Below, in pieces: positions 1 through 64,000 of a stretch of 64,000 nucleotides of DNA. Source of the stretch: Microvirga terrae (GTDB taxonomy: Bacteria > Pseudomonadota > Alphaproteobacteria > Rhizobiales > Beijerinckiaceae); contig NZ_CP102845.1 of assembly GCF_013307435.2 (NCBI RefSeq), positions 1-64,000 of the forward strand, read 5' to 3'. The position numbers were made by a program, and so were the translations under genes. A model generated the notes under the pieces. That model had not been told where the DNA came from and searched no databases. It saw only the letters and a list, made by a program, of their open reading frames with translations. Each line of letters opens with the position of its first letter. Position 1 is the stretch's first letter.

Positions 1-1452
1 ATGGAGTCCCCGGGCGAGCAAACGGCATCGGATGTGTGGACGCGCGTCAAGCGGCGTCTCCGGGCCGAACTGGGGGAGGATATCTTCGCGAGCTGGTTCG
101 GGCGCCTGGAGCTGGATTCGGTGATCGAGGGCTGCGCCTATCTCACCGTTCCCACCCGCTTTCTGAAAAGCTGGATCGAGTCCCATTACGCCGACCGGGT
201 GCTGGCGGTCTACCGCTCCGAGGCCGGCGACGTGGTGCGTGTCTCCATCGGCGTGCGCAACACGCTCGGACGTGATCCTGCGGCCCAGCGCCGGGTCAGC
301 GAAGCTCCCCGTCCGGCTCCGACCGCATCCATGGCGATGCCGAGCCTGACGGGAGAAATTAAGGCGCCCTCCCTGACCGCCCCCCAGGAGGAGCGCGGCG
401 AGAACGGTGATCTCGGCGGAGCCCCACTCGATTCCCGCCTCACCTTTGAAAGCTTCATCGTTGGCCGCTCCAACGCGCTCGCCCATGCGGCCGCCGACCG
501 GGTTGCGCATGCGCAGAACGGCCAAGCCATCTACAACCCGCTTTACCTCCATGCGGGGGTGGGCCTCGGCAAGACACATCTCCTCCATGCCATCGGCCAT
601 GAGGTGCGGGCGCAGGGCCGGCGCGTCATCTATCTGACGGCCGACCGTTTCATGTACGGCTTCGTCGCCTCCCTGAAGGCGCAGACGTCGCTGGCCTTCA
701 AGGAACGCCTTCGCGGCATCGACCTACTCATCATCGACGACGTGCAGTTCATTCAAGGAAAGCAGATCCAGCAGGAATTCGGGCACACGCTGAACGCCCT
801 CATCGATGCGGGCCGCCAGATCGTGATCGCCGCCGACCGGCCGCCGGCGGATCTCGAAAACCTCGACGAGCGCGTGCGCTCGCGCCTCGCAGGCGGCCTT
901 GTGGTCGAGGTCAGCGCTCTCGACGAGGCGCTGCGCACCTCCATCCTCACCACCCGGGTCGACGCCCTGAAGACGATCCATCCCACCTTCGAGGTCGGCC
1001 CGAACGTGATCGCCTACGTGGCCCGCGCCATTACGGCCAACGGACGCGACCTTGAGGGTGCCGTGAACCGCCTGCTCGCCCATGCGACTCTCACCGGCTC
1101 CGCCATCACGCTGGAAACCGCCGAGACCGCGATCCGCGACTTGGTGCGCAACCGGGAACCCAAACGGGTGAAGATCGAGGACATCCAGAAGCTGGTGGCC
1201 TCCCGCTACAACGTCTCCCGCTCCGACATTCTCTCGGAGCGCCGCACCGCCGCCGTGGTGCGTCCGCGCCAGATCGCCATGTACCTGTCCAAGGTGCTGA
1301 CGCTGCGTTCGCTGCCCGAGATCGGCCGCCGCTTCGGAGGGCGCGACCACACCACCGTGCTCCATGCAGTGCGCAAGATCGAGAAGGCCCTGGGCGAAGA
1401 CCATGCCCTCTCCGACGAGGTCGAACTCCTCAAACGGATGCTGCAGGAATAG
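1..1452 (+). CDS. dnaA: Chromosomal replication initiator protein DnaA
   Basis: DnaA binds DnaA boxes at the origin and, with ATP, melts DNA and loads the helicase. The 483-aa product has an N-terminal domain I (about residues 10-90), a Pro-rich linker to about 145, then an AAA+ core with Walker A GVGLGKTH (186-193) and Walker [11 protein letters not shown] (241-250). The C-terminal DNA-binding domain carries the family signature [16 protein letters not shown]. Length is normal for the family. The start codon is base 1 of the window, so no promoter or upstream DnaA boxes are visible. dnaN follows after 159 bp containing a terminator-like hairpin. Confidence 0.99.
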
Positions 1453-1484
1453 GCCTTCGGGATCGCGCCGCCGCGGGCGGACAG

Positions 1485-1512
1485 GGCCGGGCATCGCCCG
1501 GCCTTGCTTTCT
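1485..1512 (+). terminator. Probable intrinsic terminator after dnaA
   Basis: A perfect 8-bp GC stem (1485-1492 with 1496-1503, loop ATC) is followed by a T-rich tail, TTGCTTTCT. It lies 33 bp past the dnaA stop and would separate dnaA from dnaN. The tail is not a pure T run, so termination may be partial. Confidence 0.6.
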
Positions 1513-1611
1513 CAGGCGACAGAAGCCAACATTGCTGCCCTGCTTGTCCCGTTCGAAGCTCGTCCTTCGCGGGAATGAGCCAAGAATTTCACCGAAACCA
1601 GGTGCTAGGTT

Positions 1612-2730
1612 ATGAGAGTTACCGTTGAGCGCGCCGCTCTGCTGAAGGCGCTGGGGCATGTGCACCGCGTCGTCGAGCGCCGCAACACCATTCCGATCCT
1701 GTCCAACGTCCTGCTGCGCGCGGACGAGGGATCGCTCCGCCTCAAGGCCACCGACCTCGACATCGAGGTCACGGAGACGATTCCGGCCGAGATCACGGAG
1801 GCCGGCTCGACCACGGTTCCGGCCTACATGATCTACGACATCGTGCGCAAGCTCTCCGACGGCGCCCAGGTCTCGCTCGAAATGACCCCCGATATGGGCC
1901 AGATGCAGATCCGCTCCGGCCGCTCGCGCTTCATGCTGCAGGCCCTGCCGGAAAGCGATTTCCCGGATCTCGCCGCCGGCGACCTGCCGCACCGCTTCAC
2001 GCTGGCCGCCGCCGATCTCAAGCGCCTGATCGAGAAGACGCAGTTCGCGATCTCCACGGAGGAGACGCGCTATTACCTCAACGGGATCTATCTCCATACG
2101 CTCGATGCGGGCGGCTCCGTCGTCATGCGGGCGGTCGCCACGGACGGCCACCGCCTCGCCCGGGTCGAGATCCCGGCTCCCACGGGTTCGGAAGGGATGC
2201 CAGGGGTGATCGTGCCGCGCAAGGCCGTGGCCGAGATCGTGAAGCTCGTGGAGGACGGCTCCGAGACCATCACGGTCGAGTTGTCCTCCGCCAAGGTGCG
2301 CCTGACCTTCGACGGCGTGGTGCTGACCTCCAAGCTGATCGACGGCACCTTCCCCGACTACCAGCGCGTCATTCCGGCCGGGAACGACAAGGTCCTCGTG
2401 GTCGAGCGCGCCGATTTCTCCAAGGCCGTCGATCGCGTCTCCACCATCTCGTCCGAGCGCGGACGCGCCGTAAAGCTCGCGCTCAACGACGGTCGCCTGA
2501 CGCTCACGGTCAACAACCCGGATTCGGGCAGCGCCACGGAGGAGATTGAGGTCGATTACGATGCAACCCCGATCGATATCGGCTTCAATGCCCGCTATCT
2601 CCTCGACATCACGGCCCAGCTCGACGGCGACACCGCCCTGTTCAAGCTCGCGGATCCCGGTTCCCCGACCATCGTCCAGGACCGGGAGGGCGCGTCCGCG
2701 CTCTACGTCCTGATGCCGATGCGGGTGTAA
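1612..2730 (+). CDS. dnaN: DNA polymerase III subunit beta (sliding clamp)
   Basis: This is the ring-shaped processivity clamp that tethers the replicative polymerase to DNA. The 372-aa product has the usual three-fold repeated clamp domains, starting MRVTVERAALLKALGHVHRV and ending in the conserved LYVLMPMRV. The conserved stretch FARYLLDI-like (FNARYLLDI) lies in domain three. Length is typical. It sits between dnaA and recF, the ancestral order. Confidence 0.99.
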   Translation: MRVTVERAALLKALGHVHRVVERRNTIPILSNVLLRADEGSLRLKATDLDIEVTETIPAEITEAGSTTVPAYMIYDIVRKLSDGAQVSLEMTPDMGQMQIRSGRSRFMLQALPESDFPDLAAGDLPHRFTLAAADLKRLIEKTQFAISTEETRYYLNGIYLHTLDAGGSVVMRAVATDGHRLARVEIPAPTGSEGMPGVIVPRKAVAEIVKLVEDGSETITVELSSAKVRLTFDGVVLTSKLIDGTFPDYQRVIPAGNDKVLVVERADFSKAVDRVSTISSERGRAVKLALNDGRLTLTVNNPDSGSATEEIEVDYDATPIDIGFNARYLLDITAQLDGDTALFKLADPGSPTIVQDREGASALYVLMPMRV

Positions 2731-2802
2731 ATTACCGGAGGTCGTCAACCCGGACGGAACCCGGTGACGATCAAGAATTGGTTCGGAATTAACCTCCACG
2801 TC

Positions 2803-2825
2803 ATCACCGGCACAGGGCCGGTGAT
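2803..2825. repeat. Perfect hairpin between dnaN and recF
   Basis: A 9-bp perfect inverted repeat (ATCACCGGC at 2803-2811, GCCGGTGAT at 2817-2825) with a 5-nt loop lies 73 bp after dnaN. No T run follows, so it is either a weak or factor-dependent terminator or an mRNA-stabilising stem. The rest of the 240-bp gap shows nothing I can name. Confidence 0.5.
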
Positions 2826-2970
2826 CTCGCGTTCATAGGGCGCGACACCATTCCGATCGGGATAGCCGGGCCACGGAGCGGCACATGCAAGGTGCGGCAC
2901 AACGATCCTGATCCGCTAGGACCGTGCCGACGCTTGATCTTTCGCGTCCGCTCCTGAATGAAAGGGGCGC

Positions 2971-4131
2971 ATGTCCTCCTCGCCCGTTGCCGCTTCCCGA
3001 ATCGCCCGCTTGATCCTCCAGGATTTCCGCACCTATGCGAGCCTGGATCTCACCGTCTCGCGCCCGCTCGTGGCGCTCGTGGGAGAGAACGGCGCCGGCA
3101 AGACCAACGTGCTGGAGGCGATCTCGCTTTTCATGCCCGGCCGGGGCCTGAGGCGCGCCGAGCTCGGCGAGATGGCGCGCAACGAGGGGCCCGGTTCGTT
3201 CGCCATTTCCGTGACCCTCGACGCCCCCTACGGCGAGCATCGCCTCGGCACGGGAATCGAGCACCAGCACGAAGGCTCCCGCGCCTCGCGGATCTGTCGC
3301 ATCGACGGCATGCCCGCCTCCTCGCCGACAGCCTTCGCCGAGTATCTGCGCATCGTCTGGCTCACGCCCGACCTCGATGCTCTGTTCCGTGGCCCCGCCG
3401 GTGACCGTCGGCGCTTTCTCGACCGTCTCGTGCTCGCGGTCGACGCGGAGCACGGCACGCGGGTGAACGCGCTGGAGCGGGCGCTCCGCTCGCGCAACCG
3501 GGTGCTCGAGGACAATCCGGACGACCGCCTGTGGCTCGATGCGCTCGAGCGCGAGGTGGCGGAACTCGCCATCGCGGTCGTCGCCGCCCGCCGCGAAACC
3601 GTGGAGCGGCTGGCGAGCCTCATCCTCGAAACCCGCGAGGAGGAATCCCCCTTCCCCTTCGCCACGATGGGGCTGGAGGGCGAACTCGATGCGCTCGTGA
3701 CGACCCTGCCGGCAGTCGATGCCGAGGACCGCTATCGGGCGATCCTGCGCGACCACCGCCACCGCGATCGGGCGGCCGGGCGCACCCTTGTCGGACCCCA
3801 GGCCTCGGATCTTCTCGTGCGCCACGGACCCAAGGACATCCCGGCGAACACGGCCTCCACCGGCGAGCAGAAGGCATTGCTGATCGGTCTCGTGCTCGCC
3901 CATGCCCGACTCGTCGCCAGCATGAGCGGAATCGCCCCCTTCGTGCTTCTCGACGAGGTCGCGGCCCATCTCGATCCTCGCCGCCGGGCCGGCCTGTACG
4001 ACGCGCTCGAATCCCTCGGGGGCCAGGTCTGGATGACAGGGGCGGATCCGGGCCTGTTCGCCGGGTTGGAGGGACGGGCCGACCTGCTGCAGGTGTCAGC
4101 CGGCGTGATCGGACCCATCACAACTCCTTGA
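2971..4131 (+). CDS. recF: DNA replication/repair protein RecF
   Basis: RecF is an SMC-like ATPase that with RecO and RecR loads RecA at gapped DNA. The 386-aa product shows Walker A GENGAGKTN (38-46), an ABC-type signature region STGEQKALLIGLVLAHA near residues 291-307, and Walker B FVLLDEVAAHLD near 325. The start is supported by AAAGGGG upstream of the ATG. Its TGA overlaps an in-frame ATG of the next gene (TGATG), allowing coupling to the LysE-type gene. Confidence 0.98.
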   Translation: MSSSPVAASRIARLILQDFRTYASLDLTVSRPLVALVGENGAGKTNVLEAISLFMPGRGLRRAELGEMARNEGPGSFAISVTLDAPYGEHRLGTGIEHQHEGSRASRICRIDGMPASSPTAFAEYLRIVWLTPDLDALFRGPAGDRRRFLDRLVLAVDAEHGTRVNALERALRSRNRVLEDNPDDRLWLDALEREVAELAIAVVAARRETVERLASLILETREEESPFPFATMGLEGELDALVTTLPAVDAEDRYRAILRDHRHRDRAAGRTLVGPQASDLLVRHGPKDIPANTASTGEQKALLIGLVLAHARLVASMSGIAPFVLLDEVAAHLDPRRRAGLYDALESLGGQVWMTGADPGLFAGLEGRADLLQVSAGVIGPITTP

Positions 4132-4193
4132 TGGCGCTCGGGGCCGTTCCGCCTTATGCTGGCCGCAACATTGTCTCTTCGGGCGTCACGACC

Positions 4194-4808
4194 ATGGACC
4201 TCGCCGGCCTGCTGCTTTTCTCCTCCGCCCTCTTCATCGCCGCGGCGTCGCCGGGACCGGGCATCGCGGCCATCGTCGGACGTGTCTTGGGCCGCGGGCC
4301 CAAGGAGGCCGTGACCTTCAGCATCGGGGTGGCCCTCGGCGACGTGGTCTGGCTGACCTGCGCGATCCTCGGCCTTGCCGCCCTGGCCCAGGCCTTCCAC
4401 GAGGTGTTCCTGGTCATCAAATATGCCGGCGCCGCCTATCTGCTCTACATCGCCTACAGGATCTGGACAGCGTCGGCGCTCCCCAAGAACGTGCAGGCGG
4501 ACAGGCGGGCCGAGCACCCGGCCAAGCTCCTCCTCGGCGGGCTCGCCCTCACCCTGGGGAACCCCAAGACGATCGTCTTCTACCTCGCGCTCCTGCCCAC
4601 AATCCTCGATCTGACTCGGATCACGCTGCTGGGTTATGCGGAGCTGGTGGCCGCCACCCTGACCGTCCTGGGCGTGGTCTTCGGCACCTATATCGTGCTC
4701 GCCGCCCGCGCCCGTCAGCTCTTCACCACCCCGCGGGCGATCCGGATCCTCAACCGCAGCACGGGCGCCCTGCTGGCCGGCGCGGCAGCCGCCGTCGCAG
4801 CACGGTGA
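4194..4808 (+). CDS. LysE family amino-acid exporter
   Basis: This 204-aa membrane protein belongs to the LysE/RhtB exporters, which expel amino acids or small metabolites. It begins MDLAGLLLFSSALFIAAASP with the hallmark PGPG motif in the first helix, and has about six hydrophobic segments plus the conserved LTLGNPKTIVFYLALLP. I chose ATG 4194 because the family starts just before the first helix. An in-frame ATG at 4131 overlaps the recF stop as TGATG and would add 21 residues, so translational coupling is possible. It splits the usual recF-gyrB pair. Substrate unknown. Confidence 0.93.
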   Translation: MDLAGLLLFSSALFIAAASPGPGIAAIVGRVLGRGPKEAVTFSIGVALGDVVWLTCAILGLAALAQAFHEVFLVIKYAGAAYLLYIAYRIWTASALPKNVQADRRAEHPAKLLLGGLALTLGNPKTIVFYLALLPTILDLTRITLLGYAELVAATLTVLGVVFGTYIVLAARARQLFTTPRAIRILNRSTGALLAGAAAAVAAR

Positions 4809-4946
4809 AGGCCCGGTCGACCTGAGGCAATGAACCGCCCCTGAAACGGCCCGATTCGGCAGTTTTTGGTGGATTTTTCCGCGCCATGACGCGCGCGCGT
4901 AGGCGCGTGGGGGTGAAATTTCAACTATTCATCCCTAAATAACTGA

Positions 4947-7433
<2,487 letters not shown>

Positions 7434-7744
7434 TCGCTCTGGATGGTCCGACCATCAAGGAAGAAAAAACGGATACCAAAGGCTGCAAAGCTTTCAGCAG
7501 GTGTTTCGTCGAGAACCGAGGATTTTCCTTGGTGACCGATAGAACTGACGTCTAGCCATTCTCAGCCTCACGGTACTAACCGTGAGGCTTTTCTTTGTCG
7601 GGACGGTATTTCCACGAATCAAGCTCATGGGCGACATCGTTGGGCTCAAGGACGAGTCCACGAACAGTGTTAGATCAATGACATGTTGGTGACCAACGCA
7701 CCCTTCGGAGAACTGGTATCACAGACGAAGCGGGTCCAGATCGT
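7434..7744. other. Intergenic region after gyrB
   Basis: This is a convergent gap of 311 bp between gyrB and the minus-strand SH3 protein. It holds the terminator at 7564-7596. I see no credible gene in it. Confidence 0.7.
7564..7596 (+). terminator. gyrB: Strong intrinsic terminator after gyrB
   Basis: An 11-bp perfect stem (AGCCTCACGGT at 7564-7574 paired with 7579-7589) with a 4-nt loop is followed by TTTCTTT. It is the clearest rho-independent terminator in the window, 131 bp past the gyrB stop. Confidence 0.9.
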
Positions 7745-10603
7745 TTAACGACGACCGCCTCCACGACCTCCGAAACCTCCCCGTCCTCCGCCTCCGAAGC
7801 TGCCTCTCGGGGCAAAGCTGCGTTGAGGAGCGAAGGATGCTGGCGACCGGGAGAACTGCGCTTGCGGTGGCCGGAAGGCCTGTCGGCCTGCGATCTGGCG
7901 CTGGTTTCCAAGGTTCCGGGTCTGGGCGTCCCGCATCAGGTTCGAGGGCAGCTGCTGGCTGACCGATGGACGCGGTGCGGGCCTCTGAGTCACGGGACGG
8001 GGTTTCGCCGCAGGGCGCTGCTGCGCCGCCTGACGCTCCTTTGTCGCCGGACGTTGCTGAGCCGGGCGTTGCTGCGATGCAGGCCGTTCCTGGACCGCGG
8101 TCCGCTCCTGTCCTGGCGCGCGGGATCCGGCCGCCGGGCGCTGCTGGGCTTGGGGACGTTGCTGTGCCTGACGATCGCCGGTCGGACGTTGCGTCGCCCG
8201 CTCCTGCGCGCGCTCGCGGCTGGGGCCACCTTCGACGCGGTCGCGGCGGGTCTGCTCGCCACCGGAGGCCAAGCGCTGGCCAAGGGCGGCGCCTGCTGCA
8301 CCGGCCGCGCCCGCTCCCGCGAGCTGCCCCAGGCGCTCCCCGGCACCCCGGTCCTGCAGCCGGTCCCTCCCTTCCGGCGAAAGGCCCTCCCGTCCTTCGC
8401 CCCGCTGGAGCAGATCTCCGCGTTCGGGCCGCTGCACATCCTGCCAGCCGCCGTCCCAGCGCTGCCATCCATCACCGCTGTTTCGGTAGACGTTGCCGTC
8501 CCGGCCCGCATAGATGTCGCCACGCCGACCCTCGCGGATGAAGCCTTGCCCGTCCGACGTGCTCCAGCGCAGCGCCGAGCCTCCGGTGACGGTGTCCCGC
8601 GCCGTCGCCCGCGCCCACTCGGATCCGCGTCTGACCCCGGCCGACTTCCATGCGCCATAGACGTTGCGGCCGCCGGCTATGAAACCGCCTGCATCCGTGC
8701 GCGGATTATAGGCTCCGACGAAGCCGGCCGAACCGCGCGGCCCCCAAGCTGCGCCGGCACGACCGTAAGTGCCGGTGGCCGGGTTCCAGGTCCGCGCTCC
8801 CGCAATGCCCCTGTACGGGCCATATCCATAGCCGTAGCGGCCGTACATTCCACGGACCGGATTGTAGTAGGCCGCGAGGCCCCAAGTGAAGGGCCGTGGG
8901 TAGTAGATCGGATAGGCATAGCCTGGCCAGTTGTACCAGTACGGCGGGTAGTTCCACCCGGTGCCGTAGACGTAGGTGCCCCACGCCGGGTAGCCGTAGA
9001 GATAGCCCATGGTGTAGCCGTACCAAACTGCATCGGGCTCGGTGTCGTACACATGCACGTAGGTGGCATTGTAGATCGGCGAGGATGGCGGGATGGCATA
9101 GATGGCGTCAGGCACGGCACGGGCGAGCTGCCACGGGCCGCTCGGGCTATCGGACACGAACCAGACGCCGTCCTGGAGCAGGAAGTACTGCTCACCAACC
9201 CTGATCACCGTGTCGGTCGTGTTGGTTGCATAGGAAAGATTGGTTGTTTCGATGGGAGCGAATTGGGCGTCGCCCGCATAGGCGACCGTCGGCGTGATCG
9301 AGCCCGTCTCAACCCGGGCGGTGGTCGGGATGCTGGCCTTGAGGCGCGCCTCGGCGGCCTCCGAGGTGCCGGGCACGGACGCGCGCACGGCGTAATACGG
9401 CGCGTCCTCGGGAACGCTCTGGAAGTCAGTGGGCAGGTCGGGCGTGGCGAATGTCCACGGCCCCTCCAGTGCGGCTGCGCGGAACCAGCGTCCCGCCAGG
9501 AGCACGTACCATTGCTTGCCGGTCCTGTCGAAGAACACATCCGACTCTGTGTTGGAGGCCCACTGGAGCGAGGTCTTCGGCACGTCCTGGAGCGTGGGCT
9601 GCCCGGTGAACAGGAGCATCTCGGCGGGGGCATCGGTGGTGATGACCTTGGGCACCTTACCGTCTGCGTAGGGCTCCGGCGGAACGGCCGCGCGAGCATC
9701 GGCCCAGTTGCTGTCGTCCGGAAGGTCGCGCAGCAGCGTCGGCAACTCGGTGACGGCCGTCCATGAATCATTGATGGTGGGTGCGGTAAGCCAGTGCGTG
9801 TCGTCGCGCAGGTAGAGGGCTCCCCCTTCATCGATCCGGAAGAGGTCCCAGTTCGTGTTGACCACGAAGGAGAGACCGGTCTTGCCCTTGACGGGCGCAA
9901 AGGCGGCCGCGCCGTTGGTCTGGAGCAGGATCGCCGGCGTCGTCGAGACGAGGATCCGCGGCGGATCGGCCTTGAGCCCGCTCACGTCGGTCATGCGCTT
10001 CTGCTCGGCGAGGCTGGCCGTCACGCGGGCCTCCGACACGGTGATTGGACCAGTCGGCAGGATCTTGCCTGTTTCCACAGCAAGCGCCTTCAGGTCGTCA
10101 CGGCCGAGGCCGGAGAAGTTCAGCGCGGTGACGGTGACGTCGGAGATGACCACCTCGCCGGCATCCTCGTCGTATGAGGTCGCGCCTTTGAGCCCGATCA
10201 CGCCGAAGACCGGATTGCCGTCCGCCGTTCTCAGGTATTGAGCCGCAACCAGCGCCTCGATGGTCTTGAAGTCGGTCCATTCGGTGAACTGCGGCTGAAA
10301 CAGCACCATGCGCCCTTGGCCGACGTCGTAGGAGCGCGGCCAGGCATCGGGTTCCCGGCTCTCCTCCAGGTAGCGCCCGCTCACGAAGCCGCTTCGCCCA
10401 TCGACTGTCACGGCGCACCAGCTGCCCGAGTCCTCGCAGTCGCCCATATCGACGGCGGTGCCTTCCGGGAGCGTCCGAATGGATGCGAAGTTGGTGCCGG
10501 GGCCGGAGCGGAAGTTGACATTGGAGGTGGTCACGCCTGGTGCGGCGAGCGCAGGCGCGGTGGCGATGATCGGAGCGAGTGCAAGCGCGATGACCTGGCG
10601 CAT
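7745..10603 (-). CDS. Large secreted SH3-domain protein with Gln/Arg-rich and Gly-rich C-terminus
   Basis: The 952-aa product has a signal peptide (MRQVIALALAPIIATAPALA), then a bacterial SH3 domain (VTTSNVNFRSGPGTNFASIR to about residue 85), a long central domain without a motif I know, a Tyr/Pro/Trp-rich stretch (YGYTMGYLYGYPAWGTYVYG), and a low-complexity Gln/Arg/Pro tail ending GGGGRGGFGGRGGGRR. The start is chosen from GGAG 9 nt upstream; a longer in-frame start at 10621 has no such site. Similar proteins are annotated in Methylobacteriaceae as SH3 or carbohydrate-binding V/XII proteins. A cell-envelope role is inferred only from export and SH3. Confidence 0.85.
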   Translation of the reverse strand: MRQVIALALAPIIATAPALAAPGVTTSNVNFRSGPGTNFASIRTLPEGTAVDMGDCEDSGSWCAVTVDGRSGFVSGRYLEESREPDAWPRSYDVGQGRMVLFQPQFTEWTDFKTIEALVAAQYLRTADGNPVFGVIGLKGATSYDEDAGEVVISDVTVTALNFSGLGRDDLKALAVETGKILPTGPITVSEARVTASLAEQKRMTDVSGLKADPPRILVSTTPAILLQTNGAAAFAPVKGKTGLSFVVNTNWDLFRIDEGGALYLRDDTHWLTAPTINDSWTAVTELPTLLRDLPDDSNWADARAAVPPEPYADGKVPKVITTDAPAEMLLFTGQPTLQDVPKTSLQWASNTESDVFFDRTGKQWYVLLAGRWFRAAALEGPWTFATPDLPTDFQSVPEDAPYYAVRASVPGTSEAAEARLKASIPTTARVETGSITPTVAYAGDAQFAPIETTNLSYATNTTDTVIRVGEQYFLLQDGVWFVSDSPSGPWQLARAVPDAIYAIPPSSPIYNATYVHVYDTEPDAVWYGYTMGYLYGYPAWGTYVYGTGWNYPPYWYNWPGYAYPIYYPRPFTWGLAAYYNPVRGMYGRYGYGYGPYRGIAGARTWNPATGTYGRAGAAWGPRGSAGFVGAYNPRTDAGGFIAGGRNVYGAWKSAGVRRGSEWARATARDTVTGGSALRWSTSDGQGFIREGRRGDIYAGRDGNVYRNSGDGWQRWDGGWQDVQRPERGDLLQRGEGREGLSPEGRDRLQDRGAGERLGQLAGAGAAGAAGAALGQRLASGGEQTRRDRVEGGPSRERAQERATQRPTGDRQAQQRPQAQQRPAAGSRAPGQERTAVQERPASQQRPAQQRPATKERQAAQQRPAAKPRPVTQRPAPRPSVSQQLPSNLMRDAQTRNLGNQRQIAGRQAFRPPQAQFSRSPASFAPQRSFAPRGSFGGGGRGGFGGRGGGRR

Positions 10604-10726
10604 CAGAGGTGACTCCTGCATCGCCCGGCATCAGGACGTTCTCAGCGCCGGGAAGTCTCTACGGTTCAAGCCCTCCGACCGGACGCATCGAACGAGCCCC
10701 GGTCCGACGCAGTCCGTCACCGGGGA

Positions 10727-10926
10727 TCACTGCACCGTGCTGAGGGCCCGGCCGTCTGGAACGCTACAGAAGCGACCGCCCACAAGGGGCGCCGAACTGG
10801 CCAAGGCGCAGGTTCGTCCCTGCGTCACGCTGGAGCCGCCACCGCGTTGGGCATCGGCCACGGCGCGATCAGGAGGATGCTTGCTGCGAGCAGACCCAGA
10901 GCCAAGAGGATCCTGTTCATCGACAT
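10727..10926 (-). pseudogene. Frameshifted small Gly-rich secreted protein, paralogue of the gene at 14872-15570
   Basis: The first frame encodes MSMNRILLALGLLAASILLI, matching the signal peptide MSMNKLLLALGVLAAGTLLI of the intact gene at 14872-15570. The matching mature part, AVADAQRGGG then RTCALASSAPLVGGRFC, continues in another frame and corresponds to DVADAQRGG and RTCALTNSAPVGTGCSC there. Aligning the DNA shows one base missing near 10861-10870. The first frame alone would stop at 10825 after about 33 aa. The Gly/Tyr-rich middle of the paralogue is absent. Either a decayed copy or a sequencing error in a short functional gene. Confidence 0.75.
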
Positions 10927-11437
10927 CGCCTAGCCCAGCGCACCGCTCCGAACCGATCCGGTCGGGATCATGGAAATCCATTATGATCACGCCCCACAAT
11001 CGTGCTTGACTGTTTGGGACAAGCGCTTGGCATTTGTGGCCAGAGAATTTCACCGGACTCCTGCCTGTGCCGACGGGACGCCCCTGACCGCTGCGTAGAG
11101 AAAGACTGTGGGATCCCACGTCACAAAACGCATTCTCTGAGCGCTTCGCGAGACACCTGCGGGGGGCGACCTCTCGACCTGGCCGATCTGCGCAAGAATG
11201 CTCACCCTTGCGGAACGTGGGATCGGCAACGGAAGTCTGGCTCGATCAAAGAAGCCATTGGCCCATGACAGCAAGGCGGGTGAAGGCAATTCCCGCTAGA
11301 ACGGATCCCGTCGGTCCGTAGGGGCAATCCCGGTGCCGAACCCGCCCACTCGCAAGGAGTGCCACCAAGAGCGCCATCGGGTGCGCGGGATTTCTTTCCA
11401 TCACCAATTTATTCCCTCTGACTGTTTCACGCCGTCG
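10927..11437. other. Intergenic region with one direct-repeat operator
   Basis: About 510 bp without a supportable gene. It contains the 39-bp element at 11004-11042. Open frames on either strand here lack ribosome-binding sites and known motifs. Confidence 0.6.
11004..11042 (+). promoter_or_regulatory. Site A of a six-copy direct-repeat operator (AraC-type candidate)
   Basis: Pattern: GCTTGAC, 5 nt, GGGACA, 5 nt, TTGGCA, 4 nt, then TGGCCA in place of GGGACA. It lies 78 bp upstream of the broken minus-strand gene starting at 10926. Five similar copies exist at 16784, 20030, 20188, 23101 and 25792. Confidence 0.65.
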
Positions 11438-11705
11438 ATGCCGCGCTTCTACTTTGATCTTTCCCTGCGCGCATTTTTTCGACCGCGATGAGTTTGGCTC
11501 CGGGATCGAAAGCCTCGATGTGGAAGAGACCGGGGATAGGCGCAGTGCAGGCGAACTGACGCGGGATCGGCTGCTCCAGTCGCAGATTACAACTCCCGAG
11601 ACCGTTCGGGCCGAGGTCAGGAATGAGTATCGAAAATCGGTCATCGTGGTGACTGTTTCCATCCACGTCGGGCGGGCTGGGCTGACACCGCCGCTCATCA
11701 GGTGA
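11438..11705 (+). pseudogene. DUF6894 family protein, frameshifted at a T6 run
   Basis: The first frame reads MPRFYFDLSLRAFF, the standard DUF6894 N-terminus, then stops at 11489-11491. The family continues in a second frame as DRDEFGSGIESLDVEE, with the conserved closing strand AEVRNEYRKSVIVVTVSIHV. Removing one T from the six at 11474-11479 joins the frames into one protein of about 88 aa. Intact relatives are at 19697-19966 and 38432-38701. DUF6894 function is unknown. The defect is in a homopolymer, so a sequencing error is possible. Confidence 0.78.
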
Positions 11706-11839
11706 GGGGCGATCCCGTCTGTCCAGCAAGTCGGGCGTCATCAAACGGGTTGCTGGCTTATGACCGCAAGCCGGCGGGCTGTTGCCACCATTAACACGCC
11801 AGCAACATCGCCCAGTGCCATAAGAATCTCGGGAGACCT

Positions 11840-12046
11840 ATGAAGACAACAGCAGAATATCACCAACACGCGGAGGAGTGTCGGCTTCTTGCCCGGCACT
11901 TGCCCGAAGGGGAGCAGCGTAATCAGCTTTTGGAGATGGCGAGAACCTGGGAAAGCCTCGCCGAGACCCGGAAGGCGTTGATCCGCCGTCATCCCGAACT
12001 CAATACGGAGAAGGCCTCAACCACGGCACAGTCTGAGGCGGAATAG
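11840..12046 (+). CDS. Small conserved hypothetical protein
   Basis: A 68-aa, highly charged, helical protein (MKTTAEYHQHAEECRLLARH) with no signal peptide or membrane segment. GGGAG lies 4 nt before the ATG. Short proteins starting with a similar Tyr-x-x-x-Ala-x-x-Cys-Arg pattern are common in Hyphomicrobiales, without a known function. It stands alone, 134 bp after the broken DUF6894 gene. Confidence 0.75.
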   Translation: MKTTAEYHQHAEECRLLARHLPEGEQRNQLLEMARTWESLAETRKALIRRHPELNTEKASTTAQSEAE

Positions 12047-12090
12047 CGGGCCCGCATGAAAGCAACGGACCTGCAAGAATGGGCAACCCG

Positions 12091-12441
12091 TCAATGAAGG
12101 GATCGCAAGCGGCGCATGGCATCCTGGACGAACGCGACGGCAGCAGCCAATTCGTCTTCGTCGAAGTCGTGGCACCCGATGCTGTCGATGACGGCACCGG
12201 TCCCCAATGCGCGAAGCTCCAGCCAGAACGGCGGCATTCCATCCAGATCGGCCCCGTAAGCCTCCGTCAGGCTGAACTCAAGATGGCCGATACGTGCAAG
12301 CATCACTGTCTGGGCTGCCGCTCCGTAGTCTGCCCCGACGGCGAGCTGGACGTAGGCCCGGATGAGCTTCTGCTCGATCCAGTCGGGGCACAACTCGGAA
12401 TACGCGGCATGACCCGCGAGCACTGCACGCGACTGTGACAT
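12091..12441 (-). CDS. Hypothetical protein
   Basis: A 116-aa soluble, acidic protein starting MSQSRAVLAGHAAYSELCPD. The start was chosen because GGAG lies 6 nt upstream; an in-frame ATG at 12453 and longer forms lack such a site. I recognise no domain. It lies divergent from the AraC-type regulator at 12646 and convergent with the small gene ending at 12046. Confidence 0.6.
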   Translation of the reverse strand: MSQSRAVLAGHAAYSELCPDWIEQKLIRAYVQLAVGADYGAAAQTVMLARIGHLEFSLTEAYGADLDGMPPFWLELRALGTGAVIDSIGCHDFDEDELAAAVAFVQDAMRRLRSLH

Positions 12442-12645
12442 TCCACTCTCCATTGGGTTCACGACATCCAGCGGCCCAAATGGACACTTACAAGCCGTCT
12501 GCTGCGGCAGCTTTTCCCGCCTGGAATGTCGATGGCCGGCCTTATAGCCGAGACTGAGCTTCGATGGATTGCCCTCGTGGGACATAGGCTTGTTGAATCG
12601 GGCCGCCGGTGTACGATCAGGGCGGCGGATTCTGCGAGGGGGCCC

Positions 12646-13704
12646 GTGTCATCATCCGTGAGAACCCATGGGGCGGTGCCGCCCAGCGCCGGTGGTGTCA
12701 TGGCCCGCCTTGCGGTGGCCCACCTAATCACCGCGGGCGTTGATCCGGCTCTCCTCCTCCGGCAGGCGGGAATCGCGCTCGCGCAGATTGACGATACCGA
12801 GGCCGAGATCGCCGCCGACGCGCAGGTCACGCTCCTCAATCTGGCTGCAGATGCACTCCGGGATGACCTGCTCGGATTCCATCTCGCCCGGGAGTTCGAA
12901 CTGCGGCAGGTCGGGCTGCTCTATTACGTGCTCGCCTCGTCCGAGGTGCTTGGCGATGCCTTGGCTCGGGTCGAACGCTACAGCACCATCGCCAATGAAA
13001 GTCTTGCGCTGAGCCGGCTCCCGGCGCGCGAGGTGGGAATCGGCTTCAGGTCTGTCGGCGTCCCACGGCGCGCCGACCGCCATCAGGTGGAGTTCTGGAT
13101 CACGGCGCTCGTACGGGTCTGTCGGCATCTGACAGGCTGTGATCTCAAAGTGTCTCGAATCGCCATGGTCCATCCCCGCTGTGCTGCATCGACTGCCATC
13201 GAAGACTATCTCCAATGCTCAATAGCGTTCGGAGCCGGAGCGGACGAGATCGTGTTCGCATCCGATGCACCCCGGCTTCCGCTGATAAACGCGGACCCTT
13301 ACCTGAACAAGGTTCTGGTCCGCCACTGCGAGGAGGCGCTGGCCCAGCATGCGCGGCCTGTCGGACGTCTCCAGGCTCGTGTTGAGAACGCCATCGCGCC
13401 ATTGTTGCCGCATGGTCGAGCACGTGTGGACGAGGTCGCGCGGAGCCTCGGCATGAGCCGGCGGACGCTGGCGCGACATCTGGCGACGGAGGGCCTGACC
13501 TACACCGAAATCCTGGAAAGGACTCGGAGGGACATGGCCCAGCATTACCTCAAGGATCCGGACCTGCCGATCTCACGCATTGCCTGGTTGCTCGGCTATC
13601 AGGAAGCCGGTGCCTTCACGAACTCCTTCAGGCGTTGGACGGGCGTCACCCCGACCCGGATGCGTACTCGCCATCAGAGCGATGTAACGGGAGGCCGACA
13701 GTGA
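12646..13704 (+). CDS. AraC family transcriptional regulator with arabinose-binding-like N-domain
   Basis: A transcription regulator of about 352 aa. The N-terminal half resembles the Arabinose_bd ligand domain found in OruR/ArgR-like AraC proteins. The C-terminal HTH_18 double helix-turn-helix includes VDEVARSLGMSRRTLARHLA and ISRIAWLLGYQEAGAFTNSF, followed by RRWTGVTPTRMR. GTG 12646 is chosen because GAGGGGG precedes it, though the spacing is short; ATG 12700 is an alternative. With the protein at 21132 it is a candidate to bind the direct-repeat sites in this region. Ligand unknown. Confidence 0.88.
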   Translation: MSSSVRTHGAVPPSAGGVMARLAVAHLITAGVDPALLLRQAGIALAQIDDTEAEIAADAQVTLLNLAADALRDDLLGFHLAREFELRQVGLLYYVLASSEVLGDALARVERYSTIANESLALSRLPAREVGIGFRSVGVPRRADRHQVEFWITALVRVCRHLTGCDLKVSRIAMVHPRCAASTAIEDYLQCSIAFGAGADEIVFASDAPRLPLINADPYLNKVLVRHCEEALAQHARPVGRLQARVENAIAPLLPHGRARVDEVARSLGMSRRTLARHLATEGLTYTEILERTRRDMAQHYLKDPDLPISRIAWLLGYQEAGAFTNSFRRWTGVTPTRMRTRHQSDVTGGRQ

Positions 13705-14138
13705 CCGGTGAGCGGGCTATATGACAGTCGGAGTAGGGTCGAGCCTGTCATGTGAAAGGCCCAATCGCGGGCATCTCAGTAAATGTCTGCGAACACTGGT
13801 CGCCTGCCTCCTTTTCGTCTGAGACCTGGTCCGCTCAGAACGCATCAACACGATCATCGTCGGCGTCCGGGTCGTCGAATCCGAATTCATGGCAGCTCAG
13901 TCCCAGCCGAGTGGCCCGAATGTGGAAGAGAAAGAGACGCATGCGGCCTCTCCGTCTCCGTTCAAGCGCAAGACCATGCTCGTCGGCTGCGGTTGGATCA
14001 GGACGGAGGTTCATGGAAAGGCCGGTCATGGCGCCCGACGTTCTGGATGCGAGGGAAGTGGGACCGATGCCTGCCTTGAGATCGCCTGACTCGAAGGGTC
14101 AGCTTCCTTCAGAACAGTCAAAACGACACGGCGGGGAC
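13705..14138. other. Intergenic region with a DUF6894 relic
   Basis: About 430 bp between the AraC gene and the transglutaminase-like gene. The only recognisable content is the minus-strand DUF6894 fragment at 13835-13942. Plus-strand open frames lack family motifs. Confidence 0.55.
13835..13942 (-). pseudogene. Truncated DUF6894 protein fragment
   Basis: A 35-aa frame, MRLFLFHIRATRLGLSCHEF then GFDDPDADDDRVDAF, matches the start of the intact DUF6894 protein at 19697-19966 (MPRFFFHVRGAREGLSRDEL). It stops where the intact protein continues into its helix. The downstream sequence does not restore the conserved C-terminal strand in any frame I checked. A decayed copy is the simplest reading. 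Confidence 0.55.
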
Positions 14139-14801
14139 ATGCGGGCACCACTTCTCAGGCGGGCGAACGGTCGACCATGTCCTGGTCGCTGGTTTCATCC
14201 TGCGGCCTTGGCTATGGTTCTGCTGGTCAGCGGCGGGGCGAACGCTCAGACGGCTAGCACTCCCCTCAAGTCCGGTTTTCTCGCCACCAGGAGCCACGCC
14301 GTCATGCCGGTGCCAGGCTGGATTCGCTTCTGCAAGCACAGGCCGGACGAGTGCACGGTCGACCCTTCGGAACCGGCGAGGATCGCCCTGACGCCACAGG
14401 GCTGGGAGACGCTCACACGCATCAACCGCCAGGTGAATGCCGGCATCCGGCCGATCACCGATCAGGAGCACTGGGGGGTGGCGGATCGCTGGGACCTTGC
14501 CGAGGATGGCTATGGCGACTGCGAGGACTTCCAGCTCGTCAAGCGCAAGCGGCTCGTTGCGGCCGGGCTCTCCCGGCGAGCCCTTCGCATGGCGGCTGTG
14601 CTCGATCAGGGCGGCGCACCCCATGCGGTCCTGATGGTGCGCACCGATCTGGGCGACTTCGTCCTCGACAACAAGCATGACACCGTCTTGCCGTGGCGAC
14701 AGACCGGCTACGTCTTCCTGCAGCGTGAAGGCGGCACCGGATCGACCTGGGTTTCTCTTGGCGCAGCCTCCGCGTTACCGGTGAGAACCGCTGGCCGCTG
14801 A
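14139..14801 (+). CDS. Transglutaminase-like cysteine peptidase (BTLCP family)
   Basis: A 220-aa exported protein of the bacterial transglutaminase-like cysteine proteinase family (PF06035), periplasmic proteases related to LapG. A hydrophobic signal (LAMVLLVSGGANAQT) precedes the catalytic domain. Cys128 lies in GYGDCEDF and His180 in LDNKHD, consistent with the Cys-His-Asp triad. GGGGA lies just upstream of ATG 14139. There is no LapD-like partner nearby. It is convergent with the Gly-rich gene. Confidence 0.88.
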   Translation: MRAPLLRRANGRPCPGRWFHPAALAMVLLVSGGANAQTASTPLKSGFLATRSHAVMPVPGWIRFCKHRPDECTVDPSEPARIALTPQGWETLTRINRQVNAGIRPITDQEHWGVADRWDLAEDGYGDCEDFQLVKRKRLVAAGLSRRALRMAAVLDQGGAPHAVLMVRTDLGDFVLDNKHDTVLPWRQTGYVFLQREGGTGSTWVSLGAASALPVRTAGR

Positions 14802-14871
14802 CGTCGCAGGCTCCCAGGCGCTACTCGGCCGCAGCCGCCGCCGGGCGCGATCAGAGGAACAGACCGTGGCG

Positions 14872-15570
14872 TCAGTATCCCGCCACGACCGACCCGCGGG
14901 CTCGTCCTCCCGCCGTGCGGCACGAGCATCCCGTCCCGACGGGGGCCGAGTTCGTCAGGGCACAGGTCCGGACTGTCGTCGCACAATAGCCCCCGACCGC
15001 TGACGAGACTGGCGTCTGGTTCGTGGCGTACGGGTAATTGTAGTAAGGATAGTTGTAGTACGGATACGTGGCCGCCGCCCCGATCACTGCGCCTGTGGCC
15101 AGACCCAGTCCCCATCCGCCGTAGTAGTTCCCGTAATATGGATAATTGCCGCCGTAGTAGGGGTACCGCCCGCGATAGTAGGGATAGCGCCCGCCGTAGT
15201 TCGGATAGCGTCCGCGCCAATCTCCTCGGTTGCCGAAGCGGTTGTCGAAGCGTCCCGGGTTGCTGATCGCCGCCTGCCGGAAGTCGCCGCGTCCGGGCCG
15301 GGCTGCGACCGCAGCACCGCGGAAGTTGCCGCCCATTCCAACGCGAGAACCGCCCATGCCGCCGCGCGGAATGTACATTCTGGAGCCGCCACCAAAACCG
15401 CCGCCACGGAAGCTGCCGCCACCCCGCATGCCCCCACCGCCGAAGCCGCCCCCGCCGATGCGGGCGCCTCCACCACCGCGGCCGCCGCGCTGCGCATCGG
15501 CCACATCCGGAATCAGGAGGGTGCCTGCTGCCAGAACACCAAGAGCCAGAAGAAGCTTGTTCATCGACAT
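14872..15570 (-). CDS. Gly/Tyr-rich secreted protein
   Basis: A 232-aa protein with signal peptide MSMNKLLLALGVLAAGTLLI and cleavage near VADA-Q, then Gly-rich repeats (GGGGFGGGGMRGGG), an Arg/Tyr-rich block (YRGRYPYYGGNYPYYG), a short hydrophobic segment (LATGAVIGAAATYPYY), and a C-terminus with three Cys (YCATTVRTCAL, GTGCSC). Function unknown; surface or envelope location inferred from export and composition. A shortened, frameshifted paralogue lies at 10727-10926. Confidence 0.8.
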   Translation of the reverse strand: MSMNKLLLALGVLAAGTLLIPDVADAQRGGRGGGGARIGGGGFGGGGMRGGGSFRGGGFGGGSRMYIPRGGMGGSRVGMGGNFRGAAVAARPGRGDFRQAAISNPGRFDNRFGNRGDWRGRYPNYGGRYPYYRGRYPYYGGNYPYYGNYYGGWGLGLATGAVIGAAATYPYYNYPYYNYPYATNQTPVSSAVGGYCATTVRTCALTNSAPVGTGCSCRTAGGRARGSVVAGY

Positions 15571-15799
15571 CCTCCCCTACGGGACTGGGATATAGATCAA
15601 CTCGACACAAAGTAGATGGTTGCGGGGAGAGCTCCTCTGATCCGCACTGGCATCGCCTCACCGATGCTGGGCGCTCCCCTGTCCGGCTCAGCGAAACGTC
15701 TCTTTCGGGATATGCCGGACGGATTACAGGGAAGCCTAAGATCAAGGATCAATTGTTGCAGAGTTTCTAAGCGAACTCAGTTATAGTCTCCTGCCGAGG

Positions 15800-16669
15800 A
15801 TGACCCACCTCTGGGAGGCCTTCATGATGACGATGCCTGCGCTCATGGCGGACGAGCTCGGAAGGCGCATCGCGAGCGACTTCCGCCGCCTGTTCGGGTC
15901 GGCCCATCAGGACAAGGCCGAGCGACTTGACAGTGCAGCCCGGATGGCCCTGGAATGCATCGGTAAGAGCGACGCCCTCTATCACAACGTCGAACACACC
16001 TTCCTCGTCACCCTCGTCGGGAGGGACATCCTCCATGGCCGAATGCTGACCGAACGCCTGGAGCCGGATGACTACTCACATCTCATCGTCGCTTGCCTGT
16101 TGCATGACATCGGCTATGTCCGCGGCATTCTGAAAGGCGACCGCAATGACCGGTTTGTGGTCGACGCGAGCGGGGCGACGGTAACCCTGCCGCGCGGGGC
16201 ATCGGATGCGGCACTTGCCCCCTATCATGTCGATCGCTCCAAGCTTTTCGTCATGGATCGCCTGACGGGCTCGCCCCTGCTCGATGCCGAAAGAGTGGCC
16301 CGGGCAATCGAACTCACACGCTTTCCGACACCGAACACCACCGCGGATGGGCACGAGGACCGGGAGGGACGGCTCGTCCAAGCTGCAGATCTAATCGGCC
16401 AGCTTGGCGATCCTCTCTACCTGAAGAAGGCCAATGCCCTGTTCCATGAATTTGAAGAGATTGGGGTCAACTGCCAACTCGGCTATGCCTCACCGGCTGA
16501 CCTAGTGGAGCGCTTCCCCGATTTCTACTGGAACAGCGTCTCACCGCACCTGGAACATGCGATCACCTACCTGAATGTGACGGCAGCAGGCCGGCAGTGG
16601 ATTGCTAATCTGCATAGCCACGTGTTCTGCGCCCAGCACGCCTTCGCTCTCATGGGGCCGCAGCGTTGA
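15800..16669 (+). CDS. HD domain-containing metal-dependent phosphohydrolase
   Basis: A 289-aa cytosolic protein with HD-superfamily metal ligands: His62 and His66 in YHNVEHTF and the His102-Asp103 pair in CLLHDIGYV. Such enzymes hydrolyse phosphoesters of nucleotides or second messengers; substrate unknown. The start at 15800 could be replaced by ATG 15824 or 15827. No partner gene is adjacent; the next gene is ppk2 after 285 bp. Confidence 0.83.
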   Translation: MTHLWEAFMMTMPALMADELGRRIASDFRRLFGSAHQDKAERLDSAARMALECIGKSDALYHNVEHTFLVTLVGRDILHGRMLTERLEPDDYSHLIVACLLHDIGYVRGILKGDRNDRFVVDASGATVTLPRGASDAALAPYHVDRSKLFVMDRLTGSPLLDAERVARAIELTRFPTPNTTADGHEDREGRLVQAADLIGQLGDPLYLKKANALFHEFEEIGVNCQLGYASPADLVERFPDFYWNSVSPHLEHAITYLNVTAAGRQWIANLHSHVFCAQHAFALMGPQR

Positions 16670-16783
16670 GATCACGCTTCCTGGCTGACAATCAATGAAG
16701 CCTTCTGACACGCTGGCCACACCGTTACATGGTCCCCGGCGGCTATCCCGTCTTGAACGTTCCTGAAGCTGAAGGATGCGGGT

Positions 16784-16822
16784 TGTCCCAAAATGCCAAA
16801 CCGCCGTCACGTCTGGTCAAGC
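16784..16822 (-). promoter_or_regulatory. Site E of the direct-repeat operator, upstream of ppk2
   Basis: On the minus strand it reads GCTTGAC, 5 nt, GTGACG, 5 nt, TTGGCA, TTTT, GGGACA. The two GTCCC-type half-sites on the plus strand start 21 bp apart (16785 and 16806). It ends 133 bp before the ppk2 start, in the same gene-relative orientation as the other five sites. Confidence 0.7.
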
Positions 16823-16954
16823 GATGGTGCGCGTTTCCTGTATGCTGGCTGGCAATCGGCGTCTGCAACGAACCGGGAATTGCTCATTCTCCATTCCCGT
16901 GCGTCCAAATCTGCGGACCCGCGGGTCTATAACGCTAGGAACGCGGTGCGTGAC

Positions 16955-17800
16955 ATGAAGCGTCAAGAATCTCTGAAGAACGAGAGAGCCGACATTGGCA
17001 CGGCGATTACCTCTAATGTTCGAGAGAGGATGAAGCGGAAGGATTTCGAGAGCGAATTGAGAAAGCTCCAGGTCGAACTCGTGCGCCTGCAGACCTGGGT
17101 CAAGGCAACGGGAGCCAGGATCATTATCGTTTTCGAGGGCCGAGACACCGCCGGCAAGGGTGGCGTGATAAGCCGGATTACGCAGCGGGTGAGCCCGCGG
17201 GTGTTTCGGCACATCGCCCTGCCGGCGCCGACCGAGCGCGAGAAGAGTCAGCTCTACATCCAGCGCTACGTGGCGCAGTTCCCCGCCGCCGGCGAGATCG
17301 TGCTGTTCGACCGCTCGTGGTACAATCGAGCCGGAGTCGAGCGCGTCATGGGCTTCTGTACCGATGACGAGTACGAGCGCTTCATGCGCCTGGTGCCATC
17401 GTTCGAGCAGGAGATCGTCGATAACGGCATTATCCTGCTCAAGTACTTTCTCGACGTCAGCCAGGACGAGCAGCGCCGCCGCTTCGCCGACCGGATCGAG
17501 GATCCGATGAAGCATTGGAAGCTTAGCCCGATGGACACCGAGTCGGTGCGTCGCTGGTGGGATTACACGCTGGCCTACCAGGCCATGCTGCGCGCCACGG
17601 ACACTCCTGCCAATCCATGGTTCATTGTCCCGTCCGACGACAAGCGCCGCGCGCGGCTCAACCTGATCAGCCATCTGCTGAGACAAATCCCGTACAAGAA
17701 GGTCAAGGTCGAATTGCCGAAGGTGCCAAAGGCGGAACCGAGGCCAAAAGGGATCGAAGACCGGCTGCCGGCATCCCACATCGTCCCGGCCCGATATTGA
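16955..17800 (+). CDS. ppk2: Polyphosphate kinase 2
   Basis: PPK2 moves phosphate between polyphosphate and nucleotides, usually making GTP or ATP from polyP. The 281-aa product has Walker A EGRDTAGKG (61-69), the lid and Walker B region DRSWYNRAGVERVMGF (119-134), and the conserved KYFLDVSQDEQRRRF and DPMKHWKLSPMD blocks. Length fits one-domain PPK2. ATG 16955 gives the usual N-terminus; the frame is open further upstream across site E. The SulP gene follows after 31 bp, suggesting an operon. Confidence 0.93.
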   Translation: MKRQESLKNERADIGTAITSNVRERMKRKDFESELRKLQVELVRLQTWVKATGARIIIVFEGRDTAGKGGVISRITQRVSPRVFRHIALPAPTEREKSQLYIQRYVAQFPAAGEIVLFDRSWYNRAGVERVMGFCTDDEYERFMRLVPSFEQEIVDNGIILLKYFLDVSQDEQRRRFADRIEDPMKHWKLSPMDTESVRRWWDYTLAYQAMLRATDTPANPWFIVPSDDKRRARLNLISHLLRQIPYKKVKVELPKVPKAEPRPKGIEDRLPASHIVPARY

Positions 17801-17831
17801 GTGCCATGACGGCATAACCCGGAGCGCGGTC

Positions 17832-19667
17832 ATGCCCGGCACGCACCCAGTCGATCCGCTTCCCCCGAACCGGATGGAGGCTGCGACGGTGCCGCCTGCG
17901 CGCGGGGGCAATCCGATGGTTGGCCAGGAGGCTCTCAGCCCGGGCGACCGGGAAGGAACGTCGGTCGCCCGCGGGATCGGCCTTGAGGCCAGATGGCTGC
18001 GCTGGTTACCAGGGCTCAGCACCCTCCTCCGGTACCAAGCCGCATGGTTTCGCCATGATGTCTTGGCCGGACTGGTGCTCGCGACCATGCTTGTCCCCGT
18101 CGGGATCGCCTATGCCGTGGCCTCCGGCCTGCCGGGCATCTGCGGCCTCTACGCCACGATTGTCCCCCTCTTGGTCTATGCCGTGTTCGGGCCGAGCCGG
18201 ATCCTCGTCCTCGGCCCGGATTCGGCCCTTGCGGCAGTCATCCTCGGCATCGTGTTGCCGCTGTCCGGCGGGGATCCCCAGCGCGCCGTCGCCCTGGGCG
18301 GGATGATGGCCCTCGTGTCGGGGACGGTCCTGATCCTGGCCGGGCTTGGACGCCTCGGCTTCGTGACGGAACTCCTGTCGAAGCCGATCCGCTACGGCTA
18401 CATGAATGGCATCGCCTTGACGGTCCTGATCAGTCAGATCCCCAAGCTCTTCGGCTTCTCGGTCGAGAGCACGGGACCTTTGCGCGAACTATGGTCCATC
18501 GGAGGAGCCATCCTGGCCGGCAGGATGAACTGGGTGGCCCTTGCGGTCGGCCTGGGAACACTGGCCACCATCCTGCTGCTGCGGGGAAGCCGACGTGTAC
18601 CCGGCATCCTGGTCGCCGTCGTCGGTGCTGCCGTCCTTGTCGGCGTGTTCGACCTCGCGGAGCGCCACAACGTCTCGATACTCGGCTCGCTGCCGGAGGG
18701 CCTGCCACGCTTCACCGTTCCCTGGATCGGGGTCGGCGACATCGTTCCTGTGCTCATCGGGGGATGCGCCGTCGCCATGGTGTCGTTCGCCGACACCAGT
18801 GTGCTCTCCCGGGCCTACGCCGCAAGGACCCGCACCATGGTCGATCCCAACCAGGAGATGGTGGGGCTCGGAGCCGCCAATCTCGCCACCGGGTTCTTTC
18901 AGGGCTTTCCGATCAGCAGCAGCAGTTCGCGCACGCCTGTAGCCGAAGCCGCCGGGGCCCGTACGCAATTGACCGGCATCGTCGGCGCACTCGCCATCTG
19001 TCTGCTGCTGCTGGTGGCGCCCGATCTTCTGCGCAACCTTCCGACCTCCGCCCTGGCTGCCGTCGTCATCGCGTCGGCCATCGGGCTGTTCGAGGTGGCC
19101 GACCTCAGGCGGATCTACCGCATCCAGCGTTGGGAATTCTGGCTGTCGATCGCCTGCTTCGCGGGTGTCGCGGCGTTCGGCGCCATTCCGGGGATTGGTC
19201 TAGCGATCGTGATTGCCATCATCGAGTTCCTGTGGGATGGGTGGCGCCCCTACTCCGCCGTTCTGGGACGTCCGACCGGCGTTGAGGGCTATCATGACGT
19301 CACGCGCTATCCGGAGGCAGGCCGGATCCCAGGCCTGGTCCTGTTCCGCTGGGATGCACCCCTGTTCTTTGCCAACGCGGAGCTGTTCCGCGAACGCGTC
19401 CTTGCCGCCGTGGCGGAATCGCCAACGCCGGTGCGTTGCGTGGTGGTCGCGGCAGCTCCGGTCACGAGCGTCGACGTGACGGCGGCCGATGCCTTGACCG
19501 AACTTGATGAGGCGTTGCTGGCGCAGCGCATCGAGCTCCGGTTCGCTGAACTGAAGGATCCCGTCAAGGATAAGCTGCGGCGGTTCGGGCTGTTCGACCG
19601 GTTCGGCGAGACGCGGTTTTCGCCTACAATCGACGCGGCCGTGTCGCAATATCAGGAAGCGAGCTGA
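17832..19667 (+). CDS. SulP family inorganic anion transporter with STAS domain
   Basis: A 611-aa inner-membrane SulP/SLC26 transporter for sulfate, bicarbonate or a related anion. The membrane part (about 65-470) includes GLVLATMLVPVGIAYAVASG and the family signature region with FQGFPISSSSSRTPVAEAAG. A cytosolic STAS domain covers about 510-605 (RCVVVAAAPVTSVDVTAADA). It follows ppk2 closely. The N-terminal 50 residues are Pro-rich and may not all be translated; internal ATGs at 17874 and 17916 are alternatives. The substrate cannot be read from the sequence. Confidence 0.92.
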   Translation: MPGTHPVDPLPPNRMEAATVPPARGGNPMVGQEALSPGDREGTSVARGIGLEARWLRWLPGLSTLLRYQAAWFRHDVLAGLVLATMLVPVGIAYAVASGLPGICGLYATIVPLLVYAVFGPSRILVLGPDSALAAVILGIVLPLSGGDPQRAVALGGMMALVSGTVLILAGLGRLGFVTELLSKPIRYGYMNGIALTVLISQIPKLFGFSVESTGPLRELWSIGGAILAGRMNWVALAVGLGTLATILLLRGSRRVPGILVAVVGAAVLVGVFDLAERHNVSILGSLPEGLPRFTVPWIGVGDIVPVLIGGCAVAMVSFADTSVLSRAYAARTRTMVDPNQEMVGLGAANLATGFFQGFPISSSSSRTPVAEAAGARTQLTGIVGALAICLLLLVAPDLLRNLPTSALAAVVIASAIGLFEVADLRRIYRIQRWEFWLSIACFAGVAAFGAIPGIGLAIVIAIIEFLWDGWRPYSAVLGRPTGVEGYHDVTRYPEAGRIPGLVLFRWDAPLFFANAELFRERVLAAVAESPTPVRCVVVAAAPVTSVDVTAADALTELDEALLAQRIELRFAELKDPVKDKLRRFGLFDRFGETRFSPTIDAAVSQYQEAS

Positions 19668-19696
19668 CGAGGCCAGAGAATGCCTGGAGGGCGACC

Positions 19697-19966
19697 TCAC
19701 TGGCGAAACCGCTTGGTGCGCCGGTGCATTCGACGGCCGAAGGCTGTAGAGAACGGGAGGCTGAAGATCAGCTCGTCCGCAGCGTTCGCAACCTCAATGG
19801 TATAGTCGCACGGATGCTGACCGCGCAACGCGAAGACGCCCCTGATGTCGCGAGCCGCACAGAACGCCTCACGATAGGCAGTCTCCACGTCAGGAAAGTT
19901 GAGCCCGAGCTCGTCGCGGCTCAGTCCCTCGCGTGCACCCCTGACGTGGAAGAAGAAGCGAGGCAT
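19697..19966 (-). CDS. DUF6894 family protein (intact)
   Basis: An 89-aa protein starting MPRFFFHVRGAREGLSRDEL with the family closing strand YTIEVANAADELIFSLPF. The family is very common in Hyphomicrobiales and has no established function. The start follows the family; an ATG three codons earlier (19975) is possible. It is the intact reference for the relics at 11438 and 13835. Site B lies 64 bp upstream. Convergent with the SulP gene. Confidence 0.82.
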   Translation of the reverse strand: MPRFFFHVRGAREGLSRDELGLNFPDVETAYREAFCAARDIRGVFALRGQHPCDYTIEVANAADELIFSLPFSTAFGRRMHRRTKRFRQ

Positions 19967-20029
19967 AACACTCATCCAGTTCGCGCAGCATGAGGGAGCA
20001 CTCGATCATGATGTGCCTTCGGACTACGT

Positions 20030-20068
20030 GCTTGTCCGGTTGGGACAACCGCTTGGCATTTCGTGACC
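20030..20068 (+). promoter_or_regulatory. Site B of the direct-repeat operator, upstream of the DUF6894 gene
   Basis: Reads GCTTGTC, 5 nt, GGGACA, 5 nt, TTGGCA, TTTC, GTGACC. It lies 64 bp upstream of the minus-strand DUF6894 start. Site F lies 120 bp away in opposite orientation, facing the divergent LTXXQ gene. Confidence 0.68.
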
Positions 20069-20187
20069 CTGGCCTTCCGGGGCCTCGCGTATTGGAGCGC
20101 CTCCCGCAACCGGCTTGGTTTGCAGCCCGGGAGCTCTCCAAAGGCCACGGGTGGAACGCTGTTCGGGCAGGTTTCCGGCTTCGCCTG

Positions 20188-20226
20188 TGTCCCAAACTGC
20201 TAAAGGGAAGTCCCAAGCCGTCAAGC
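20188..20226 (-). promoter_or_regulatory. Site F of the direct-repeat operator, upstream of the LTXXQ gene
   Basis: On the minus strand it reads GCTTGAC, 5 nt, GGGACT, 5 nt, TTAGCA, GTTT, GGGACA. Half-sites are 21 bp apart. It ends 55 bp before the start of the LTXXQ protein at 20281, close enough to sit next to a -35 box. Confidence 0.7.
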
Positions 20227-20280
20227 AGGCTCCGATCCAGTCCTTAGGCTAACGGACGAGAGCATCATCAGGAGACCAAG

Positions 20281-20811
20281 ATGCGGAAGGAAATCATCAG
20301 CGTCGTCGCAGCCCTGTTCATTGGTGGCGCGCCCGCGGCCTATGCTCAGCAAGCCACCTCAGGCCCAGCCGGCACACCTGGCAGCGGACGGCTGAGCCAA
20401 GGCGATTTCAAAATGCTGACCGATATTCGGGTCGGAGTGATCAAGGCCGCACTGCAACTCACCCCGGAGCAGGAGAAACTCTGGCCCGCCGTGGAGGAGG
20501 CGATCCGCGCCAGGGCCGAGACACGCTATCGCCGGCTGGCCGCACTGGGGGAGCGCTTGGACCAGCCACGAGACATCGATCCGGTGCAACTCTATCGCCA
20601 GCGTGCCGACGTCCTGACGGATCGTGCGGCGGGCCTGAGGAAGCTTGCGGATGCCTGGCAGCCGCTCTACCAGAGCCTCACGCCGGACCAGAAGTCGCGG
20701 CTGCGTCTTGTGACGCTGCATGCGCTTGAAGGGCTCCGGACCGCCATGGAGAACCGCCGCATGGAGCCGGATGACGAGGAGGAAATCGAGCTTTGGGTTT
20801 TCCCTCACTAG
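20281..20811 (+). CDS. LTXXQ (Spy/CpxP-like) periplasmic protein
   Basis: A 176-aa protein with a signal peptide ending AAYA-Q and an LTXXQ motif (LQLTPEQEKLWPAVEEAIRA), then a second related motif, QSLTPDQKSRLRLVTLHALE. LTXXQ proteins include the periplasmic chaperone Spy and the stress modulator CpxP. The mature part is helical and charged. AGGAG lies 6 nt before the ATG. Site F is upstream and a small lipoprotein gene follows after 69 bp. Confidence 0.85.
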   Translation: MRKEIISVVAALFIGGAPAAYAQQATSGPAGTPGSGRLSQGDFKMLTDIRVGVIKAALQLTPEQEKLWPAVEEAIRARAETRYRRLAALGERLDQPRDIDPVQLYRQRADVLTDRAAGLRKLADAWQPLYQSLTPDQKSRLRLVTLHALEGLRTAMENRRMEPDDEEEIELWVFPH

Positions 20812-20880
20812 GTCACCCCAGGAAGGCACAGCTGTTCCAGTGAACTGCTTGGGTGTTCAAACCCAGATCAGGAAGATCCC

Positions 20881-21057
20881 ATGCGCACACTCATCGCCGC
20901 ATTCGCGGCAAGCGCTCTGATGACAGGTTGCGTGTCAAGCTCCGGGTCGGATGCGCAGCCGCCGAACTACGTCTCCTCCCAGGCGAGCCAAGCACCTGGA
21001 ATTCGCAACGACGCGTTCGGGGGCGCCGCAATGCCGATGCGAGGCCTGCCTCGCTGA
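20881..21057 (+). CDS. Small lipoprotein
   Basis: A 58-aa frame with a lipoprotein signal and lipobox LMTGC (Cys17), then VSSSGSDAQPPNYVSSQASQ. GGAAG lies 5 nt before the ATG. The stretch after the Cys, including QPPNYV, matches the lipoprotein at 26078-26257, so the two are probably paralogues. It follows the LTXXQ gene by 69 bp and is convergent with the AraC gene. Function unknown. Confidence 0.72.
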   Translation: MRTLIAAFAASALMTGCVSSSGSDAQPPNYVSSQASQAPGIRNDAFGGAAMPMRGLPR

Positions 21058-21131
21058 CGACCGCAGGCAAATCCGCACCGCTCGATCTCATCCTTCAGGC
21101 AGACGCAAGAAGGCTTGACAAGATCGGTACA

Positions 21132-22232
21132 CTACCCGGGTCGGCCGTTGCTTCGCCAGGCAGTCGGCGTTCGGCCCGACCAGCGGCGGAAGGCGCGGGT
21201 GAAAGCGCTGGCCTCTGAATAACCGAGCGCCGCCGCAATCTCGCCAAGTGGCACGTCGGTATCTGCCAACAATTGCCGGGCAATCTCGAAGCGGATCTCA
21301 TTGGCAATTGTCCTGTACCCCGATCCGCTGTCCCTCAAGCGCCGGCTCAAGGTGCGTCGATGCATCGCCAGCAGATCGGCCATGTCGCTGGCGGAGCAGC
21401 GCCGTTTCATGATCCGCGTGCGCAGCAAGCGCCGGATGTCATCCGGGAACTCGGATGCCGCATTGCCTCGCAGTCGCCGGATCTGCTCCTCCAGCATGCC
21501 GCGGAGCAGAGGATCGGCCCCCGCTACTTTTCGCTTCAGGTCCTTGGCCGGAAATACCAGGGTGGCGCCCTCCTGATTGAACCGGACGGGCGCCCGGAAA
21601 TGGCGCCGGTAGGATCCGGTATCGGCTGGGGCCGTGCGCGACAGAAGCACTTCCGTTGGGCGCCATTCAGCGCCGCACAGGGTGCGCATCGCATTGACCG
21701 ATACCGCCAGGGCTGCTTCGGTGATGTGTTCTGCGCTCGCGCCGTCGGGCTGGTACGCCGCGTAGGTGAGCATAGCCACGTCATCGGCAACGGTCAGCGA
21801 GGCAACCACGACCCGGTCCTGGACGCTCAGATTGGACACGAGCGAATCCAAGGCCCCGCTGACGGTCTCCGAATGCTGCATCAGTCGTCCGATCAGGTCC
21901 AGGGACAGGATGGTGGCCCGCTGGCCCACAAGCAGCCCGAAATGCGGACAGCGGGTTCTCGCCACGCACAGGGTATAGAGCCGGGCCAGGGCGGTGAACG
22001 CAACGACGCTCGTACCGTCCTCGAACAGGCGAGGGTCGAGCCCGGCCTCGTGGATCAGCGGATCGGGATCAATCCCGAAATCGCACAGGGTCGGGACAAT
22101 CTCTTTGCTGACTCCCAGATGGATGTACCCGGGCGCAAGCGTGCGCCGGGATATCGCATGAGCCAGCGCCGGAATCAGGATCGATTGCCCCGGACCACGA
22201 CCAACATCCTGTGAGATTCGTCCGTCGTCCAT
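21132..22232 (-). CDS. AraC family transcriptional regulator with arabinose-binding-like N-domain
   Basis: A 366-aa regulator of the same architecture as 12646-13704: an N-terminal Arabinose_bd-type ligand domain (about 30-215) and a C-terminal HTH_18 with SASDMADLLAMHRRTLSRRL and LGEIAAALGYSEASAFTRAF, ending RRWSGRTPTAW. It lies among the six direct-repeat sites (nearest 20188 and 23101), so it is a prime candidate to bind them; this is inference. No such site lies in its own 183-bp upstream gap. Its C-terminus closely matches the relic at 49505-49627. Confidence 0.9.
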   Translation of the reverse strand: MDDGRISQDVGRGPGQSILIPALAHAISRRTLAPGYIHLGVSKEIVPTLCDFGIDPDPLIHEAGLDPRLFEDGTSVVAFTALARLYTLCVARTRCPHFGLLVGQRATILSLDLIGRLMQHSETVSGALDSLVSNLSVQDRVVVASLTVADDVAMLTYAAYQPDGASAEHITEAALAVSVNAMRTLCGAEWRPTEVLLSRTAPADTGSYRRHFRAPVRFNQEGATLVFPAKDLKRKVAGADPLLRGMLEEQIRRLRGNAASEFPDDIRRLLRTRIMKRRCSASDMADLLAMHRRTLSRRLRDSGSGYRTIANEIRFEIARQLLADTDVPLGEIAAALGYSEASAFTRAFRRWSGRTPTAWRSNGRPG

Positions 22233-22415
22233 CGTCGCGCCCTCGTCAGGTTTCGAGCACCGGTCTCAGGTCTCTGCGGCGGGCGTCGTTGATTGGCGCG
22301 TACCGCATCCAGATTGGACAGGGATTGCTCCCTGGCCGGGTCGGCGGCCCACTTCAGGCTCATGCCGTGTCCATGATCGCGTAAAGAAAGATCCGCAGGC
22401 TCCACGCAGGGCTCC

Positions 22416-22976
22416 TCACCGAGGGCAGACGTCCCAGAAGCCTTGGGTGCGTTGAGAGTTGGTGTAGTACCAACAATAGCCGGCGGCCGGCGCCGGTGAG
22501 GTGGCATAGGTGGTTGCTGCCGCAGCCGTCACGAAGCCGAGGGCCGCGCCCGCGGCCACCGCAGCACCGGGTCGCCACCAGTAGGACGACGGTCGGTACC
22601 ATCCCCCGGCCGGCACGGGCGGCCGATAGCCTGGACGAACCGCGACGTTGCCCGCCGGGCCCCGCGCCACGGCGCCACCATATGCACCGCGGGCCGCCAC
22701 TCCGCCCTGGGGTCCACGGGCCACCGCTCCACGTGGGCCACGCGCTGCGGCTCCGCCCCGCGGGCCGCGGGCCGCCGCCCGTGCGTATTCCAAATCTCGT
22801 TTCTGAACGATTTCGGGCAGCGTGGATTCGGGCAACCTGGACGGCAGCTCTGTCCGTGAGCCGAACGACGGCAGAGTCATTACCCTTGTGGACGCCGATG
22901 CGAAGGCGGGAAGACCAATGATGAAAGCCAGTCCGATTGATCCAAGAGTGAGTTGTCCTGAGCACCTGTTGTGCAT
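22416..22976 (-). CDS. Exported protein with RGPxGG repeats
   Basis: A 186-aa protein with an N-terminal hydrophobic signal (IGLAFIIGLPAFASAS), a charged spacer, then repeats of the form ARGPRGGAAARGPRGAVARG (about 70-110), a hydrophobic Ala/Gly segment (GAAVAAGAALGFVTAAAATT), and a C-terminus YCWYYTNSQRTQGFWDVCPR. That Tyr/Trp/Cys end recurs in small exported proteins of Hyphomicrobiales. Function unknown. Site C lies 125 bp upstream. Confidence 0.78.
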   Translation of the reverse strand: MHNRCSGQLTLGSIGLAFIIGLPAFASASTRVMTLPSFGSRTELPSRLPESTLPEIVQKRDLEYARAAARGPRGGAAARGPRGAVARGPQGGVAARGAYGGAVARGPAGNVAVRPGYRPPVPAGGWYRPSSYWWRPGAAVAAGAALGFVTAAAATTYATSPAPAAGYCWYYTNSQRTQGFWDVCPR

Positions 22977-23100
22977 GCGCCACTCCTGTGAAGGCCCGAC
23001 GAAAGGCAGGTAGCGGTTCCGTCGCTAGCGGAGCAAGGGTTCGGGAAAGTTGTCATCCATGCTCCGTCTGAGACCAGCATCCTATCGGCGCGCATTCCGT

Positions 23101-23139
23101 GCTTGACACTTCCGGACAGGCACTTTGCAGTTTGGGACA
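23101..23139 (+). promoter_or_regulatory. Site C of the direct-repeat operator
   Basis: Reads GCTTGAC, ACTTC, CGGACA, 5 nt, TTTGCA, GTTT, GGGACA. It lies 125 bp upstream of the minus-strand exported protein starting at 22976. The remainder of the 293-bp gap 22977-23269 shows nothing else I can name. Confidence 0.7.
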
Positions 23140-23269
23140 CGCGGCGCATGCAAATGCACATCGTTCGACGATCGATCCACCTCTGGACGATGTGTTTTCC
23201 GGAGATGGATCATCGGCAGCATTGGGCCATACCCCTTGGTGACAATCGATGATCACCACTTGACTGCCG

Positions 23270-24298
23270 TCATCGGATAGGGGGCGCATAGAGCACACCG
23301 CCCATGCTCCAGAGCTGGTTCAGGCCGCGCGGGATACCGAGCCGCGAGTTCACGCCGAGATTGCGTTCGTAGATTTCGGCGTAATTGCCCGTCGCCCTGA
23401 CGGCGTGCAGCGCCCATGCATCGTCCAGCCCCAGCATCCGACCGAAGCCTCCTTCCAGGCCGGCGAAACGGCGTATGTCCGGCTTCTGCGATGCCCTTGC
23501 CTCAGCTGCATTCAGAGACGAAACGCCGAGTTCCTCCGCATTCACGAGCGCGAAATTCACCCACTTCACCAGCGTGAACCACGCGAAGTCGTCGGCTCGC
23601 GTCACCGGCCCAAGGGGCTCCTTCGAGACCACGTCAGGGAGGATCACGGCAGCGCCAGGCTGGGGAAGTTTCAGGCGCTCGGCATAGAGCGCCGATTGAT
23701 CCCGCGTCAGAACATTGCACTGGCCGGCCTGAAAGGCCGCGAGAGCCTCCGCGGCACTCGCAAATGCGCGCTCATCGTAGGTCATGGAGTTCGCGCGGAA
23801 GAAGTCGGCCAAGTTGAGCTGACTCGTCGTCCCGCTCTCCACGCACACCTTGGCGCGGTCGAGTTCCAGCGCCGAGGAGACCATGAGATCCCGCATCACC
23901 ATGAAGCCCTGGCCGTCATGATAGGTGATGCCCGCGAAAGCGAGGCCGAGGCCCGCCTCGCGCTCCAGGGTCCAGGTCGAGTTTCTGGACAGCAGGTCGA
24001 CCCGTCCCGCGCGCAATGCCTCGAACCGCTCGCTGGCCGATAACGGCACAAAGGCGACCTTCGATCTGTCGTCGAAAATTGCTCCCGCGACCGAACGGCA
24101 AAAGTCGACGTCGAAGCCGGACCAGTCACCCTGCTCGTTCCGGTCCGAGAATCCGGATAACCCTTCGCTCACGCCGCATTGAAGGACGCCGCGTTGCTTT
24201 ACGGTCTCGAGCGTCCCGGCAGCCCCGGAGGCCGCAGAGGCACAGGTCAGAGCGAGAGCTATGCCGGCAATGGCGTTGAGTTTGGCCGCGTTCAACAT
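23270..24298 (-). CDS. Amino-acid ABC transporter substrate-binding protein (AapJ-like)
   Basis: A 342-aa periplasmic binding protein of the family of general L-amino-acid receptors AapJ/BztA. A signal peptide (LNAIAGIALALTCASAASGA) precedes the mature start TLETVKQRGVLQCGVSEGL; later blocks DWSGFDVDFCRSVAGAIF and VDLLSRNSTWTLEREAGLGL fit the family. No permease or ATPase gene is adjacent, so it is an orphan receptor here. The start is uncertain: ATG 24319 is in frame. It follows the L,D-transpeptidase gene on the same strand after 64 bp. Confidence 0.9.
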   Translation of the reverse strand: MLNAAKLNAIAGIALALTCASAASGAAGTLETVKQRGVLQCGVSEGLSGFSDRNEQGDWSGFDVDFCRSVAGAIFDDRSKVAFVPLSASERFEALRAGRVDLLSRNSTWTLEREAGLGLAFAGITYHDGQGFMVMRDLMVSSALELDRAKVCVESGTTSQLNLADFFRANSMTYDERAFASAAEALAAFQAGQCNVLTRDQSALYAERLKLPQPGAAVILPDVVSKEPLGPVTRADDFAWFTLVKWVNFALVNAEELGVSSLNAAEARASQKPDIRRFAGLEGGFGRMLGLDDAWALHAVRATGNYAEIYERNLGVNSRLGIPRGLNQLWSMGGVLYAPPIR

Positions 24299-24362
24299 GA
24301 TCCTTGGTCTCCGTCGCATGATGCGTTCCGCTCCCGGAGCACAGGTCCGGGCGACTTGGGAG

Positions 24363-25007
24363 TCACAGGCTGGCCCCCTGACGGACCACGACCTTGGTGC
24401 CGAGCGGCACGCGCGCATAGAGGTCGATGACGTCGCCGTTAGCGAGCCGGAAGCAGCCCGACGAGATGGCATGGCCGATCGTCTCCGGCTGATTGGTGCC
24501 GTGGATGCGGAAGACCGTCGAGCCGAGATAGAGTGCGCGGGCCCCCATCGGATTGCCCGGGCCGCCGGCCATGAAGCGCGGGAGATAGGGCTGACGGGCG
24601 ATCATCTCCGGCGGTGGGCGCCAGTCGGGCCATTCGGCCTTGCGGCTGACGCGCACCAGGCCCGACCACTGGAAACCCTCGCGGCCGACGCCGATGCCAT
24701 AGCGGAGGGCGCGGTTGTTGCCCTGGACCAGATAGGCGAACCGCTCCGATGTATGAATGACGAGGGTTCCAGGTGCCTCATTCGAGCGGAAGAACACGAC
24801 CTGGCGGGCATAGGGCCCATCAGCGATGACGACCTCTTCCGTGGAAATGCGCCCCGGCTCGTCGCCGATCTCCAGCGTCTCCTGGATGACGGATTTCGGC
24901 AGAGCCTGCGCATCCGCTGCACCGGGCAGACAAACCGCCAGGGTAAGTCCGAATGCCAGCGCAAGCGCCGTACCCATTTGGACAATTCGGTCGTCGCATG
25001 TCCGCAT
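24363..25007 (-). CDS. L,D-transpeptidase (YkuD/ErfK family)
   Basis: A 214-aa exported enzyme that makes 3-3 peptidoglycan cross-links or attaches proteins to the wall. A signal peptide ends near GAADAQA. The YkuD motif is present: IHGTNQPETIGHAISSGCFR with catalytic Cys185 and His179. Start chosen from GGAGG 5 nt upstream of ATG 25007; an in-frame ATG at 25037 overlaps the stop of the upstream lipoprotein gene. It likely shares a transcript with that gene. Confidence 0.93.
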   Translation of the reverse strand: MRTCDDRIVQMGTALALAFGLTLAVCLPGAADAQALPKSVIQETLEIGDEPGRISTEEVVIADGPYARQVVFFRSNEAPGTLVIHTSERFAYLVQGNNRALRYGIGVGREGFQWSGLVRVSRKAEWPDWRPPPEMIARQPYLPRFMAGGPGNPMGARALYLGSTVFRIHGTNQPETIGHAISSGCFRLANGDVIDLYARVPLGTKVVVRQGASL

Positions 25008-25036
25008 CTGCTCCTCCAGGGATAAGGCTTTCACCA

Positions 25037-25594
25037 TCAGGCTCCGCAACGCACATACACGAAGGTTCCGTATCGCCGGTTCGCGTCCGGATCGACGAAG
25101 CGCATGGTCATGAGGCTGCTCGTACTCGAGAGGATCTCGCGATCCTGCGGATGGCCCGGCGGCGCCTCGAATCCGAGATAGGTCCGGCCGGCGGCGTCGC
25201 CTTTGAGGCGCAGTTCGTAGGGCTTTGGATCGTCCGCGACATGCATCATCACGCCATCGGTCGGGCCTTTCGCGATGGTGTAGGGCTGGCCACACTGAGC
25301 TCTCGCCTCCCGCTCCGTCCTGGGACGGTCCTTGTCGGCATGATACGACGCGATGCCCCACCGCCCGATCAGACGTTCGCGTGGGATGGAGGCGGAGGTC
25401 TCGACGGCAACGGGGGAAGGGGCCTCGCTCGTCGCGACGGTGCAGCCTGCTACGACGAGGGACGCGATAACCGCGAAGGCGAGCCCGGGAAAGACGCTCA
25501 GGCAAGGCCGCGCAGCCGGGGAGAGACAAGCCGACGCCAAGGTCCGCTCACAGTTCTCGATCGTCCTTGCGTCCCTAGCGCTGATCAGTTGCAC
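25037..25594 (-). CDS. Conserved lipoprotein of unknown function
   Basis: A 185-aa protein with a late lipobox (VIASLVVAGC, Cys51), preceded by an unusually long N-terminus, so the true start may be internal. The mature part has the conserved blocks IGRWGIASYHADKDRPRTE and GVMMHVADDPKPYELRLKG, which I have seen in uncharacterised Hyphomicrobiales lipoproteins. It precedes the L,D-transpeptidase, so a role at the cell wall is plausible but not shown. Site D lies 198 bp upstream. Confidence 0.78.
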   Translation of the reverse strand: MQLISARDARTIENCERTLASACLSPAARPCLSVFPGLAFAVIASLVVAGCTVATSEAPSPVAVETSASIPRERLIGRWGIASYHADKDRPRTEREARAQCGQPYTIAKGPTDGVMMHVADDPKPYELRLKGDAAGRTYLGFEAPPGHPQDREILSSTSSLMTMRFVDPDANRRYGTFVYVRCGA

Positions 25595-26077
25595 GTTCGG
25601 CTCCTGTACTTGCTGTCTGACACGTTATTTCGATGGCAATTATGGTCTCAGCCGAAAGATCGGGTTCTCCGTGCATGACCCTCAGCAGCAGGCCTAGCGG
25701 AAGTGACCTCGTCTGATGCTGGGTTCCCCTTGCCACGCCTGGTGCTTGTGCCGACCGGAGGCAAAGACCCTATGTGGGCTCGTACCGCTCCGCTTGACAC
25801 TTCGAGACGTTCGCTTAGCCATTTGGGACAGAAGGTGTCGCGCCACTGTGGCTTCCGGTCGGCTGGAAATCCGTTCAGCGCGCAGCCCGAGAGTTTGGGA
25901 TGAGGCAGCCCAGCACCATAACCTGTCTTCCGAACACAGCACCGCGCCGAGTTGCTCGGCCGGCCGTCGCGTCGCATCGCTATCGACCACCGATCCGAGG
26001 GATTCCACCAGTCTGGCGACGGTCAGATGCTCGAAGGCAATGGGGGCAGGACCTGCGACGAGGTCGGAGGAAGCGGC
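25595..26077. other. Intergenic region with site D
   Basis: About 480 bp with no gene I can support. Contains the operator-like element at 25792-25830. Open frames on both strands lack ribosome-binding sites and recognisable motifs. Confidence 0.6.
25792..25830 (+). promoter_or_regulatory. Site D of the direct-repeat operator
   Basis: Reads GCTTGAC, ACTTC, GAGACG, 5 nt, TTAGCC, ATTT, GGGACA. It lies 198 bp upstream of the minus-strand lipoprotein/L,D-transpeptidase operon, the longest spacing of the six. Confidence 0.65.
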
Positions 26078-26257
26078 CTACTCGGGCTCACCAATATAAC
26101 CGGGCAGATCCGGCATCGCGACCATCGATCCGCGCCGGATCGGGTTGTCGGTGAGCTCAGCCTCGACATAGTTGGGCGGCTGGCCGCCTGAAGAGGCCGA
26201 CACGCAACCGGCGACCAGGACCGACAGGATCAGGAAGAGTGGCAGTCTGACGAGCAT
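26078..26257 (-). CDS. Small lipoprotein, paralogue of 20881-21057
   Basis: A 59-aa protein with lipoprotein signal MLVRLPLFLILSVLVAGC (Cys18) and mature part VSASSGGQPPNYVEAELTDN ending LPGYIGEPE. AAAGGAG lies 6 nt before the ATG. The run VS-S-SG-QPPNYV is shared with the lipoprotein at 20881. Function unknown; outer or inner membrane anchoring inferred from the lipobox. Confidence 0.78.
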   Translation of the reverse strand: MLVRLPLFLILSVLVAGCVSASSGGQPPNYVEAELTDNPIRRGSMVAMPDLPGYIGEPE

Positions 26258-26913
26258 CGTCTTCTCCTTTGCAGATTCAGGACGGGAACGGGTGATCGCG
26301 TGCCACCGCGATCGGAGTTGGGGAGGCGGTAGAGAAAGAGAAATGGTCGGGGGGAGCGAGCGTTCGCACCGTCCCTGAGCGGCTCCTCGGAGCCTCGCGG
26401 CCGACGTCCTGCCAAAAGCCAGCCTCGCCGTCGCGGACGATCGTGGCCTCGGTGATCCGCGTACCCGGCCGCCTCCTGCAGGAGCGGTATGACCGCAGTC
26501 GTGCCGAACCGCTCCATCGGGCGTCGTCCTCCCTTCATGGACCGAAGGGGCCGGAAGTCCCACCACCTCTGGGCATTCGGCACAACATGAGCCACGCCCG
26601 GGCAGCGCAGGGGCACCGTCCCGCAGCAGCCATCATCTGGCAAAAGGCCGTGAGACGGAAGTAACTTACTGTAGGCGCGCGCCGCACAGCCCCGCAGGGA
26701 CATGTTACGGGCGTCATCGATCCCGGCGCTGACCACGACCACCACTCCGTAAACTACACGATGCTACAGGCGGGCCTTTGCGCGCCTGCTAACGTCCTGT
26801 CCGGATCCGTACCCTTCGCAAGCCGTGAACGGCCTACCGCGATCTCCGATCCGAACGTCCGGGGCTGCGATGCGACAGGGTTGCTCCAAGGCCCACGCAG
26901 AGGAGAAATCATC
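26258..26913. other. Long intergenic region
   Basis: About 650 bp. Near its right end lies the promoter element at 26747-26770; a partial copy of its core, TTACTGTAGG, is at 26666-26675. Minus-strand frames across 26330-26560 are open in two registers but show no family motif, so I do not call a gene; a decayed gene is possible. Confidence 0.5.
26747..26770 (+). promoter_or_regulatory. CTACA-type shared promoter element, copy 1
   Basis: CCGTAAACTACACGATGCTA then CAGG, preceded by CACGACCACCAC. The same run, with few changes, lies upstream of the DUF1254 gene at 30035-30058, and the similarity extends about 70 bp to GCTAACGT here and GCTAGCGT there. It ends 144 bp before the ATG at 26914. Confidence 0.6.
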
Positions 26914-27564
26914 ATGAAGAGAGCATCATTGTCGGCCATTCGGCTAGCCATCGTTCTGACCGTTCTGTGCGCAGGCGCTCAGGCTCAGGACGCCATCCGG
27001 GAACCAAGTCAGAAGCAGATCGGCAAGGTGAAGCCGGAGGTCGAGCCGGCACTGATCGTCATGAATTCCGCAGGAGCGAGGCTCGAGGGGAACAGGCTCG
27101 TGCTCACGGGCATCGCTCCCAGCTCCATCATCTTCGCCGACCGTCCCGTGCGCGCGGCGGGCCACGCTCTGACCGCACATCTCCTCGAGGAATGGCCGGC
27201 CGGCTCCGACAGCTTCGCCAAGGACCCTCCGAATGCGACCGTGTCGGTGTTCGACAAGGCCGGATCCTCGGTGAAGGACGCCGTCGTCACCCTGAAGAAC
27301 CCGAGGATGGACGGAAGCCAGCTCACCTTCGAGGTGGCGGTTCTGGAAGGCGACCTCCGCAATGCCGACGGACCCGCGTCGGTATTCATCGACATCATCG
27401 GGCTGCCGTTCACGCCGCTGTCATTCGCCGGCATGGCGCGCCGAACCGCTTATCGGGGTGCGTTCTACGCCGGAGCGGCGGCGGCTGCCACCGGCGCCTA
27501 TGGCTACTACCATCCGTACGCGCCCCTCTACCCCTACGCACCCTACCCGTACCGCCCCTATTAA
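26914..27564 (+). CDS. Exported protein, paralogue of 32143-32814
   Basis: A 216-aa protein with a signal peptide (IVLTVLCAGAQAQ) and a globular domain with EGNRLVLTGIAPSSIIFADR, RAAGH and KDPPNATVSVFDKAGSSVKD, ending in a Tyr/Pro-rich tail (YGYYHPYAPLYPYAPYPYRP). The protein at 32143 shares the domain almost block for block but has a different tail. GAGGAG lies upstream of the ATG. I do not recognise the family by name. The shared promoter element suggests co-regulation with the DUF1254 gene. Confidence 0.8.
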   Translation: MKRASLSAIRLAIVLTVLCAGAQAQDAIREPSQKQIGKVKPEVEPALIVMNSAGARLEGNRLVLTGIAPSSIIFADRPVRAAGHALTAHLLEEWPAGSDSFAKDPPNATVSVFDKAGSSVKDAVVTLKNPRMDGSQLTFEVAVLEGDLRNADGPASVFIDIIGLPFTPLSFAGMARRTAYRGAFYAGAAAAATGAYGYYHPYAPLYPYAPYPYRPY

Positions 27565-27710
27565 GGGCGGCAAGGTGCCGGCTGCCTGTCAGCCGGTGCC
27601 GAACGTCTGTAGCAGGTCCTACCATCGCAGCGATAAGGATTGTCATCGACAGGTTGCAGAAGGGAGAAAGGCATTGCCCTATCGAAGTGGGAACACGAGC
27701 CCATGACCTT

Positions 27711-27735
27711 CGGGCGGGCAGACGCCCGCTTTTTT
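27711..27735 (+). terminator. Probable intrinsic terminator
   Basis: A 6-bp GC stem (CGGGCG 27711-27716 with CGCCCG 27723-27728) is followed by C and six T. It lies 146 bp past the stop at 27564 and before the convergent small gene at 27813. Confidence 0.65.
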
Positions 27736-27812
27736 GCAGGCCGGGCCAGCCGGTTCCCCATAGGCCCGCGGGTCCGATCCGCTCCGGCGGCCTTCATCGG
27801 GGCAGGGGCCTT

Positions 27813-28055
27813 CTACGTGTTGCGATCCAGTTCGGCCTCGATCTCGGCCGCGAGATCCCGGACCAGCTCCCGGTACTCGGCGCAGCGTGCCGTCCTCACC
27901 GGAGAGCCAGAGCGCTCCCAGTGCACCAGGGCCGCCTGCGCGGCGGCGAAATCATCGCAGAGGGACATAAAGCCATCGTCCGTCCGGGCACGCTCCTCGA
28001 TGGCATGCCCGCGGTCCGGAAAGCGGGCGATGGCGACCTGGACGGCGTGATGCAT
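27813..28055 (-). CDS. Small conserved hypothetical protein
   Basis: An 80-aa acidic, helical protein (MHHAVQVAIARFPDRGHAIE) with the block GFMSLCDDFAAAQAALVHWE, ending LVRDLAAEIEAELDR. No signal peptide. It looks like a short conserved soluble protein of Methylobacteriaceae, function unknown. It is divergent from the TPR protein at 28173, and the 117-bp gap holds a copy of the CTACA element co-oriented with this gene. Confidence 0.7.
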   Translation of the reverse strand: MHHAVQVAIARFPDRGHAIEERARTDDGFMSLCDDFAAAQAALVHWERSGSPVRTARCAEYRELVRDLAAEIEAELDRNT

Positions 28056-28138
28056 GGTGCAGCCCCGTTGCCGGGTTCGGACGGCGCGGATGCGCCGCCC
28101 CACGGTTCCAGCATCGCCCCATACCCCACGCGCGGGGA

Positions 28139-28159
28139 GTATGTTACTGTAGGTTACGG
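28139..28159 (-). promoter_or_regulatory. CTACA-type shared promoter element, copy 3
   Basis: On the minus strand it reads CCGTAACCTACAGTAACATA then C, matching the first 12 bases of the elements at 26747 and 30035 closely. It sits in the divergent gap between the genes starting at 28055 (minus) and 28173 (plus), so it could act on both. Confidence 0.5.
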
Positions 28160-28172
28160 GAAGAGGCGTCTC

Positions 28173-30020
28173 GTGCGCCCGCGGAAAACGGACCGGTTCA
28201 TGCTCGGTGGAGGCGACGGCACTGTGAGCGCCTCGTCGCAGGCGCAGTCGCTGCCCGCGGCAGAGGACGTGCGCGCGCAGCTCGATGTCCTCCTCGCCAG
28301 CCCCGACCTCGACGCGCCTGCCCGGGCGCGCCGGTTCCTGCGCTATGTCGTCGAGGAGACGCTCGCCGGGCGCGCCGAGCGCATCAAGGCCTATGCCATC
28401 GGCACCGAGGTGTTCGAGCGGAACGCGGACTTCGACGCCCAGGGCGATCCCGTCGTGCGCATCGAGGCCGGACGGCTGCGCCGGGCGCTGGAGCGCTATT
28501 ATCTCTCGGGCGGCACGTCGGATTCGGTGGTCATCACCATCCCTAAGGGGGGCTACGTCCCGCACTTCGCCTGGCGCACGGCGCCGGTTGCGGACGCCGA
28601 TCCTGTCCCTGTCACCGTGTCGCCTGGATCTCCGGCCGATTCGCCGCCACGGCGCCGGATTCCTTGGCCCATCGCGGTCGCCTGCCTTGCCTTTCTCGGC
28701 GGGCTTCTCCTGTGGGCGCCTTGGCGTGACGGCGTGTCCCGCACGCCACAAGCACCGGCTCCTTTGCCGCCCGGCGGGCCTACCCTCGTCGTGCTGCCGC
28801 TCGAGGCCTTAGGGGAGCCGTCGGCGAAGTCCTACGCGGATGGCCTGACCGAGGAGGTCCTGAGCCAGTTCGCCCGCTTCAAGGAAATCACGGTCCTCGG
28901 GCGGGAAACGTCGCGCAGCATCATGCCGGGAACGGATATGGCCCGCATCCGACGTGATCTCGGCGTCCGCTACGTGCTCGAGGGCAGCGTCCGGGCCGCG
29001 GCGCACCGCCTGCGCATCACGGGCCGGCTCATCGATGCACAGACCAGAGCAGTCCTGTGGTCACAGACCTACGACGAGGACTTGCAGGTCCGTGATCTTT
29101 TCACGATCCAGGACGAAGTCGCCCGCAGAGTCGCAACCGCCGTGGCACAGCCCTACGGCATCATCCAACGGGCCGACGGGACCCGAACGGGCTCCCGCCC
29201 TCCCGACGACCTCGAAGCCTATGCGTGCACGCTCAGGTTCTACGATTACCGGGCCGCGCTGACCGAGGACAGCCATGGGGCGATCCGAACCTGCCTGGAG
29301 CGCGCGGTCGCAGTCCATCCCGATTATGCGACCGCCTGGGCGATGCTGTCCATTCTTTACCTCGACGAGGACCGGTTCGGATTCAATCCAAGGGCAAAGG
29401 CAAGCCCCCCGATCCAACGCTCACTCGAAGCCGCTCGCCGCGCGATCCGCCTCGATCCGGAGAACGTGCGGGCGCTCCAGGCTCTGATGATGGCGCTGTT
29501 CTTCGCCGAGCAACCGACCGAGGCGCTGGAGGTGGGCGAGCGGGCGGTGACGCTGAACCCGAACGATACCGAGCTTCTCGGCGAATACGGAACCTGTCTC
29601 AGCCAGGCCGGCGCATGGCGACGCGGCGCCGAGCTGATTGAGCAGGCGCTTGCCCGCAACCCCGGCCATTCCGGCTACTACAGCGGGGTCCTGGCGGTCT
29701 ATGCCTACATGCAGCGCGACTACGAGCGTGCGGAGACCCTGATCCGGCAGGCGGCTCTGGAGAAGTTCCCGCTCTACCATTTCGTCGCCGCCGTCATCTA
29801 CGCCCAGCTCGGCAAGGCATCGGAAGCTGCCGAGGCGCGCGATACATTCCTGCGCATGCGCCCGATGATTTTCGAGCACTGGGACGCCGAGATGGCCAAG
29901 CGCAACTACCGGCCGGAAGACGCGGCCCATTACGCCGAAGGCGCCCGCAAGGCGGGCTTCCCGGTGCCGGCGCGCACGGCTGCGGAATCAACCCTCGAGG
30001 CACGGGCATCCCGGCACTGA
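28173..30020 (+). CDS. Membrane-anchored regulator-like protein with FlgO/TolB-N-like and TPR domains
   Basis: About 615 aa. The N-terminal domain (FLRYVVEETLAGRAERIKAY ... DPVVRIEAGRLRRALERYYL ... IPKGGYVPHF) is the one found ahead of TPR proteins often labelled adenylate cyclase in Bradyrhizobium and acidobacteria; I infer a winged-helix-like regulatory role. One membrane helix (WPIAVACLAFLGGLLLWAPW) follows, then an FlgO/TolB-N-like domain (LVVLPLEALGEPSAKSYADG to the VLEGSVR block) and TPR repeats. No cyclase catalytic domain is present. GTG 28173 has AAGAGG 6 nt upstream; ATG 28200 is the alternative. It may control the neighbouring CTACA-marked genes. Confidence 0.8.
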   Translation: MRPRKTDRFMLGGGDGTVSASSQAQSLPAAEDVRAQLDVLLASPDLDAPARARRFLRYVVEETLAGRAERIKAYAIGTEVFERNADFDAQGDPVVRIEAGRLRRALERYYLSGGTSDSVVITIPKGGYVPHFAWRTAPVADADPVPVTVSPGSPADSPPRRRIPWPIAVACLAFLGGLLLWAPWRDGVSRTPQAPAPLPPGGPTLVVLPLEALGEPSAKSYADGLTEEVLSQFARFKEITVLGRETSRSIMPGTDMARIRRDLGVRYVLEGSVRAAAHRLRITGRLIDAQTRAVLWSQTYDEDLQVRDLFTIQDEVARRVATAVAQPYGIIQRADGTRTGSRPPDDLEAYACTLRFYDYRAALTEDSHGAIRTCLERAVAVHPDYATAWAMLSILYLDEDRFGFNPRAKASPPIQRSLEAARRAIRLDPENVRALQALMMALFFAEQPTEALEVGERAVTLNPNDTELLGEYGTCLSQAGAWRRGAELIEQALARNPGHSGYYSGVLAVYAYMQRDYERAETLIRQAALEKFPLYHFVAAVIYAQLGKASEAAEARDTFLRMRPMIFEHWDAEMAKRNYRPEDAAHYAEGARKAGFPVPARTAAESTLEARASRH

Positions 30021-30034
30021 CCGCCACGACCACC

Positions 30035-30058
30035 ACGTAACCTACAGGATGATACAGG
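30035..30058 (+). promoter_or_regulatory. CTACA-type shared promoter element, copy 2
   Basis: ACGTAACCTACAGGATGATA then CAGG, preceded by CACGACCACCAC as in copy 1. It begins 15 bp after the stop of the TPR protein and ends 161 bp before the DUF1254 start, so the DUF1254 gene probably has its own promoter. Confidence 0.62.
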
Positions 30059-30218
30059 CGCGGATCCTCCGCCGTTGCTAGCGTTTGGGCAGTGGCATGG
30101 CGATTCCGAGGAGTTCACCCACGGGTACCGCCGGGGCGAGGAGCTGCGGAGCAGGACCGTCCGCCATGCCGGTAAGTGTCGCACAGTTCCCAGAACTCAC
30201 ACGCAACGGAGACTTGTC

Positions 30219-31664
30219 ATGACGATGAAGCTGACCCGCCGCCAGGCGGCCATCGGTGCCTTGAGCCTGCTCGCCGGGACCGCGGCGACCACCGCCAGTG
30301 AGGCTCATCTGGGCGAATTACTGGGTATCGACGAAGGCCTCGAGGATTTCTGGCTGGCAACCGACGCCTACATCTACGGCTATCCGCTGGTCACCATGGA
30401 GATGACTCGGCGCGTCATCACCAACGTGGCCGCCCCCGAAGGCACCCGGGCGCCGATGGGCCAGATCATCAAGCTCCGGCACTACCCGGATGCTACGTTC
30501 CGCGATGTGACCGCACCCAACGCCGACACGCTTTATACGACCGCATTCTTCGACGTCGGCAAGGAGCCCTGGGTGTTGAGCCTGCCGGACATGAAGGACC
30601 GCTATTTCCTCATGCCGATGCTGGACGGCTGGACGACTGTGTTCCAGGTTCCCGGCAAGCGTACCACGGGCACCGGCGCCCAGACCTATGCCATCACCGG
30701 ACCCGGCTGGAGCGGCACGCTGCCGGCAGGCGTCAAGGAGTACAAGTCGCCGACCAACATCGTCTGGCTGCTCGGTCGCATCTACTGCACCGGCACGCCG
30801 GAGGATTACGCCGAGGTGCACGCGCTCCAGGACCAGGTCAAGCTGGTGCCGCTCAGCGCCTACGGCAAACCGTACACGCCGCCCGCCGGCAAGGTCGATG
30901 CCTCGATCGACATGAAGTCCGCCGTGCGCGACCAGGTGAACCGTATGGATGCGGTGGCGTACTTCACCCTGCTGGCGGAGCTGATGAAGACCAACCCGCC
31001 GTCGGCGGCTGATGCCCCCGCCCTCGCGAAGTTCGCCAAGATCGGGCTCGTGCCCGGCCAGAACTTCGACGCGAGCAAGCTGCGGGCCGACTTCGCCAAG
31101 CGCATCCCGGAGATCGCCAACGACCGGATCATGATCCAGTTCAAGATCAACAAGGATATCCATGACATCGACGGCTGGGGCTTCACGACGAAGACCGGGA
31201 TCTACGGCACCGACTACCTGATGCGAGCCCTCGTTACGGCGATCGGCCTCGGGGCCAACCGCCCGCAGGACGCCGTCTATCCGACCTCGCAAAAGGACGG
31301 CGACGGACAAGCCTACGACGGGGCGAACAAGTACGTCATGCGCTTTGCCAAGGGTCAGTTGCCGCCGGTCGAGGGCTTCTGGTCGCTGACGATGTACGAC
31401 GGTGCCTACTTCTTCGTGCCCAACCCGATCAACCGCTACTCGATCAGCGCACGCCAGAACCTGAAGGCCAATCCGGACGGCTCGGTCGACCTCTACATCC
31501 AGAAAGACTCGCCCGGAGCGGACAAGGAGTCGAACTGGCTTCCCGCCCCGGCCGGCAAATTCATCCTGATGCTGCGCATGTACTGGCCGAACGAGACCAA
31601 CCCGTCGATCATCGACGGCACCTGGACGATTCCGCCAGTCAGGAAGGTGAGCGATCGAGCGTAG
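30219..31664 (+). CDS. DUF1254/DUF1214 domain-containing protein with Tat-type signal
   Basis: A 481-aa exported protein. The N-terminus LTRRQAAIGALSLLAGTAAT is a twin-arginine signal. An N-terminal DUF1254 region (AYIYGYPLVTMEMTRRVITN, APNADTLYTTAFFDV) is followed by a C-terminal DUF1214 region (GFWSLTMYDGAYFFVPNPIN, LRMYWPNE). Members are periplasmic proteins of unknown biochemical role. GGAG lies 7 nt before the ATG. The start of a run of same-strand genes for exported proteins. Confidence 0.92.
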   Translation: MTMKLTRRQAAIGALSLLAGTAATTASEAHLGELLGIDEGLEDFWLATDAYIYGYPLVTMEMTRRVITNVAAPEGTRAPMGQIIKLRHYPDATFRDVTAPNADTLYTTAFFDVGKEPWVLSLPDMKDRYFLMPMLDGWTTVFQVPGKRTTGTGAQTYAITGPGWSGTLPAGVKEYKSPTNIVWLLGRIYCTGTPEDYAEVHALQDQVKLVPLSAYGKPYTPPAGKVDASIDMKSAVRDQVNRMDAVAYFTLLAELMKTNPPSAADAPALAKFAKIGLVPGQNFDASKLRADFAKRIPEIANDRIMIQFKINKDIHDIDGWGFTTKTGIYGTDYLMRALVTAIGLGANRPQDAVYPTSQKDGDGQAYDGANKYVMRFAKGQLPPVEGFWSLTMYDGAYFFVPNPINRYSISARQNLKANPDGSVDLYIQKDSPGADKESNWLPAPAGKFILMLRMYWPNETNPSIIDGTWTIPPVRKVSDRA

Positions 31665-31706
31665 CCGGGGAGCGGGACACACGCTTCAAACCAATAGGAG
31701 GGATCG

Positions 31707-31994
31707 ATGATGAGATGCCTAGTCGCAATCTCTGCTCTCGCCCTGACGGCCATGGCCGCCGCAGCTCAGGTCGGGCCGCCGACGTCGCAGCGGACCTGCG
31801 GCGCCAACCGCCAGCTCGTCATGCGCGAAGGCGCGGTCGTGCTCGACACCAGCCCCACGACGTATGCCCGCTTCGTCCGGAGCGGCGCGGAGTGCCTGGT
31901 CGACCAGTTCCCCGAGCCGGCCTGGGTTCCGAGCTCCAACAACCCGCAATGCTTCATCGGCTACCGGTGCAAGGACGGGTCGGACGATTTCTGA
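31707..31994 (+). CDS. Small exported Cys-containing protein
   Basis: A 95-aa protein with signal peptide MMRCLVAISALALTAMAAAA and a mature part with four Cys (RTCGANRQL, AECLVD, PQCFIGYRCKDG), likely two disulfides in the periplasm. GGAGGG lies just upstream of the ATG pair at 31707. It follows the DUF1254 gene by 42 bp, so co-transcription is likely. No family recognised. Confidence 0.78.
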   Translation: MMRCLVAISALALTAMAAAAQVGPPTSQRTCGANRQLVMREGAVVLDTSPTTYARFVRSGAECLVDQFPEPAWVPSSNNPQCFIGYRCKDGSDDF

Positions 31995-32014
31995 CGACAC
32001 CGGCTCGATTCGCC

Positions 32015-32070
32015 TGGCCTTCAGCCAGCGAGCACCGCTCTAACCCGGTGCCCGCCGACTGAAGGCCAGC
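32015..32070. repeat. Two-tier hairpin after the DUF1254 operon
   Basis: An outer perfect 11-bp inverted repeat (CTGGCCTTCAG 32015-32025 with CTGAAGGCCAG 32060-32070) encloses a 6-bp one (GCACCG 32033-32038, CGGTGC 32047-32052), separated by symmetrical 7-nt internal loops. No T run follows. It may stabilise the upstream mRNA 3' end or end transcription with help. Confidence 0.6.
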
Positions 32071-32142
32071 AAGACCCATCACAGGTTTTCATCGACGCCG
32101 ACCGTTCGGTGCGTCGGACGCGCACAAAAGGGAGTTCTCGCC

Positions 32143-32814
32143 ATGTTCAGCAAGCACGTCGCCTATTTCATCCTGGTCACCGGCGGCCTCGGCACGATGA
32201 CGATGAGCGCTCCCGCGCAGGACGCGGGCGCCAAGCCGCCGCTGCCGACGAAAGCCATCGGTCGGGTCACGCCCACGGGCCCGGTGCCGTCGCTCGCCGT
32301 GCTCAACGCCGCCGGCGCCAAGCTCGAGGGCAACCGGCTGACCCTGACGGGCGTGTCGCCGAGTTCGATCGTGTTCGCCGATCGCCCGGTGCGGGCGGCC
32401 GGTCACGTCATGACCCAGCAGTTCATCATGCAGTGGGACGAGGGCAAGGACAGCTTCGCCAAGGATCCGCCCAACGCCACCGTGTCGGTCCTGGGCGGCG
32501 ACGGCTCGCAGGTGAGCGATGCCGTGGTGACCCTGAAGGCGCCCAAGCTTGAGGGCGGCACTCTGACCTTCGACGTGGCGGTGCTCGAAGGCACTCTCGC
32601 CGGAGCAAGCGGACCCGCGGCCCTGTTCATCGATTGGTTCGCCGGAGAGTATGGACGAGCCCGCAGCGCCTACTGGCATGCCCCGGTCTATCACGGCGCC
32701 TGGTACGGGCGATCAGGGGTCTCCACTGCAAGCGCGGCTTATGCGGCCGAGAATTCGGCCGTGATCCCGAATGTGTGCGGCTACTACCCGTACTCGCCCT
32801 GCGGCAACGAGTGA
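32143..32814 (+). CDS. Exported protein, paralogue of 26914-27564
   Basis: A 223-aa protein with a signal peptide ending near SAPAQ. Its domain matches the 26914 product at EGNRLTLTGVSPSSIVFADR, RAAGHVMT, FAKDPPNATVSVLGGDGSQV and FDVAVLEGTL. The C-terminal tail differs: AYWHAPVYHGAWYGRSGVS and a final CGYYPYSPCGNE. GGGAG precedes the ATG. Function unknown; pairing of two copies around the TPR/DUF1254 genes suggests local duplication. Confidence 0.8.
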   Translation: MFSKHVAYFILVTGGLGTMTMSAPAQDAGAKPPLPTKAIGRVTPTGPVPSLAVLNAAGAKLEGNRLTLTGVSPSSIVFADRPVRAAGHVMTQQFIMQWDEGKDSFAKDPPNATVSVLGGDGSQVSDAVVTLKAPKLEGGTLTFDVAVLEGTLAGASGPAALFIDWFAGEYGRARSAYWHAPVYHGAWYGRSGVSTASAAYAAENSAVIPNVCGYYPYSPCGNE

Positions 32815-33199
32815 GGGTTCTTGCGCCGGCGCAGGGCCGGGCATGAAACATGCCCGGCCAGAGCCCCGATCGGATCGGGAGAGCGCGATTGGTCAGGCGT
32901 TCGGACGAGAAACTCCCTTGACCGCGCTGGCCCGATCCCTGGACACCGCTGGTCGGATCCAAGATCCCGCCTTGGAAACAGGGGTTTCGGGCACGGACTA
33001 CACGACCCGTCCATTGCAGGCAGCACGCCCAACCTCAAGTTCTGCGGATGTTGCCGCCGACATGATATCCGGAATGCAACACTCGAGAACAAACGTCTTG
33101 GTTCTACTCAGTGCCGTTGTTGGCCGCCTTGACCGCAGGCGTCGCTTCGGCTGCTATGAGGCGGCTGGGAGAGGCAACAGATCAGGACTTCAGGGGGGA
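32815..33199. other. Intergenic region with a perfect GC hairpin
   Basis: 385 bp. It opens with an 11-bp perfect stem (GGCCGGGCATG 32835-32845, AAA loop, CATGCCCGGCC 32849-32859), which may end transcription from 32143-32814 although no T run follows. I see no gene in the rest. Confidence 0.55.
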
Positions 33200-34099
33200 A
33201 TGATGCGCTACCTTCCGCACTGGCTGTCGTGTGGCGTCCTGGCTTCGGCCGGACTTCTCGGTGGCGGCCTAGATCCCGCGCTCGCGGCCGACTTGGGCCC
33301 TCCTCCGGCTCCCGTGATCGAGGCGCCCGCCATGCCCTCGTGGAGCTACCGTGTCACGCCCTATGGCTGGCTCACGGCGCTCAACGGCACCCAGACGGTG
33401 CGCGGGCGCTCCGTGAAGGTGAATGCAAGCTTCGCCGACATCGTCGAGGAGAGCGACACGCTCGTGGCCCTGATGGGCGATGTCGAGGCCCGCAACGGCC
33501 CATTCGCCCTGATGGCCAACGTGGTCTGGAGCAAGATCGGGGTCGAGCGCAGCAATGTCAGGAGCCGTGCTCTGGCTCCGGGCGTGACGGGCAGCCTCGG
33601 CACATCCCTCGGCCTCGACATCGAAATGGCCATCGCGGAGGTCGGGGCAGCCTACGAGGTCGCCCGCTTCGGCGCGCTCGCCGTCGACGTGCTTGGCGGC
33701 GCCCGCTACTGGTACCAGGAGGCAGACCTGTCGCTCGATGTCACGGCTGCGGTGCAGGTCGGCGACCTTGAGGTGGCCGGAGCCCGGGCCTTCGCCCGCT
33801 CCGGTTCCGTCGACTGGCTCGACCCGCTGATCGGCGCGCGGGTGCGCTACACGGTGGCGCCCGGGCACGAACTGTGGCTGCGCGGCGACATCGGCGGCTT
33901 CGGGGTCGGCAGCGACTTCTCCTGGCAGGCGATCGGCGCCTACGGGTTCGAGCTCGGCACCTACCAGGGCATCACGTTCTCGGGTGTGGTCGGCTACCGG
34001 GCGCTGTACGTGGATTATGTCCAGGGCGAGGGCCGGCAGCGCTACGAGTTCGACATGCTCCAGCACGGACCCGTCATCGGCATCAGCGCCAAGTTCTGA
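33200..34099 (+). CDS. Outer-membrane beta-barrel protein
   Basis: A 299-aa protein with a signal peptide ending LAA-D and a Pro-rich mature start (LGPPPAPVIEAPAMPSWSY) as in Hyphomicrobiales Omp25/31-like proteins. The body alternates polar and hydrophobic residues in strands such as WSYRVTPYGWLTAL and ALMANVVWSKIGVERS, ends GISAKF with a terminal Phe, and fits an 8-12 strand barrel. AGGGGGGA precedes the ATG pair. The next gene encodes another exported protein. Confidence 0.85.
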   Translation: MMRYLPHWLSCGVLASAGLLGGGLDPALAADLGPPPAPVIEAPAMPSWSYRVTPYGWLTALNGTQTVRGRSVKVNASFADIVEESDTLVALMGDVEARNGPFALMANVVWSKIGVERSNVRSRALAPGVTGSLGTSLGLDIEMAIAEVGAAYEVARFGALAVDVLGGARYWYQEADLSLDVTAAVQVGDLEVAGARAFARSGSVDWLDPLIGARVRYTVAPGHELWLRGDIGGFGVGSDFSWQAIGAYGFELGTYQGITFSGVVGYRALYVDYVQGEGRQRYEFDMLQHGPVIGISAKF

Positions 34100-34177
34100 A
34101 CACGGGCCGCGTAGGAGCATGGGCCAGTCCCGACCGAATGCGGCAATCCTGCCGCGGCCGATACAGGGAGCACCCTC

Positions 34178-35023
34178 ATGGGAATTGCACGAGCTGCGAT
34201 TCGAGCCGGATGGATAGGGATTGTCGCGACAGCAGCGGCGATGGTGTGGAACACCGCTCCTCTGGCGCAATCCGCGGATGCGCGATCGGAGGATGGCGGG
34301 AGCAGCGATCTCGCCAAGCAGGCGCAGAACCCGGTCGCCGACCTGATCAGCGTGCCATTTCAGAACAATCTCAACTTCCGTGTCGGCCCGCACAAGCAGC
34401 AGCAGGACATCCTCAACATCCAGCCGGTGATCCCGATCAAGCTGAACGAGGACTGGAACCTGATCACCCGCTGGATCCTGCCGGTCGTCTCCCAGCCGCC
34501 TCTCACCGTCACCGGCGACCGGGAGTTCGGCCTCGGCGATCTGAACCCCACCTTCTTCCTCTCGCCCTCGAAGCCGACCCACGGGATCATCTGGGGCATC
34601 GGCCCGACCTTCCTCGTACCAACCGCAACCAACGAGGCCCTCGGCGCGCAGAAATGGGGCGCCGGGCCAGCGGCCGTCGCCCTGACGACTCACGGTCCCT
34701 GGGTAGTCGGAGTGCTCGTCAACCAGCTCTGGTCCTTCGAGGGCGGACCGCAGGCAGTCAACCAGACGACGATTCAGCCCTTCGTCAACTACAACTTCTC
34801 CGGAGGCTGGTACCTGACCACCTCCCCGATCGCGACGGCCAACTGGGAGGCAAAGCCGCAGGATCGCTGGACGGTGCCGGTCGGCGGCGGGTTCGGCCGG
34901 GTGTTCAAGATCGGCAAGCAGCCGGTGAACATGCAACTCGCGGCTTACTACAATGTGGTCCGTCCGACCGAGGGTCCGGACTGGCAGCTCCGGGCCCAGG
35001 TCCAGTTGCTGTTCCCGAAATGA
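34178..35023 (+). CDS. Neuromedin-U-like exported protein
   Basis: A 281-aa protein with an N-terminal signal segment (GIVATAAAMVWNTAPLAQS). Conserved blocks include NPVADLISVPFQNNLNFRVG, LNIQPVIPIKLNEDWNLITR, GDLNPTFFLSPSKP and the end LRAQVQLLFPK, as in bacterial proteins labelled neuromedin U or transporter. The strand-rich pattern and terminal FPK suggest an outer-membrane barrel. It lies 78 bp after the barrel gene and 4 bp before the LssY_C gene, so an operon is likely. Confidence 0.85.
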   Translation: MGIARAAIRAGWIGIVATAAAMVWNTAPLAQSADARSEDGGSSDLAKQAQNPVADLISVPFQNNLNFRVGPHKQQQDILNIQPVIPIKLNEDWNLITRWILPVVSQPPLTVTGDREFGLGDLNPTFFLSPSKPTHGIIWGIGPTFLVPTATNEALGAQKWGAGPAAVALTTHGPWVVGVLVNQLWSFEGGPQAVNQTTIQPFVNYNFSGGWYLTTSPIATANWEAKPQDRWTVPVGGGFGRVFKIGKQPVNMQLAAYYNVVRPTEGPDWQLRAQVQLLFPK

Positions 35024-35027
35024 GGCC

Positions 35028-35840
35028 ATGCCGTCGCCCCGTCACCCAAAGGTGAGAAGCGGCCTGCTGTTGGGCCTGATCCTTCTCGGGCTCTACGGTG
35101 TTCTCGCCTACGTGGCCCTGCCATCGGCATGGTCCCACTACGAGCACCAGCGCGGCCTCGAGGGTCAGCCCATGCTGACCCACACGGGACAGGGCATCCC
35201 TGGCGATCCACTGAATGTCGGCCTCGTCGGCTCCCAGGAGGATATCGTGCGAGCCATGCACGCTGCCGGCTGGCATCCGGCCGACCCGATCACTTTCCGG
35301 ACCAGTCTGAAGATCATCGGCAGCGTGGTCCTCGACCGGCCGGATCCGGATGCTCCGGTCAGCCCCCTCTTCTACGAGGGACGACGGGAGGATCTCGCTT
35401 TCGAGAAGCCTGTGGGCTCGAGCGCCGACCGTCGGCACCACGTTCGGCTCTGGAACGTTCTGGCGCGCGGGCAGGAAGGCCGCCCCGTCTGGCTCGGTTC
35501 GGCGACCTTCGACCGCGGCGTGGGCTTGAGCCGATACACGGGTCAGGTCACCCATCACATTGCTCCGGACATCGATGCGGAGCGTGACGGATTGATTTCC
35601 GACCTCGTGCAGGCCGGAATGGTCGAGGTGCGTTATCAGGTGTCGGGAATCGGGCCGACGCTGAGCGGACGTAACGGTGAGGGCGACCCCTACTCCACCG
35701 ATGGAGAGATCTGGATGGCTGTGCTCGTGACGGCTGGGGAAAAGCGGACGCAGCCTCCGACCGAACTTGCCACTCCAGCCCTCGTCACGGCCAAGGATGC
35801 AATCTGGAAGGCTGTGGTGGGCTCATCGCCGCAGCAGTGA
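35028..35840 (+). CDS. LssY C-terminal domain protein, membrane-anchored
   Basis: A 270-aa protein with one N-terminal membrane helix (GLLLGLILLGLYGVLAYVAL) and a periplasmic domain of the LssY_C type (HTGQGIPGDPLNVGLVGSQE, MHAAGWHPADPITFRTSLKI, RHHVRLWNVLARG, DRGVGLSRYTGQVTHHIAPD). Biochemical role unknown. ATG 35028 is 4 bp after the previous stop, so it is probably translationally linked to it. Confidence 0.85.
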   Translation: MPSPRHPKVRSGLLLGLILLGLYGVLAYVALPSAWSHYEHQRGLEGQPMLTHTGQGIPGDPLNVGLVGSQEDIVRAMHAAGWHPADPITFRTSLKIIGSVVLDRPDPDAPVSPLFYEGRREDLAFEKPVGSSADRRHHVRLWNVLARGQEGRPVWLGSATFDRGVGLSRYTGQVTHHIAPDIDAERDGLISDLVQAGMVEVRYQVSGIGPTLSGRNGEGDPYSTDGEIWMAVLVTAGEKRTQPPTELATPALVTAKDAIWKAVVGSSPQQ

Positions 35841-36092
35841 AGCGACCTTTTTTGCCTTCTTGAGGTGCTCGGCATCTCCGCCGTCACCATCGCTATCGTC
35901 TGCGTTTAGTCTTGGCGATGTTGCACGCCTCCAGACGGAAGAATGACCAAGATGATAGCGAAGAGTCGTGACATGAGCCGACCTTTCACAAAGGCAGGCT
36001 TTGGCAATTCGGGATAGGCCTAGCTTCTCCGCCCAAGTTCGGGCAGCAAGCATCTGCTAACATGGCTACACGCGACCTAGCAGGATGCTGCC

Positions 36093-37229
36093 ATGAGGAT
36101 GTGGGTCACCATCGCCGTTGCTGCCTTTGCAGTCAGCCTGGCTCCCCCTGCCCACGCCCGCGACCGACTCCTCGAGGAGAGCATCAACTTCACGGGCTCC
36201 ATCCTCTACTACAGCTCTGGGGTTCCTAGTCTCATCATCGGCGCCGTGCGCAACGGCGAGACCGCCGTGGCCGGCTTCGGTCGGACGAGCGATAGCGTCG
36301 ACCAGGCTCCCGACGGCGACACCCTGATGCGGGTGGGTTCGATCACGAAGGTCTTCACCGGCGCGGTCCTAGCCAGCCTGGTGGCCGACGGGACGGTGCG
36401 GCTGACGGACCCGCTCGACAGGCACCTGAATTGGGATGTTGCTGTTCCGACCCGAGACGGTCGTCCGATCCGCCTCATCGACCTCGTCACCCATACCAGC
36501 GGCTTGCCGCGGGAGATCGGGCGCCCGCCGAGCCCGCCCGAGGATCCGATGCGGACCCTCACCAAGGAGGCGTTCATCGCCCACCTGAAGCAGGACCGGC
36601 TGCTGTTCCCCCCGGGAACAGGGGCACAGTACTCGAACATCGCCTTCGATCTCCTGGCGCAGGCCCTGTCCTCCGCCGCCAAGCGCCCTTACGAGGATCT
36701 GCTGCGTGAGCGCGTGCTTCAGCCCGCGGGGCTGACGGCAACAACCTTCTCGCCAACTGAAGCCCAACTCTCGAACCTGATGCAGGGCCACGACATCGAT
36801 GGCAGCCCGATGCCGGTGGTTCCCACAAGCTCCATGGCGGTCGGTTCGGGCGGTCTCTACTCGTCGACGAACGACATCCTGCGCTGGCTGGCATGGCATC
36901 TGGATCGGACGGATGCCACGGGTGCCGAAATCCGCCTCCTTGATCACGCGGCATACGTCCAGCGCGACGGCTTGCGTCCTGTTCTCAGCCTCGACGAATC
37001 CGGCCGCATGGATGCCATCGGGCTGGGCTGGATCATTATGCGGCCGGAGGGCGACCGGCCCTTGATCCTTCAAAAGGCCGGCGGCTTGCAGGGGATGTTT
37101 AGCTACACGGCCTTTTCGCCGGCCCGGGGCATCGGGGTATTCGTCGCGATCAACAGGTTCAACATCTCAGCCGCCATGACGATGTCCAAGGTGGTCAACG
37201 ACCTCATCGGCGACCTCGCACCGCGGTGA
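36093..37229 (+). CDS. Class C beta-lactamase-like serine hydrolase (AmpH-like)
   Basis: A 378-aa exported serine hydrolase of the beta-lactamase/DD-peptidase family. A signal peptide ends PAHA-R. The catalytic SxxK is Ser83-Ile-Thr-Lys86 in RVGSITKVFTG, and the YxN motif is in GAQYSNIAFDLL near residue 182. The third box reads KAGG (LILQKAGGLQGMFSYTAF) instead of KTG, which is seen in esterase-like and AmpH-like members. It likely cuts peptidoglycan peptides or esters. Stands 252 bp after the LssY_C gene. Confidence 0.9.
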   Translation: MRMWVTIAVAAFAVSLAPPAHARDRLLEESINFTGSILYYSSGVPSLIIGAVRNGETAVAGFGRTSDSVDQAPDGDTLMRVGSITKVFTGAVLASLVADGTVRLTDPLDRHLNWDVAVPTRDGRPIRLIDLVTHTSGLPREIGRPPSPPEDPMRTLTKEAFIAHLKQDRLLFPPGTGAQYSNIAFDLLAQALSSAAKRPYEDLLRERVLQPAGLTATTFSPTEAQLSNLMQGHDIDGSPMPVVPTSSMAVGSGGLYSSTNDILRWLAWHLDRTDATGAEIRLLDHAAYVQRDGLRPVLSLDESGRMDAIGLGWIIMRPEGDRPLILQKAGGLQGMFSYTAFSPARGIGVFVAINRFNISAAMTMSKVVNDLIGDLAPR

Positions 37230-37260
37230 GGCACGCTGTGCAATCAGAAGTGAGGGGGGA

Positions 37261-38226
37261 ATGTCCCTGACCAACCCGGTGACGCGAGCTCCTGGCGCGA
37301 ACCAGGATACGATGCGGCGCATTCGTGTCGCGCTTCTTGGTGTGTGGCTGTTGCTCGCCGGTGCACCGCTCGAACCGTTGCGGGCGGCCCCGCGCGATGA
37401 TGTCCGCCGCACTGCAATCATCTCGGCCTTCCAGCCCGAATGGCTGGCGCTGCAAGCGAGCCTCACAGATCGCGAGGAGCGGGTCGTCAACGAAACGGTC
37501 TTCGTAACCGGCAGGATCGCGGGCAAGGCCGTGGTCCTGTTCCTGAGCGGGATCAGCATGGTGAATGCGGCCATGACAACCCAGCTCGCGCTCGATCATT
37601 TCACTCTCGACCGCTTGGTGTTCTCCGGTATTGCCGGCGGGGTCGATCCGGCGCTCCAGATCGGCGACGTCATCGTACCGGATGCTTGGTGCGAGTATCT
37701 CGAAGCGGTGTTTGCGCGCGAGGTGGACGGTGGCTTTGCATTGCCGCCCTTCGCGGACCGTACGGTACCGAACTTCGGCATGATCTTCCCGCAGCCCGGG
37801 GAGGTTGCGCAACGCCCCGGCGTGCCGGAGAAAGTGCTTTGGTTTCCGGTGGATCCCGGGCTGCTCGATCTGGCGAGAAAGCTTCAGGACGAGCCGGCCT
37901 TAACGCAGTGCACGGCCAACAATGAATGCCTTCAGCGCCGGCCGCGGCTCGTGGTCGGCGGCAAGGGGGTCTCAGGCCAGGCTTTCGTCGACAATAAGGC
38001 GTTCCGTGAATATGTCGGCACGGCGTTCGGGGCATCATTGCTGGACATGGAATCGGCGGCTGTTGCCCACGTCGCCTACGCCAACAAGACGCCCTTCATC
38101 GCGTTCCGCTCTCTGTCCGATCTCGCAGGCGGCGGCAAGGATGAGAATGAGGTCGGCACGTTTTTTCAGCTCGCGTCCGACAATTCCGCGGCGACGATAC
38201 TGGCCTTCCTGAGGTTGCTGCCCTAA
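37261..38226 (+). CDS. Exported purine-nucleoside phosphorylase/MTAN-superfamily protein
   Basis: A 321-aa protein with the phosphorylase/nucleosidase fold: FLSGISMVNAAMTTQLALDH, LVFSGIAGGVDPALQIGDVI, and the catalytic block LLDMESAAVAHVAYANKTPF with IAFRSLSDLAGG. The family cleaves the glycosidic bond of MTA/SAH-type nucleosides. Unusually it has an N-terminal signal (VALLGVWLLLAGAPLEPLRA), implying periplasmic action. ATG 37261 has GAGGGGGGA directly upstream; ATG 37312 with AGGA gives a shorter lead. It starts 31 bp after the AmpH-like gene. Confidence 0.88.
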   Translation: MSLTNPVTRAPGANQDTMRRIRVALLGVWLLLAGAPLEPLRAAPRDDVRRTAIISAFQPEWLALQASLTDREERVVNETVFVTGRIAGKAVVLFLSGISMVNAAMTTQLALDHFTLDRLVFSGIAGGVDPALQIGDVIVPDAWCEYLEAVFAREVDGGFALPPFADRTVPNFGMIFPQPGEVAQRPGVPEKVLWFPVDPGLLDLARKLQDEPALTQCTANNECLQRRPRLVVGGKGVSGQAFVDNKAFREYVGTAFGASLLDMESAAVAHVAYANKTPFIAFRSLSDLAGGGKDENEVGTFFQLASDNSAATILAFLRLLP

Positions 38227-38431
38227 CGATTCCAAGGGCCCCTTCGTGGCCGCTGTTCCCGACGCCAGCAGACGCTCGGCTTTCATCCGAGGAGTGCCAG
38301 GAGCCGAGCCTCCAAACTCCCCTGCCTTGAAATGCCAAAACCAGGCCCTCACGACAGAGAACATTTCATTGGGTGACGATGGGAACCAAGGGACCTGCTT
38401 CACGTTGTAAGCGCGGCCGTGAGGACCAGCC

Positions 38432-38701
38432 ATGCCGCGTGATTTCTTTCATATCTCGGACGGACGGCGCACCTACCCCGATCCATGGGGTGTTGCCCTC
38501 CCTTCGCTCGAGGCCGCAAGGGCTCATGCCCCTCAGGACGCCCAAGCCTTGTCAAAGAGTTGGATGGCACTCAGCCAGGCTGAATGGCGGCTGACGGTCG
38601 CCGATGAGAGCGGAGCCCAACTCCTGAGCATTGCCCTGTCCCAGGCTGCAAGGGCGGACGCTCAGTCAAGGGTCGGTTCCATGATGCTTACAGCAGCCTA
38701 A
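38432..38701 (+). CDS. DUF6894 family protein (intact)
   Basis: An 89-aa protein with the family start MPRDFFHISDGRRTYPDPWG and the closing strand WRLTVADESGAQLLSIALSQ. Its stop codon is directly followed by the GTG start of the hybrid kinase, so the two are probably co-transcribed. A half-match to the direct-repeat operator lies about 93 bp upstream (38323-38338). Function of the family unknown. Confidence 0.8.
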   Translation: MPRDFFHISDGRRTYPDPWGVALPSLEAARAHAPQDAQALSKSWMALSQAEWRLTVADESGAQLLSIALSQAARADAQSRVGSMMLTAA

Positions 38702-41278
38702 GTGGCGGACGGATCCTCGAATGGACACGCGATCGCTACAAATCGGTCAGTCGTGACTAACGCCACTCTCACCCCTGAAGTGAGGAAGCCGTCGACCAGA
38801 GTTGGAGGTCTGTCCCTTCCATCGTTGCAGGCGCTTGCGGCCGCTTCACTGCTCATCCCCCTCCTCTTCTTCGGCTTTGGGGCGTGGCAGAGCTACCGGC
38901 AGCATCTGCGGGAAGCCGAAGCGACTGTCAGGCGAGCCACCGATGTACTGGCAGAGCACGCACTGCGTGTGTTCGAGTTGCAGGAACTGCTCATCAGCCG
39001 GGTTGATGATCGTATCCAAGGTATGTCCTGGGACGACATCGCCGCCTCCGAGGATTTGCATCGCTGGCTGCTACAACTCGACCAGAACCTCCCGATCGTC
39101 GATGTGATCTGGCTGATCGACCCAGAGGGTCGAGGCCGCAACAGCAGCCGGTACTTCCCGGCCCCTGACACCTCCCGTGTCGGGGATCGGGACTACTTTC
39201 AGGCTCTCAAGGACCGACCATCGGGAACCTACATCGGCGAACCGCGGCTCGGACGCTCCAGCCCCGGCTTGTTCTTCAATGTCGCGCGGCGGCGAACGGC
39301 TGAGGCAGGCTTCGATGGGCTGATCGTGACCTCCCTGGATCCGGCTTACTTTGCCGGCGCCCTGAAAAGCTTGTCTCTCAGCCCCGATGACTCGTTCTCG
39401 ATCATCAGGGACGATGGGACGATCTTGGCTCGAGGCCCCCAGCCCCTGAGCAAGCCCATGCGGCTGACGGCAGAGAGCGGCCTGATGCAGGCGATCCAGA
39501 GGGGAGCGGACACGCCCTACCGACAGGTGGCTCAGCTCGATGGAGTCGAGCGCCTGTATGCGAACAGGAAGCTGCCGGGCTATCCTGTCTATGTCTCGTA
39601 TGGGCGCTCACTCCAAGTCGTGCTCGCCGGCTGGCACAAGGATCTTGTGCTCTCTGCCGGTCTGGCATTTGCCGTTGCCGGTTCACTCTCAGGCATCACG
39701 TTCCTGGCAATCCGGCAGACCCGTCAGCGGCTTGCAACACAAGCACGGTTACAGGAGAGCGAGGCTCGCATCCATGCCCTGCTTCAGGAAGCGCCTGTCG
39801 GCCTTCTGCTGACCCGGGTCAATCCGGATAGCTCCCTGACGATCGAAGAAATGAACCCGGCCCTGGCGGCAATCACAGGATGGTCGCGTGAGCAGGTGAT
39901 CGGCAGAAGCCCTCGAGACGCCTTCCCAGGCAGCATCGGAGCCACAATCGAGGAGCATTACCGTGAGTGCCTCACGTCGAGGCAACCTGTGGAGTATGAG
40001 GTCGAAGGTGAAGGGCCGTCCGGCCCCTATATCCGACACGCGGTCGTGCGACCGATCATCGATGCGACCGGACGGGTGACAAAGCTGCTCGGCACTTCCA
40101 TGGATGTCACCAGGGCGCGCGAGCTGGAGGAGCAGTTGCGGCGCGCTCAGAAGATGGAGGCGGTGGCGGCTCTGGTGAGCGGTGTCGCCCACGACTTCAA
40201 CAACCTGCTGACGATCATGCTGGGCAATCTCGATCTAGCCCGCCGGGCGAAGGAGGATCGCAAGCCCCGCCTGATTGAGAACGCCATTCAGGCGATCGAT
40301 CAGGGGCGGAAATTGACCGGACAGCTTCTCGCCTTCGGCCGTCGGCAGGCGCTCAAGTCCGAGGTCATCGAGATCCCGTCCCTGATGGCCGCCACCCACG
40401 ACATGCTGGCGCAATCCCTGCGCGGGGACATCTCCATTGAGCTGAATCTTGCAGAAGATCTCTGGCCCGTACAGGCCGACGCCTCTCAACTCCAGGTCGC
40501 CCTCATCAATCTGGCCGTCAACGCTCGCGATGCAATGCCGAAAGGCGGCTCGTTCGTTGTGACGGCACAGAACTTGGTACTGCGTGACGGCGGCCTGACC
40601 GAGGCTGTCGCGATCACCGTCAGCGACACGGGAGCCGGCATCCCGCGCGAGGTGTTGACGCGGGTCTTCGAACCGTTCTTCACGACCAAGGAGGTGGGAC
40701 GAGGATCGGGCCTCGGATTGGCACAGGTATATGGCTTCGCCCAGCAATCCGGCGGCTCAGTCGACATCCGCAGTGAGCCCGGTCGAGGAACGACAGTCAC
40801 ACTGTATCTGCCTCGGGCCGCGCGGCAAGACGACAGCCAGCTCCCCAGCGCGCATGAGCAGCAGGATAGCGTCCGGCGCAAGCTGCGCGTTCTGCTCGTC
40901 GAAGACAACCCTGAGGTCGCAGAGGTCGGACGGATGCTGCTGACCGAAGCCCAGCATGACGTCCGGGTGCGCGGATCCGTTGCGGAGGCCCTGGCCGTCT
41001 TGGAGGCGGAAGCGTTCGATCTGGTCTGTTCCGACCTGGTCATGCCGGGCGGTCAGGATGGACTTGATCTTGCCCGCACGGTGCGTGAGCGGTGGCCGTA
41101 CGTCCCTGTGCTGCTGATGAGCGGCTACAGCGACGCCACAGGGGCTGCCATAGAAGAAGGCTTTCCTCTTCTCACGAAACCTTATGCCCCGAAGGCTTTT
41201 CTCGCGAAGGTCGACGAGGCTGCGTCTGGAAAGCCAGCATCTGGCAGGGTGGTCCGTCTTGTTCAACCGGGCCGATAA
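38702..41278 (+). CDS. Hybrid sensor histidine kinase/response regulator
   Basis: An 858-aa inner-membrane kinase: helix at about 42-62, a periplasmic Cache-like sensor domain (about 65-325, with DIIWL-like VDVIWLIDPEGR and GDRDYFQALKDRPSGTYIGE), a second helix (LVLSAGLAFAVAGSLSGITF), a PAS domain (about 355-470), HisKA with phosphorylated His497 in SGVAHDFNNLL, HATPase_c (NLAVNARDAM, FEPFFTTKEVGRGSGLGLAQ), and a C-terminal receiver with Asp778 in CSDLVMPGG. The start is GTG right after the DUF6894 stop. Its signal is unknown. Confidence 0.93.
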   Translation: MADGSSNGHAIATNRSVVTNATLTPEVRKPSTRVGGLSLPSLQALAAASLLIPLLFFGFGAWQSYRQHLREAEATVRRATDVLAEHALRVFELQELLISRVDDRIQGMSWDDIAASEDLHRWLLQLDQNLPIVDVIWLIDPEGRGRNSSRYFPAPDTSRVGDRDYFQALKDRPSGTYIGEPRLGRSSPGLFFNVARRRTAEAGFDGLIVTSLDPAYFAGALKSLSLSPDDSFSIIRDDGTILARGPQPLSKPMRLTAESGLMQAIQRGADTPYRQVAQLDGVERLYANRKLPGYPVYVSYGRSLQVVLAGWHKDLVLSAGLAFAVAGSLSGITFLAIRQTRQRLATQARLQESEARIHALLQEAPVGLLLTRVNPDSSLTIEEMNPALAAITGWSREQVIGRSPRDAFPGSIGATIEEHYRECLTSRQPVEYEVEGEGPSGPYIRHAVVRPIIDATGRVTKLLGTSMDVTRARELEEQLRRAQKMEAVAALVSGVAHDFNNLLTIMLGNLDLARRAKEDRKPRLIENAIQAIDQGRKLTGQLLAFGRRQALKSEVIEIPSLMAATHDMLAQSLRGDISIELNLAEDLWPVQADASQLQVALINLAVNARDAMPKGGSFVVTAQNLVLRDGGLTEAVAITVSDTGAGIPREVLTRVFEPFFTTKEVGRGSGLGLAQVYGFAQQSGGSVDIRSEPGRGTTVTLYLPRAARQDDSQLPSAHEQQDSVRRKLRVLLVEDNPEVAEVGRMLLTEAQHDVRVRGSVAEALAVLEAEAFDLVCSDLVMPGGQDGLDLARTVRERWPYVPVLLMSGYSDATGAAIEEGFPLLTKPYAPKAFLAKVDEAASGKPASGRVVRLVQPGR

Positions 41279-41447
41279 TCGTCCGAGCGGGGTCAGACAG
41301 CAAACTTTCCCGGCCTTGAGAATGGTCTAATGCGTGATGATTGAGGCCCTGAGGTTAGGCCGAACGAAGCTTAGCGTCATCCGTTCCGGCATTTTGCCCC
41401 TCCCTCAATGGGAACCTCGGCCGTCGGAAAGGCTTGACGGCTCGGAC

Positions 41448-42458
41448 ATGCAGGCATTCTTCACCTATACCTTCCTCACGCGAAGCTGGCCGGTCTGGGC
41501 CCGTTATCTGGGCGCGACGCTGGTCGTCCTGATCATGCTGGTGCTGCGCATCGGCCTTAGCGCGTACCTGCCCGCGTTCCCCTTCCTGCTGTTCTTCATG
41601 GCCATTATCGTCAACGCCGTCCTGTTCAACCGGGGCAGCGGCTTCTACACGGTCGCACTGAGCGCTGTTCTGGCGGACTACTTCTTCCTTGAGCCGGTCG
41701 GGAGCCTTAGGATTGAGGATCATCGGGCCACCCTCGGCCTCATCCTGTACCTCGTGATCGGGTTCACCACGGCAGGGATCATCGAGGCCCTGCACACCAC
41801 CGCCCACGGGCTCACGCAGGCGAACAGACGGCTCGCAGCCGCCGAGCAGGAGAAGGATCTGCTCCTGCGGGAAGCCGGCCACCGGATGAAGAACGACCTC
41901 ATGATGCTCACGGCGCTGGTGCGGCTCCAGGAGCGGACGGTACACGACCCATCAGCGAGGTCGGCCTTGACCTCCGCGGCCGACCGCATCCACGTCCTCA
42001 GCCGGGTGCAGGAGCGCCTGCGGCTGGGCGAGGGCACCAGCGCGGTCGTCAACGCCGCCGACTTCATCACCGAGCTCTGCGATGACCTGAAGGCCGCGCT
42101 GGTGGACCTTCGGCCGATCGCAATCACCGTGCGGGCAGAGCGTCATCTGCTGCCACAGGAGCGCGTGGTCCCTGTCGGGCTGATCATCAATGAGCTGCTG
42201 ACGAACAGCCTTAAATATGCCTTTCCCGACGACCGCGGCGGCACAATCACGGTCGATTTCAGCCGCCGGGGAGACACCTTCAGGGTCGCCGTTGAGGATG
42301 ACGGAATCGGATTGACCCCGGAGAGCAGGCCGAGACCATCGGCGGGTCTCGGGACGCGCCTGATCCGCTCCATGGCGGCCCAGCTCGGCGGCACCATCGC
42401 AACCGATGGGGACGGCACTGGCACGAGCGTCATCGTCCGATTTCCTGTGGATCCCTGA
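41448..42458 (+). CDS. Sensor histidine kinase, DUF4118 plus HisKA_2
   Basis: A 336-aa kinase with a DUF4118 membrane sensor (about four helices, including GATLVVLIMLVLRIGLSAYL, with DYFFLEPVGSLRI as in KdpD-like DUF4118 domains), then HisKA_2 with the His in LREAGHRMKNDLMMLTALV and a HATPase (NELLTNSLKYAFPDD, GLGTRLIRSMAAQLGG). ATG 41448 begins just before the first helix; ATG 41334 would add 38 residues. HisKA_2 kinases often act with stand-alone receivers such as 42758-43129. Confidence 0.9.
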   Translation: MQAFFTYTFLTRSWPVWARYLGATLVVLIMLVLRIGLSAYLPAFPFLLFFMAIIVNAVLFNRGSGFYTVALSAVLADYFFLEPVGSLRIEDHRATLGLILYLVIGFTTAGIIEALHTTAHGLTQANRRLAAAEQEKDLLLREAGHRMKNDLMMLTALVRLQERTVHDPSARSALTSAADRIHVLSRVQERLRLGEGTSAVVNAADFITELCDDLKAALVDLRPIAITVRAERHLLPQERVVPVGLIINELLTNSLKYAFPDDRGGTITVDFSRRGDTFRVAVEDDGIGLTPESRPRPSAGLGTRLIRSMAAQLGGTIATDGDGTGTSVIVRFPVDP

Positions 42459-42757
42459 AGCGTCCTGTTGCGCGCACAGTCGCGCCGGAGAATGCAACGA
42501 CGCTTTCGAAAGCACGACATCGTCGCATCGTGCGTCTTGTCTGGCGGCGCTCATCCGCCAGGGGCGGCTCGGCCTCGCGACCTTGTCTGAGCCAAGCTTG
42601 ATCCACGACACAGGCAATCCTGAGAACTGCTTTGGGTCGGATTGGGCCCTTAGGGGACGCTGTGCGAAGGTCGGCTGCCCTCACCGAAGTTCGACCCAGG
42701 TCAGCCCCACGCGAGGAGCGATCCTGTCCACCAATAATCCAGTCCGTTGATGCAACA

Positions 42758-43129
42758 TCAATTGAAGAGCACAAGAGCGAGGTGGCGCAGGTCGACCGGC
42801 TTGTCACAGCGGGGCACGTCCTTGTAGGCCTCCGGCAGCGCCCACTGCTCGTAGCCGGTTGCCAGCACGAAGGGGATGGTGCGCTCGCGCAGGACGTCGG
42901 CGACCGGATAGGCTTTCTCGCCTCGGAGGTTCACGTCGAGGATCGCCGCGTCGATGCTCATTTCCGTCGCCAGCAGCCTCAGCGCATCCGCCACACTCGG
43001 CACCGGGCCGATTACCTGGGCCCCCGCCTCTTCCAGGTCGCACCGCAAGTCCTCGGCCATCATGTACTCATCCTCGACCACCAGGATGCGGCGGCCGCGC
43101 AGGGCAGAGGCAGTCAGAGGATCAGGCAT
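42758..43129 (-). CDS. Single-domain response regulator
   Basis: A 123-aa receiver with no output domain. Acidic pair Glu19-Asp20 (VVEDE), phospho-acceptor Asp65 (AAILDVNLRG), and the conserved Lys in CDKPVDLRHL. Such receivers pair with HWE/HisKA_2 kinases. Its ATG lies inside the 3' end of the big HWE kinase gene; if the frame is repaired there, the kinase stop would overlap the start as ATGCCTGA, a normal coupled pair. Confidence 0.92.
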   Translation of the reverse strand: MPDPLTASALRGRRILVVEDEYMMAEDLRCDLEEAGAQVIGPVPSVADALRLLATEMSIDAAILDVNLRGEKAYPVADVLRERTIPFVLATGYEQWALPEAYKDVPRCDKPVDLRHLALVLFN

Positions 43130-46100
43130 GCTCCGCCTCCCAGTGCATGGTGGAGATCGGCAGGGTGATCGTGCAACGCACCCCCTTCCGGCGTGAGTTC
43201 GTACGATGTGTCGGCACCGAGCTGATAGGGAAGTGACCGCTCGATCAGTTCACGCCCGGAGCCCCTCCGGTAAGGCTGCCCTCGGGCAGGCGGGGGCACA
43301 GTCACGCCGCTCTCTTGCCACTCCACCCGCAGGCGGGGCTCCCCGTCCTGTCCGGGAACCAGGCCCCAGCGGATGGCGAGGCGCCCCTCCGGACGGGAGA
43401 GCGCCCCGTGCTTGACCGCATTGGTGGCGAGCTCATGCAGCCCCAGCGCGAAGGTCTGCACTGTGGCGGAGCGGAGGCGTATGCCTTTCGGTCCCTCCAG
43501 CGTCACCTGCTCATGTCCCTCGCCATCCACGACCCCATGCCCGGCGAGTTCCGTCCGGATCAGTTCGTCGAAGCTGATGCGGTCACGCTCGTTGAGCTGC
43601 GACAGCAAACCGTTCACCCGCCCGAGCGCACCCATGCGGTCACGGAAGCGGCCCCGGAATTCGTCAAGAGAGGAGCTGGTGGCCAGCGTCCGGTCCGCAA
43701 TGGAGCGCACCACGACGATGAGGTTGCGGGTGCGATGCTGGAGTTCGGCCACCAGCACCTTCATTCGCTCGGCAATTTCCTTCTTCTCCGTCACGTCCTT
43801 GGCATAGCCGCCGATGCGCTGGACCTTCCCCTGCATGTCAAAGAGCGGGAAGTCGGTGTTCTCGATCCAGCGGATTCCTCCATCCGGATGCAGGAGGCGG
43901 AACTCATGAGTGATCCGCTCCCCTCGGCGCACACACTCCATCTTCTCCAGAGCCATGTCACGGTCCTCCGGGTGGATCAGCTCTCCCCATTCGCCCAGGC
44001 CTTCCGCTAGGACCTTCTGCCGCGGGTGTCCGTACACCCGCTCGAAGGCCGGGTTCAGGTATTCCATCGTCATGGTCTGGGCGTCGCGGATCCACAGCAC
44101 ATCCGAGGAGGCATCGGCAAACTGCCGGAATCGCTCCTCGCTCTCGCGCAGTGCTGCCTCGGCGCGGGCGCGCTCGATGCGCGGGAAAACGCGATTTGCA
44201 ATCTCCTGCAGGAGCTCGATTTCGTCCGCGCGCCACGTTCGCGGTTCTCTGGTGGTAACCGTGATGTTCGCTATCCAGCGCCCCTGCTGCTGGAAAGGAA
44301 CGGTGATGAAGGCGCCGAGCTTCAGCCTAGCGTAGGCGCCTGCGTCCGCCCGCTCGTCACGCGCGGTGTCGCAAACGATAACCGTTTCGCCCGCACGACC
44401 GGCGCGGGCGAACTCATCGCCAAAATAGTCCGCCAGCCGAAATGTCTGCTTGAGACTCGGCACATCGGTGGCATTCCAGCCATGATGAATGGTGGCTTCG
44501 TTGTTGACTTCATCGACATCCGCAAAAATGCAGCCCGAAGCGTGCAGGAAGTGGCCGAGGCGCGCACCCACCGTCTGGATGATCTCGTCAGGCGACGACA
44601 AAACAGATAGGTCCTGGCCGATCTCGGCCATCAGTTCGGCATTCCGTTCGCGGCGTTTGCGTTCGGTAATATCTTCGTAGAGGGCAAAAAACCGATCGCT
44701 CTTGGTCGGATAGACGTAGCATTCGTACCACCGGCCCAACGGAGCGACTTCGTACTCGCGCCGCTCCGGCACACCGGCGTCGACGATCTTCTCGTACATC
44801 TCGAACTGCGATTCCTCGATGCCCGGAACGGCCTCGCGCGCCGTCCGCCCGACCGTCTCGGCGACCTTGAGGCCGCTAAGACGCTCGAGAGCGGGGTTCA
44901 ACGCGATGTATCGAAGATCGGTCGCATGTCCGTCACCGCCGCGGATGAGCTCGCATTCGGCATATCCCTGGCCGAGGGTCTCGAACAGCGACCGGTACTT
45001 CTCCTCGCTCTCGCGCAGCTTCGCCTGGGCAACCGCATCCCGGAGACGGACGACCTCTTCCTGCGCCTTCTTCCACTCGGTGATCTCCTTCGTAGTGGTC
45101 GCCACGCCGTCGCCGAGCTTCACGACGGACTGGTAGAACCAGCCGTCGAACTGCTCGTGCACGTAGTGCCGCTCGGCCTGCTCTGGCCTGCCCGTCTCGG
45201 TGACACGCTTGAAGGCGCCGAAGATACCTTCTTGGACGACGCCGGGGTTGCGTGTGAGCAGGCTCTCGCCCTCGACCTTGCCATACCTGCTCTCAGAGGT
45301 GTGATTGTTGAGCACCCAGCGAAAGTCGACGATCTCGCCAGCCCCGTCCCGGACCGCCTCGAACACCTGGATCATATCCATTGACGAGTCCATCGTCGCC
45401 TGGAGGAGATCGCGGCTCGCCTGAAGATCAGCCGTGCGCTCCCGGACCTGTTGCTCGAGTTCACCACGGTAGCGTTCCTCCGCTTCGCGCAGCTTCTCTT
45501 CGACCTTGCGCTTCGCGGTCACGTCGACACCGGTGCCGAACCACTCCACGATGTTTCCGTCAGGCCCGAGGATCGGAACGGCGCGCGACAGAACCCAGCC
45601 CACTCCACCGTTGACTTGGCGCACGCGGTGCTCCAGCTCGAAAAGAGACTTGGTGCGGATCGCCTCCTCGATGGCGGTGAAGATCACCGGCTGATCTTCA
45701 GGCAAGAGATAAGTGTCGGCCCAGTCCGCGACCGGTTCGACCGTATCGGCCAGCATGCCCTCGCCCGAGAGCTGATACATGTGCCGCCAGTCCGGGCTCA
45801 TGCGATACATCATGTAGCTGCCGGCGGTGGCGAGAGCCCGGAAGCGCTCCTCGCTCTCACGCAGAGCTTCCTCGGCTTTCTTGCGTTCCGTGATGTCGAA
45901 GACAAGGGCATAGAAGCCGTCAACTTCGCCGGACGCGGCGAAGTGCGGAATGTAGTTCTCCTCCGTCCAGCCCCAGAGGTTCGGATCGGCCGCCCTCCAG
46001 CCCTGATCCTCGCACCGCACTGTCTCGCCGGCCAGCGTCCGCTCCATCCACGGTTTCAAACTCGCGAAGATACGCTCGCCTGCGATTTCCGCCACGGTGC

Positions 46101-47274
46101 GGCCGATAATCCCTTCCTTCGGCCGCTTGAAGAACCGGCTGAACTCCTCGTTGATGGCACGATAGCGAAACTCGCGGTCGTAGAAGCCGATCATCGCCGG
46201 GACGTTGTCCATGATGACGCGCAGGCTTCCTTCGCTCTCGCGCAGCGCCTCTTCTGCACACGCCCGCTCCATTGCCGCCCAGGTGCGCTCCGCCACTTCT
46301 TCCACAAGGGTAATCTCGCCTCGCGTCCAGCGCCGAGGCTGCGCTGAAATCGCAACCATGGACCAGAGCGGATGGCTCTCGCCCTTACGAAGTGTCGGAG
46401 CCACCATGGCACGCATCCCGAGGCTACGGCTATTGTGCTTCTCGGCGTCCGATAGGCCCTGTCGTTCGAAGTCGTCCTCGATCACGAAGGTCCGGTCGTG
46501 TAAGGCTCGAAAAGCTTCGGGGAAATCGGACAAGACAAACATTTCGGGCAGCGGCGGCACACGATCGTTCCCCAACTGGTGGGTGACGTCGGCGCGGTTC
46601 TCATCCAGCCGGTAGACCGTGATGTAGCTGCGGTCGAGCTGCATCTTCGCAATCAACATCCGAAGCGCACAGTTCGCGATGGCGTCCGCGTTTGGCTCGG
46701 CCCGTAGTGCGTCGCTGAGCTTCAGCAGGAACGCCTGCCGCTCCTCGCTTTCGCGCAACGCAGCCTCGGCGCGCAGGCGGCCGCCGACCTCGAACCCCGT
46801 CATGTGCGCGTAGGCGACGCGGCCCTGCTCGTCACGGAGCGGGATCAGGACGGCGTCGAAGATGTTCGAGGCGGCCTCGCCTTCGCCGCGCGTATCGAGC
46901 GGCTGGGCGGTGACCTGGATACTTTCCCCCGTGAAGACGCGCTCGTAGAGGGGCGCGACCGTCCTCCACCCTTCAGGAAAGGTTTCCGGCAGAGGGCGTC
47001 CGAGTGCAGCGGGATGGCGGGTTCCGTATAATACCGCGGCCGCGTCATTGTAGATCAGGATCCGGTCGGGCCCGCACACGAGGGACGAGACGAGCGGGCT
47101 TGCGAGCACCATCTCGACGGCCGTACGCAGCGCCTGCGGCCAAGTCTCGGTCGGACCAAGCGGGGTTGCCGTCCAGTCGTGATCACGCATGCGGCCGGCC
47201 ATCTCTCCGCCTCGGAACGGCCAAGCCGCTGCGGCTCGGTCGGGAAAAGCGTCTGCGGTGTGGCGTTTGTCCAT
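43114..47274 (-). CDS. Multi-PAS/GAF HWE-type histidine kinase, C-terminus altered by a frameshift
   Basis: A 1386-aa soluble kinase without membrane segments: a PAS-like domain (about 25-165), a GAF domain (about 180-340), several PAS domains (for example NVPAMIGFYDREFRYRAINE and SDVLWIRDAQTMTMEYLNPA), a second GAF, and a C-terminal HWE kinase with His1180 in AELQHRTRNLIVVVRSIADR and the N box LHELATNAVKHGALS. After TSYELTPEGG the frame leaves the family: reading one G less in the run at 43181-43185 gives VRCTITLPISTMHWEAEHA and a stop at 43122. As read, the last 20 or so residues are replaced. The response regulator at 42758 is its likely partner. Confidence 0.88.
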   Translation of the reverse strand: MDKRHTADAFPDRAAAAWPFRGGEMAGRMRDHDWTATPLGPTETWPQALRTAVEMVLASPLVSSLVCGPDRILIYNDAAAVLYGTRHPAALGRPLPETFPEGWRTVAPLYERVFTGESIQVTAQPLDTRGEGEAASNIFDAVLIPLRDEQGRVAYAHMTGFEVGGRLRAEAALRESEERQAFLLKLSDALRAEPNADAIANCALRMLIAKMQLDRSYITVYRLDENRADVTHQLGNDRVPPLPEMFVLSDFPEAFRALHDRTFVIEDDFERQGLSDAEKHNSRSLGMRAMVAPTLRKGESHPLWSMVAISAQPRRWTRGEITLVEEVAERTWAAMERACAEEALRESEGSLRVIMDNVPAMIGFYDREFRYRAINEEFSRFFKRPKEGIIGRTVAEIAGERIFASLKPWMERTLAGETVRCEDQGWRAADPNLWGWTEENYIPHFAASGEVDGFYALVFDITERKKAEEALRESEERFRALATAGSYMMYRMSPDWRHMYQLSGEGMLADTVEPVADWADTYLLPEDQPVIFTAIEEAIRTKSLFELEHRVRQVNGGVGWVLSRAVPILGPDGNIVEWFGTGVDVTAKRKVEEKLREAEERYRGELEQQVRERTADLQASRDLLQATMDSSMDMIQVFEAVRDGAGEIVDFRWVLNNHTSESRYGKVEGESLLTRNPGVVQEGIFGAFKRVTETGRPEQAERHYVHEQFDGWFYQSVVKLGDGVATTTKEITEWKKAQEEVVRLRDAVAQAKLRESEEKYRSLFETLGQGYAECELIRGGDGHATDLRYIALNPALERLSGLKVAETVGRTAREAVPGIEESQFEMYEKIVDAGVPERREYEVAPLGRWYECYVYPTKSDRFFALYEDITERKRRERNAELMAEIGQDLSVLSSPDEIIQTVGARLGHFLHASGCIFADVDEVNNEATIHHGWNATDVPSLKQTFRLADYFGDEFARAGRAGETVIVCDTARDERADAGAYARLKLGAFITVPFQQQGRWIANITVTTREPRTWRADEIELLQEIANRVFPRIERARAEAALRESEERFRQFADASSDVLWIRDAQTMTMEYLNPAFERVYGHPRQKVLAEGLGEWGELIHPEDRDMALEKMECVRRGERITHEFRLLHPDGGIRWIENTDFPLFDMQGKVQRIGGYAKDVTEKKEIAERMKVLVAELQHRTRNLIVVVRSIADRTLATSSSLDEFRGRFRDRMGALGRVNGLLSQLNERDRISFDELIRTELAGHGVVDGEGHEQVTLEGPKGIRLRSATVQTFALGLHELATNAVKHGALSRPEGRLAIRWGLVPGQDGEPRLRVEWQESGVTVPPPARGQPYRRGSGRELIERSLPYQLGADTSYELTPEGGALHDHPADLHHALGGGACLIL

Positions 47275-47850
47275 GGGAGATCAGCGCTCCGGGTTGCTCT
47301 TGCCCTATTGGGGTTGCCGCCGAGGCAACCAATGAGCCAACCATGAACGGAAAAACCCGTTCCTCAAAGGGATCGGGTCGGCCGGGCTGGGGCGGGGAAA
47401 GCCCTCTTGGGTCCAAAATGAGGAGTAGCTGGTGTCGACGCGACGATCAGCTCATCCCGGCGGTGCGGATGGAAGGCCAAGGTCGGCCATTCCGCTCGTG
47501 AACGTCCTTGGAGGCTGCCGCGTCGTTGAAGGGGCGGCGTTCGGGCGCGCGTCGTCGCATTGAACGCGTGTCTGTCTCAGAACGTTCAAAGATTGTCCTC
47601 ATCGGTCAAGCGGCCCTCCGGCGATCAGGCATGATCCGACCTGGGAGGCCTTTCCCGCTCTTCCCTTCATCCCTTGTCGAGGCCTCCGGCTGAACTCGGC
47701 CCCGTTCGGACAAGACTGGACGGGGCTCTTTCCGCAACCCGACCGTTCCGTCGGAGATCCCGCAGACATTGTCGCGGTGGTCATTGGCCAAGGCCACTGC
47801 ACACCGCGACAATGTCTGCAACGACGGCTTTCGAGAGAGGAGGACGTCCG
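47275..47850. other. Intergenic region between the HWE kinase and a small exported protein
   Basis: About 575 bp in a divergent gap. It holds the long inverted repeat 47762-47819 and a 7-bp GC inverted repeat (47699-47705 with 47720-47726) followed by TCTTTCC. No gene is supported; open frames lack ribosome sites and motifs. Confidence 0.6.
47762..47819. repeat. 18-bp perfect inverted repeat
   Basis: GCAGACATTGTCGCGGTG (47762-47779) pairs perfectly with 47802-47819 across a 22-nt spacer that itself contains TGGCC-AA-GGCCA. It ends 31 bp before the ATG at 47851, so in mRNA it would form a very stable stem in the 5' leader; on DNA it could be a dyad operator. Confidence 0.75.
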
Positions 47851-48210
47851 ATGCACCATTCATCCGTCATCATCATGATCGCCGCCGCGGCACTCCTGGT
47901 CCTTCCCCAGGACGTGGAGGCTCAGAATCGCCGACGCCAGACCCTTGAACAAGGCGGCCCGCTGGTCCTGCGCGTGACGCCGAGGAGTTTCCTGGACCCG
48001 GGCACGGTGGTTCCTGTCGGATCGATCGACCCGGGCATCAGCGGCTACGGGCAAACGCAGGCCTATCTTCTGAGCCCACCCTATGCGTCGAACCGTGAGC
48101 GCTTCGGGCAGGGTGTTCTGCCGGACCCGATCACGAACGGGCCCTTCGTGGGATCGCGCAACCCCTTCGGACCAGTCGATTTCGTCGCGCCCCGCAGCTT
48201 GGCGCGATGA
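47851..48210 (+). CDS. Small exported protein, relative of 48919-49251
   Basis: A 119-aa protein with signal peptide (SVIIMIAAAALLVLPQDVEA-Q), then GGPLVLRVTPRSFLDPGTVV and the end GSRNPFGPVDFVAPRSLAR. The protein at 48919 shares the pattern G-PLVLRV-PR and RN-F-P-(D/E)-VAP. AGGAGG lies 7 nt before the ATG. Function unknown. Its leader carries the long inverted repeat. Confidence 0.75.
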   Translation: MHHSSVIIMIAAAALLVLPQDVEAQNRRRQTLEQGGPLVLRVTPRSFLDPGTVVPVGSIDPGISGYGQTQAYLLSPPYASNRERFGQGVLPDPITNGPFVGSRNPFGPVDFVAPRSLAR

Positions 48211-48397
48211 ACGAGCATGAAGTGTCGACCAGGCGACAGGCGTCTCATGAGGGCTGGACAAGGCTTCGAGGGCGCTATGGGAGCGCGACCCGGCGTCCCC
48301 ATACCGGCGGAATGCGAGGCCACCCACGGATTCCTGACATCGTCATCGACGATGGGTTGCACCACGCGTCGCGCAATGCCAGGACCGTGACCGTCGT

Positions 48398-48823
48398 TCA
48401 GTGGGCGCACTCCACGGGAACCCGATAGGTGCCGTCAACGAGGATCGTGCGACAGGGCACCCCGTTGATGATCTGAACCTCGTTCGGCGCGGCATAAGGG
48501 AAAATCGAGTTGGGCGTGCCAGAGATCGGTCGGCCCACAAAGGTGCGTCCGCTTCCTTCCTCGACCCGGATGCTCCCCGTTGAACTCGGCTCGAAGGTCC
48601 CTGTCGCGACCTGACCGGCGCATTCCACTGGAACGCGCATGTTGCTGCCCTGAACGAGAACCGTCCGGCACGGCACCCCGTTGATGATCTGAACCTCGTT
48701 CGGAGCCGCGTAGGGGAAGAGCGAGTTGGGCGTGCCCTGGATCGGATTGGGCTGCGATTGGGCAGAAGCGAACCCTGCGCAAGCCGTCAACGCTCCACCG
48801 ATGAGCATGGTCAGAATCTTCAT
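48398..48823 (-). CDS. Exported protein made of two tandem 39-40-residue repeats
   Basis: A 141-aa protein with signal peptide MKILTMLIGGALTACAGFAS. Residues 30-69 (GTPNSLFPYAAPNEVQIING, then VPCRTVLV, RVPVECA) are repeated almost exactly at 102-140, joined by a linker with TGSIRVEEGSGRTFVG. Each unit has two Cys, likely one disulfide each. AGGAGG lies upstream of the ATG. The near identity, at DNA level too, points to a recent internal duplication. Function unknown. Confidence 0.8.
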   Translation of the reverse strand: MKILTMLIGGALTACAGFASAQSQPNPIQGTPNSLFPYAAPNEVQIINGVPCRTVLVQGSNMRVPVECAGQVATGTFEPSSTGSIRVEEGSGRTFVGRPISGTPNSIFPYAAPNEVQIINGVPCRTILVDGTYRVPVECAH

Positions 48824-48918
48824 GGAAACCTCCTCTCCGCAGGATCACAAAGCCTGAGGCACGGATGGAGTGCTGCGGATGCATCCGTGTGGCACAAAGG
48901 GCGCCTGTCCGACTGGTC

Positions 48919-49251
48919 TTATCGACTCAGGCATCCGGGACTGGCAAACAGAGTGGCGTCGACCCGTGTGAACTGACAATGCGCCGAGGATAGGGGCAAC
49001 GTGATCGTGACATTGTTGGCCGAGGGGCCAAGTGGCGCCACAAGCTCGATCGGATCGAAGGCGTTTCTTGGCTCATAGGTCGAGCCGATGAGGTAGAGCG
49101 GGACCCGACCAAAGGAATTGCGCGGCCTCACTCTCAGGACGAGAGGATCGCCTTGCCTAACCTGGCGATCCCGCGGTTGAGCCTCTGCATGCAACGGGAC
49201 GGCCGTGCACGCGACAGCCGCAACAGCAGCGAGAGCAGATGTGCAGCGCAT
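48919..49251 (-). CDS. Small exported protein, relative of 47851-48210
   Basis: A 110-aa protein with signal peptide ending near LHAEA-Q, then GDPLVLRVRPRNSFGRVPLY, EPRNAFDPIELVAPLG and a C-terminus with two Cys (AHCQFTRVDATLFASPGC). The two conserved blocks match the exported protein at 47851. Function unknown. A half-match to the direct-repeat operator lies about 140 bp upstream. Confidence 0.72.
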   Translation of the reverse strand: MRCTSALAAVAAVACTAVPLHAEAQPRDRQVRQGDPLVLRVRPRNSFGRVPLYLIGSTYEPRNAFDPIELVAPLGPSANNVTITLPLSSAHCQFTRVDATLFASPGCLSR

Positions 49252-50010
49252 GAGCTGTCCTCCTCAATGCGAACATGTCGGTGTCGGGACGGCCTTGGGC
49301 TCCAGGTTGGCTCTGGTTGTCCTTGGCTGCTGGCTCTATGACCACGAGACTACCCGATCCCGACGCTGTTGCTTGACCATCAGAGCCATCGACTTGACAT
49401 CCCGAGACACGAGCAGCCTTTATTCCACCGTTCGAGAGTTCCGGCCTCCAGCCTCGCCGATCTGATCGAAGCCGAGGGCCGCGCCCAGGATTGCCGGGCG
49501 GAGCCGGAGCCGGGTCCACACGCCAGGCCGCTGGAGACCGACCGGACCAGCGCCGGAATGCTCGCGTGACGGCGCTCGCCTCGGAATAGCCGAGGGCTGT
49601 GGCAATCCGGCTGAGGTTCGATCTCAGGTAGGGTGGGTCGGTTTCCCGACCCTGGCGTTCAACACCATGAGCGGCCTCGGCCAGAAGAGGACGGGAGCTT
49701 CGACATCGCGTCGAATACCGGCACCGCTGTCTATCGCAAGGATACACAAAGGGCCGTTGCAGGGCTCACGACGGGGTGGCATACGCCACGATCCATGCTG
49801 CCGAGCAGACGGCACAAGCCCGATCCCATGGTCAAGCTAACCATCGGACATATTTCGTGATTGGTTCGCTCCGGTTCATCTCGGATAGTCTACATGACAT
49901 GCAATTTTGTGGATGGTCCGAGCAACTTTTTAGGCCCCATCACGCGTTGACAAGCGGATGGACCTGCAACGGCCAAGTTTACGGCTGAGTTGCCGGCACG
50001 AAAGGGAACC
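49252..50010. other. Long intergenic region with an AraC relic
   Basis: About 760 bp. It holds the AraC C-terminal fragment at 49505-49627 and a half-matching operator near 49392-49409 (CTTGAC, 5 nt, GAGACA). The last 150 bp before the subtilase gene are AT-richer and probably carry its promoter. No complete gene is visible. Confidence 0.55.
49505..49627 (-). pseudogene. C-terminal fragment of an AraC family regulator
   Basis: About 40 codons read NLSRIATALGYSEASAVTRA then FRRWSGRSPAAWRV, almost the same as the end of the regulator at 21132 (LGYSEASAFTRAFRRWSGRT). The frame before it does not contain the first helix-turn-helix or the ligand domain. It is therefore a deletion remnant. Confidence 0.75.
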
Positions 50011-52122
50011 ATGACACGCTGGTGGCGACATACCCTTGTTGCGGTGGCTGGCCTTGCTGTTGCCCTCCCCGTCCGCATTCAGCTGGATCTTGGCCATGAT
50101 TCAGGTCTTCCCGTCGCAAGCGAAGCTGCGTTCGCCAAAGGCGGCGGTGGAAACGGCAATGGTGGCGGCAACGGCAACGGCGGCGGCAACGGTGGCGGCA
50201 ACGGGAATGGCAACGCAGGCGGGAACGGCGGGGGCTCGGCCGGCGGTGGCGCAGGAAACGGGAACGGCAATTCGGATGGCGGACGCGGCGGGGCCGGAGG
50301 TCCCGGGAACGGCAATGCCGGAGGAAACAGCAACAGCGGCGGCAACGGAAACGGCGGCGGGAAGAGCAATGGTGCGGCCGGCGGCAGCGCAGCAAGCGGC
50401 AATGGCAACGGCGGCAGAGGCAATTCGAATGCCGGTGGTCTTGGCGGCGGCGTAGGCGGCGGGTCCGGCCGGGGCAATGCGGGAGGCGCCGGGTACGGAG
50501 GCAGCCTCGGCGGCGGAGCCAGCGCTGGCGGCGGCCTTGGTGCGGGCAAGGGCAACAGCAATGCCGGCGGCAATGGCAGCAAGGCCAATGCCGGAACGAG
50601 CGGCAGCGTCAATTCCGCCAACGGAGCCGTTGCGGGTGCGAGCCAAGGCCTTGGCAGCGGACCTGTGAAGGTCGGCCCACTGCATGCCGGTGCTGCATCG
50701 AACGGTGCCAATCCCCGCTCCAATGACAGAGCCCGCGCGAGCGCCGGCAAGACATCGGCGGGCCGAGGCAAGGCCACCGCATCCGGATCGACGACACCCG
50801 GCACGGCCAAGTCTGCAGGCAAGTCTCCCGCGAAGTCTGCGGCCAAGTCCGCGACGCGAACGCCGGCCGCACGGGCGGCTGTTCCGGCCAAGGTCAAGCC
50901 GCTCAGCCCCCTCCCGGTCGCCGAGGACATCGACCGGCGGCCCAAGCCACGGCAATCGACACGCTCCATCGTGGCGTCGGGCCTGTCGCCCGAGAACCTG
51001 GCCCGGTTGACCGCTCAGGGTTTTCGCATCGAGGCCAGGACCCAGGGCAGCATCGCCGCCCAAGTGGTCAGGCTGCGGGCCCCGGCTGGCCTGTCGGTCG
51101 CCCAAGCCCGGCAATTGGTCCGTCTCGCCGATGCGCGGGCCTCGGTGGATTTCGACGAATTCTATTACCTCGACGAGCACCCGCCCGCCTGCACGGGCGC
51201 CGAGTGCCTGGTCCAGCCTCCCGTGAACTGGGCTTCGCTCGTGAAGTGGTCCGACGCGGAGACGCCCCAATGCGGCCCGGCTCCCCTCATCGGCCTGATC
51301 GATACCGGGGTGAATGTCGAGCACCCGGCCTTGAACGGGCAAGCAGTCCAGGTCATCGCCCAGCCGGAGCGCCATGCGGTCCCGTCGCTGCAGGATCACG
51401 GCACGGCGGTCGCGGCCCTTCTCGTCGGACGGCCGACAAGCCGGACGCCCGGTCTCCTGCCGCAGGCGCGGATCATGGCCGTCGATGCCTTCTACCGGGA
51501 TGGCGGCACGGCCGACCGGACCGACGTGATGACCCTCGTGGCCGCCATCGAGACCCTGGCGGAGCGCGGGGTCCGGGTCATCAACATGAGCCTGTCGGGG
51601 CCGGCCAACGAGGTTCTGCAACAGGCCGTCGCAGCGGCCCAGGCCAAGGGCATCGTGTTCGTTGCCGCCGCCGGCAACAACGGTCCCGGGGCCGAGCCGT
51701 CCTACCCGGCAGCCTATCCGGGCGTCGTCGCGGTGACGGCCATCGACCACGACCTCAACGTCTACCGGCGCGCCACCCGTGGCCCCTATGTCGACCTGTC
51801 CGCTCCCGGGGTGAACGTCTGGACGGCCTCGGCGGAGGGCAGCGGCGTGCTGCGGACGGGAACCTCCTACGCGGTGCCGTTCGTCTCCGCTGCCGCAAGC
51901 CTGGTGATCGCATCGAACCCCACGCTGGACGTCAAGGAGGTCCAGTCACGCCTCGAGCAGCATACGCGTGACCTCGGCCAGCCCGGGCGCGATCCCGTCT
52001 TCGGCTTCGGCCTGATCCAGATGGCAGGCCTCTGCGCGCCGCCGGCGTCCGCGCCGGCCGTTGCCGCGGCTCCGGGGCAGTCCTCCGATGCGTCGGCTCA
52101 GGGGTTGGTGGACCAGCCGTGA
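50011..52122 (+). CDS. Exported S8 (subtilisin-like) serine peptidase with Gly/Asn-rich N-terminal region
   Basis: A 703-aa protein: signal peptide (RHTLVAVAGLAVALPVRI), a low-complexity Gly/Asn/Ser stretch of about 170 residues (repeats such as GGNGNGGGNGNGGG), an Ala/Lys/Ser-rich linker, then a subtilase domain. Catalytic residues are Asp431 (LIDTG), His463 (QDHGTAVA) and Ser619 (TGTSYAVPF). AAAGGG precedes ATG 50011; an in-frame ATG at 49990 adds seven residues. The region between about 315 and 400 may act as a pro-domain. There is no autotransporter barrel or sorting motif. The 3' end overlaps the convergent gene. Confidence 0.92.
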   Translation: MTRWWRHTLVAVAGLAVALPVRIQLDLGHDSGLPVASEAAFAKGGGGNGNGGGNGNGGGNGGGNGNGNAGGNGGGSAGGGAGNGNGNSDGGRGGAGGPGNGNAGGNSNSGGNGNGGGKSNGAAGGSAASGNGNGGRGNSNAGGLGGGVGGGSGRGNAGGAGYGGSLGGGASAGGGLGAGKGNSNAGGNGSKANAGTSGSVNSANGAVAGASQGLGSGPVKVGPLHAGAASNGANPRSNDRARASAGKTSAGRGKATASGSTTPGTAKSAGKSPAKSAAKSATRTPAARAAVPAKVKPLSPLPVAEDIDRRPKPRQSTRSIVASGLSPENLARLTAQGFRIEARTQGSIAAQVVRLRAPAGLSVAQARQLVRLADARASVDFDEFYYLDEHPPACTGAECLVQPPVNWASLVKWSDAETPQCGPAPLIGLIDTGVNVEHPALNGQAVQVIAQPERHAVPSLQDHGTAVAALLVGRPTSRTPGLLPQARIMAVDAFYRDGGTADRTDVMTLVAAIETLAERGVRVINMSLSGPANEVLQQAVAAAQAKGIVFVAAAGNNGPGAEPSYPAAYPGVVAVTAIDHDLNVYRRATRGPYVDLSAPGVNVWTASAEGSGVLRTGTSYAVPFVSAAASLVIASNPTLDVKEVQSRLEQHTRDLGQPGRDPVFGFGLIQMAGLCAPPASAPAVAAAPGQSSDASAQGLVDQP

Positions 52123-52514
52123 TCGGCCGGCGCGCGTGCGGCGGACCGGCGCTCCTGCGGGCCGTGGCCGGAGGCCGGGCGCGGCAGCAGCCGGCGCGGC
52201 CCCCCGGCGCGGGCCGGGATCGCGGTGCGCACCGCCTGCTGGAGCAGCCGCAGCTCCTCCTGCAGGGCCGCCAGGCGCGCGAGCAGCTCGCCATCGCTGA
52301 GCGGCCCGGCCGGGCATTCCTCGCACTGCCCAACCGCCCGGATCTTGCGCAGCAGGGCCGGGCCGATCGCCGGGGTGGTGAGCCAGCGGGCATCCGGGAT
52401 CGCCGCCACCTCCTGAAGGCTCGGGCAGCGGCCGCCGAACTCGCCGCAGATCACCGCTTGCAGCCGGGGGGAGAAGTGGCTCAGGGGAAAAGGCTCATCC
52501 CGCGACATGGGCAT
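52098..52514 (-). CDS. Hypothetical protein with a possible helix-hairpin-helix segment
   Basis: A 138-aa protein whose first 70 residues (FSPRLQAVICGEFGGRCPSL, then WLTTPAIGPALLRKIRAV) look folded and could contain a helix-hairpin-helix (PAIGPALLRKIR). A CEECP pair follows, then a predicted helix (DGELLARLAALQEELRLLQQ) and an Arg/Pro-rich tail. AAGGA lies upstream of the ATG. Its last 25 bp overlap the 3' end of the subtilase gene, tail to tail. Function unknown. Confidence 0.62.
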   Translation of the reverse strand: MPMSRDEPFPLSHFSPRLQAVICGEFGGRCPSLQEVAAIPDARWLTTPAIGPALLRKIRAVGQCEECPAGPLSDGELLARLAALQEELRLLQQAVRTAIPARAGGPRRLLPRPASGHGPQERRSAARAPADHGWSTNP

Positions 52515-52654
52515 CGATCCTTGGGTTCTGATCGTTGGGCTTTGATCCTGGGGTGCTGATCCTGGCTCGAACGCCCCCTATCGCAGAGCCCGATCGTGTC
52601 TGCCCCGGGGCTGAATCAAGGCCAAGCCTGGGCATTGCCTGAACCTATCCTTTT

Positions 52655-52700
52655 GGACCCGGAACCCCACGGGTCCGATCCCAAAAGTGGGTCCACTTTT
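52655..52700. terminator. Paired hairpins between the convergent/parallel minus-strand genes
   Basis: Two inverted repeats: GGACCCG (52655-52661) with CGGGTCC (52670-52676), and AAAAGTGG (52683-52690) with CCACTTTT (52693-52700). On the minus strand the second lies 14 bp past the MFS stop and has the A-stem-T form of a bidirectional intrinsic terminator. Confidence 0.6.
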
Positions 52701-52713
52701 CACGTCCGATGCT

Positions 52714-53922
52714 TTAGCCCAGGCGGGCACGAATGGACATCACCCCTGCCAGGGTCAGGGCAGCGAAGGCGGCTCCCGCCAGAAACGTGCCCTGGGGTCC
52801 GAGGCTGTCCCAGAGGGCTCCGGCAAGGACGCTCGCCAGCAGCAGCGCCACCCCGGTGACCAGGTTGAACATGCCGAAGGCCGTGCCGCGCAGCTCCGCC
52901 GGGGCCGCTTCCGCCACCAGGGTGGCGAGCAGGCCCTGGGTGAACCCCATGTGCAGCCCCCAGAGCGCGACGCCGACCACCAGAGCCCCCAGTCCGGACG
53001 CAAAGGCCAGGACCAAATCGGCCCCTACCAGCATCAGCAGCCCGACGATCAGGAGCGTCACGCGGTCCATGCGGTCGGCCAGCACACCGACCGGATAGGC
53101 CGACAGCGAATAGGCCACCCCCATGATGACCAGCACAAGGGGAACGAACGCCACCGGCAAGCCCACCGACTGCGCCCGAAGCAGCAGAAAGGCCTCGCTG
53201 AACCGCGCCAGGGTGAACAATGCGGCCACCGCTACCACCCACCAGTACATGGCGCCCAACCGGCGGAGCTCGCTCCGGCTCAGCGGCATGCGCACTTGGC
53301 GCAGCCCCGGCGGGCGCTCCGGTTCCCTGACCCAGATCAGCAGCACGGCCACGGCCAGAACGGCCGGAACGACGGCGACCCAGAACACGGTCTGGAAATG
53401 ATCGGCTGTCAGCCACATCAGCCCGATGGCCAGCAGGGGTCCCGTGAAGGCCCCGATGGTGTCGAGGGACTGGCGCAACCCGAAGCTCGCCCCGCGCAGA
53501 TGCGGCGGCGCGATGTCGGCCACCAGGGCGTCGCGCGGCGCGCCGCGGATGCCCTTGCCGATCCGGTCGAGGAAGCGCGCCGCGATGAGGCCGTCGATGG
53601 CAGATGCCAGCGGGAAGATCGGCTTGGTGAGCGCCCCGAGACCATAGCCGAGAACCGCCAGGAGCTTGCGCTGGCCGAGCCAGTCGCTGAGCGCGCCGGA
53701 GAAGATCTTGGTGATGGAGGCGGTGGATTCGGCAATGCCCTCGATGATCCCGACTGCCAGCGCCGAGGCGCCGAGCACGGACACCATGTAGATCGGCAAC
53801 AGGGCGTGGATCATCTCGGACGAGATGTCCATCAGCATCGACACGAAGCCGAGAGCCCAGACGCCTGTCGGAATCCCCTGGCGGGATGCCCTGCGGGGGC
53901 TCTCGTCGACTGTCATTCCCAT
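52714..53922 (-). CDS. MFS transporter
   Basis: A 402-aa membrane protein with about 12 hydrophobic segments, the MFS cytoplasmic loop motif ALSDWLGQRKLL between helices 2 and 3, and LDRIGKGIRGAPRDALVADI, a block typical of the drug or multidrug-type MFS subfamily that contains the heavy-metal and arsenate-associated members. The symmetric motif VGVLADRMDR appears in the second half. Substrate cannot be read. No regulator gene is adjacent. Confidence 0.92.
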   Translation of the reverse strand: MGMTVDESPRRASRQGIPTGVWALGFVSMLMDISSEMIHALLPIYMVSVLGASALAVGIIEGIAESTASITKIFSGALSDWLGQRKLLAVLGYGLGALTKPIFPLASAIDGLIAARFLDRIGKGIRGAPRDALVADIAPPHLRGASFGLRQSLDTIGAFTGPLLAIGLMWLTADHFQTVFWVAVVPAVLAVAVLLIWVREPERPPGLRQVRMPLSRSELRRLGAMYWWVVAVAALFTLARFSEAFLLLRAQSVGLPVAFVPLVLVIMGVAYSLSAYPVGVLADRMDRVTLLIVGLLMLVGADLVLAFASGLGALVVGVALWGLHMGFTQGLLATLVAEAAPAELRGTAFGMFNLVTGVALLLASVLAGALWDSLGPQGTFLAGAAFAALTLAGVMSIRARLG

Positions 53923-54081
53923 ATGCCCCTGTTGGTTCGAACCGAGCGTTTCACAGAGGCTGTTAGGAAGTCTGCCGTGGTCTGTCCAGATGCGCTGTCC
54001 GGGTGCGCCGGGCGTTCGGGCGACCGGCCGCGGCTTTTCCGCCGCATCCTGTCCCGAAGCCGGGATGGAACCTGTCGGACC

Positions 54082-54345
54082 TCAGGTCGAGCCCTTGGTC
54101 GATCCGCGGGGGCGCCTGGTCTTGGCCGGAGCCACGGACGCGGCTTCAAGGGCCTCGACGGCCGCGACGGGAGGCGCCTCCTCGACCGTCGCGTCCGAGC
54201 GGTCCGATGCGGCCTCGGATGACCCGTCCTCGGCCTTGAGGGCACGTTCCGCCTCCAGCCAATGGTCCTCGGGATTGCCGCTCCGGCCCCGGCGCTCCCA
54301 GATCTCGTACGCCCTCGTCCGAATCCTCTCCTCGCGGTGATCCAT
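54082..54345 (-). CDS. DUF2934 domain-containing protein
   Basis: An 87-aa protein with the DUF2934 core near its start: MDHREERIRTRAYEIWERRG followed by NPEDHWLEAERAL. The C-terminus is Ala/Glu-rich and disordered, ending in a basic tail (KTRRPRGSTKGS). AGGAGG lies 6 nt before ATG 54345. The family is common in Hyphomicrobiales with unknown function. Confidence 0.88.
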   Translation of the reverse strand: MDHREERIRTRAYEIWERRGRSGNPEDHWLEAERALKAEDGSSEAASDRSDATVEEAPPVAAVEALEAASVAPAKTRRPRGSTKGST

Positions 54346-54481
54346 GCTTCGCCTCCTGGGGCAACGGCTTCGAGACTGTCGAATGTGGGACGCCGCCACC
54401 CGGCGACAACGGCCCGGGACTTGCGCGATGCTGCCGCGCCCCCGCGTGGGCCTTGTGGACGCCCACGACCCGTGATGGCCC

Positions 54482-55300
54482 CTAGGCGACGCCGTCAGCT
54501 TCGATTTCTCTCCCGAAACGGGAGATCACGTCGGTGAGGAGCCTCTCGTCCTCCCGATGCGGCACGTGCCCGGCTCCTGGCAGGATGCAGGCCGTGCCAC
54601 GCCCGGCGGCGATGCGTCGGGGATGTTCGACAGAACCGTACTCGTCACGCTCTCCATGAATGGCCAGCACCGGGCAGCGGACCGCCTCCAGGGCCTCGTC
54701 CAGGGACCAATGCGCAAAATCAGGCGACAGCCAGGTGCCGATCCAGGCCTCGACGGCCCATGGGGCCTTGTCGCCGTGGTATCGCGCCAGGCGCGCAAGC
54801 TGGGCCGGATCCTGGAAGTCGCGCTGCGCGACGCGGATACCCTCGAGGGTCCTGTCCTCGACGAAGGCCTGAGCGGCGACCGTGACGAGCGCGCGGCACC
54901 GCGTCGGGAAGCGGGCTGCCGTCTCGACGGCCATGGCGCCCCCCACGCTGTGGCCGCAGACGATGAAGTCCCGCACGTCGAGCTGCTCGCACACCTGGGG
55001 CACGACGTGCTGCGCCTCCCGGCCGATGAAGTCGAACGGCAGCCGACACGGATAGGCATCCGAGCGGCCAAAGCCGAGGCGATCATAGGCGATGACCCGC
55101 CTGCCCGTCGCAGCCGCGAGAGCCTTCGGGAAACTGCGCCAGAGCTCCACGCAGCCGAGGGAATCGTGGAGCAGCACGATCGGCGCACGCCCGGCATTCG
55201 CAGGAACCTCCGGCGTCCAGATCCTGGCGAAGAGGCTGCCCCCCTCGATCAGAATCCGGGTGTCCTGCTCGCTGATCGTGGCCGGGGGTTTGTCGGGCAT
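54482..55300 (-). CDS. Alpha/beta hydrolase
   Basis: A 272-aa cytosolic hydrolase with the alpha/beta fold: oxyanion region LLHDSLGC, nucleophile Ser118 in CGHSVGGAMA, an acid in IHGERDEYGS, and His in PGAGHVPHRED. The substrate is unknown. ATG 55300 starts MPDKPPATISEQDT. It lies on the same strand as, and 108 bp downstream of, the tartrate dehydrogenase-like gene, so it may belong to that locus. Confidence 0.9.
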   Translation of the reverse strand: MPDKPPATISEQDTRILIEGGSLFARIWTPEVPANAGRAPIVLLHDSLGCVELWRSFPKALAAATGRRVIAYDRLGFGRSDAYPCRLPFDFIGREAQHVVPQVCEQLDVRDFIVCGHSVGGAMAVETAARFPTRCRALVTVAAQAFVEDRTLEGIRVAQRDFQDPAQLARLARYHGDKAPWAVEAWIGTWLSPDFAHWSLDEALEAVRCPVLAIHGERDEYGSVEHPRRIAAGRGTACILPGAGHVPHREDERLLTDVISRFGREIEADGVA

Positions 55301-55408
55301 GGCGGTGGTCCGCGCTCTCTCGTTCCGCGATCGCTTACCGCGCCCGAAGGCAGGCGGCAACGACCTTGGATCGAGCGCCGGTCGAACAGGCCCGATGCTC
55401 GAGCCGCC

Positions 55409-56485
55409 CTATGCGTTGTCGCCGTGAATGGCGGCGATCACGGCATCGGTGACCTGACGGGTCGTGGCCGAGCCGCCGAGATCCGGCGTATGCAGCGCGG
55501 GATCGGCCGTCACCCGCTCGATCGCCCGCATGAGGCGCTCGGCGGCCGGCTTCTCGCCGAGATGCTCCAGCATCATGGTTGCCGTCCAGAACGTGCCGAC
55601 AGGATTGGCGATGCCCTTCCCCGTGATATCGAAGGCCGACCCATGGATCGGCTCGAACATCGAGGGGAATGTCCGCTCCGGATTGAGGTTGGCGGTCGGC
55701 GCGATGCCGAGCGAGCCGGCGAGCGCCGCAGCCAGATCAGACAGGATGTCCGCATGCAGGTTGGTGGCCACGATGGTGTCGAGGCTCTGGGGCTTGAGGG
55801 TCATGCGCATGGTCATGGCGTCGACCAGCATCTTGTCCCAGGTCACGTCCGGGAAGTCCTGCGCCACCTCGGCGGCGATCTCGTCCCACATGACCATGCC
55901 GTGGCGCTGCGCGTTCGATTTCGTCACCACCGTCAGGAGCTTGCGCGGCCGCGACTGCGCGAGCCTGAAGGCATAGCGCATGATGCGGGTGACGCCGGCC
56001 CGGGTGAAGATCGAGACTTCGGTTGCGACTTCTTCCGGCAGGCCGCGGTGCGAGCGCCCGCCCTGGCCGGCATACTCGCCCTCGGAGTTCTCGCGCACGA
56101 TCACCCAGTCGAGATCCTTCGCGGCCACGTTGCGAAGCGGTCCTTCGATCCCCGGCAGGATGCGCGTCGGGCGCACATTCGCGTATTGGTCGAAGGGCTG
56201 GCAGATCGCCAGGCGCAGTCCCCACAGGGTGACGTGATCGGGCACGTCCGGCGCGCCCACGGCGCCGAAATAGATCGCATCGAATCGTCGAAGGGTCTCG
56301 CGGCCGTTCTCCGGCATCATGACGCCATGGGTCTTGTAGTAGTCCGAGCCCCAGTCGAAGGTCTCGAATTCGAGCCCGAAGCCGCCGTCGCGGGCTCCCA
56401 GGGCCTGGAGGACCTCGACGCCGGCCGCGATGACTTCCTTGCCGATTCCATCGCCCGGAATGGCGGCTATCTTGTAGCTGTTCAT
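55409..56485 (-). CDS. Tartrate dehydrogenase/isopropylmalate-dehydrogenase family protein
   Basis: A 358-aa NAD-dependent beta-hydroxyacid oxidative decarboxylase of the TtuC/D-malate dehydrogenase group. Seen: IPGDGIGKEVIAAGVEVLQA at the N-terminus, DWVIVRENSEGEYAGQGG (substrate loop), TKSNAQRHGMVMWDE, and the signature NLHADILSDLAAALAGSLGI followed by FEPIHGSAFDITGKGIANP. It has a paralogue just upstream (56547-57629). Together with D(-)-tartrate dehydratase nearby it points to tartrate or malate use. Confidence 0.92.
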   Translation of the reverse strand: MNSYKIAAIPGDGIGKEVIAAGVEVLQALGARDGGFGLEFETFDWGSDYYKTHGVMMPENGRETLRRFDAIYFGAVGAPDVPDHVTLWGLRLAICQPFDQYANVRPTRILPGIEGPLRNVAAKDLDWVIVRENSEGEYAGQGGRSHRGLPEEVATEVSIFTRAGVTRIMRYAFRLAQSRPRKLLTVVTKSNAQRHGMVMWDEIAAEVAQDFPDVTWDKMLVDAMTMRMTLKPQSLDTIVATNLHADILSDLAAALAGSLGIAPTANLNPERTFPSMFEPIHGSAFDITGKGIANPVGTFWTATMMLEHLGEKPAAERLMRAIERVTADPALHTPDLGGSATTRQVTDAVIAAIHGDNA

Positions 56486-56546
56486 GATGGCACCTGATGT
56501 TGTCGGCCGCCGGACGGGCAGCGGCCGAGGATCGTGTTGGATTCGA

Positions 56547-57629
56547 TTAGCCGAGGGCCTCGGCCACGGCCTTGCCGGTGGTCTCGGTTCCCGCATTTCC
56601 GCCGAGATCGCGGGTGCGCAGGGTCCGCTCGCTCAAGACGTCCTCGATGGCCTGGACGATGGCGGCGGCCGCTTCCGCTTCACCGAGATGCTCCAGCATC
56701 ATGGCGCCGGCCCAGATCTGGCCGATGGGGTTGGCGACACCCTGGCCGGCGATGTCGGGCGCCGAGCCGTGGACCGGCTCGAAGAGCGAGGGGAAATCGC
56801 TGTTCGGATTGATGTTGCCCGAGGGCGCGATGCCGATCGTGCCCGTGCAGGCGGGTCCGAGATCGGACAGGATGTCGCCGAAGAGGTTCGACGCGACGAC
56901 TACGTCGAACCAGTCGGGATGCAGCACGAAATGGGCGGTCAGGATGTCGATGTGGTACTTGTCCCACTTCACGTCCGGATAGCGTTTGGCCATCTCCTCC
57001 ACGCGCTCGTCCCAATAGGGCATGGTGATCGAGATGCCGTTCGACTTCGTGGCCGAGGTCAGGTGCTTCTTCGGGCGCTTCTGGGCGAGGTCGAAGGCGA
57101 ATTGCAGCACCCGGTCGACGCCGATGCGCGTCATCACGGTTTCCTGGATGACGACCTCGCGGTCCGTGCCGGGGAACATCTTGCCGCCGATGGACGAGTA
57201 CTCGCCCTCGGTGTTCTCGCGCACGACCCAGAAGTCGATATCGCCGGGCTTGCGGTTGGCGAGCGGCGTCGGCACTCCCGGCATCAGCCGCACGGGCCGC
57301 AGGTTGATGTACTGGTCGAATTCGCGCCGGAACTGCAGCAGCGATCCCCAGAGGGAGACGTGGTCCGGGATCTTCTCCGGCCAGCCGACCGCTCCGAAGA
57401 AGATGGCATCGTGCGAGCCGATCTGCTCCTTCCAGTCCTCCGGCAGCATGCGGCCATGCTTGGCGTAGTAGTCGTAGGACGAGAAGTCGAAATGATCGAG
57501 CTGCAGGTCGAAGCCGAATTTCTTGGCCGCGGCCTCCAGCACCCTCACGCCCTCGGGGGTCGTTTCCTTGCCGATGCCGTCGCCCGGAATGACGGCGAGC
57601 CGATAGCGCTTCTTTTGATCCGATGCCAT
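56547..57629 (-). CDS. Tartrate dehydrogenase/D-malate dehydrogenase family protein
   Basis: A 360-aa paralogue of the neighbouring enzyme, with IPGDGIGKETTPEGVRVLEA, DFWVVRENTEGEYSSIGGKM, TKSNGISITMPYWDERVEEM and the signature VASNLFGDILSDLGPACTGT, then FEPVHGSAPDIAGQGVANPI. It resembles tartrate dehydrogenase/decarboxylase (TtuC, DmlA type). The two enzymes differ enough to have distinct substrates. The order SBP, this gene, its paralogue, hydrolase on one strand suggests one transcript. Confidence 0.93.
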   Translation of the reverse strand: MASDQKKRYRLAVIPGDGIGKETTPEGVRVLEAAAKKFGFDLQLDHFDFSSYDYYAKHGRMLPEDWKEQIGSHDAIFFGAVGWPEKIPDHVSLWGSLLQFRREFDQYINLRPVRLMPGVPTPLANRKPGDIDFWVVRENTEGEYSSIGGKMFPGTDREVVIQETVMTRIGVDRVLQFAFDLAQKRPKKHLTSATKSNGISITMPYWDERVEEMAKRYPDVKWDKYHIDILTAHFVLHPDWFDVVVASNLFGDILSDLGPACTGTIGIAPSGNINPNSDFPSLFEPVHGSAPDIAGQGVANPIGQIWAGAMMLEHLGEAEAAAAIVQAIEDVLSERTLRTRDLGGNAGTETTGKAVAEALG

Positions 57630-57706
57630 GTGAAAATCCGTTCGTCTCTCATGAAGGCCCGAGGGCGGATGCGAGGGCCGGAAGCGCCCGCATCCGCTCC
57701 GGGTCG

Positions 57707-58684
57707 TTACTGTCCCGTAACCCCCGAGGCCTTGATGACGGGCACCCATTTGTCAATCTCGGAGCTCACGAGCTTGGCGAGCGCCTCTGGGGTCTGGCCC
57801 GCCTCGTCCGGAAGCTCGGCGCCGAGATCGAGAAGGCGCTTGCGGGTGGTCTCGTCCTTGAGGGCGGCCTTGGCGGCGGCATTGAGCTTCGTGATGATGT
57901 CCTTGGGCGTTCCCTTCGGGGCGAAGAGCGCGTTCCAGCCAGTCGCCTGGAACTGCGGCAGCCCCTGTTCGGCCGATGTCGGCACATCCGGAATGACCGG
58001 GAGGCGGTTCTGCACCGCGACCACCAGTCCGTTCGCCTCCTTCGCCTGCACGGTCGGCACGATAGCGACCGTCTGATCGCACACATAGTCGACCTGCCCG
58101 CCGAGCAGCGCGTTCAAGGCCGGGCCCGAGCCGCGGAACGGCACATGCTGCGGCTTGACGCCGAGCAGGGATTCCAGGAACAGGCAGGTCAGGTGCGAGG
58201 TCGAGCCGACGCCGCCCGAGCCATAGTTCATCTTGGGCGCATTGGCTTTCAGATAGGCGACGAATTCCTTGAAGTCCTTGACCGGCAGGTCCTTCTTGGC
58301 GACCACGAGCATCGGTGTGGCGGCCGAGTTCATGATCGGCTCGAAATCGACGCGCGGATCATAGGCCAGCTTGGGATAAAGGCCGACGCTCGCCGCCTGC
58401 GTGCCCAGATTGCCCATGAGGATCGTGTAGCCGTCCGGCTCGGCCTTCGACACGCGGGTCACGCCGACGGTGCCTCCCGCTCCGGTGACGTTCTCGACCA
58501 CGAGTTGCTGACCGAGCGTGCGGCCCATGTGATCGGCCATGAGGCGAGCCACCACGTCCGTCGTGCCGCCGGCGGAGAACGGCACCACCAGGGTGATGGG
58601 CCGCGTCGGGTAGGTTCCCTGCGCCTGTGCGGCTGTCGCGACGAGGCCCAGGGCCGCCGCGAGGGTCAAGAGAGTTTTCTTCAT
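57707..58684 (-). CDS. Tripartite tricarboxylate transporter (Bug-type) substrate-binding protein
   Basis: A 325-aa periplasmic receptor of the TctC/Bug family for carboxylates. Signal peptide MKKTLLTLAAALGLVATAAQ, then YPTRPITLVVPFSAGGTTDV, the typical N-terminal binding block, and VENVTGAGGTVGVTRVSKAE. AAGGA precedes the ATG. No TctA or TctB membrane genes are in the window, so the partners are elsewhere. First gene of the putative operon, with two dyads in the divergent gap to the GntR gene. Confidence 0.93.
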   Translation of the reverse strand: MKKTLLTLAAALGLVATAAQAQGTYPTRPITLVVPFSAGGTTDVVARLMADHMGRTLGQQLVVENVTGAGGTVGVTRVSKAEPDGYTILMGNLGTQAASVGLYPKLAYDPRVDFEPIMNSAATPMLVVAKKDLPVKDFKEFVAYLKANAPKMNYGSGGVGSTSHLTCLFLESLLGVKPQHVPFRGSGPALNALLGGQVDYVCDQTVAIVPTVQAKEANGLVVAVQNRLPVIPDVPTSAEQGLPQFQATGWNALFAPKGTPKDIITKLNAAAKAALKDETTRKRLLDLGAELPDEAGQTPEALAKLVSSEIDKWVPVIKASGVTGQ

Positions 58685-58844
58685 AGGCGTTTCCTTCCCT
58701 TGAGGGTTTTGGCGACGGGATCGGCATCTCTTGCCCGTCGCGTCCGGCGGCCCGCGGTTTATGCACCGTGTGGCCTGGTCCATCTGCCCCTGAATGCCCC
58801 CGCTTTCACGAGCGGCCCGGTTACCGCCACCTGTTGCGTAGCAG

Positions 58845-58856
58845 CTTCCATGGAAG
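58845..58856. promoter_or_regulatory. Candidate GntR operator 1
   Basis: A perfect 12-bp palindrome, CTTCCATGGAAG, in the divergent gap between the TTT receptor gene and the GntR gene. It differs at only two positions from CTTGTATGGAAG inside the second dyad at 58911-58926. Confidence 0.6.
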
Positions 58857-58910
58857 TTGGCATGCAAGCACTCTGAGCGTCGACCCGGTGGTTTGTCAAG
58901 GATCCATTCA

Positions 58911-58926
58911 ATCTTGTATGGAAGAT
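58911..58926. promoter_or_regulatory. Candidate GntR operator 2
   Basis: ATCTTGTATGGAAGAT, a 16-bp dyad with arms ATCTT and AAGAT, 32 bp before the GntR start. The form fits FCD-type GntR operators, so autoregulation and control of the catabolic genes are likely. Confidence 0.62.
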
Positions 58927-58957
58927 CCGACCGGGGCATGATGAGGCCGGAGGACGC

Positions 58958-59665
58958 ATGGCGAGCAAGTTGAAGCAGGTGCGGACGGTCGAGACCGCGA
59001 AGAAGCCGTCCCTGGTGGAGGACGCCTACAGGGCCCTCAAGGACGCGATCCGCGACAACGTCTTCCCGCCCGGATACCAGGGCTCCGAGCAGGAGATCGC
59101 GCTGCGGCTCGGCATGAGCCGAACGCCGGTGCACGAGGCCATCATCCGCCTGCAGGAGGACGGGTTGGTCCGGGTGCTCTCCAAGCGGGGCGTGCAGGTC
59201 TGTCCGCTCTCCCCGGAGGACATTCGGGAGATCTACGACGTCGTGATCGCCATCGAGGCGCGCGCGGCGGAGCTTCTGGCCGCCATGCCTCTGGAGGCTC
59301 GAAGCCAAGTGGCCCAGGAACTCGAGGAGGCGACCGCCCGCATGGAACAGGCCCTTCGCAGGGACGATCTCCACGCCTGGGCGACGGCCGATGACCAGTT
59401 CCACCGCCTCCTCGTGGAGCGGTGCGGCAACAGCCGGATCCTCCGGATCGCCCAGACCATCACCGACCAGGCCCATCGGGCCCGGATGCTCACCCTCAGG
59501 CTCCGGTCGAAACCGACCGGATCGGCCGCCGCCCACAGGGCGGTAGCCGAGGCGATCCGGACCGGGCAGGTGGCAGACGCCCATCACCGCGCCCGCCAGC
59601 ACCGCATCGATGCCCGGGACGAGCTTCTCCCGCTGATCGCGAGCGTCGGCATCAAGCATCTGTGA
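58958..59665 (+). CDS. GntR family transcriptional regulator (FCD type)
   Basis: A 235-aa repressor-type regulator: N-terminal winged helix (about 18-85, with GSEQEIALRLGMSRTPVHEA and LVRVLSKRGVQVCPL) and a C-terminal FCD ligand domain with metal-binding-type residues in ADDQFHRLLVE and AAHRAVAEAIRTG. It is divergent from the TTT receptor and dehydrogenase genes and probably senses an organic acid. A cupin gene follows on the same strand after 43 bp. Confidence 0.93.
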   Translation: MASKLKQVRTVETAKKPSLVEDAYRALKDAIRDNVFPPGYQGSEQEIALRLGMSRTPVHEAIIRLQEDGLVRVLSKRGVQVCPLSPEDIREIYDVVIAIEARAAELLAAMPLEARSQVAQELEEATARMEQALRRDDLHAWATADDQFHRLLVERCGNSRILRIAQTITDQAHRARMLTLRLRSKPTGSAAAHRAVAEAIRTGQVADAHHRARQHRIDARDELLPLIASVGIKHL

Positions 59666-59708
59666 TGTGCCTGCTTTGGCGCCATGACACCATCGAGAGG
59701 AAGAATTC

Positions 59709-60116
59709 ATGGAAATCCACGCTGCAGGAGCGTTTCCGACGAAGCAGGCCCCGGCCGATGCCTTCACGGGAACCGTCTGGCATGATCCGATCGTCGATGC
59801 CCCGCCTCCGGCGCGCATCCGCGCCAACCGTGTCACGTTCGAGCCCGGCGCCCGGACGGCCTGGCACACGCATCCGCTCGGCCAGACCCTTCATGTGATC
59901 CTGGGCGTCGGGCGCGTGCAGACCTGGGATGGCCCGGTCCGGGAGATCAAGGCCGGCGACAGCGTCTGGATCCCACCGGGCGAGAAGCATTGGCATGGGG
60001 CGGCACCCCATGCCGGCATGGTCCATATCGCCATGCAGGAGGCCCTCGACGGCACGCATGTGACGTGGCTGGAACACGTCACGGACGAGCAGTACCGCGT
60101 CCCACCGGTGACCTGA
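59709..60116 (+). CDS. Cupin domain protein
   Basis: A 135-aa single-domain cupin. Motif 1 is visible as TAWHTHPLGQTLHVILGVGR and motif 2 as PGEKHWHGAAPHAGMVHIAM, giving metal-binding His residues. Similar cupins of the carboxymuconolactone/quercetinase-like type act on small organic acids; the exact reaction is unknown. It is downstream of the GntR gene with GAGAGGAAG upstream of the ATG, and convergent with the tartrate dehydratase gene. Confidence 0.88.
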   Translation: MEIHAAGAFPTKQAPADAFTGTVWHDPIVDAPPPARIRANRVTFEPGARTAWHTHPLGQTLHVILGVGRVQTWDGPVREIKAGDSVWIPPGEKHWHGAAPHAGMVHIAMQEALDGTHVTWLEHVTDEQYRVPPVT

Positions 60117-60131
60117 GAGCCTCAGCGAGGG

Positions 60132-61295
60132 TCACTCGGCCAGTTCGCGCATCACCTTGATCAGGTCCGACTTGCCCTCGAACCCGATGCCGGGCAGTTC
60201 CGGCATGACGATGTGGCCATTCTCCACCCGCACGCTGTCCGGGAATCCCCCATAGGGCTGGAACAGGTCCGGATAGCTCTCGTTGCCTCCGAGCCCGAGG
60301 CCGGCCGCGATGTTGAGCGACATCTGGTGCCCCCCGTGTGGGATGCACCGCGAGGGCGACCAGCCGCACTGCTCGAGCGCGTCGAGGGTGCGCAGGTACT
60401 CCACCAGCCCGTAGGACAGGGCGCAGTCGAACTGCAGCCAGTCGCGGTCCGGCCGCATGCCGCCGTAACGCAGGAGATTGCGGGCATCCTGATGCGAGAA
60501 GAGGTTCTCGCCGGTCGCCATCGGGCCGGGATAGAACTCGGACAGCGCCGCCTGGAGCGCGTAGTCGAGCGGATCCCCCGCCTCCTCGTACCAGAACAGC
60601 GGATACTGGCGCAGCATCTTGGCATAAGCGATCGCGGTCTCGAGATCGAAGCGCCCGTTGGCATCGACGGCAAGCTGCGCCTGGGATCCGATCTCGGCAA
60701 GCACGGCCTCGATCCGGCGCTGGTCCTCGGCGATCGAGGCGCCGCCGATCTTCATCTTCACGACGGTGTAGCCGCGGTCGAGATAGCTGCGCATCTCGGC
60801 CCGCAGGGCGCCGTCGTCCTTGCCCGGATAATAGTAGCCGCCGGCCGCATAGACGAAGACGCGCGGATCGGCCTCGCGGCCCTTGCGCTCGGCCAGCAGG
60901 CGGAAGAGCGGCTTGCCCGCGATCTTGGCGGTGGCATCCCAGATCGCCATGTCGAGGGTGCCGACCGCCACCGAGCGCTCGCCGTGCCCGCCGGGCTTCT
61001 CGTTCTTCATCATCGTGGCCCAGATCTTGTGCGGATCCAGGTTGTCGCCGCTCTCGTCGAGCAGGCTGTCGGGAGCAGCCTCGAGGATCCGGTCGCGGAA
61101 ACGCTCGCGGATGAGGCCTCCCTGGCCGTAACGGCCGTTCGAGTTGAAGCCGTAGCCGACGACGCGGCGGCCGTCGCGCACCACGTCGGTCACCACGGCG
61201 ACGAGGCTCGTCGTCATCTTGGTGAAGTCGATATAGGCGTTGCGGATCGGCGAGGCGATCGGCTGGGTGATTTCGCGGACGTCGATGATGCGCAT
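60132..61295 (-). CDS. tarD: D(-)-tartrate dehydratase (enolase superfamily)
   Basis: A 387-aa mandelate racemase/muconate-lactonizing-type enzyme that closely fits the characterised Bradyrhizobium D(-)-tartrate dehydratase, converting D-tartrate to oxaloacetate. Seen: KxK Lys180-Met-Lys182 (VVKMKIGG), metal ligands Asp211 (VDANG), Glu237/238 (WYEEAG) and Glu263 (TGEN), His320/His323 in PHGGHQMSLN, and the family tail FQPYGGFPDSVRVENGHIVM. ATG 61295 is chosen by homology; ATG 61340 is in frame. Divergent from a LysR regulator. Confidence 0.93.
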   Translation of the reverse strand: MRIIDVREITQPIASPIRNAYIDFTKMTTSLVAVVTDVVRDGRRVVGYGFNSNGRYGQGGLIRERFRDRILEAAPDSLLDESGDNLDPHKIWATMMKNEKPGGHGERSVAVGTLDMAIWDATAKIAGKPLFRLLAERKGREADPRVFVYAAGGYYYPGKDDGALRAEMRSYLDRGYTVVKMKIGGASIAEDQRRIEAVLAEIGSQAQLAVDANGRFDLETAIAYAKMLRQYPLFWYEEAGDPLDYALQAALSEFYPGPMATGENLFSHQDARNLLRYGGMRPDRDWLQFDCALSYGLVEYLRTLDALEQCGWSPSRCIPHGGHQMSLNIAAGLGLGGNESYPDLFQPYGGFPDSVRVENGHIVMPELPGIGFEGKSDLIKVMRELAE

Positions 61296-61390
61296 GGACA
61301 ACCTTCTCGCGCTTGCAGGATGCGGATTGAAGGTCTTCATACGCCTGGACAGCGCCGGAGGGCCAATGCCAAGATCGGTTCGCGTTATGC

Positions 61391-62320
61391 ATGATCGGCA
61401 TCGACATGGACCTGACCTGGCTTGAGGACTTCCTGGCTCTGGCAGAGCAGAGCAACTTCTCCAGAGCGGCGGAGGCCCGCCATGTCTCCCAGCCTGCCTT
61501 CAGCCGTCGCATTCGTGCGCTCGAGGATTGGGTCGGCACACCCCTGTTCGTGCGGGGAACCCAGGGGGCGAGTCTGACGCGGGCCGGGCTCCACTTCCGG
61601 CCCCTGGCCGAGGACCTGATGCGCAATCTGCATCGCGCGCGCCGCGAGACGCGTTCCGCGGGCGAGCGCGAGACGGGATCGTTGGCGATCGCCGCGACGC
61701 ACGCCCTGTCCTTCACGTTCTTTCCCGGCTGGATCCGCCGGCACATGCAGGTCGAGGCGCTCGGCACGCTCAACCTGATCTCGGACAGCATGGAGGCCTG
61801 CGAGCAGATCATGCTCGGCGGCGAGGTGCATTTCCTGCTCTGCCACGCCCACGCCGACGCGCCGACGCGTTTCGATGGCAGCCGCTTCGAGAGCATCCGG
61901 GCAGGCGAGGATCTCCTGGTCCCGGTCTGCGCTCCCGATGCGGATGGTGAGCCCCTCTGGCCACTGCCCGGCACGTCCGGGAGGCCGTCGCGGCTCCTCG
62001 CCTACAGCTCCGCATCCGGGCTCGGCCGCATCCTGGCGGCCCACCCGGTCGGGAGCACCGAGGCGGGCCACCTGGAAAGCGCCTTCACGTCGCATCTCGC
62101 CGCCACCTTGATGACCATGGCCCGCGAGGGACACGGCGTCGCCTGGCTCCCGCTCGGGCTCGCCGAGGAGGATCTGGCGCGTCAGCGACTGGTGCGGGCC
62201 GGACCCGACAGGTTCGACATCCCGGTCGAGATCCGCCTGTTCCGGTCGCCCGATTGCCGCAACCACGCCGCGGACGAACTGTGGAGACGGATTCTCGAAC
62301 AGGAGAGCGGCAGGGATTAG
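61391..62320 (+). CDS. LysR family transcriptional regulator
   Basis: A 309-aa LTTR with the N-terminal winged helix (LTWLEDFLALAEQSNFSRAA, HVSQPAFSRRIRALEDWVGT) and a C-terminal effector domain. It is divergent from tarD with a 95-bp gap, the classic layout of a LysR activator and its target. The effector may be tartrate or a product. Start could also be ATG 61406 (MDLTW). Confidence 0.93.
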   Translation: MIGIDMDLTWLEDFLALAEQSNFSRAAEARHVSQPAFSRRIRALEDWVGTPLFVRGTQGASLTRAGLHFRPLAEDLMRNLHRARRETRSAGERETGSLAIAATHALSFTFFPGWIRRHMQVEALGTLNLISDSMEACEQIMLGGEVHFLLCHAHADAPTRFDGSRFESIRAGEDLLVPVCAPDADGEPLWPLPGTSGRPSRLLAYSSASGLGRILAAHPVGSTEAGHLESAFTSHLAATLMTMAREGHGVAWLPLGLAEEDLARQRLVRAGPDRFDIPVEIRLFRSPDCRNHAADELWRRILEQESGRD

Positions 62321-62359
62321 CCGTTCATGAGGTTGACGATCCGTGGGGAGGACAAGATT

Positions 62360-62575
62360 TCAGCCGAAGAGCCGCCAGTCCTGCGCGGGCGCCACGTCGA
62401 AGGGCGGATCCGGAGCGTCGCTCGCGAGCGTCCGGATCTTCTCCTCGACCAGGTCGGCCAGGACGCTTCTCGGAGTCGAGGCTCGCACTTCACTGACAGC
62501 CTCTCGGATCTGCTTCAGATCCAGGGGCGACAGCCTCGCCTGTCCTGGCCCCTTGAACTCCTGATTCGACGTCAT
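62360..62575 (-). CDS. Small conserved hypothetical protein
   Basis: A 71-aa soluble protein starting MTSNQEFKGPGQARLSPLDL with a predicted helix (KQIREAVSEVRASTPRSVLA), ending AQDWRLFG. GGAG lies 8 nt before ATG 62575. No known domain. It sits between the LysR gene, towards which it is convergent, and the oxidoreductase. Confidence 0.65.
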   Translation of the reverse strand: MTSNQEFKGPGQARLSPLDLKQIREAVSEVRASTPRSVLADLVEEKIRTLASDAPDPPFDVAPAQDWRLFG

Positions 62576-62732
62576 GGATGATTCTCCGTCAGGGCTGACA
62601 CGGCAGTGAAAGGGCGCGCTTGCGGAGATCAGCGTAGGCGTGGCCGTTTTCCCGTCGCATTGCGCGAGAATTACAAATCCGTAATGCAGCCGGCCGCATC
62701 GTGCGGGAACCAAATCCCGATCGACGCTCGCC

Positions 62733-64000
62733 TCAGGCGGCAGGCGTCAGATCGCCGAGCACCGTCGGGATCAGTTCCGAGACTGTCGGATGGATCGGCA
62801 CCGCCCATTGCAGGGTCGGGTAATCGGCGCCGGCATTCATCATGTCGAGGATGCCGTGGATCGCCTCGTCGCCGCCTGTTCCGAGAATGGCCGCCCCGAG
62901 GATCTTTTTCGTGTCGGCGTCGGCGACGATCTTCATGAAGCCCTTGGTCTCGTCCTTCTCGATCGCGCGGCCGACCCGGGTCATCGGGCGCTTGGACACG
63001 AGGAGCGGGCGGCCGGTCCTGCGCGCCTCCATCTCCGTCATGCCGACGCGGCCGAGCGGCGGGTCGATGTAGAGCGCGTAGCCCGGGAGCCGGTCGCTCA
63101 CCCGCCGCGACGCCCCGTCGAGCAGATTGGCCGCGACGATCTCGTAATCGTTATAGGCCGTGTGGGTGAACGCACCGCGGCCGTTGCAGTCGCCCAGTGC
63201 CCAGATGCCGGGAACGCTGGTCGCCAGCGTGTCGTCGACGATGATCGTGCCGCGCGCGTCGACCGCAACGCCCGCGCGGTCGAGATCGAGATCGTCCGTG
63301 TTCGGCCGGCGCCCGACGGCGAGCAGCACGTGCGAGCCGACCACGAACGGATCGCCGGAGGTGCAGTCGACATCGACGGCCACGCCGTCCGCATGGGGCT
63401 TGAAGCCGATGCAGGTGGCGTTGGTGCGCACCGCGATTCCTTCGCCGGCCAGGATGTCCCGGATGGCTTCCGATACGTCCTCGTCCTCGCGGGCGATCAG
63501 CCGTGGTCCCCTCTCGACAATGGTCACCTGCGCGCCGAAGCGCCGGTACATTTGGGCGAATTCGAGCCCGATATAGCTGCCGCCCACCACGACGAGATGG
63601 CGCGGCAGCATGTCGAGCTGCAGGATCGACGTGTTGGTGAGGTAGGAGACCGTGCCGACGCCCGGCATGTCGGGAATGCTCGCGCGGCCGCCCACGTTGA
63701 GGAAGATGCGCGGCGCCTGCAGCACCCGGTCGTCCACTCGGATCGTGTCGGGGCTCTCGAAACGGGCGTGACCTTCGATCACGGTAAGGCCGTCCATGCC
63801 GCGCAGCCAGGTTTCGACATTCGTGCGGGCATTCGTCGAGACGGTATCAGCCCGGGCCCTGACGCGCTTCATGTCGATGGCGATGGGACTTTCGATGGAC
63901 ACGCCGAAATCCGCGCTCCGACGGGCGAGATGCGCCGCATAGGCGCTGGCCACCAGGGTCTTGGTCGGCATGCAGCCGGTATTGACGCAGGTGCCGCCGA
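62733..64000 (-). CDS. FAD-dependent pyridine nucleotide-disulfide oxidoreductase, 5' end beyond the window
   Basis: A partial gene; the N-terminal FAD-binding glycine motif lies past base 64000. The visible 422 codons begin with the redox-active disulfide block GGTCVNTGCMPTK, as in mercuric reductase-like and dihydrolipoamide dehydrogenase-like proteins. Then come an NAD(P)-binding motif (LVVVGGSYIGLEFAQMYRRF), a second FAD motif (GIWALGDCNGRGAFTHTAYN) and a C-terminal dimer domain with the pair HPTVSE. It lacks the extra Cys pair of MerA at the C-terminus. Physiological substrate unknown. Confidence 0.9.
   Translation of the reverse strand, partial: GGTCVNTGCMPTKTLVASAYAAHLARRSADFGVSIESPIAIDMKRVRARADTVSTNARTNVETWLRGMDGLTVIEGHARFESPDTIRVDDRVLQAPRIFLNVGGRASIPDMPGVGTVSYLTNTSILQLDMLPRHLVVVGGSYIGLEFAQMYRRFGAQVTIVERGPRLIAREDEDVSEAIRDILAGEGIAVRTNATCIGFKPHADGVAVDVDCTSGDPFVVGSHVLLAVGRRPNTDDLDLDRAGVAVDARGTIIVDDTLATSVPGIWALGDCNGRGAFTHTAYNDYEIVAANLLDGASRRVSDRLPGYALYIDPPLGRVGMTEMEARRTGRPLLVSKRPMTRVGRAIEKDETKGFMKIVADADTKKILGAAILGTGGDEAIHGILDMMNAGADYPTLQWAVPIHPTVSELIPTVLGDLTPAA

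Follow-up and report, generated by a model that had tools for sequence, protein, structure and literature searches.

A 40-bp direct-repeat operator in Microvirga with class II AraC/XylS geometry and AraC2 as its probable reader

Several related proteins of the MarA, SoxS and Rob type may share one binding box. Among described operators of the AraC family, the half-site of XylS reads TGCA-N6-GGNTA and that of Rob GCAC-N7-CAA, and the available portion of the source gives them the period of 21 bp and the direction of the element reported here (PMC4514859). Literature searches identified no comparable regulon in Microvirga (searched together with AraC and judged by titles), no AraC family with a direct repeat and TGTCCC, no work on QhpR together with AraC, and nothing on topic for solo AraC domains. 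The matches listed for Microvirga promoter motifs contain no mention of Microvirga, and the accessible parts of the Sinorhizobium promoter literature offer nothing of use for comparison.

The element recurs in the first 64,000 nucleotides of a Microvirga terrae contig (NZ_CP102845.1; hereafter the window, meaning this whole stretch), which begins with a gene that we take, by recognition, to be dnaA (Table 1). Conserved nearness to the replication origin was considered and rejected, as clusters of sites lie far from gyrB elsewhere, for example in genomes G026 and G033.

Table 1. Operator copies and associated genes in the window
Feature	Coordinates	Strand	Remarks
Gly-rich exported protein gene remnant	10730..10873	-	C-terminal piece clear, N-terminal piece weak
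Operator copy 1	11003..11042	+	51.6 bits; faces Gly-rich gene remnant; CATAAT (-10-like, minus strand) 17 bp past TTGAC end
AraC1, second AraC-family gene	12646..13704	+	Architecture as AraC2; not supported as operator reader
Operator copy 2	16784..16823	-	44.2 bits; upstream of ppk2-sulP; -10-like TATGCT 17 bp beyond
ppk2 (PF03976)	17030..17800	+	Start may be earlier, ~16946
SulP-type transporter gene (PF00916, STAS)	17832..19667	+	Next after ppk2; putative operon
DUF6894 gene (PF21834)	19697..19975	-	Domain match
Operator copy 3	20029..20068	+	43.0 bits; upstream of DUF6894 gene; -10-like CATGAT 18 bp beyond
Operator copy 4	20188..20227	-	50.1 bits; upstream of LTXXQ gene; -10-like TAGGCT 17 bp beyond
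LTXXQ family protein gene (PF07813)	20281..20811	+	Domain match
AraC2, AraC-family regulator	21132..22232	-	PF12625 sensor domain and HTH_18; proposed operator reader
RGPxGG exported protein gene	22416..22976	-	Same strand, 183 bp upstream of AraC2
Operator copy 5	23100..23139	+	52.3 bits; upstream of RGPxGG gene; -10-like GATGCT 18 bp beyond
L,D-transpeptidase gene (YkuD, PF03734)	24363..25037	-	Domain match
Lipoprotein gene	25037..25594	-	Lipobox by eye; first gene of presumed operon
Operator copy 6	25791..25830	+	45.7 bits; upstream of lipoprotein gene; -10-like TAGGGT 18 bp beyond
Operator copy 7	47573..47612	-	29.5 bits; upstream of gene at 47851 for a 119-aa exported protein; -10-like CATGAT 17 bp beyond
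Operator copy 8 (weakest)	49370..49409	+	27.2 bits; -10-like TAGTCT 17 bp beyond

The initial annotation described six copies of a 39-bp element, and the sequences place all six where it had put them, with weight-matrix scores of 43.0-52.3 bits. The count rises to eight with the copies at 47573(-) and 49370(+). A search with the earlier consensus at up to three mismatches recovers five of the six (0.00 expected, 100 shuffles); the site at 25792 has more mismatches and still reaches 45.7 bits. The weight matrix was trained on 75 distinct sites from the genus, the window's own copies among them. These sites, like the original six, display the proposed architecture of two direct half-sites with a 21-bp period. 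The length needs correction to 40 bp, with an extra conserved leading base (T in 51/75) and information dropping to background beyond these limits. A scan with the matrix gives 196 matches of at least 8 bits in 46 stretches (940 kb), or 192 distinct matches after removal of duplicates from overlapping stretches, and none in the same stretches read backwards as a control. The whole M. terrae genome harbors 19 copies at E<=0.01, with the 49370(+) copy weak in that scan (E 0.45).

The site had been written on the strand opposite to its target gene. On the gene strand, the consensus TGTCCC-N4-TGYCAAG occurs twice, 21 bp apart, and the full reading is TGTCCC-N4-TGYCAAG-N4-TGTCCC-N5-GTCAAGCA, followed by 17 bp and then the -10 box. 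The half-site is TCCC-N7-CAA, and the order is the usual one of the AraC family, in which box A precedes box B and the latter lies at the -35 place.

The shared orientation proposed for the six sites is a general property of the element. With gene starts called by a custom gene caller, 147 of the 174 distinct genus sites scoring at least 20 bits have a start no more than 400 bp behind the TTGAC end; a start is present only behind this end at 85 sites, only on the other side at 5, and on neither side at 22. The distance to the start codon, earlier given as 55-198 bp, is 54 bp for the LTXXQ gene, 63 bp for DUF6894, ~123 bp for the RGPxGG gene, whose start is at 22976, 197 bp for the lipoprotein, and 207 bp for ppk2 as called, or 123 bp with the start of its L114 counterpart. 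For operator copy 8, the next called start lies 547 bp away, against 332 bp in L114. The broken Gly-rich gene proposed as a target is present only as a remnant, in which the C-terminal piece at 10730-10840(-) is recognizable (E 3e-7) and the N-terminal piece at 10838-10873 comprises only 12 residues (E 0.13).

The regulon was originally assigned to envelope genes, a label that proves too narrow. A hydrophobic N-terminus, judged by a simple rule, is found in 61 of 144 targets (three of them doubles), and many others are metabolic. The members include LTXXQ and DUF6894 proteins, PPK2, phosphotransacetylase (Pta), a serine dehydratase-like protein and small exported proteins. Of 28 ppk2 loci in site-bearing genomes, 13 have a site 226-260 bp ahead of the aligned start; the ppk2 loci of three such genomes (G003, G041 and G044) have no site within 1.5 kb. 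The targets also include a sensor-less mini-AraC with recognition helices nearly identical to those of AraC2. We take this protein to be a solo DNA-binding domain, like MarA.

AraC2 consists of an N-terminal arabinose-binding-type sensor domain (PF12625, E 1.4e-38) and an AraC-type helix-turn-helix (PF12833, E 5.5e-21; score 75.1 bits, cut-off 33.6). Its best NCBIfam match is QhpR (NF049968) over residues 84-360, at 221.1 bits, short of the 250 bits set as the curated equivalog cut-off. The model does not separate the two AraC proteins, as it also matches AraC1 (198.4 bits). Operator sites are present in 34 of 48 Microvirga genomes, with 1-41 sites each, and an AraC2 homologue at E<=1e-60 is found in exactly the same 34, the remaining 14 having neither. 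The site-bearing genomes were detected by a pattern search, and a model trained on 30 sites from other genomes detects the same 34. The chance of matching the 14 absences is 1/C(48,14) = 2e-12 if genomes are taken as independent. A quick gyrB tree implies 11 changes of the trait, of which 8 are made unavoidable by well-supported branches, and AraC2 accompanies the sites in 8/8 independent pairs (p 0.008); as the AraC2 and site vectors are identical, this test enters one vector twice. Across AraC2-family loci (one best locus each, from 30 of the 34 genomes), 27/30 have a site within 1.5 kb and three do not.

The association extends beyond the genus for close homologues. In a sample of 199 genomes from the family, the only non-genus ones with at least three sites are the five that encode AraC2 at 65-67% identity (G308, G343, G373, G396 and G399), which span two other genera; some non-genus sites face genes that resemble, by eye, ppk2, pta and an exported family known in Microvirga. 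More distant relatives display a patchy pattern. No site is present in 21 of 28 non-genus genomes with an AraC2 relative at E<=1e-35; of the 23 with a distant relative only, two have one or two sites, and two relatives at 43-44% identity occur in genomes with no sites. Six further non-genus genomes contain one or two model matches without an AraC2 relative at E<=1e-35, and the link between AraC2 and the sites consequently holds for close homologues only. AraC2 paralogues number up to 11 in one genome. M. terrae has two, at C1:3184388 and C2:492905, and in three or more genomes paralogues of AraC2 stand divergent to a gene for a bile-acid-type symporter. AraC2 copy number correlates with site number per genome (rho 0.72), as does genome size (rho 0.75), and since the latter correlates equally, copy number counts for little and was dropped as evidence. 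Divergent paralogues (51-54% identity) are accompanied by no clear split, by eye, into operator subtypes among the matches listed. Overall, the comparative sequence evidence makes AraC2 a well-supported candidate for the reader of the operators.

The initial annotation had offered both AraC proteins as candidate regulators, of which AraC2 is supported and AraC1 is not. AraC1 shares the domain architecture of AraC2 and is located among the sites, and each of the 12 genomes with a homologue at 51% identity or above bears sites. This weak association leaves room for a minor role. In contrast, at E<=1e-60 AraC1 is found in 25/48 genomes, four of which (G004, G010, G013 and G043) have no sites, and it is missing from 13 of the 34 site-bearing genomes, or from 22 of 34 at 51% identity. 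Sites lie within 1.5 kb of only 4/30 AraC1-family loci, and AraC1 accompanies the sites in ~2/8 independent pairs on the gyrB tree. Distribution, neighbourhood and tree all argue against AraC1 as the main regulator, and it is quite improbable that AraC1 is the regulator or that both proteins bind the sites.

The layout downstream of the operator resembles that of a promoter. Of 171 distinct sites, 85 have a TANNNT starting at +18 and 21 have one starting at +19 (106/171 in total); each other offset from +1 to +59 is represented by 0-5 sites. The looser NANNNT at a spacing of 16-18 bp is present at 164/171 sites (background mean 17.6, largest 28), at 20/20 sites in the genome itself (background 1.85), and at 18/18 sites in two other genera (background 1.6), the last not being a fully blind test because the pattern was loosened after strict TANNNT at +18/+19 had appeared in only 2/18 of these sites. 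At the -35 place, 153/171 sites have CAAGCA or CAAGCG on the gene strand, not the TTGACA hexamer of an RpoD-type promoter. A promoter in the site's own reading direction, with TTGAC as its -35 element, was rejected, as inspection of the base table by eye reveals no TANNNT where its -10 box would fall. In its sequence geometry, the element has the arrangement of a class II AraC/XylS activator site: a pair of direct half-sites repeating at 21 bp, the proximal one at the -35 place, and a -10 box following at fixed spacing. This position implies activation. Each element is predicted to be an activator-dependent promoter module read by AraC2 or a close paralogue, a reading to which we assign a probability of about 0.87.

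A bound AraC2 might instead act mainly as a repressor, as a protein covering the -35 place could block RNA polymerase. The predominance of CAAGCA and CAAGCG means, however, that there is no consensus -35 hexamer to block, and direct repeats ending at -35 are, in the available portions of the literature, the layout of this family's activators, so that repression as the main role appears very unlikely. Another possibility is that an alternative sigma factor uses the element as an extended promoter, with no need of an AraC protein. The -10-like box at fixed distance, often CATACT in the two other genera and thus unlike TANNNT, fits this idea, and one paper title names sigma32 or sigma38 for transcription from Pm in the XylS system. 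A double repeat of 40 bp nevertheless far exceeds the length of a -35 element, its period and order match AraC-type operators, and a close AraC family both co-occurs with and adjoins it, which renders this explanation highly improbable. The idea that the element is a dispersed or mobile repeat lacking any regulatory role, suggested by the clustering of sites, their variable number between genomes and their presence on a plasmid-sized contig of one relative, is largely refuted by the sharp limits, the 85 to 5 bias in orientation upstream of gene starts, the position of only 5/174 site midpoints inside called genes when 75% of the scanned sequence is called as coding, the fixed -10 spacing and the strict co-occurrence with one regulator.

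The activator-dependent module is modelled from the computed sites, their orientation, the fixed -10 box, the co-occurrence with AraC2 and not AraC1, and the shared recognition helices. Two DNA-binding domains of AraC2, or of a close paralogue, would occupy both direct repeats at their 21-bp spacing. The repeat nearer the gene would take the place of the -35 hexamer without supplying its consensus, and because that hexamer is missing, RNA polymerase would need the bound activator (class II, as XylS at Pm). The PF12625 sensor domain presumably gates activation by a small molecule, and the mini-AraC may feed back on the same operator sites. The RGPxGG gene and AraC2 possibly form an operon, in which case self-control of AraC2 is possible. 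A tentative extension, which we regard as somewhat less likely than not, is that one 40-bp module is read by all the AraC paralogues with sensor domains, of which a genome has up to 11, with several signals converging on one regulon and the encoded mini-AraC serving as an amplifier or as a lock that holds the response without the signal.

The proposed regulon joins an AraC gene family with envelope, fermentation and polyphosphate genes under a named candidate regulator, operator and promoter layout. A shared operator, many paralogues and a mini-AraC make it a natural case in which to ask whether AraC sensors that arose by duplication use one set of promoters jointly or partition it.

By sequence, the closest solved full-length relative of AraC2 is VirS of Mycobacterium tuberculosis (PDB 8rcx; E 2.4e-22, residues 50-363), a distant one, and the literature search found no VirS operator for comparison. 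The likeness to XylS at Pm, as described in the available portions of two sources, lies in the two direct half-sites, the 21-bp period, and the placement of box A upstream and box B toward RNA polymerase (PMC5481539, PMC4514859). The half-sites differ: the XylS box is absent from the consensus, which carries TCCC-N7-CAA in its place, and here one operator serves many promoters per genome. The marbox, as far as the accessible part of its description extends, shares the CAA of box B at the same N7 spacing. The full Rob box is not found, box A being TCCC and not GCAC, and the present element is built as a double direct repeat. Unlike MarA, SoxS and Rob, the main regulator proposed here has a sensor domain.

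The core of the initial annotation's finding held. All six positions that it gave for the operator, a 40-bp element of two direct half-sites with a 21-bp period, were located in the sequence, and five of the six were recovered by its consensus with up to three mismatches (0.00 expected). A weight matrix of 40 positions, trained on 75 distinct Microvirga sites with the window's own included, scored the six at 43–52 bits; the count of six proved too low, as the window holds two more copies. At 8 bits or more, the matrix gave 196 matches (192 without doubles) in 46 stretches fetched from genomes (940 kb) and no match in the same stretches read backwards. A sequence model of the site, R1, for which 30 sites from other genomes served as input, detected 19 sites in the own genome (6.13 Mb) at E ≤ 0.01. 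The 11003 site now faces a gene remnant. The window starts with genes (1–7433) that by eye resemble dnaA, dnaN, recF and gyrB, which places the operator cluster 11–25 kb from a probable origin; G026 and G033, two of the compared genomes, do not share this proximity.

Additional operator copies in the window, R1 sites (E ≤ 0.01) on own-genome contigs C1 and C2, and mini-AraC genes
Feature	Location	Strand	Number	Remark
Extra operator copy	47573-47612	(-)	1	29.5 bits, weight matrix; 239 bp before small exported protein gene
Extra operator copy	49370-49409	(+)	1	27.2 bits, weight matrix; weak
R1 sites	C1, 11-25 kb		6	
R1 site	C1, 47.6 kb		1	
R1 site	C1, 2180 kb		1	
R1 sites	C1, 3164 kb		3	
R1 sites	C1, 3175-3176 kb		3	
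R1 sites	C1, 4813-4814 kb		2	
R1 sites	C2, 491-493 kb		3	
Mini-AraC gene	C1:3175391-3175795		1	in stretch L111; under same operator
Mini-AraC gene	C2:491532-491909		1	in stretch L113; under same operator

On sequence evidence, the regulon extends across most of the genus. R1 (E ≤ 0.01) found 567 sites in 34 of 48 Microvirga genomes, with 1–41 in each, and none in the remaining 14. A simpler pattern split the 48 genomes into the same two sets, and its reversed control matched once across all of them. An exact, stricter pattern matched 11 stretches, all Microvirga, among 84,980 species genomes, a scan that may leave out the own genome. Pattern matches occurred in 14 of 249 genomes sampled from the order, own genome included, several of which look like chance. 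Four genomes of one other genus of the family (G363, G409, G426 and G440) had one weak match each, confined to model positions 1–29 or 1–30, representing a conserved single site or chance.

The window encodes two AraC regulators of the same domain architecture, AraC1 (12646–13704) and AraC2 (21132–22232), and the comparison of genomes singles out AraC2 as the probable regulator. At E ≤ 1e-60, AraC2 homologues were present in exactly the 34 site-bearing genus genomes and in none of the 14 site-less ones. AraC1 homologues at this threshold occurred in 25 of the 48, four of them site-less, and were missing from 13 site-bearing genomes; at 51% identity or more, AraC1 was found in 12 genus genomes, all site-bearing. 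A quick gyrB tree covering all 48 implies 11 changes in the presence of sites, 8 forced by well-supported branches. AraC2 tracked the sites in 8/8 independent pairs, its vector being identical to the site vector so that one vector was entered twice, and AraC1 in about 2/8. A site lay within 1.5 kb at 27/30 AraC2-family loci versus 4/30 AraC1-family loci. The number of sites per genome rose with the number of AraC2 copies (rho 0.72), but its correlation with genome size was just as strong (rho 0.75).

Among 199 genomes sampled from the family, the five non-genus genomes with AraC2 at 65–67% identity were the only non-genus ones with at least three sites. Six others had one or two R1 matches without an AraC2 relative at E ≤ 1e-35, and 21 of the 28 non-genus genomes with any such relative had no site. 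L151–L155, stretches from more distant genomes, each pair a site with a PF12625-type AraC gene no more than 1.8 kb away (the domain scan covered L151, L153 and L155). The L155 protein is closer to AraC2 (39% vs 25% for AraC1); for L151–L154, the gap (26–29% vs 25–26%) is too small to weigh. L152, L153 and L154 represent three genomes from a different family within the order; in each, a single site separates the AraC gene from a divergent gene, response regulator-like by eye, an arrangement that may be an earlier version of this switch. In L119, L131 and L132, an operator separates an AraC2 paralogue from a divergently oriented gene for a bile-acid-type symporter (PF01758); the symporter may carry the inducer.

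The putative regulon comprises 144 called targets, of which 141 were scanned with Pfam, the other three being duplicate calls of the same genes in overlapping stretches. The tally, covering 25 of 41 families, includes LTXXQ (12), PPK2 (10), phosphotransacetylase (9), DUF6894 (8), solo HTH_18 (8), serine dehydratase (6), DUF2092 (4) and sulfatase-modifying factor (3), alongside families seen once, for example pyruvate formate-lyase and cytochrome oxidase subunit I. A hydrophobic N-terminus was predicted by a simple rule for 61/144. The proposed description of the targets as envelope genes is right in part; fermentation and polyphosphate functions also recur. At 13 of 28 ppk2 loci in site-bearing genomes, the site lies 226–260 bp before the aligned start, and at most of the remainder it is farther away; no site was present within 1.5 kb of ppk2 in G003, G041 and G044, or in G010 and G043, the only two site-less genomes to carry ppk2. 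Serine dehydratase-like proteins with a signal that looks Tat-like by eye (L111:16299-17945, L119:4196-5839 and similar) are recurrent targets; the family is known as a cytoplasmic one, so such a signal is odd.

The eight solo HTH_18 proteins (mini-AraC; 111–157 residues) are direct targets with 48–64% identity to the AraC2 DNA-binding domain. The two recognition helices, positioned according to the general layout of the family, are nearly identical to those of AraC2. A copy with at least 69% identity to one of the eight occurs in 25 of the 34 site-bearing genus genomes, three of these copies lying in open frames of more than 290 residues, so that standing alone is not proven for each; the 14 site-less genomes gave no match at E ≤ 1e-35. 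G020 carries several mini-AraC genes. According to PMC5481539, XylS reduced to its C-terminal domain activates as well as the whole protein; mini-AraC may therefore act on the same operators without ligand.

The proposed uniform orientation of sites towards genes agrees with the larger set: within 400 bp, a gene start lay only behind the site (on its TTGAC-end side) in 85/174 cases, on both sides in 62, only ahead in 5 and on neither in 22. The gene-strand consensus of 171 distinct genus sites is TGTCCC-n-AA-n-TGYCAAG-N4-TGTCCC-N5-GTCAAGCA, followed by a -10 box 17 bp on. TANNNT starts at +18 in 85/171 and at +19 in 21/171, with 0–5 of 171 at each other offset from +1 to +59. In two other genera, strict TANNNT occupied +18 or +19 in just 2/18 sites, the box there, in an unchanged position, being mostly CATACT, GATAAT or GATCAT. 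The looser NANNNT (16–18 bp spacing), adopted after the 2/18 count, was found in 164/171 genus sites (background 17.6), 18/18 sites of the two genera (background 1.6) and 20/20 own-genome sites (background 1.85). Where a -35 hexamer would be expected, 153/171 sites have CAAGCA or CAAGCG, which is the operator end and not TTGACA.

This layout argues that the operator belongs to a class II promoter, and the geometry suggests activation rather than repression. If transcription starts about 7 bp past the -10 box, as is usual, the operator would span about -69 to -30. XylS and AraC occupy this place at their own promoters, and the predicted position resembles theirs. Published half-sites of the AraC family, as given in PMC4514859, share the period and direction of the Microvirga site. 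The regulon is of a kind already known, of which this member is new.
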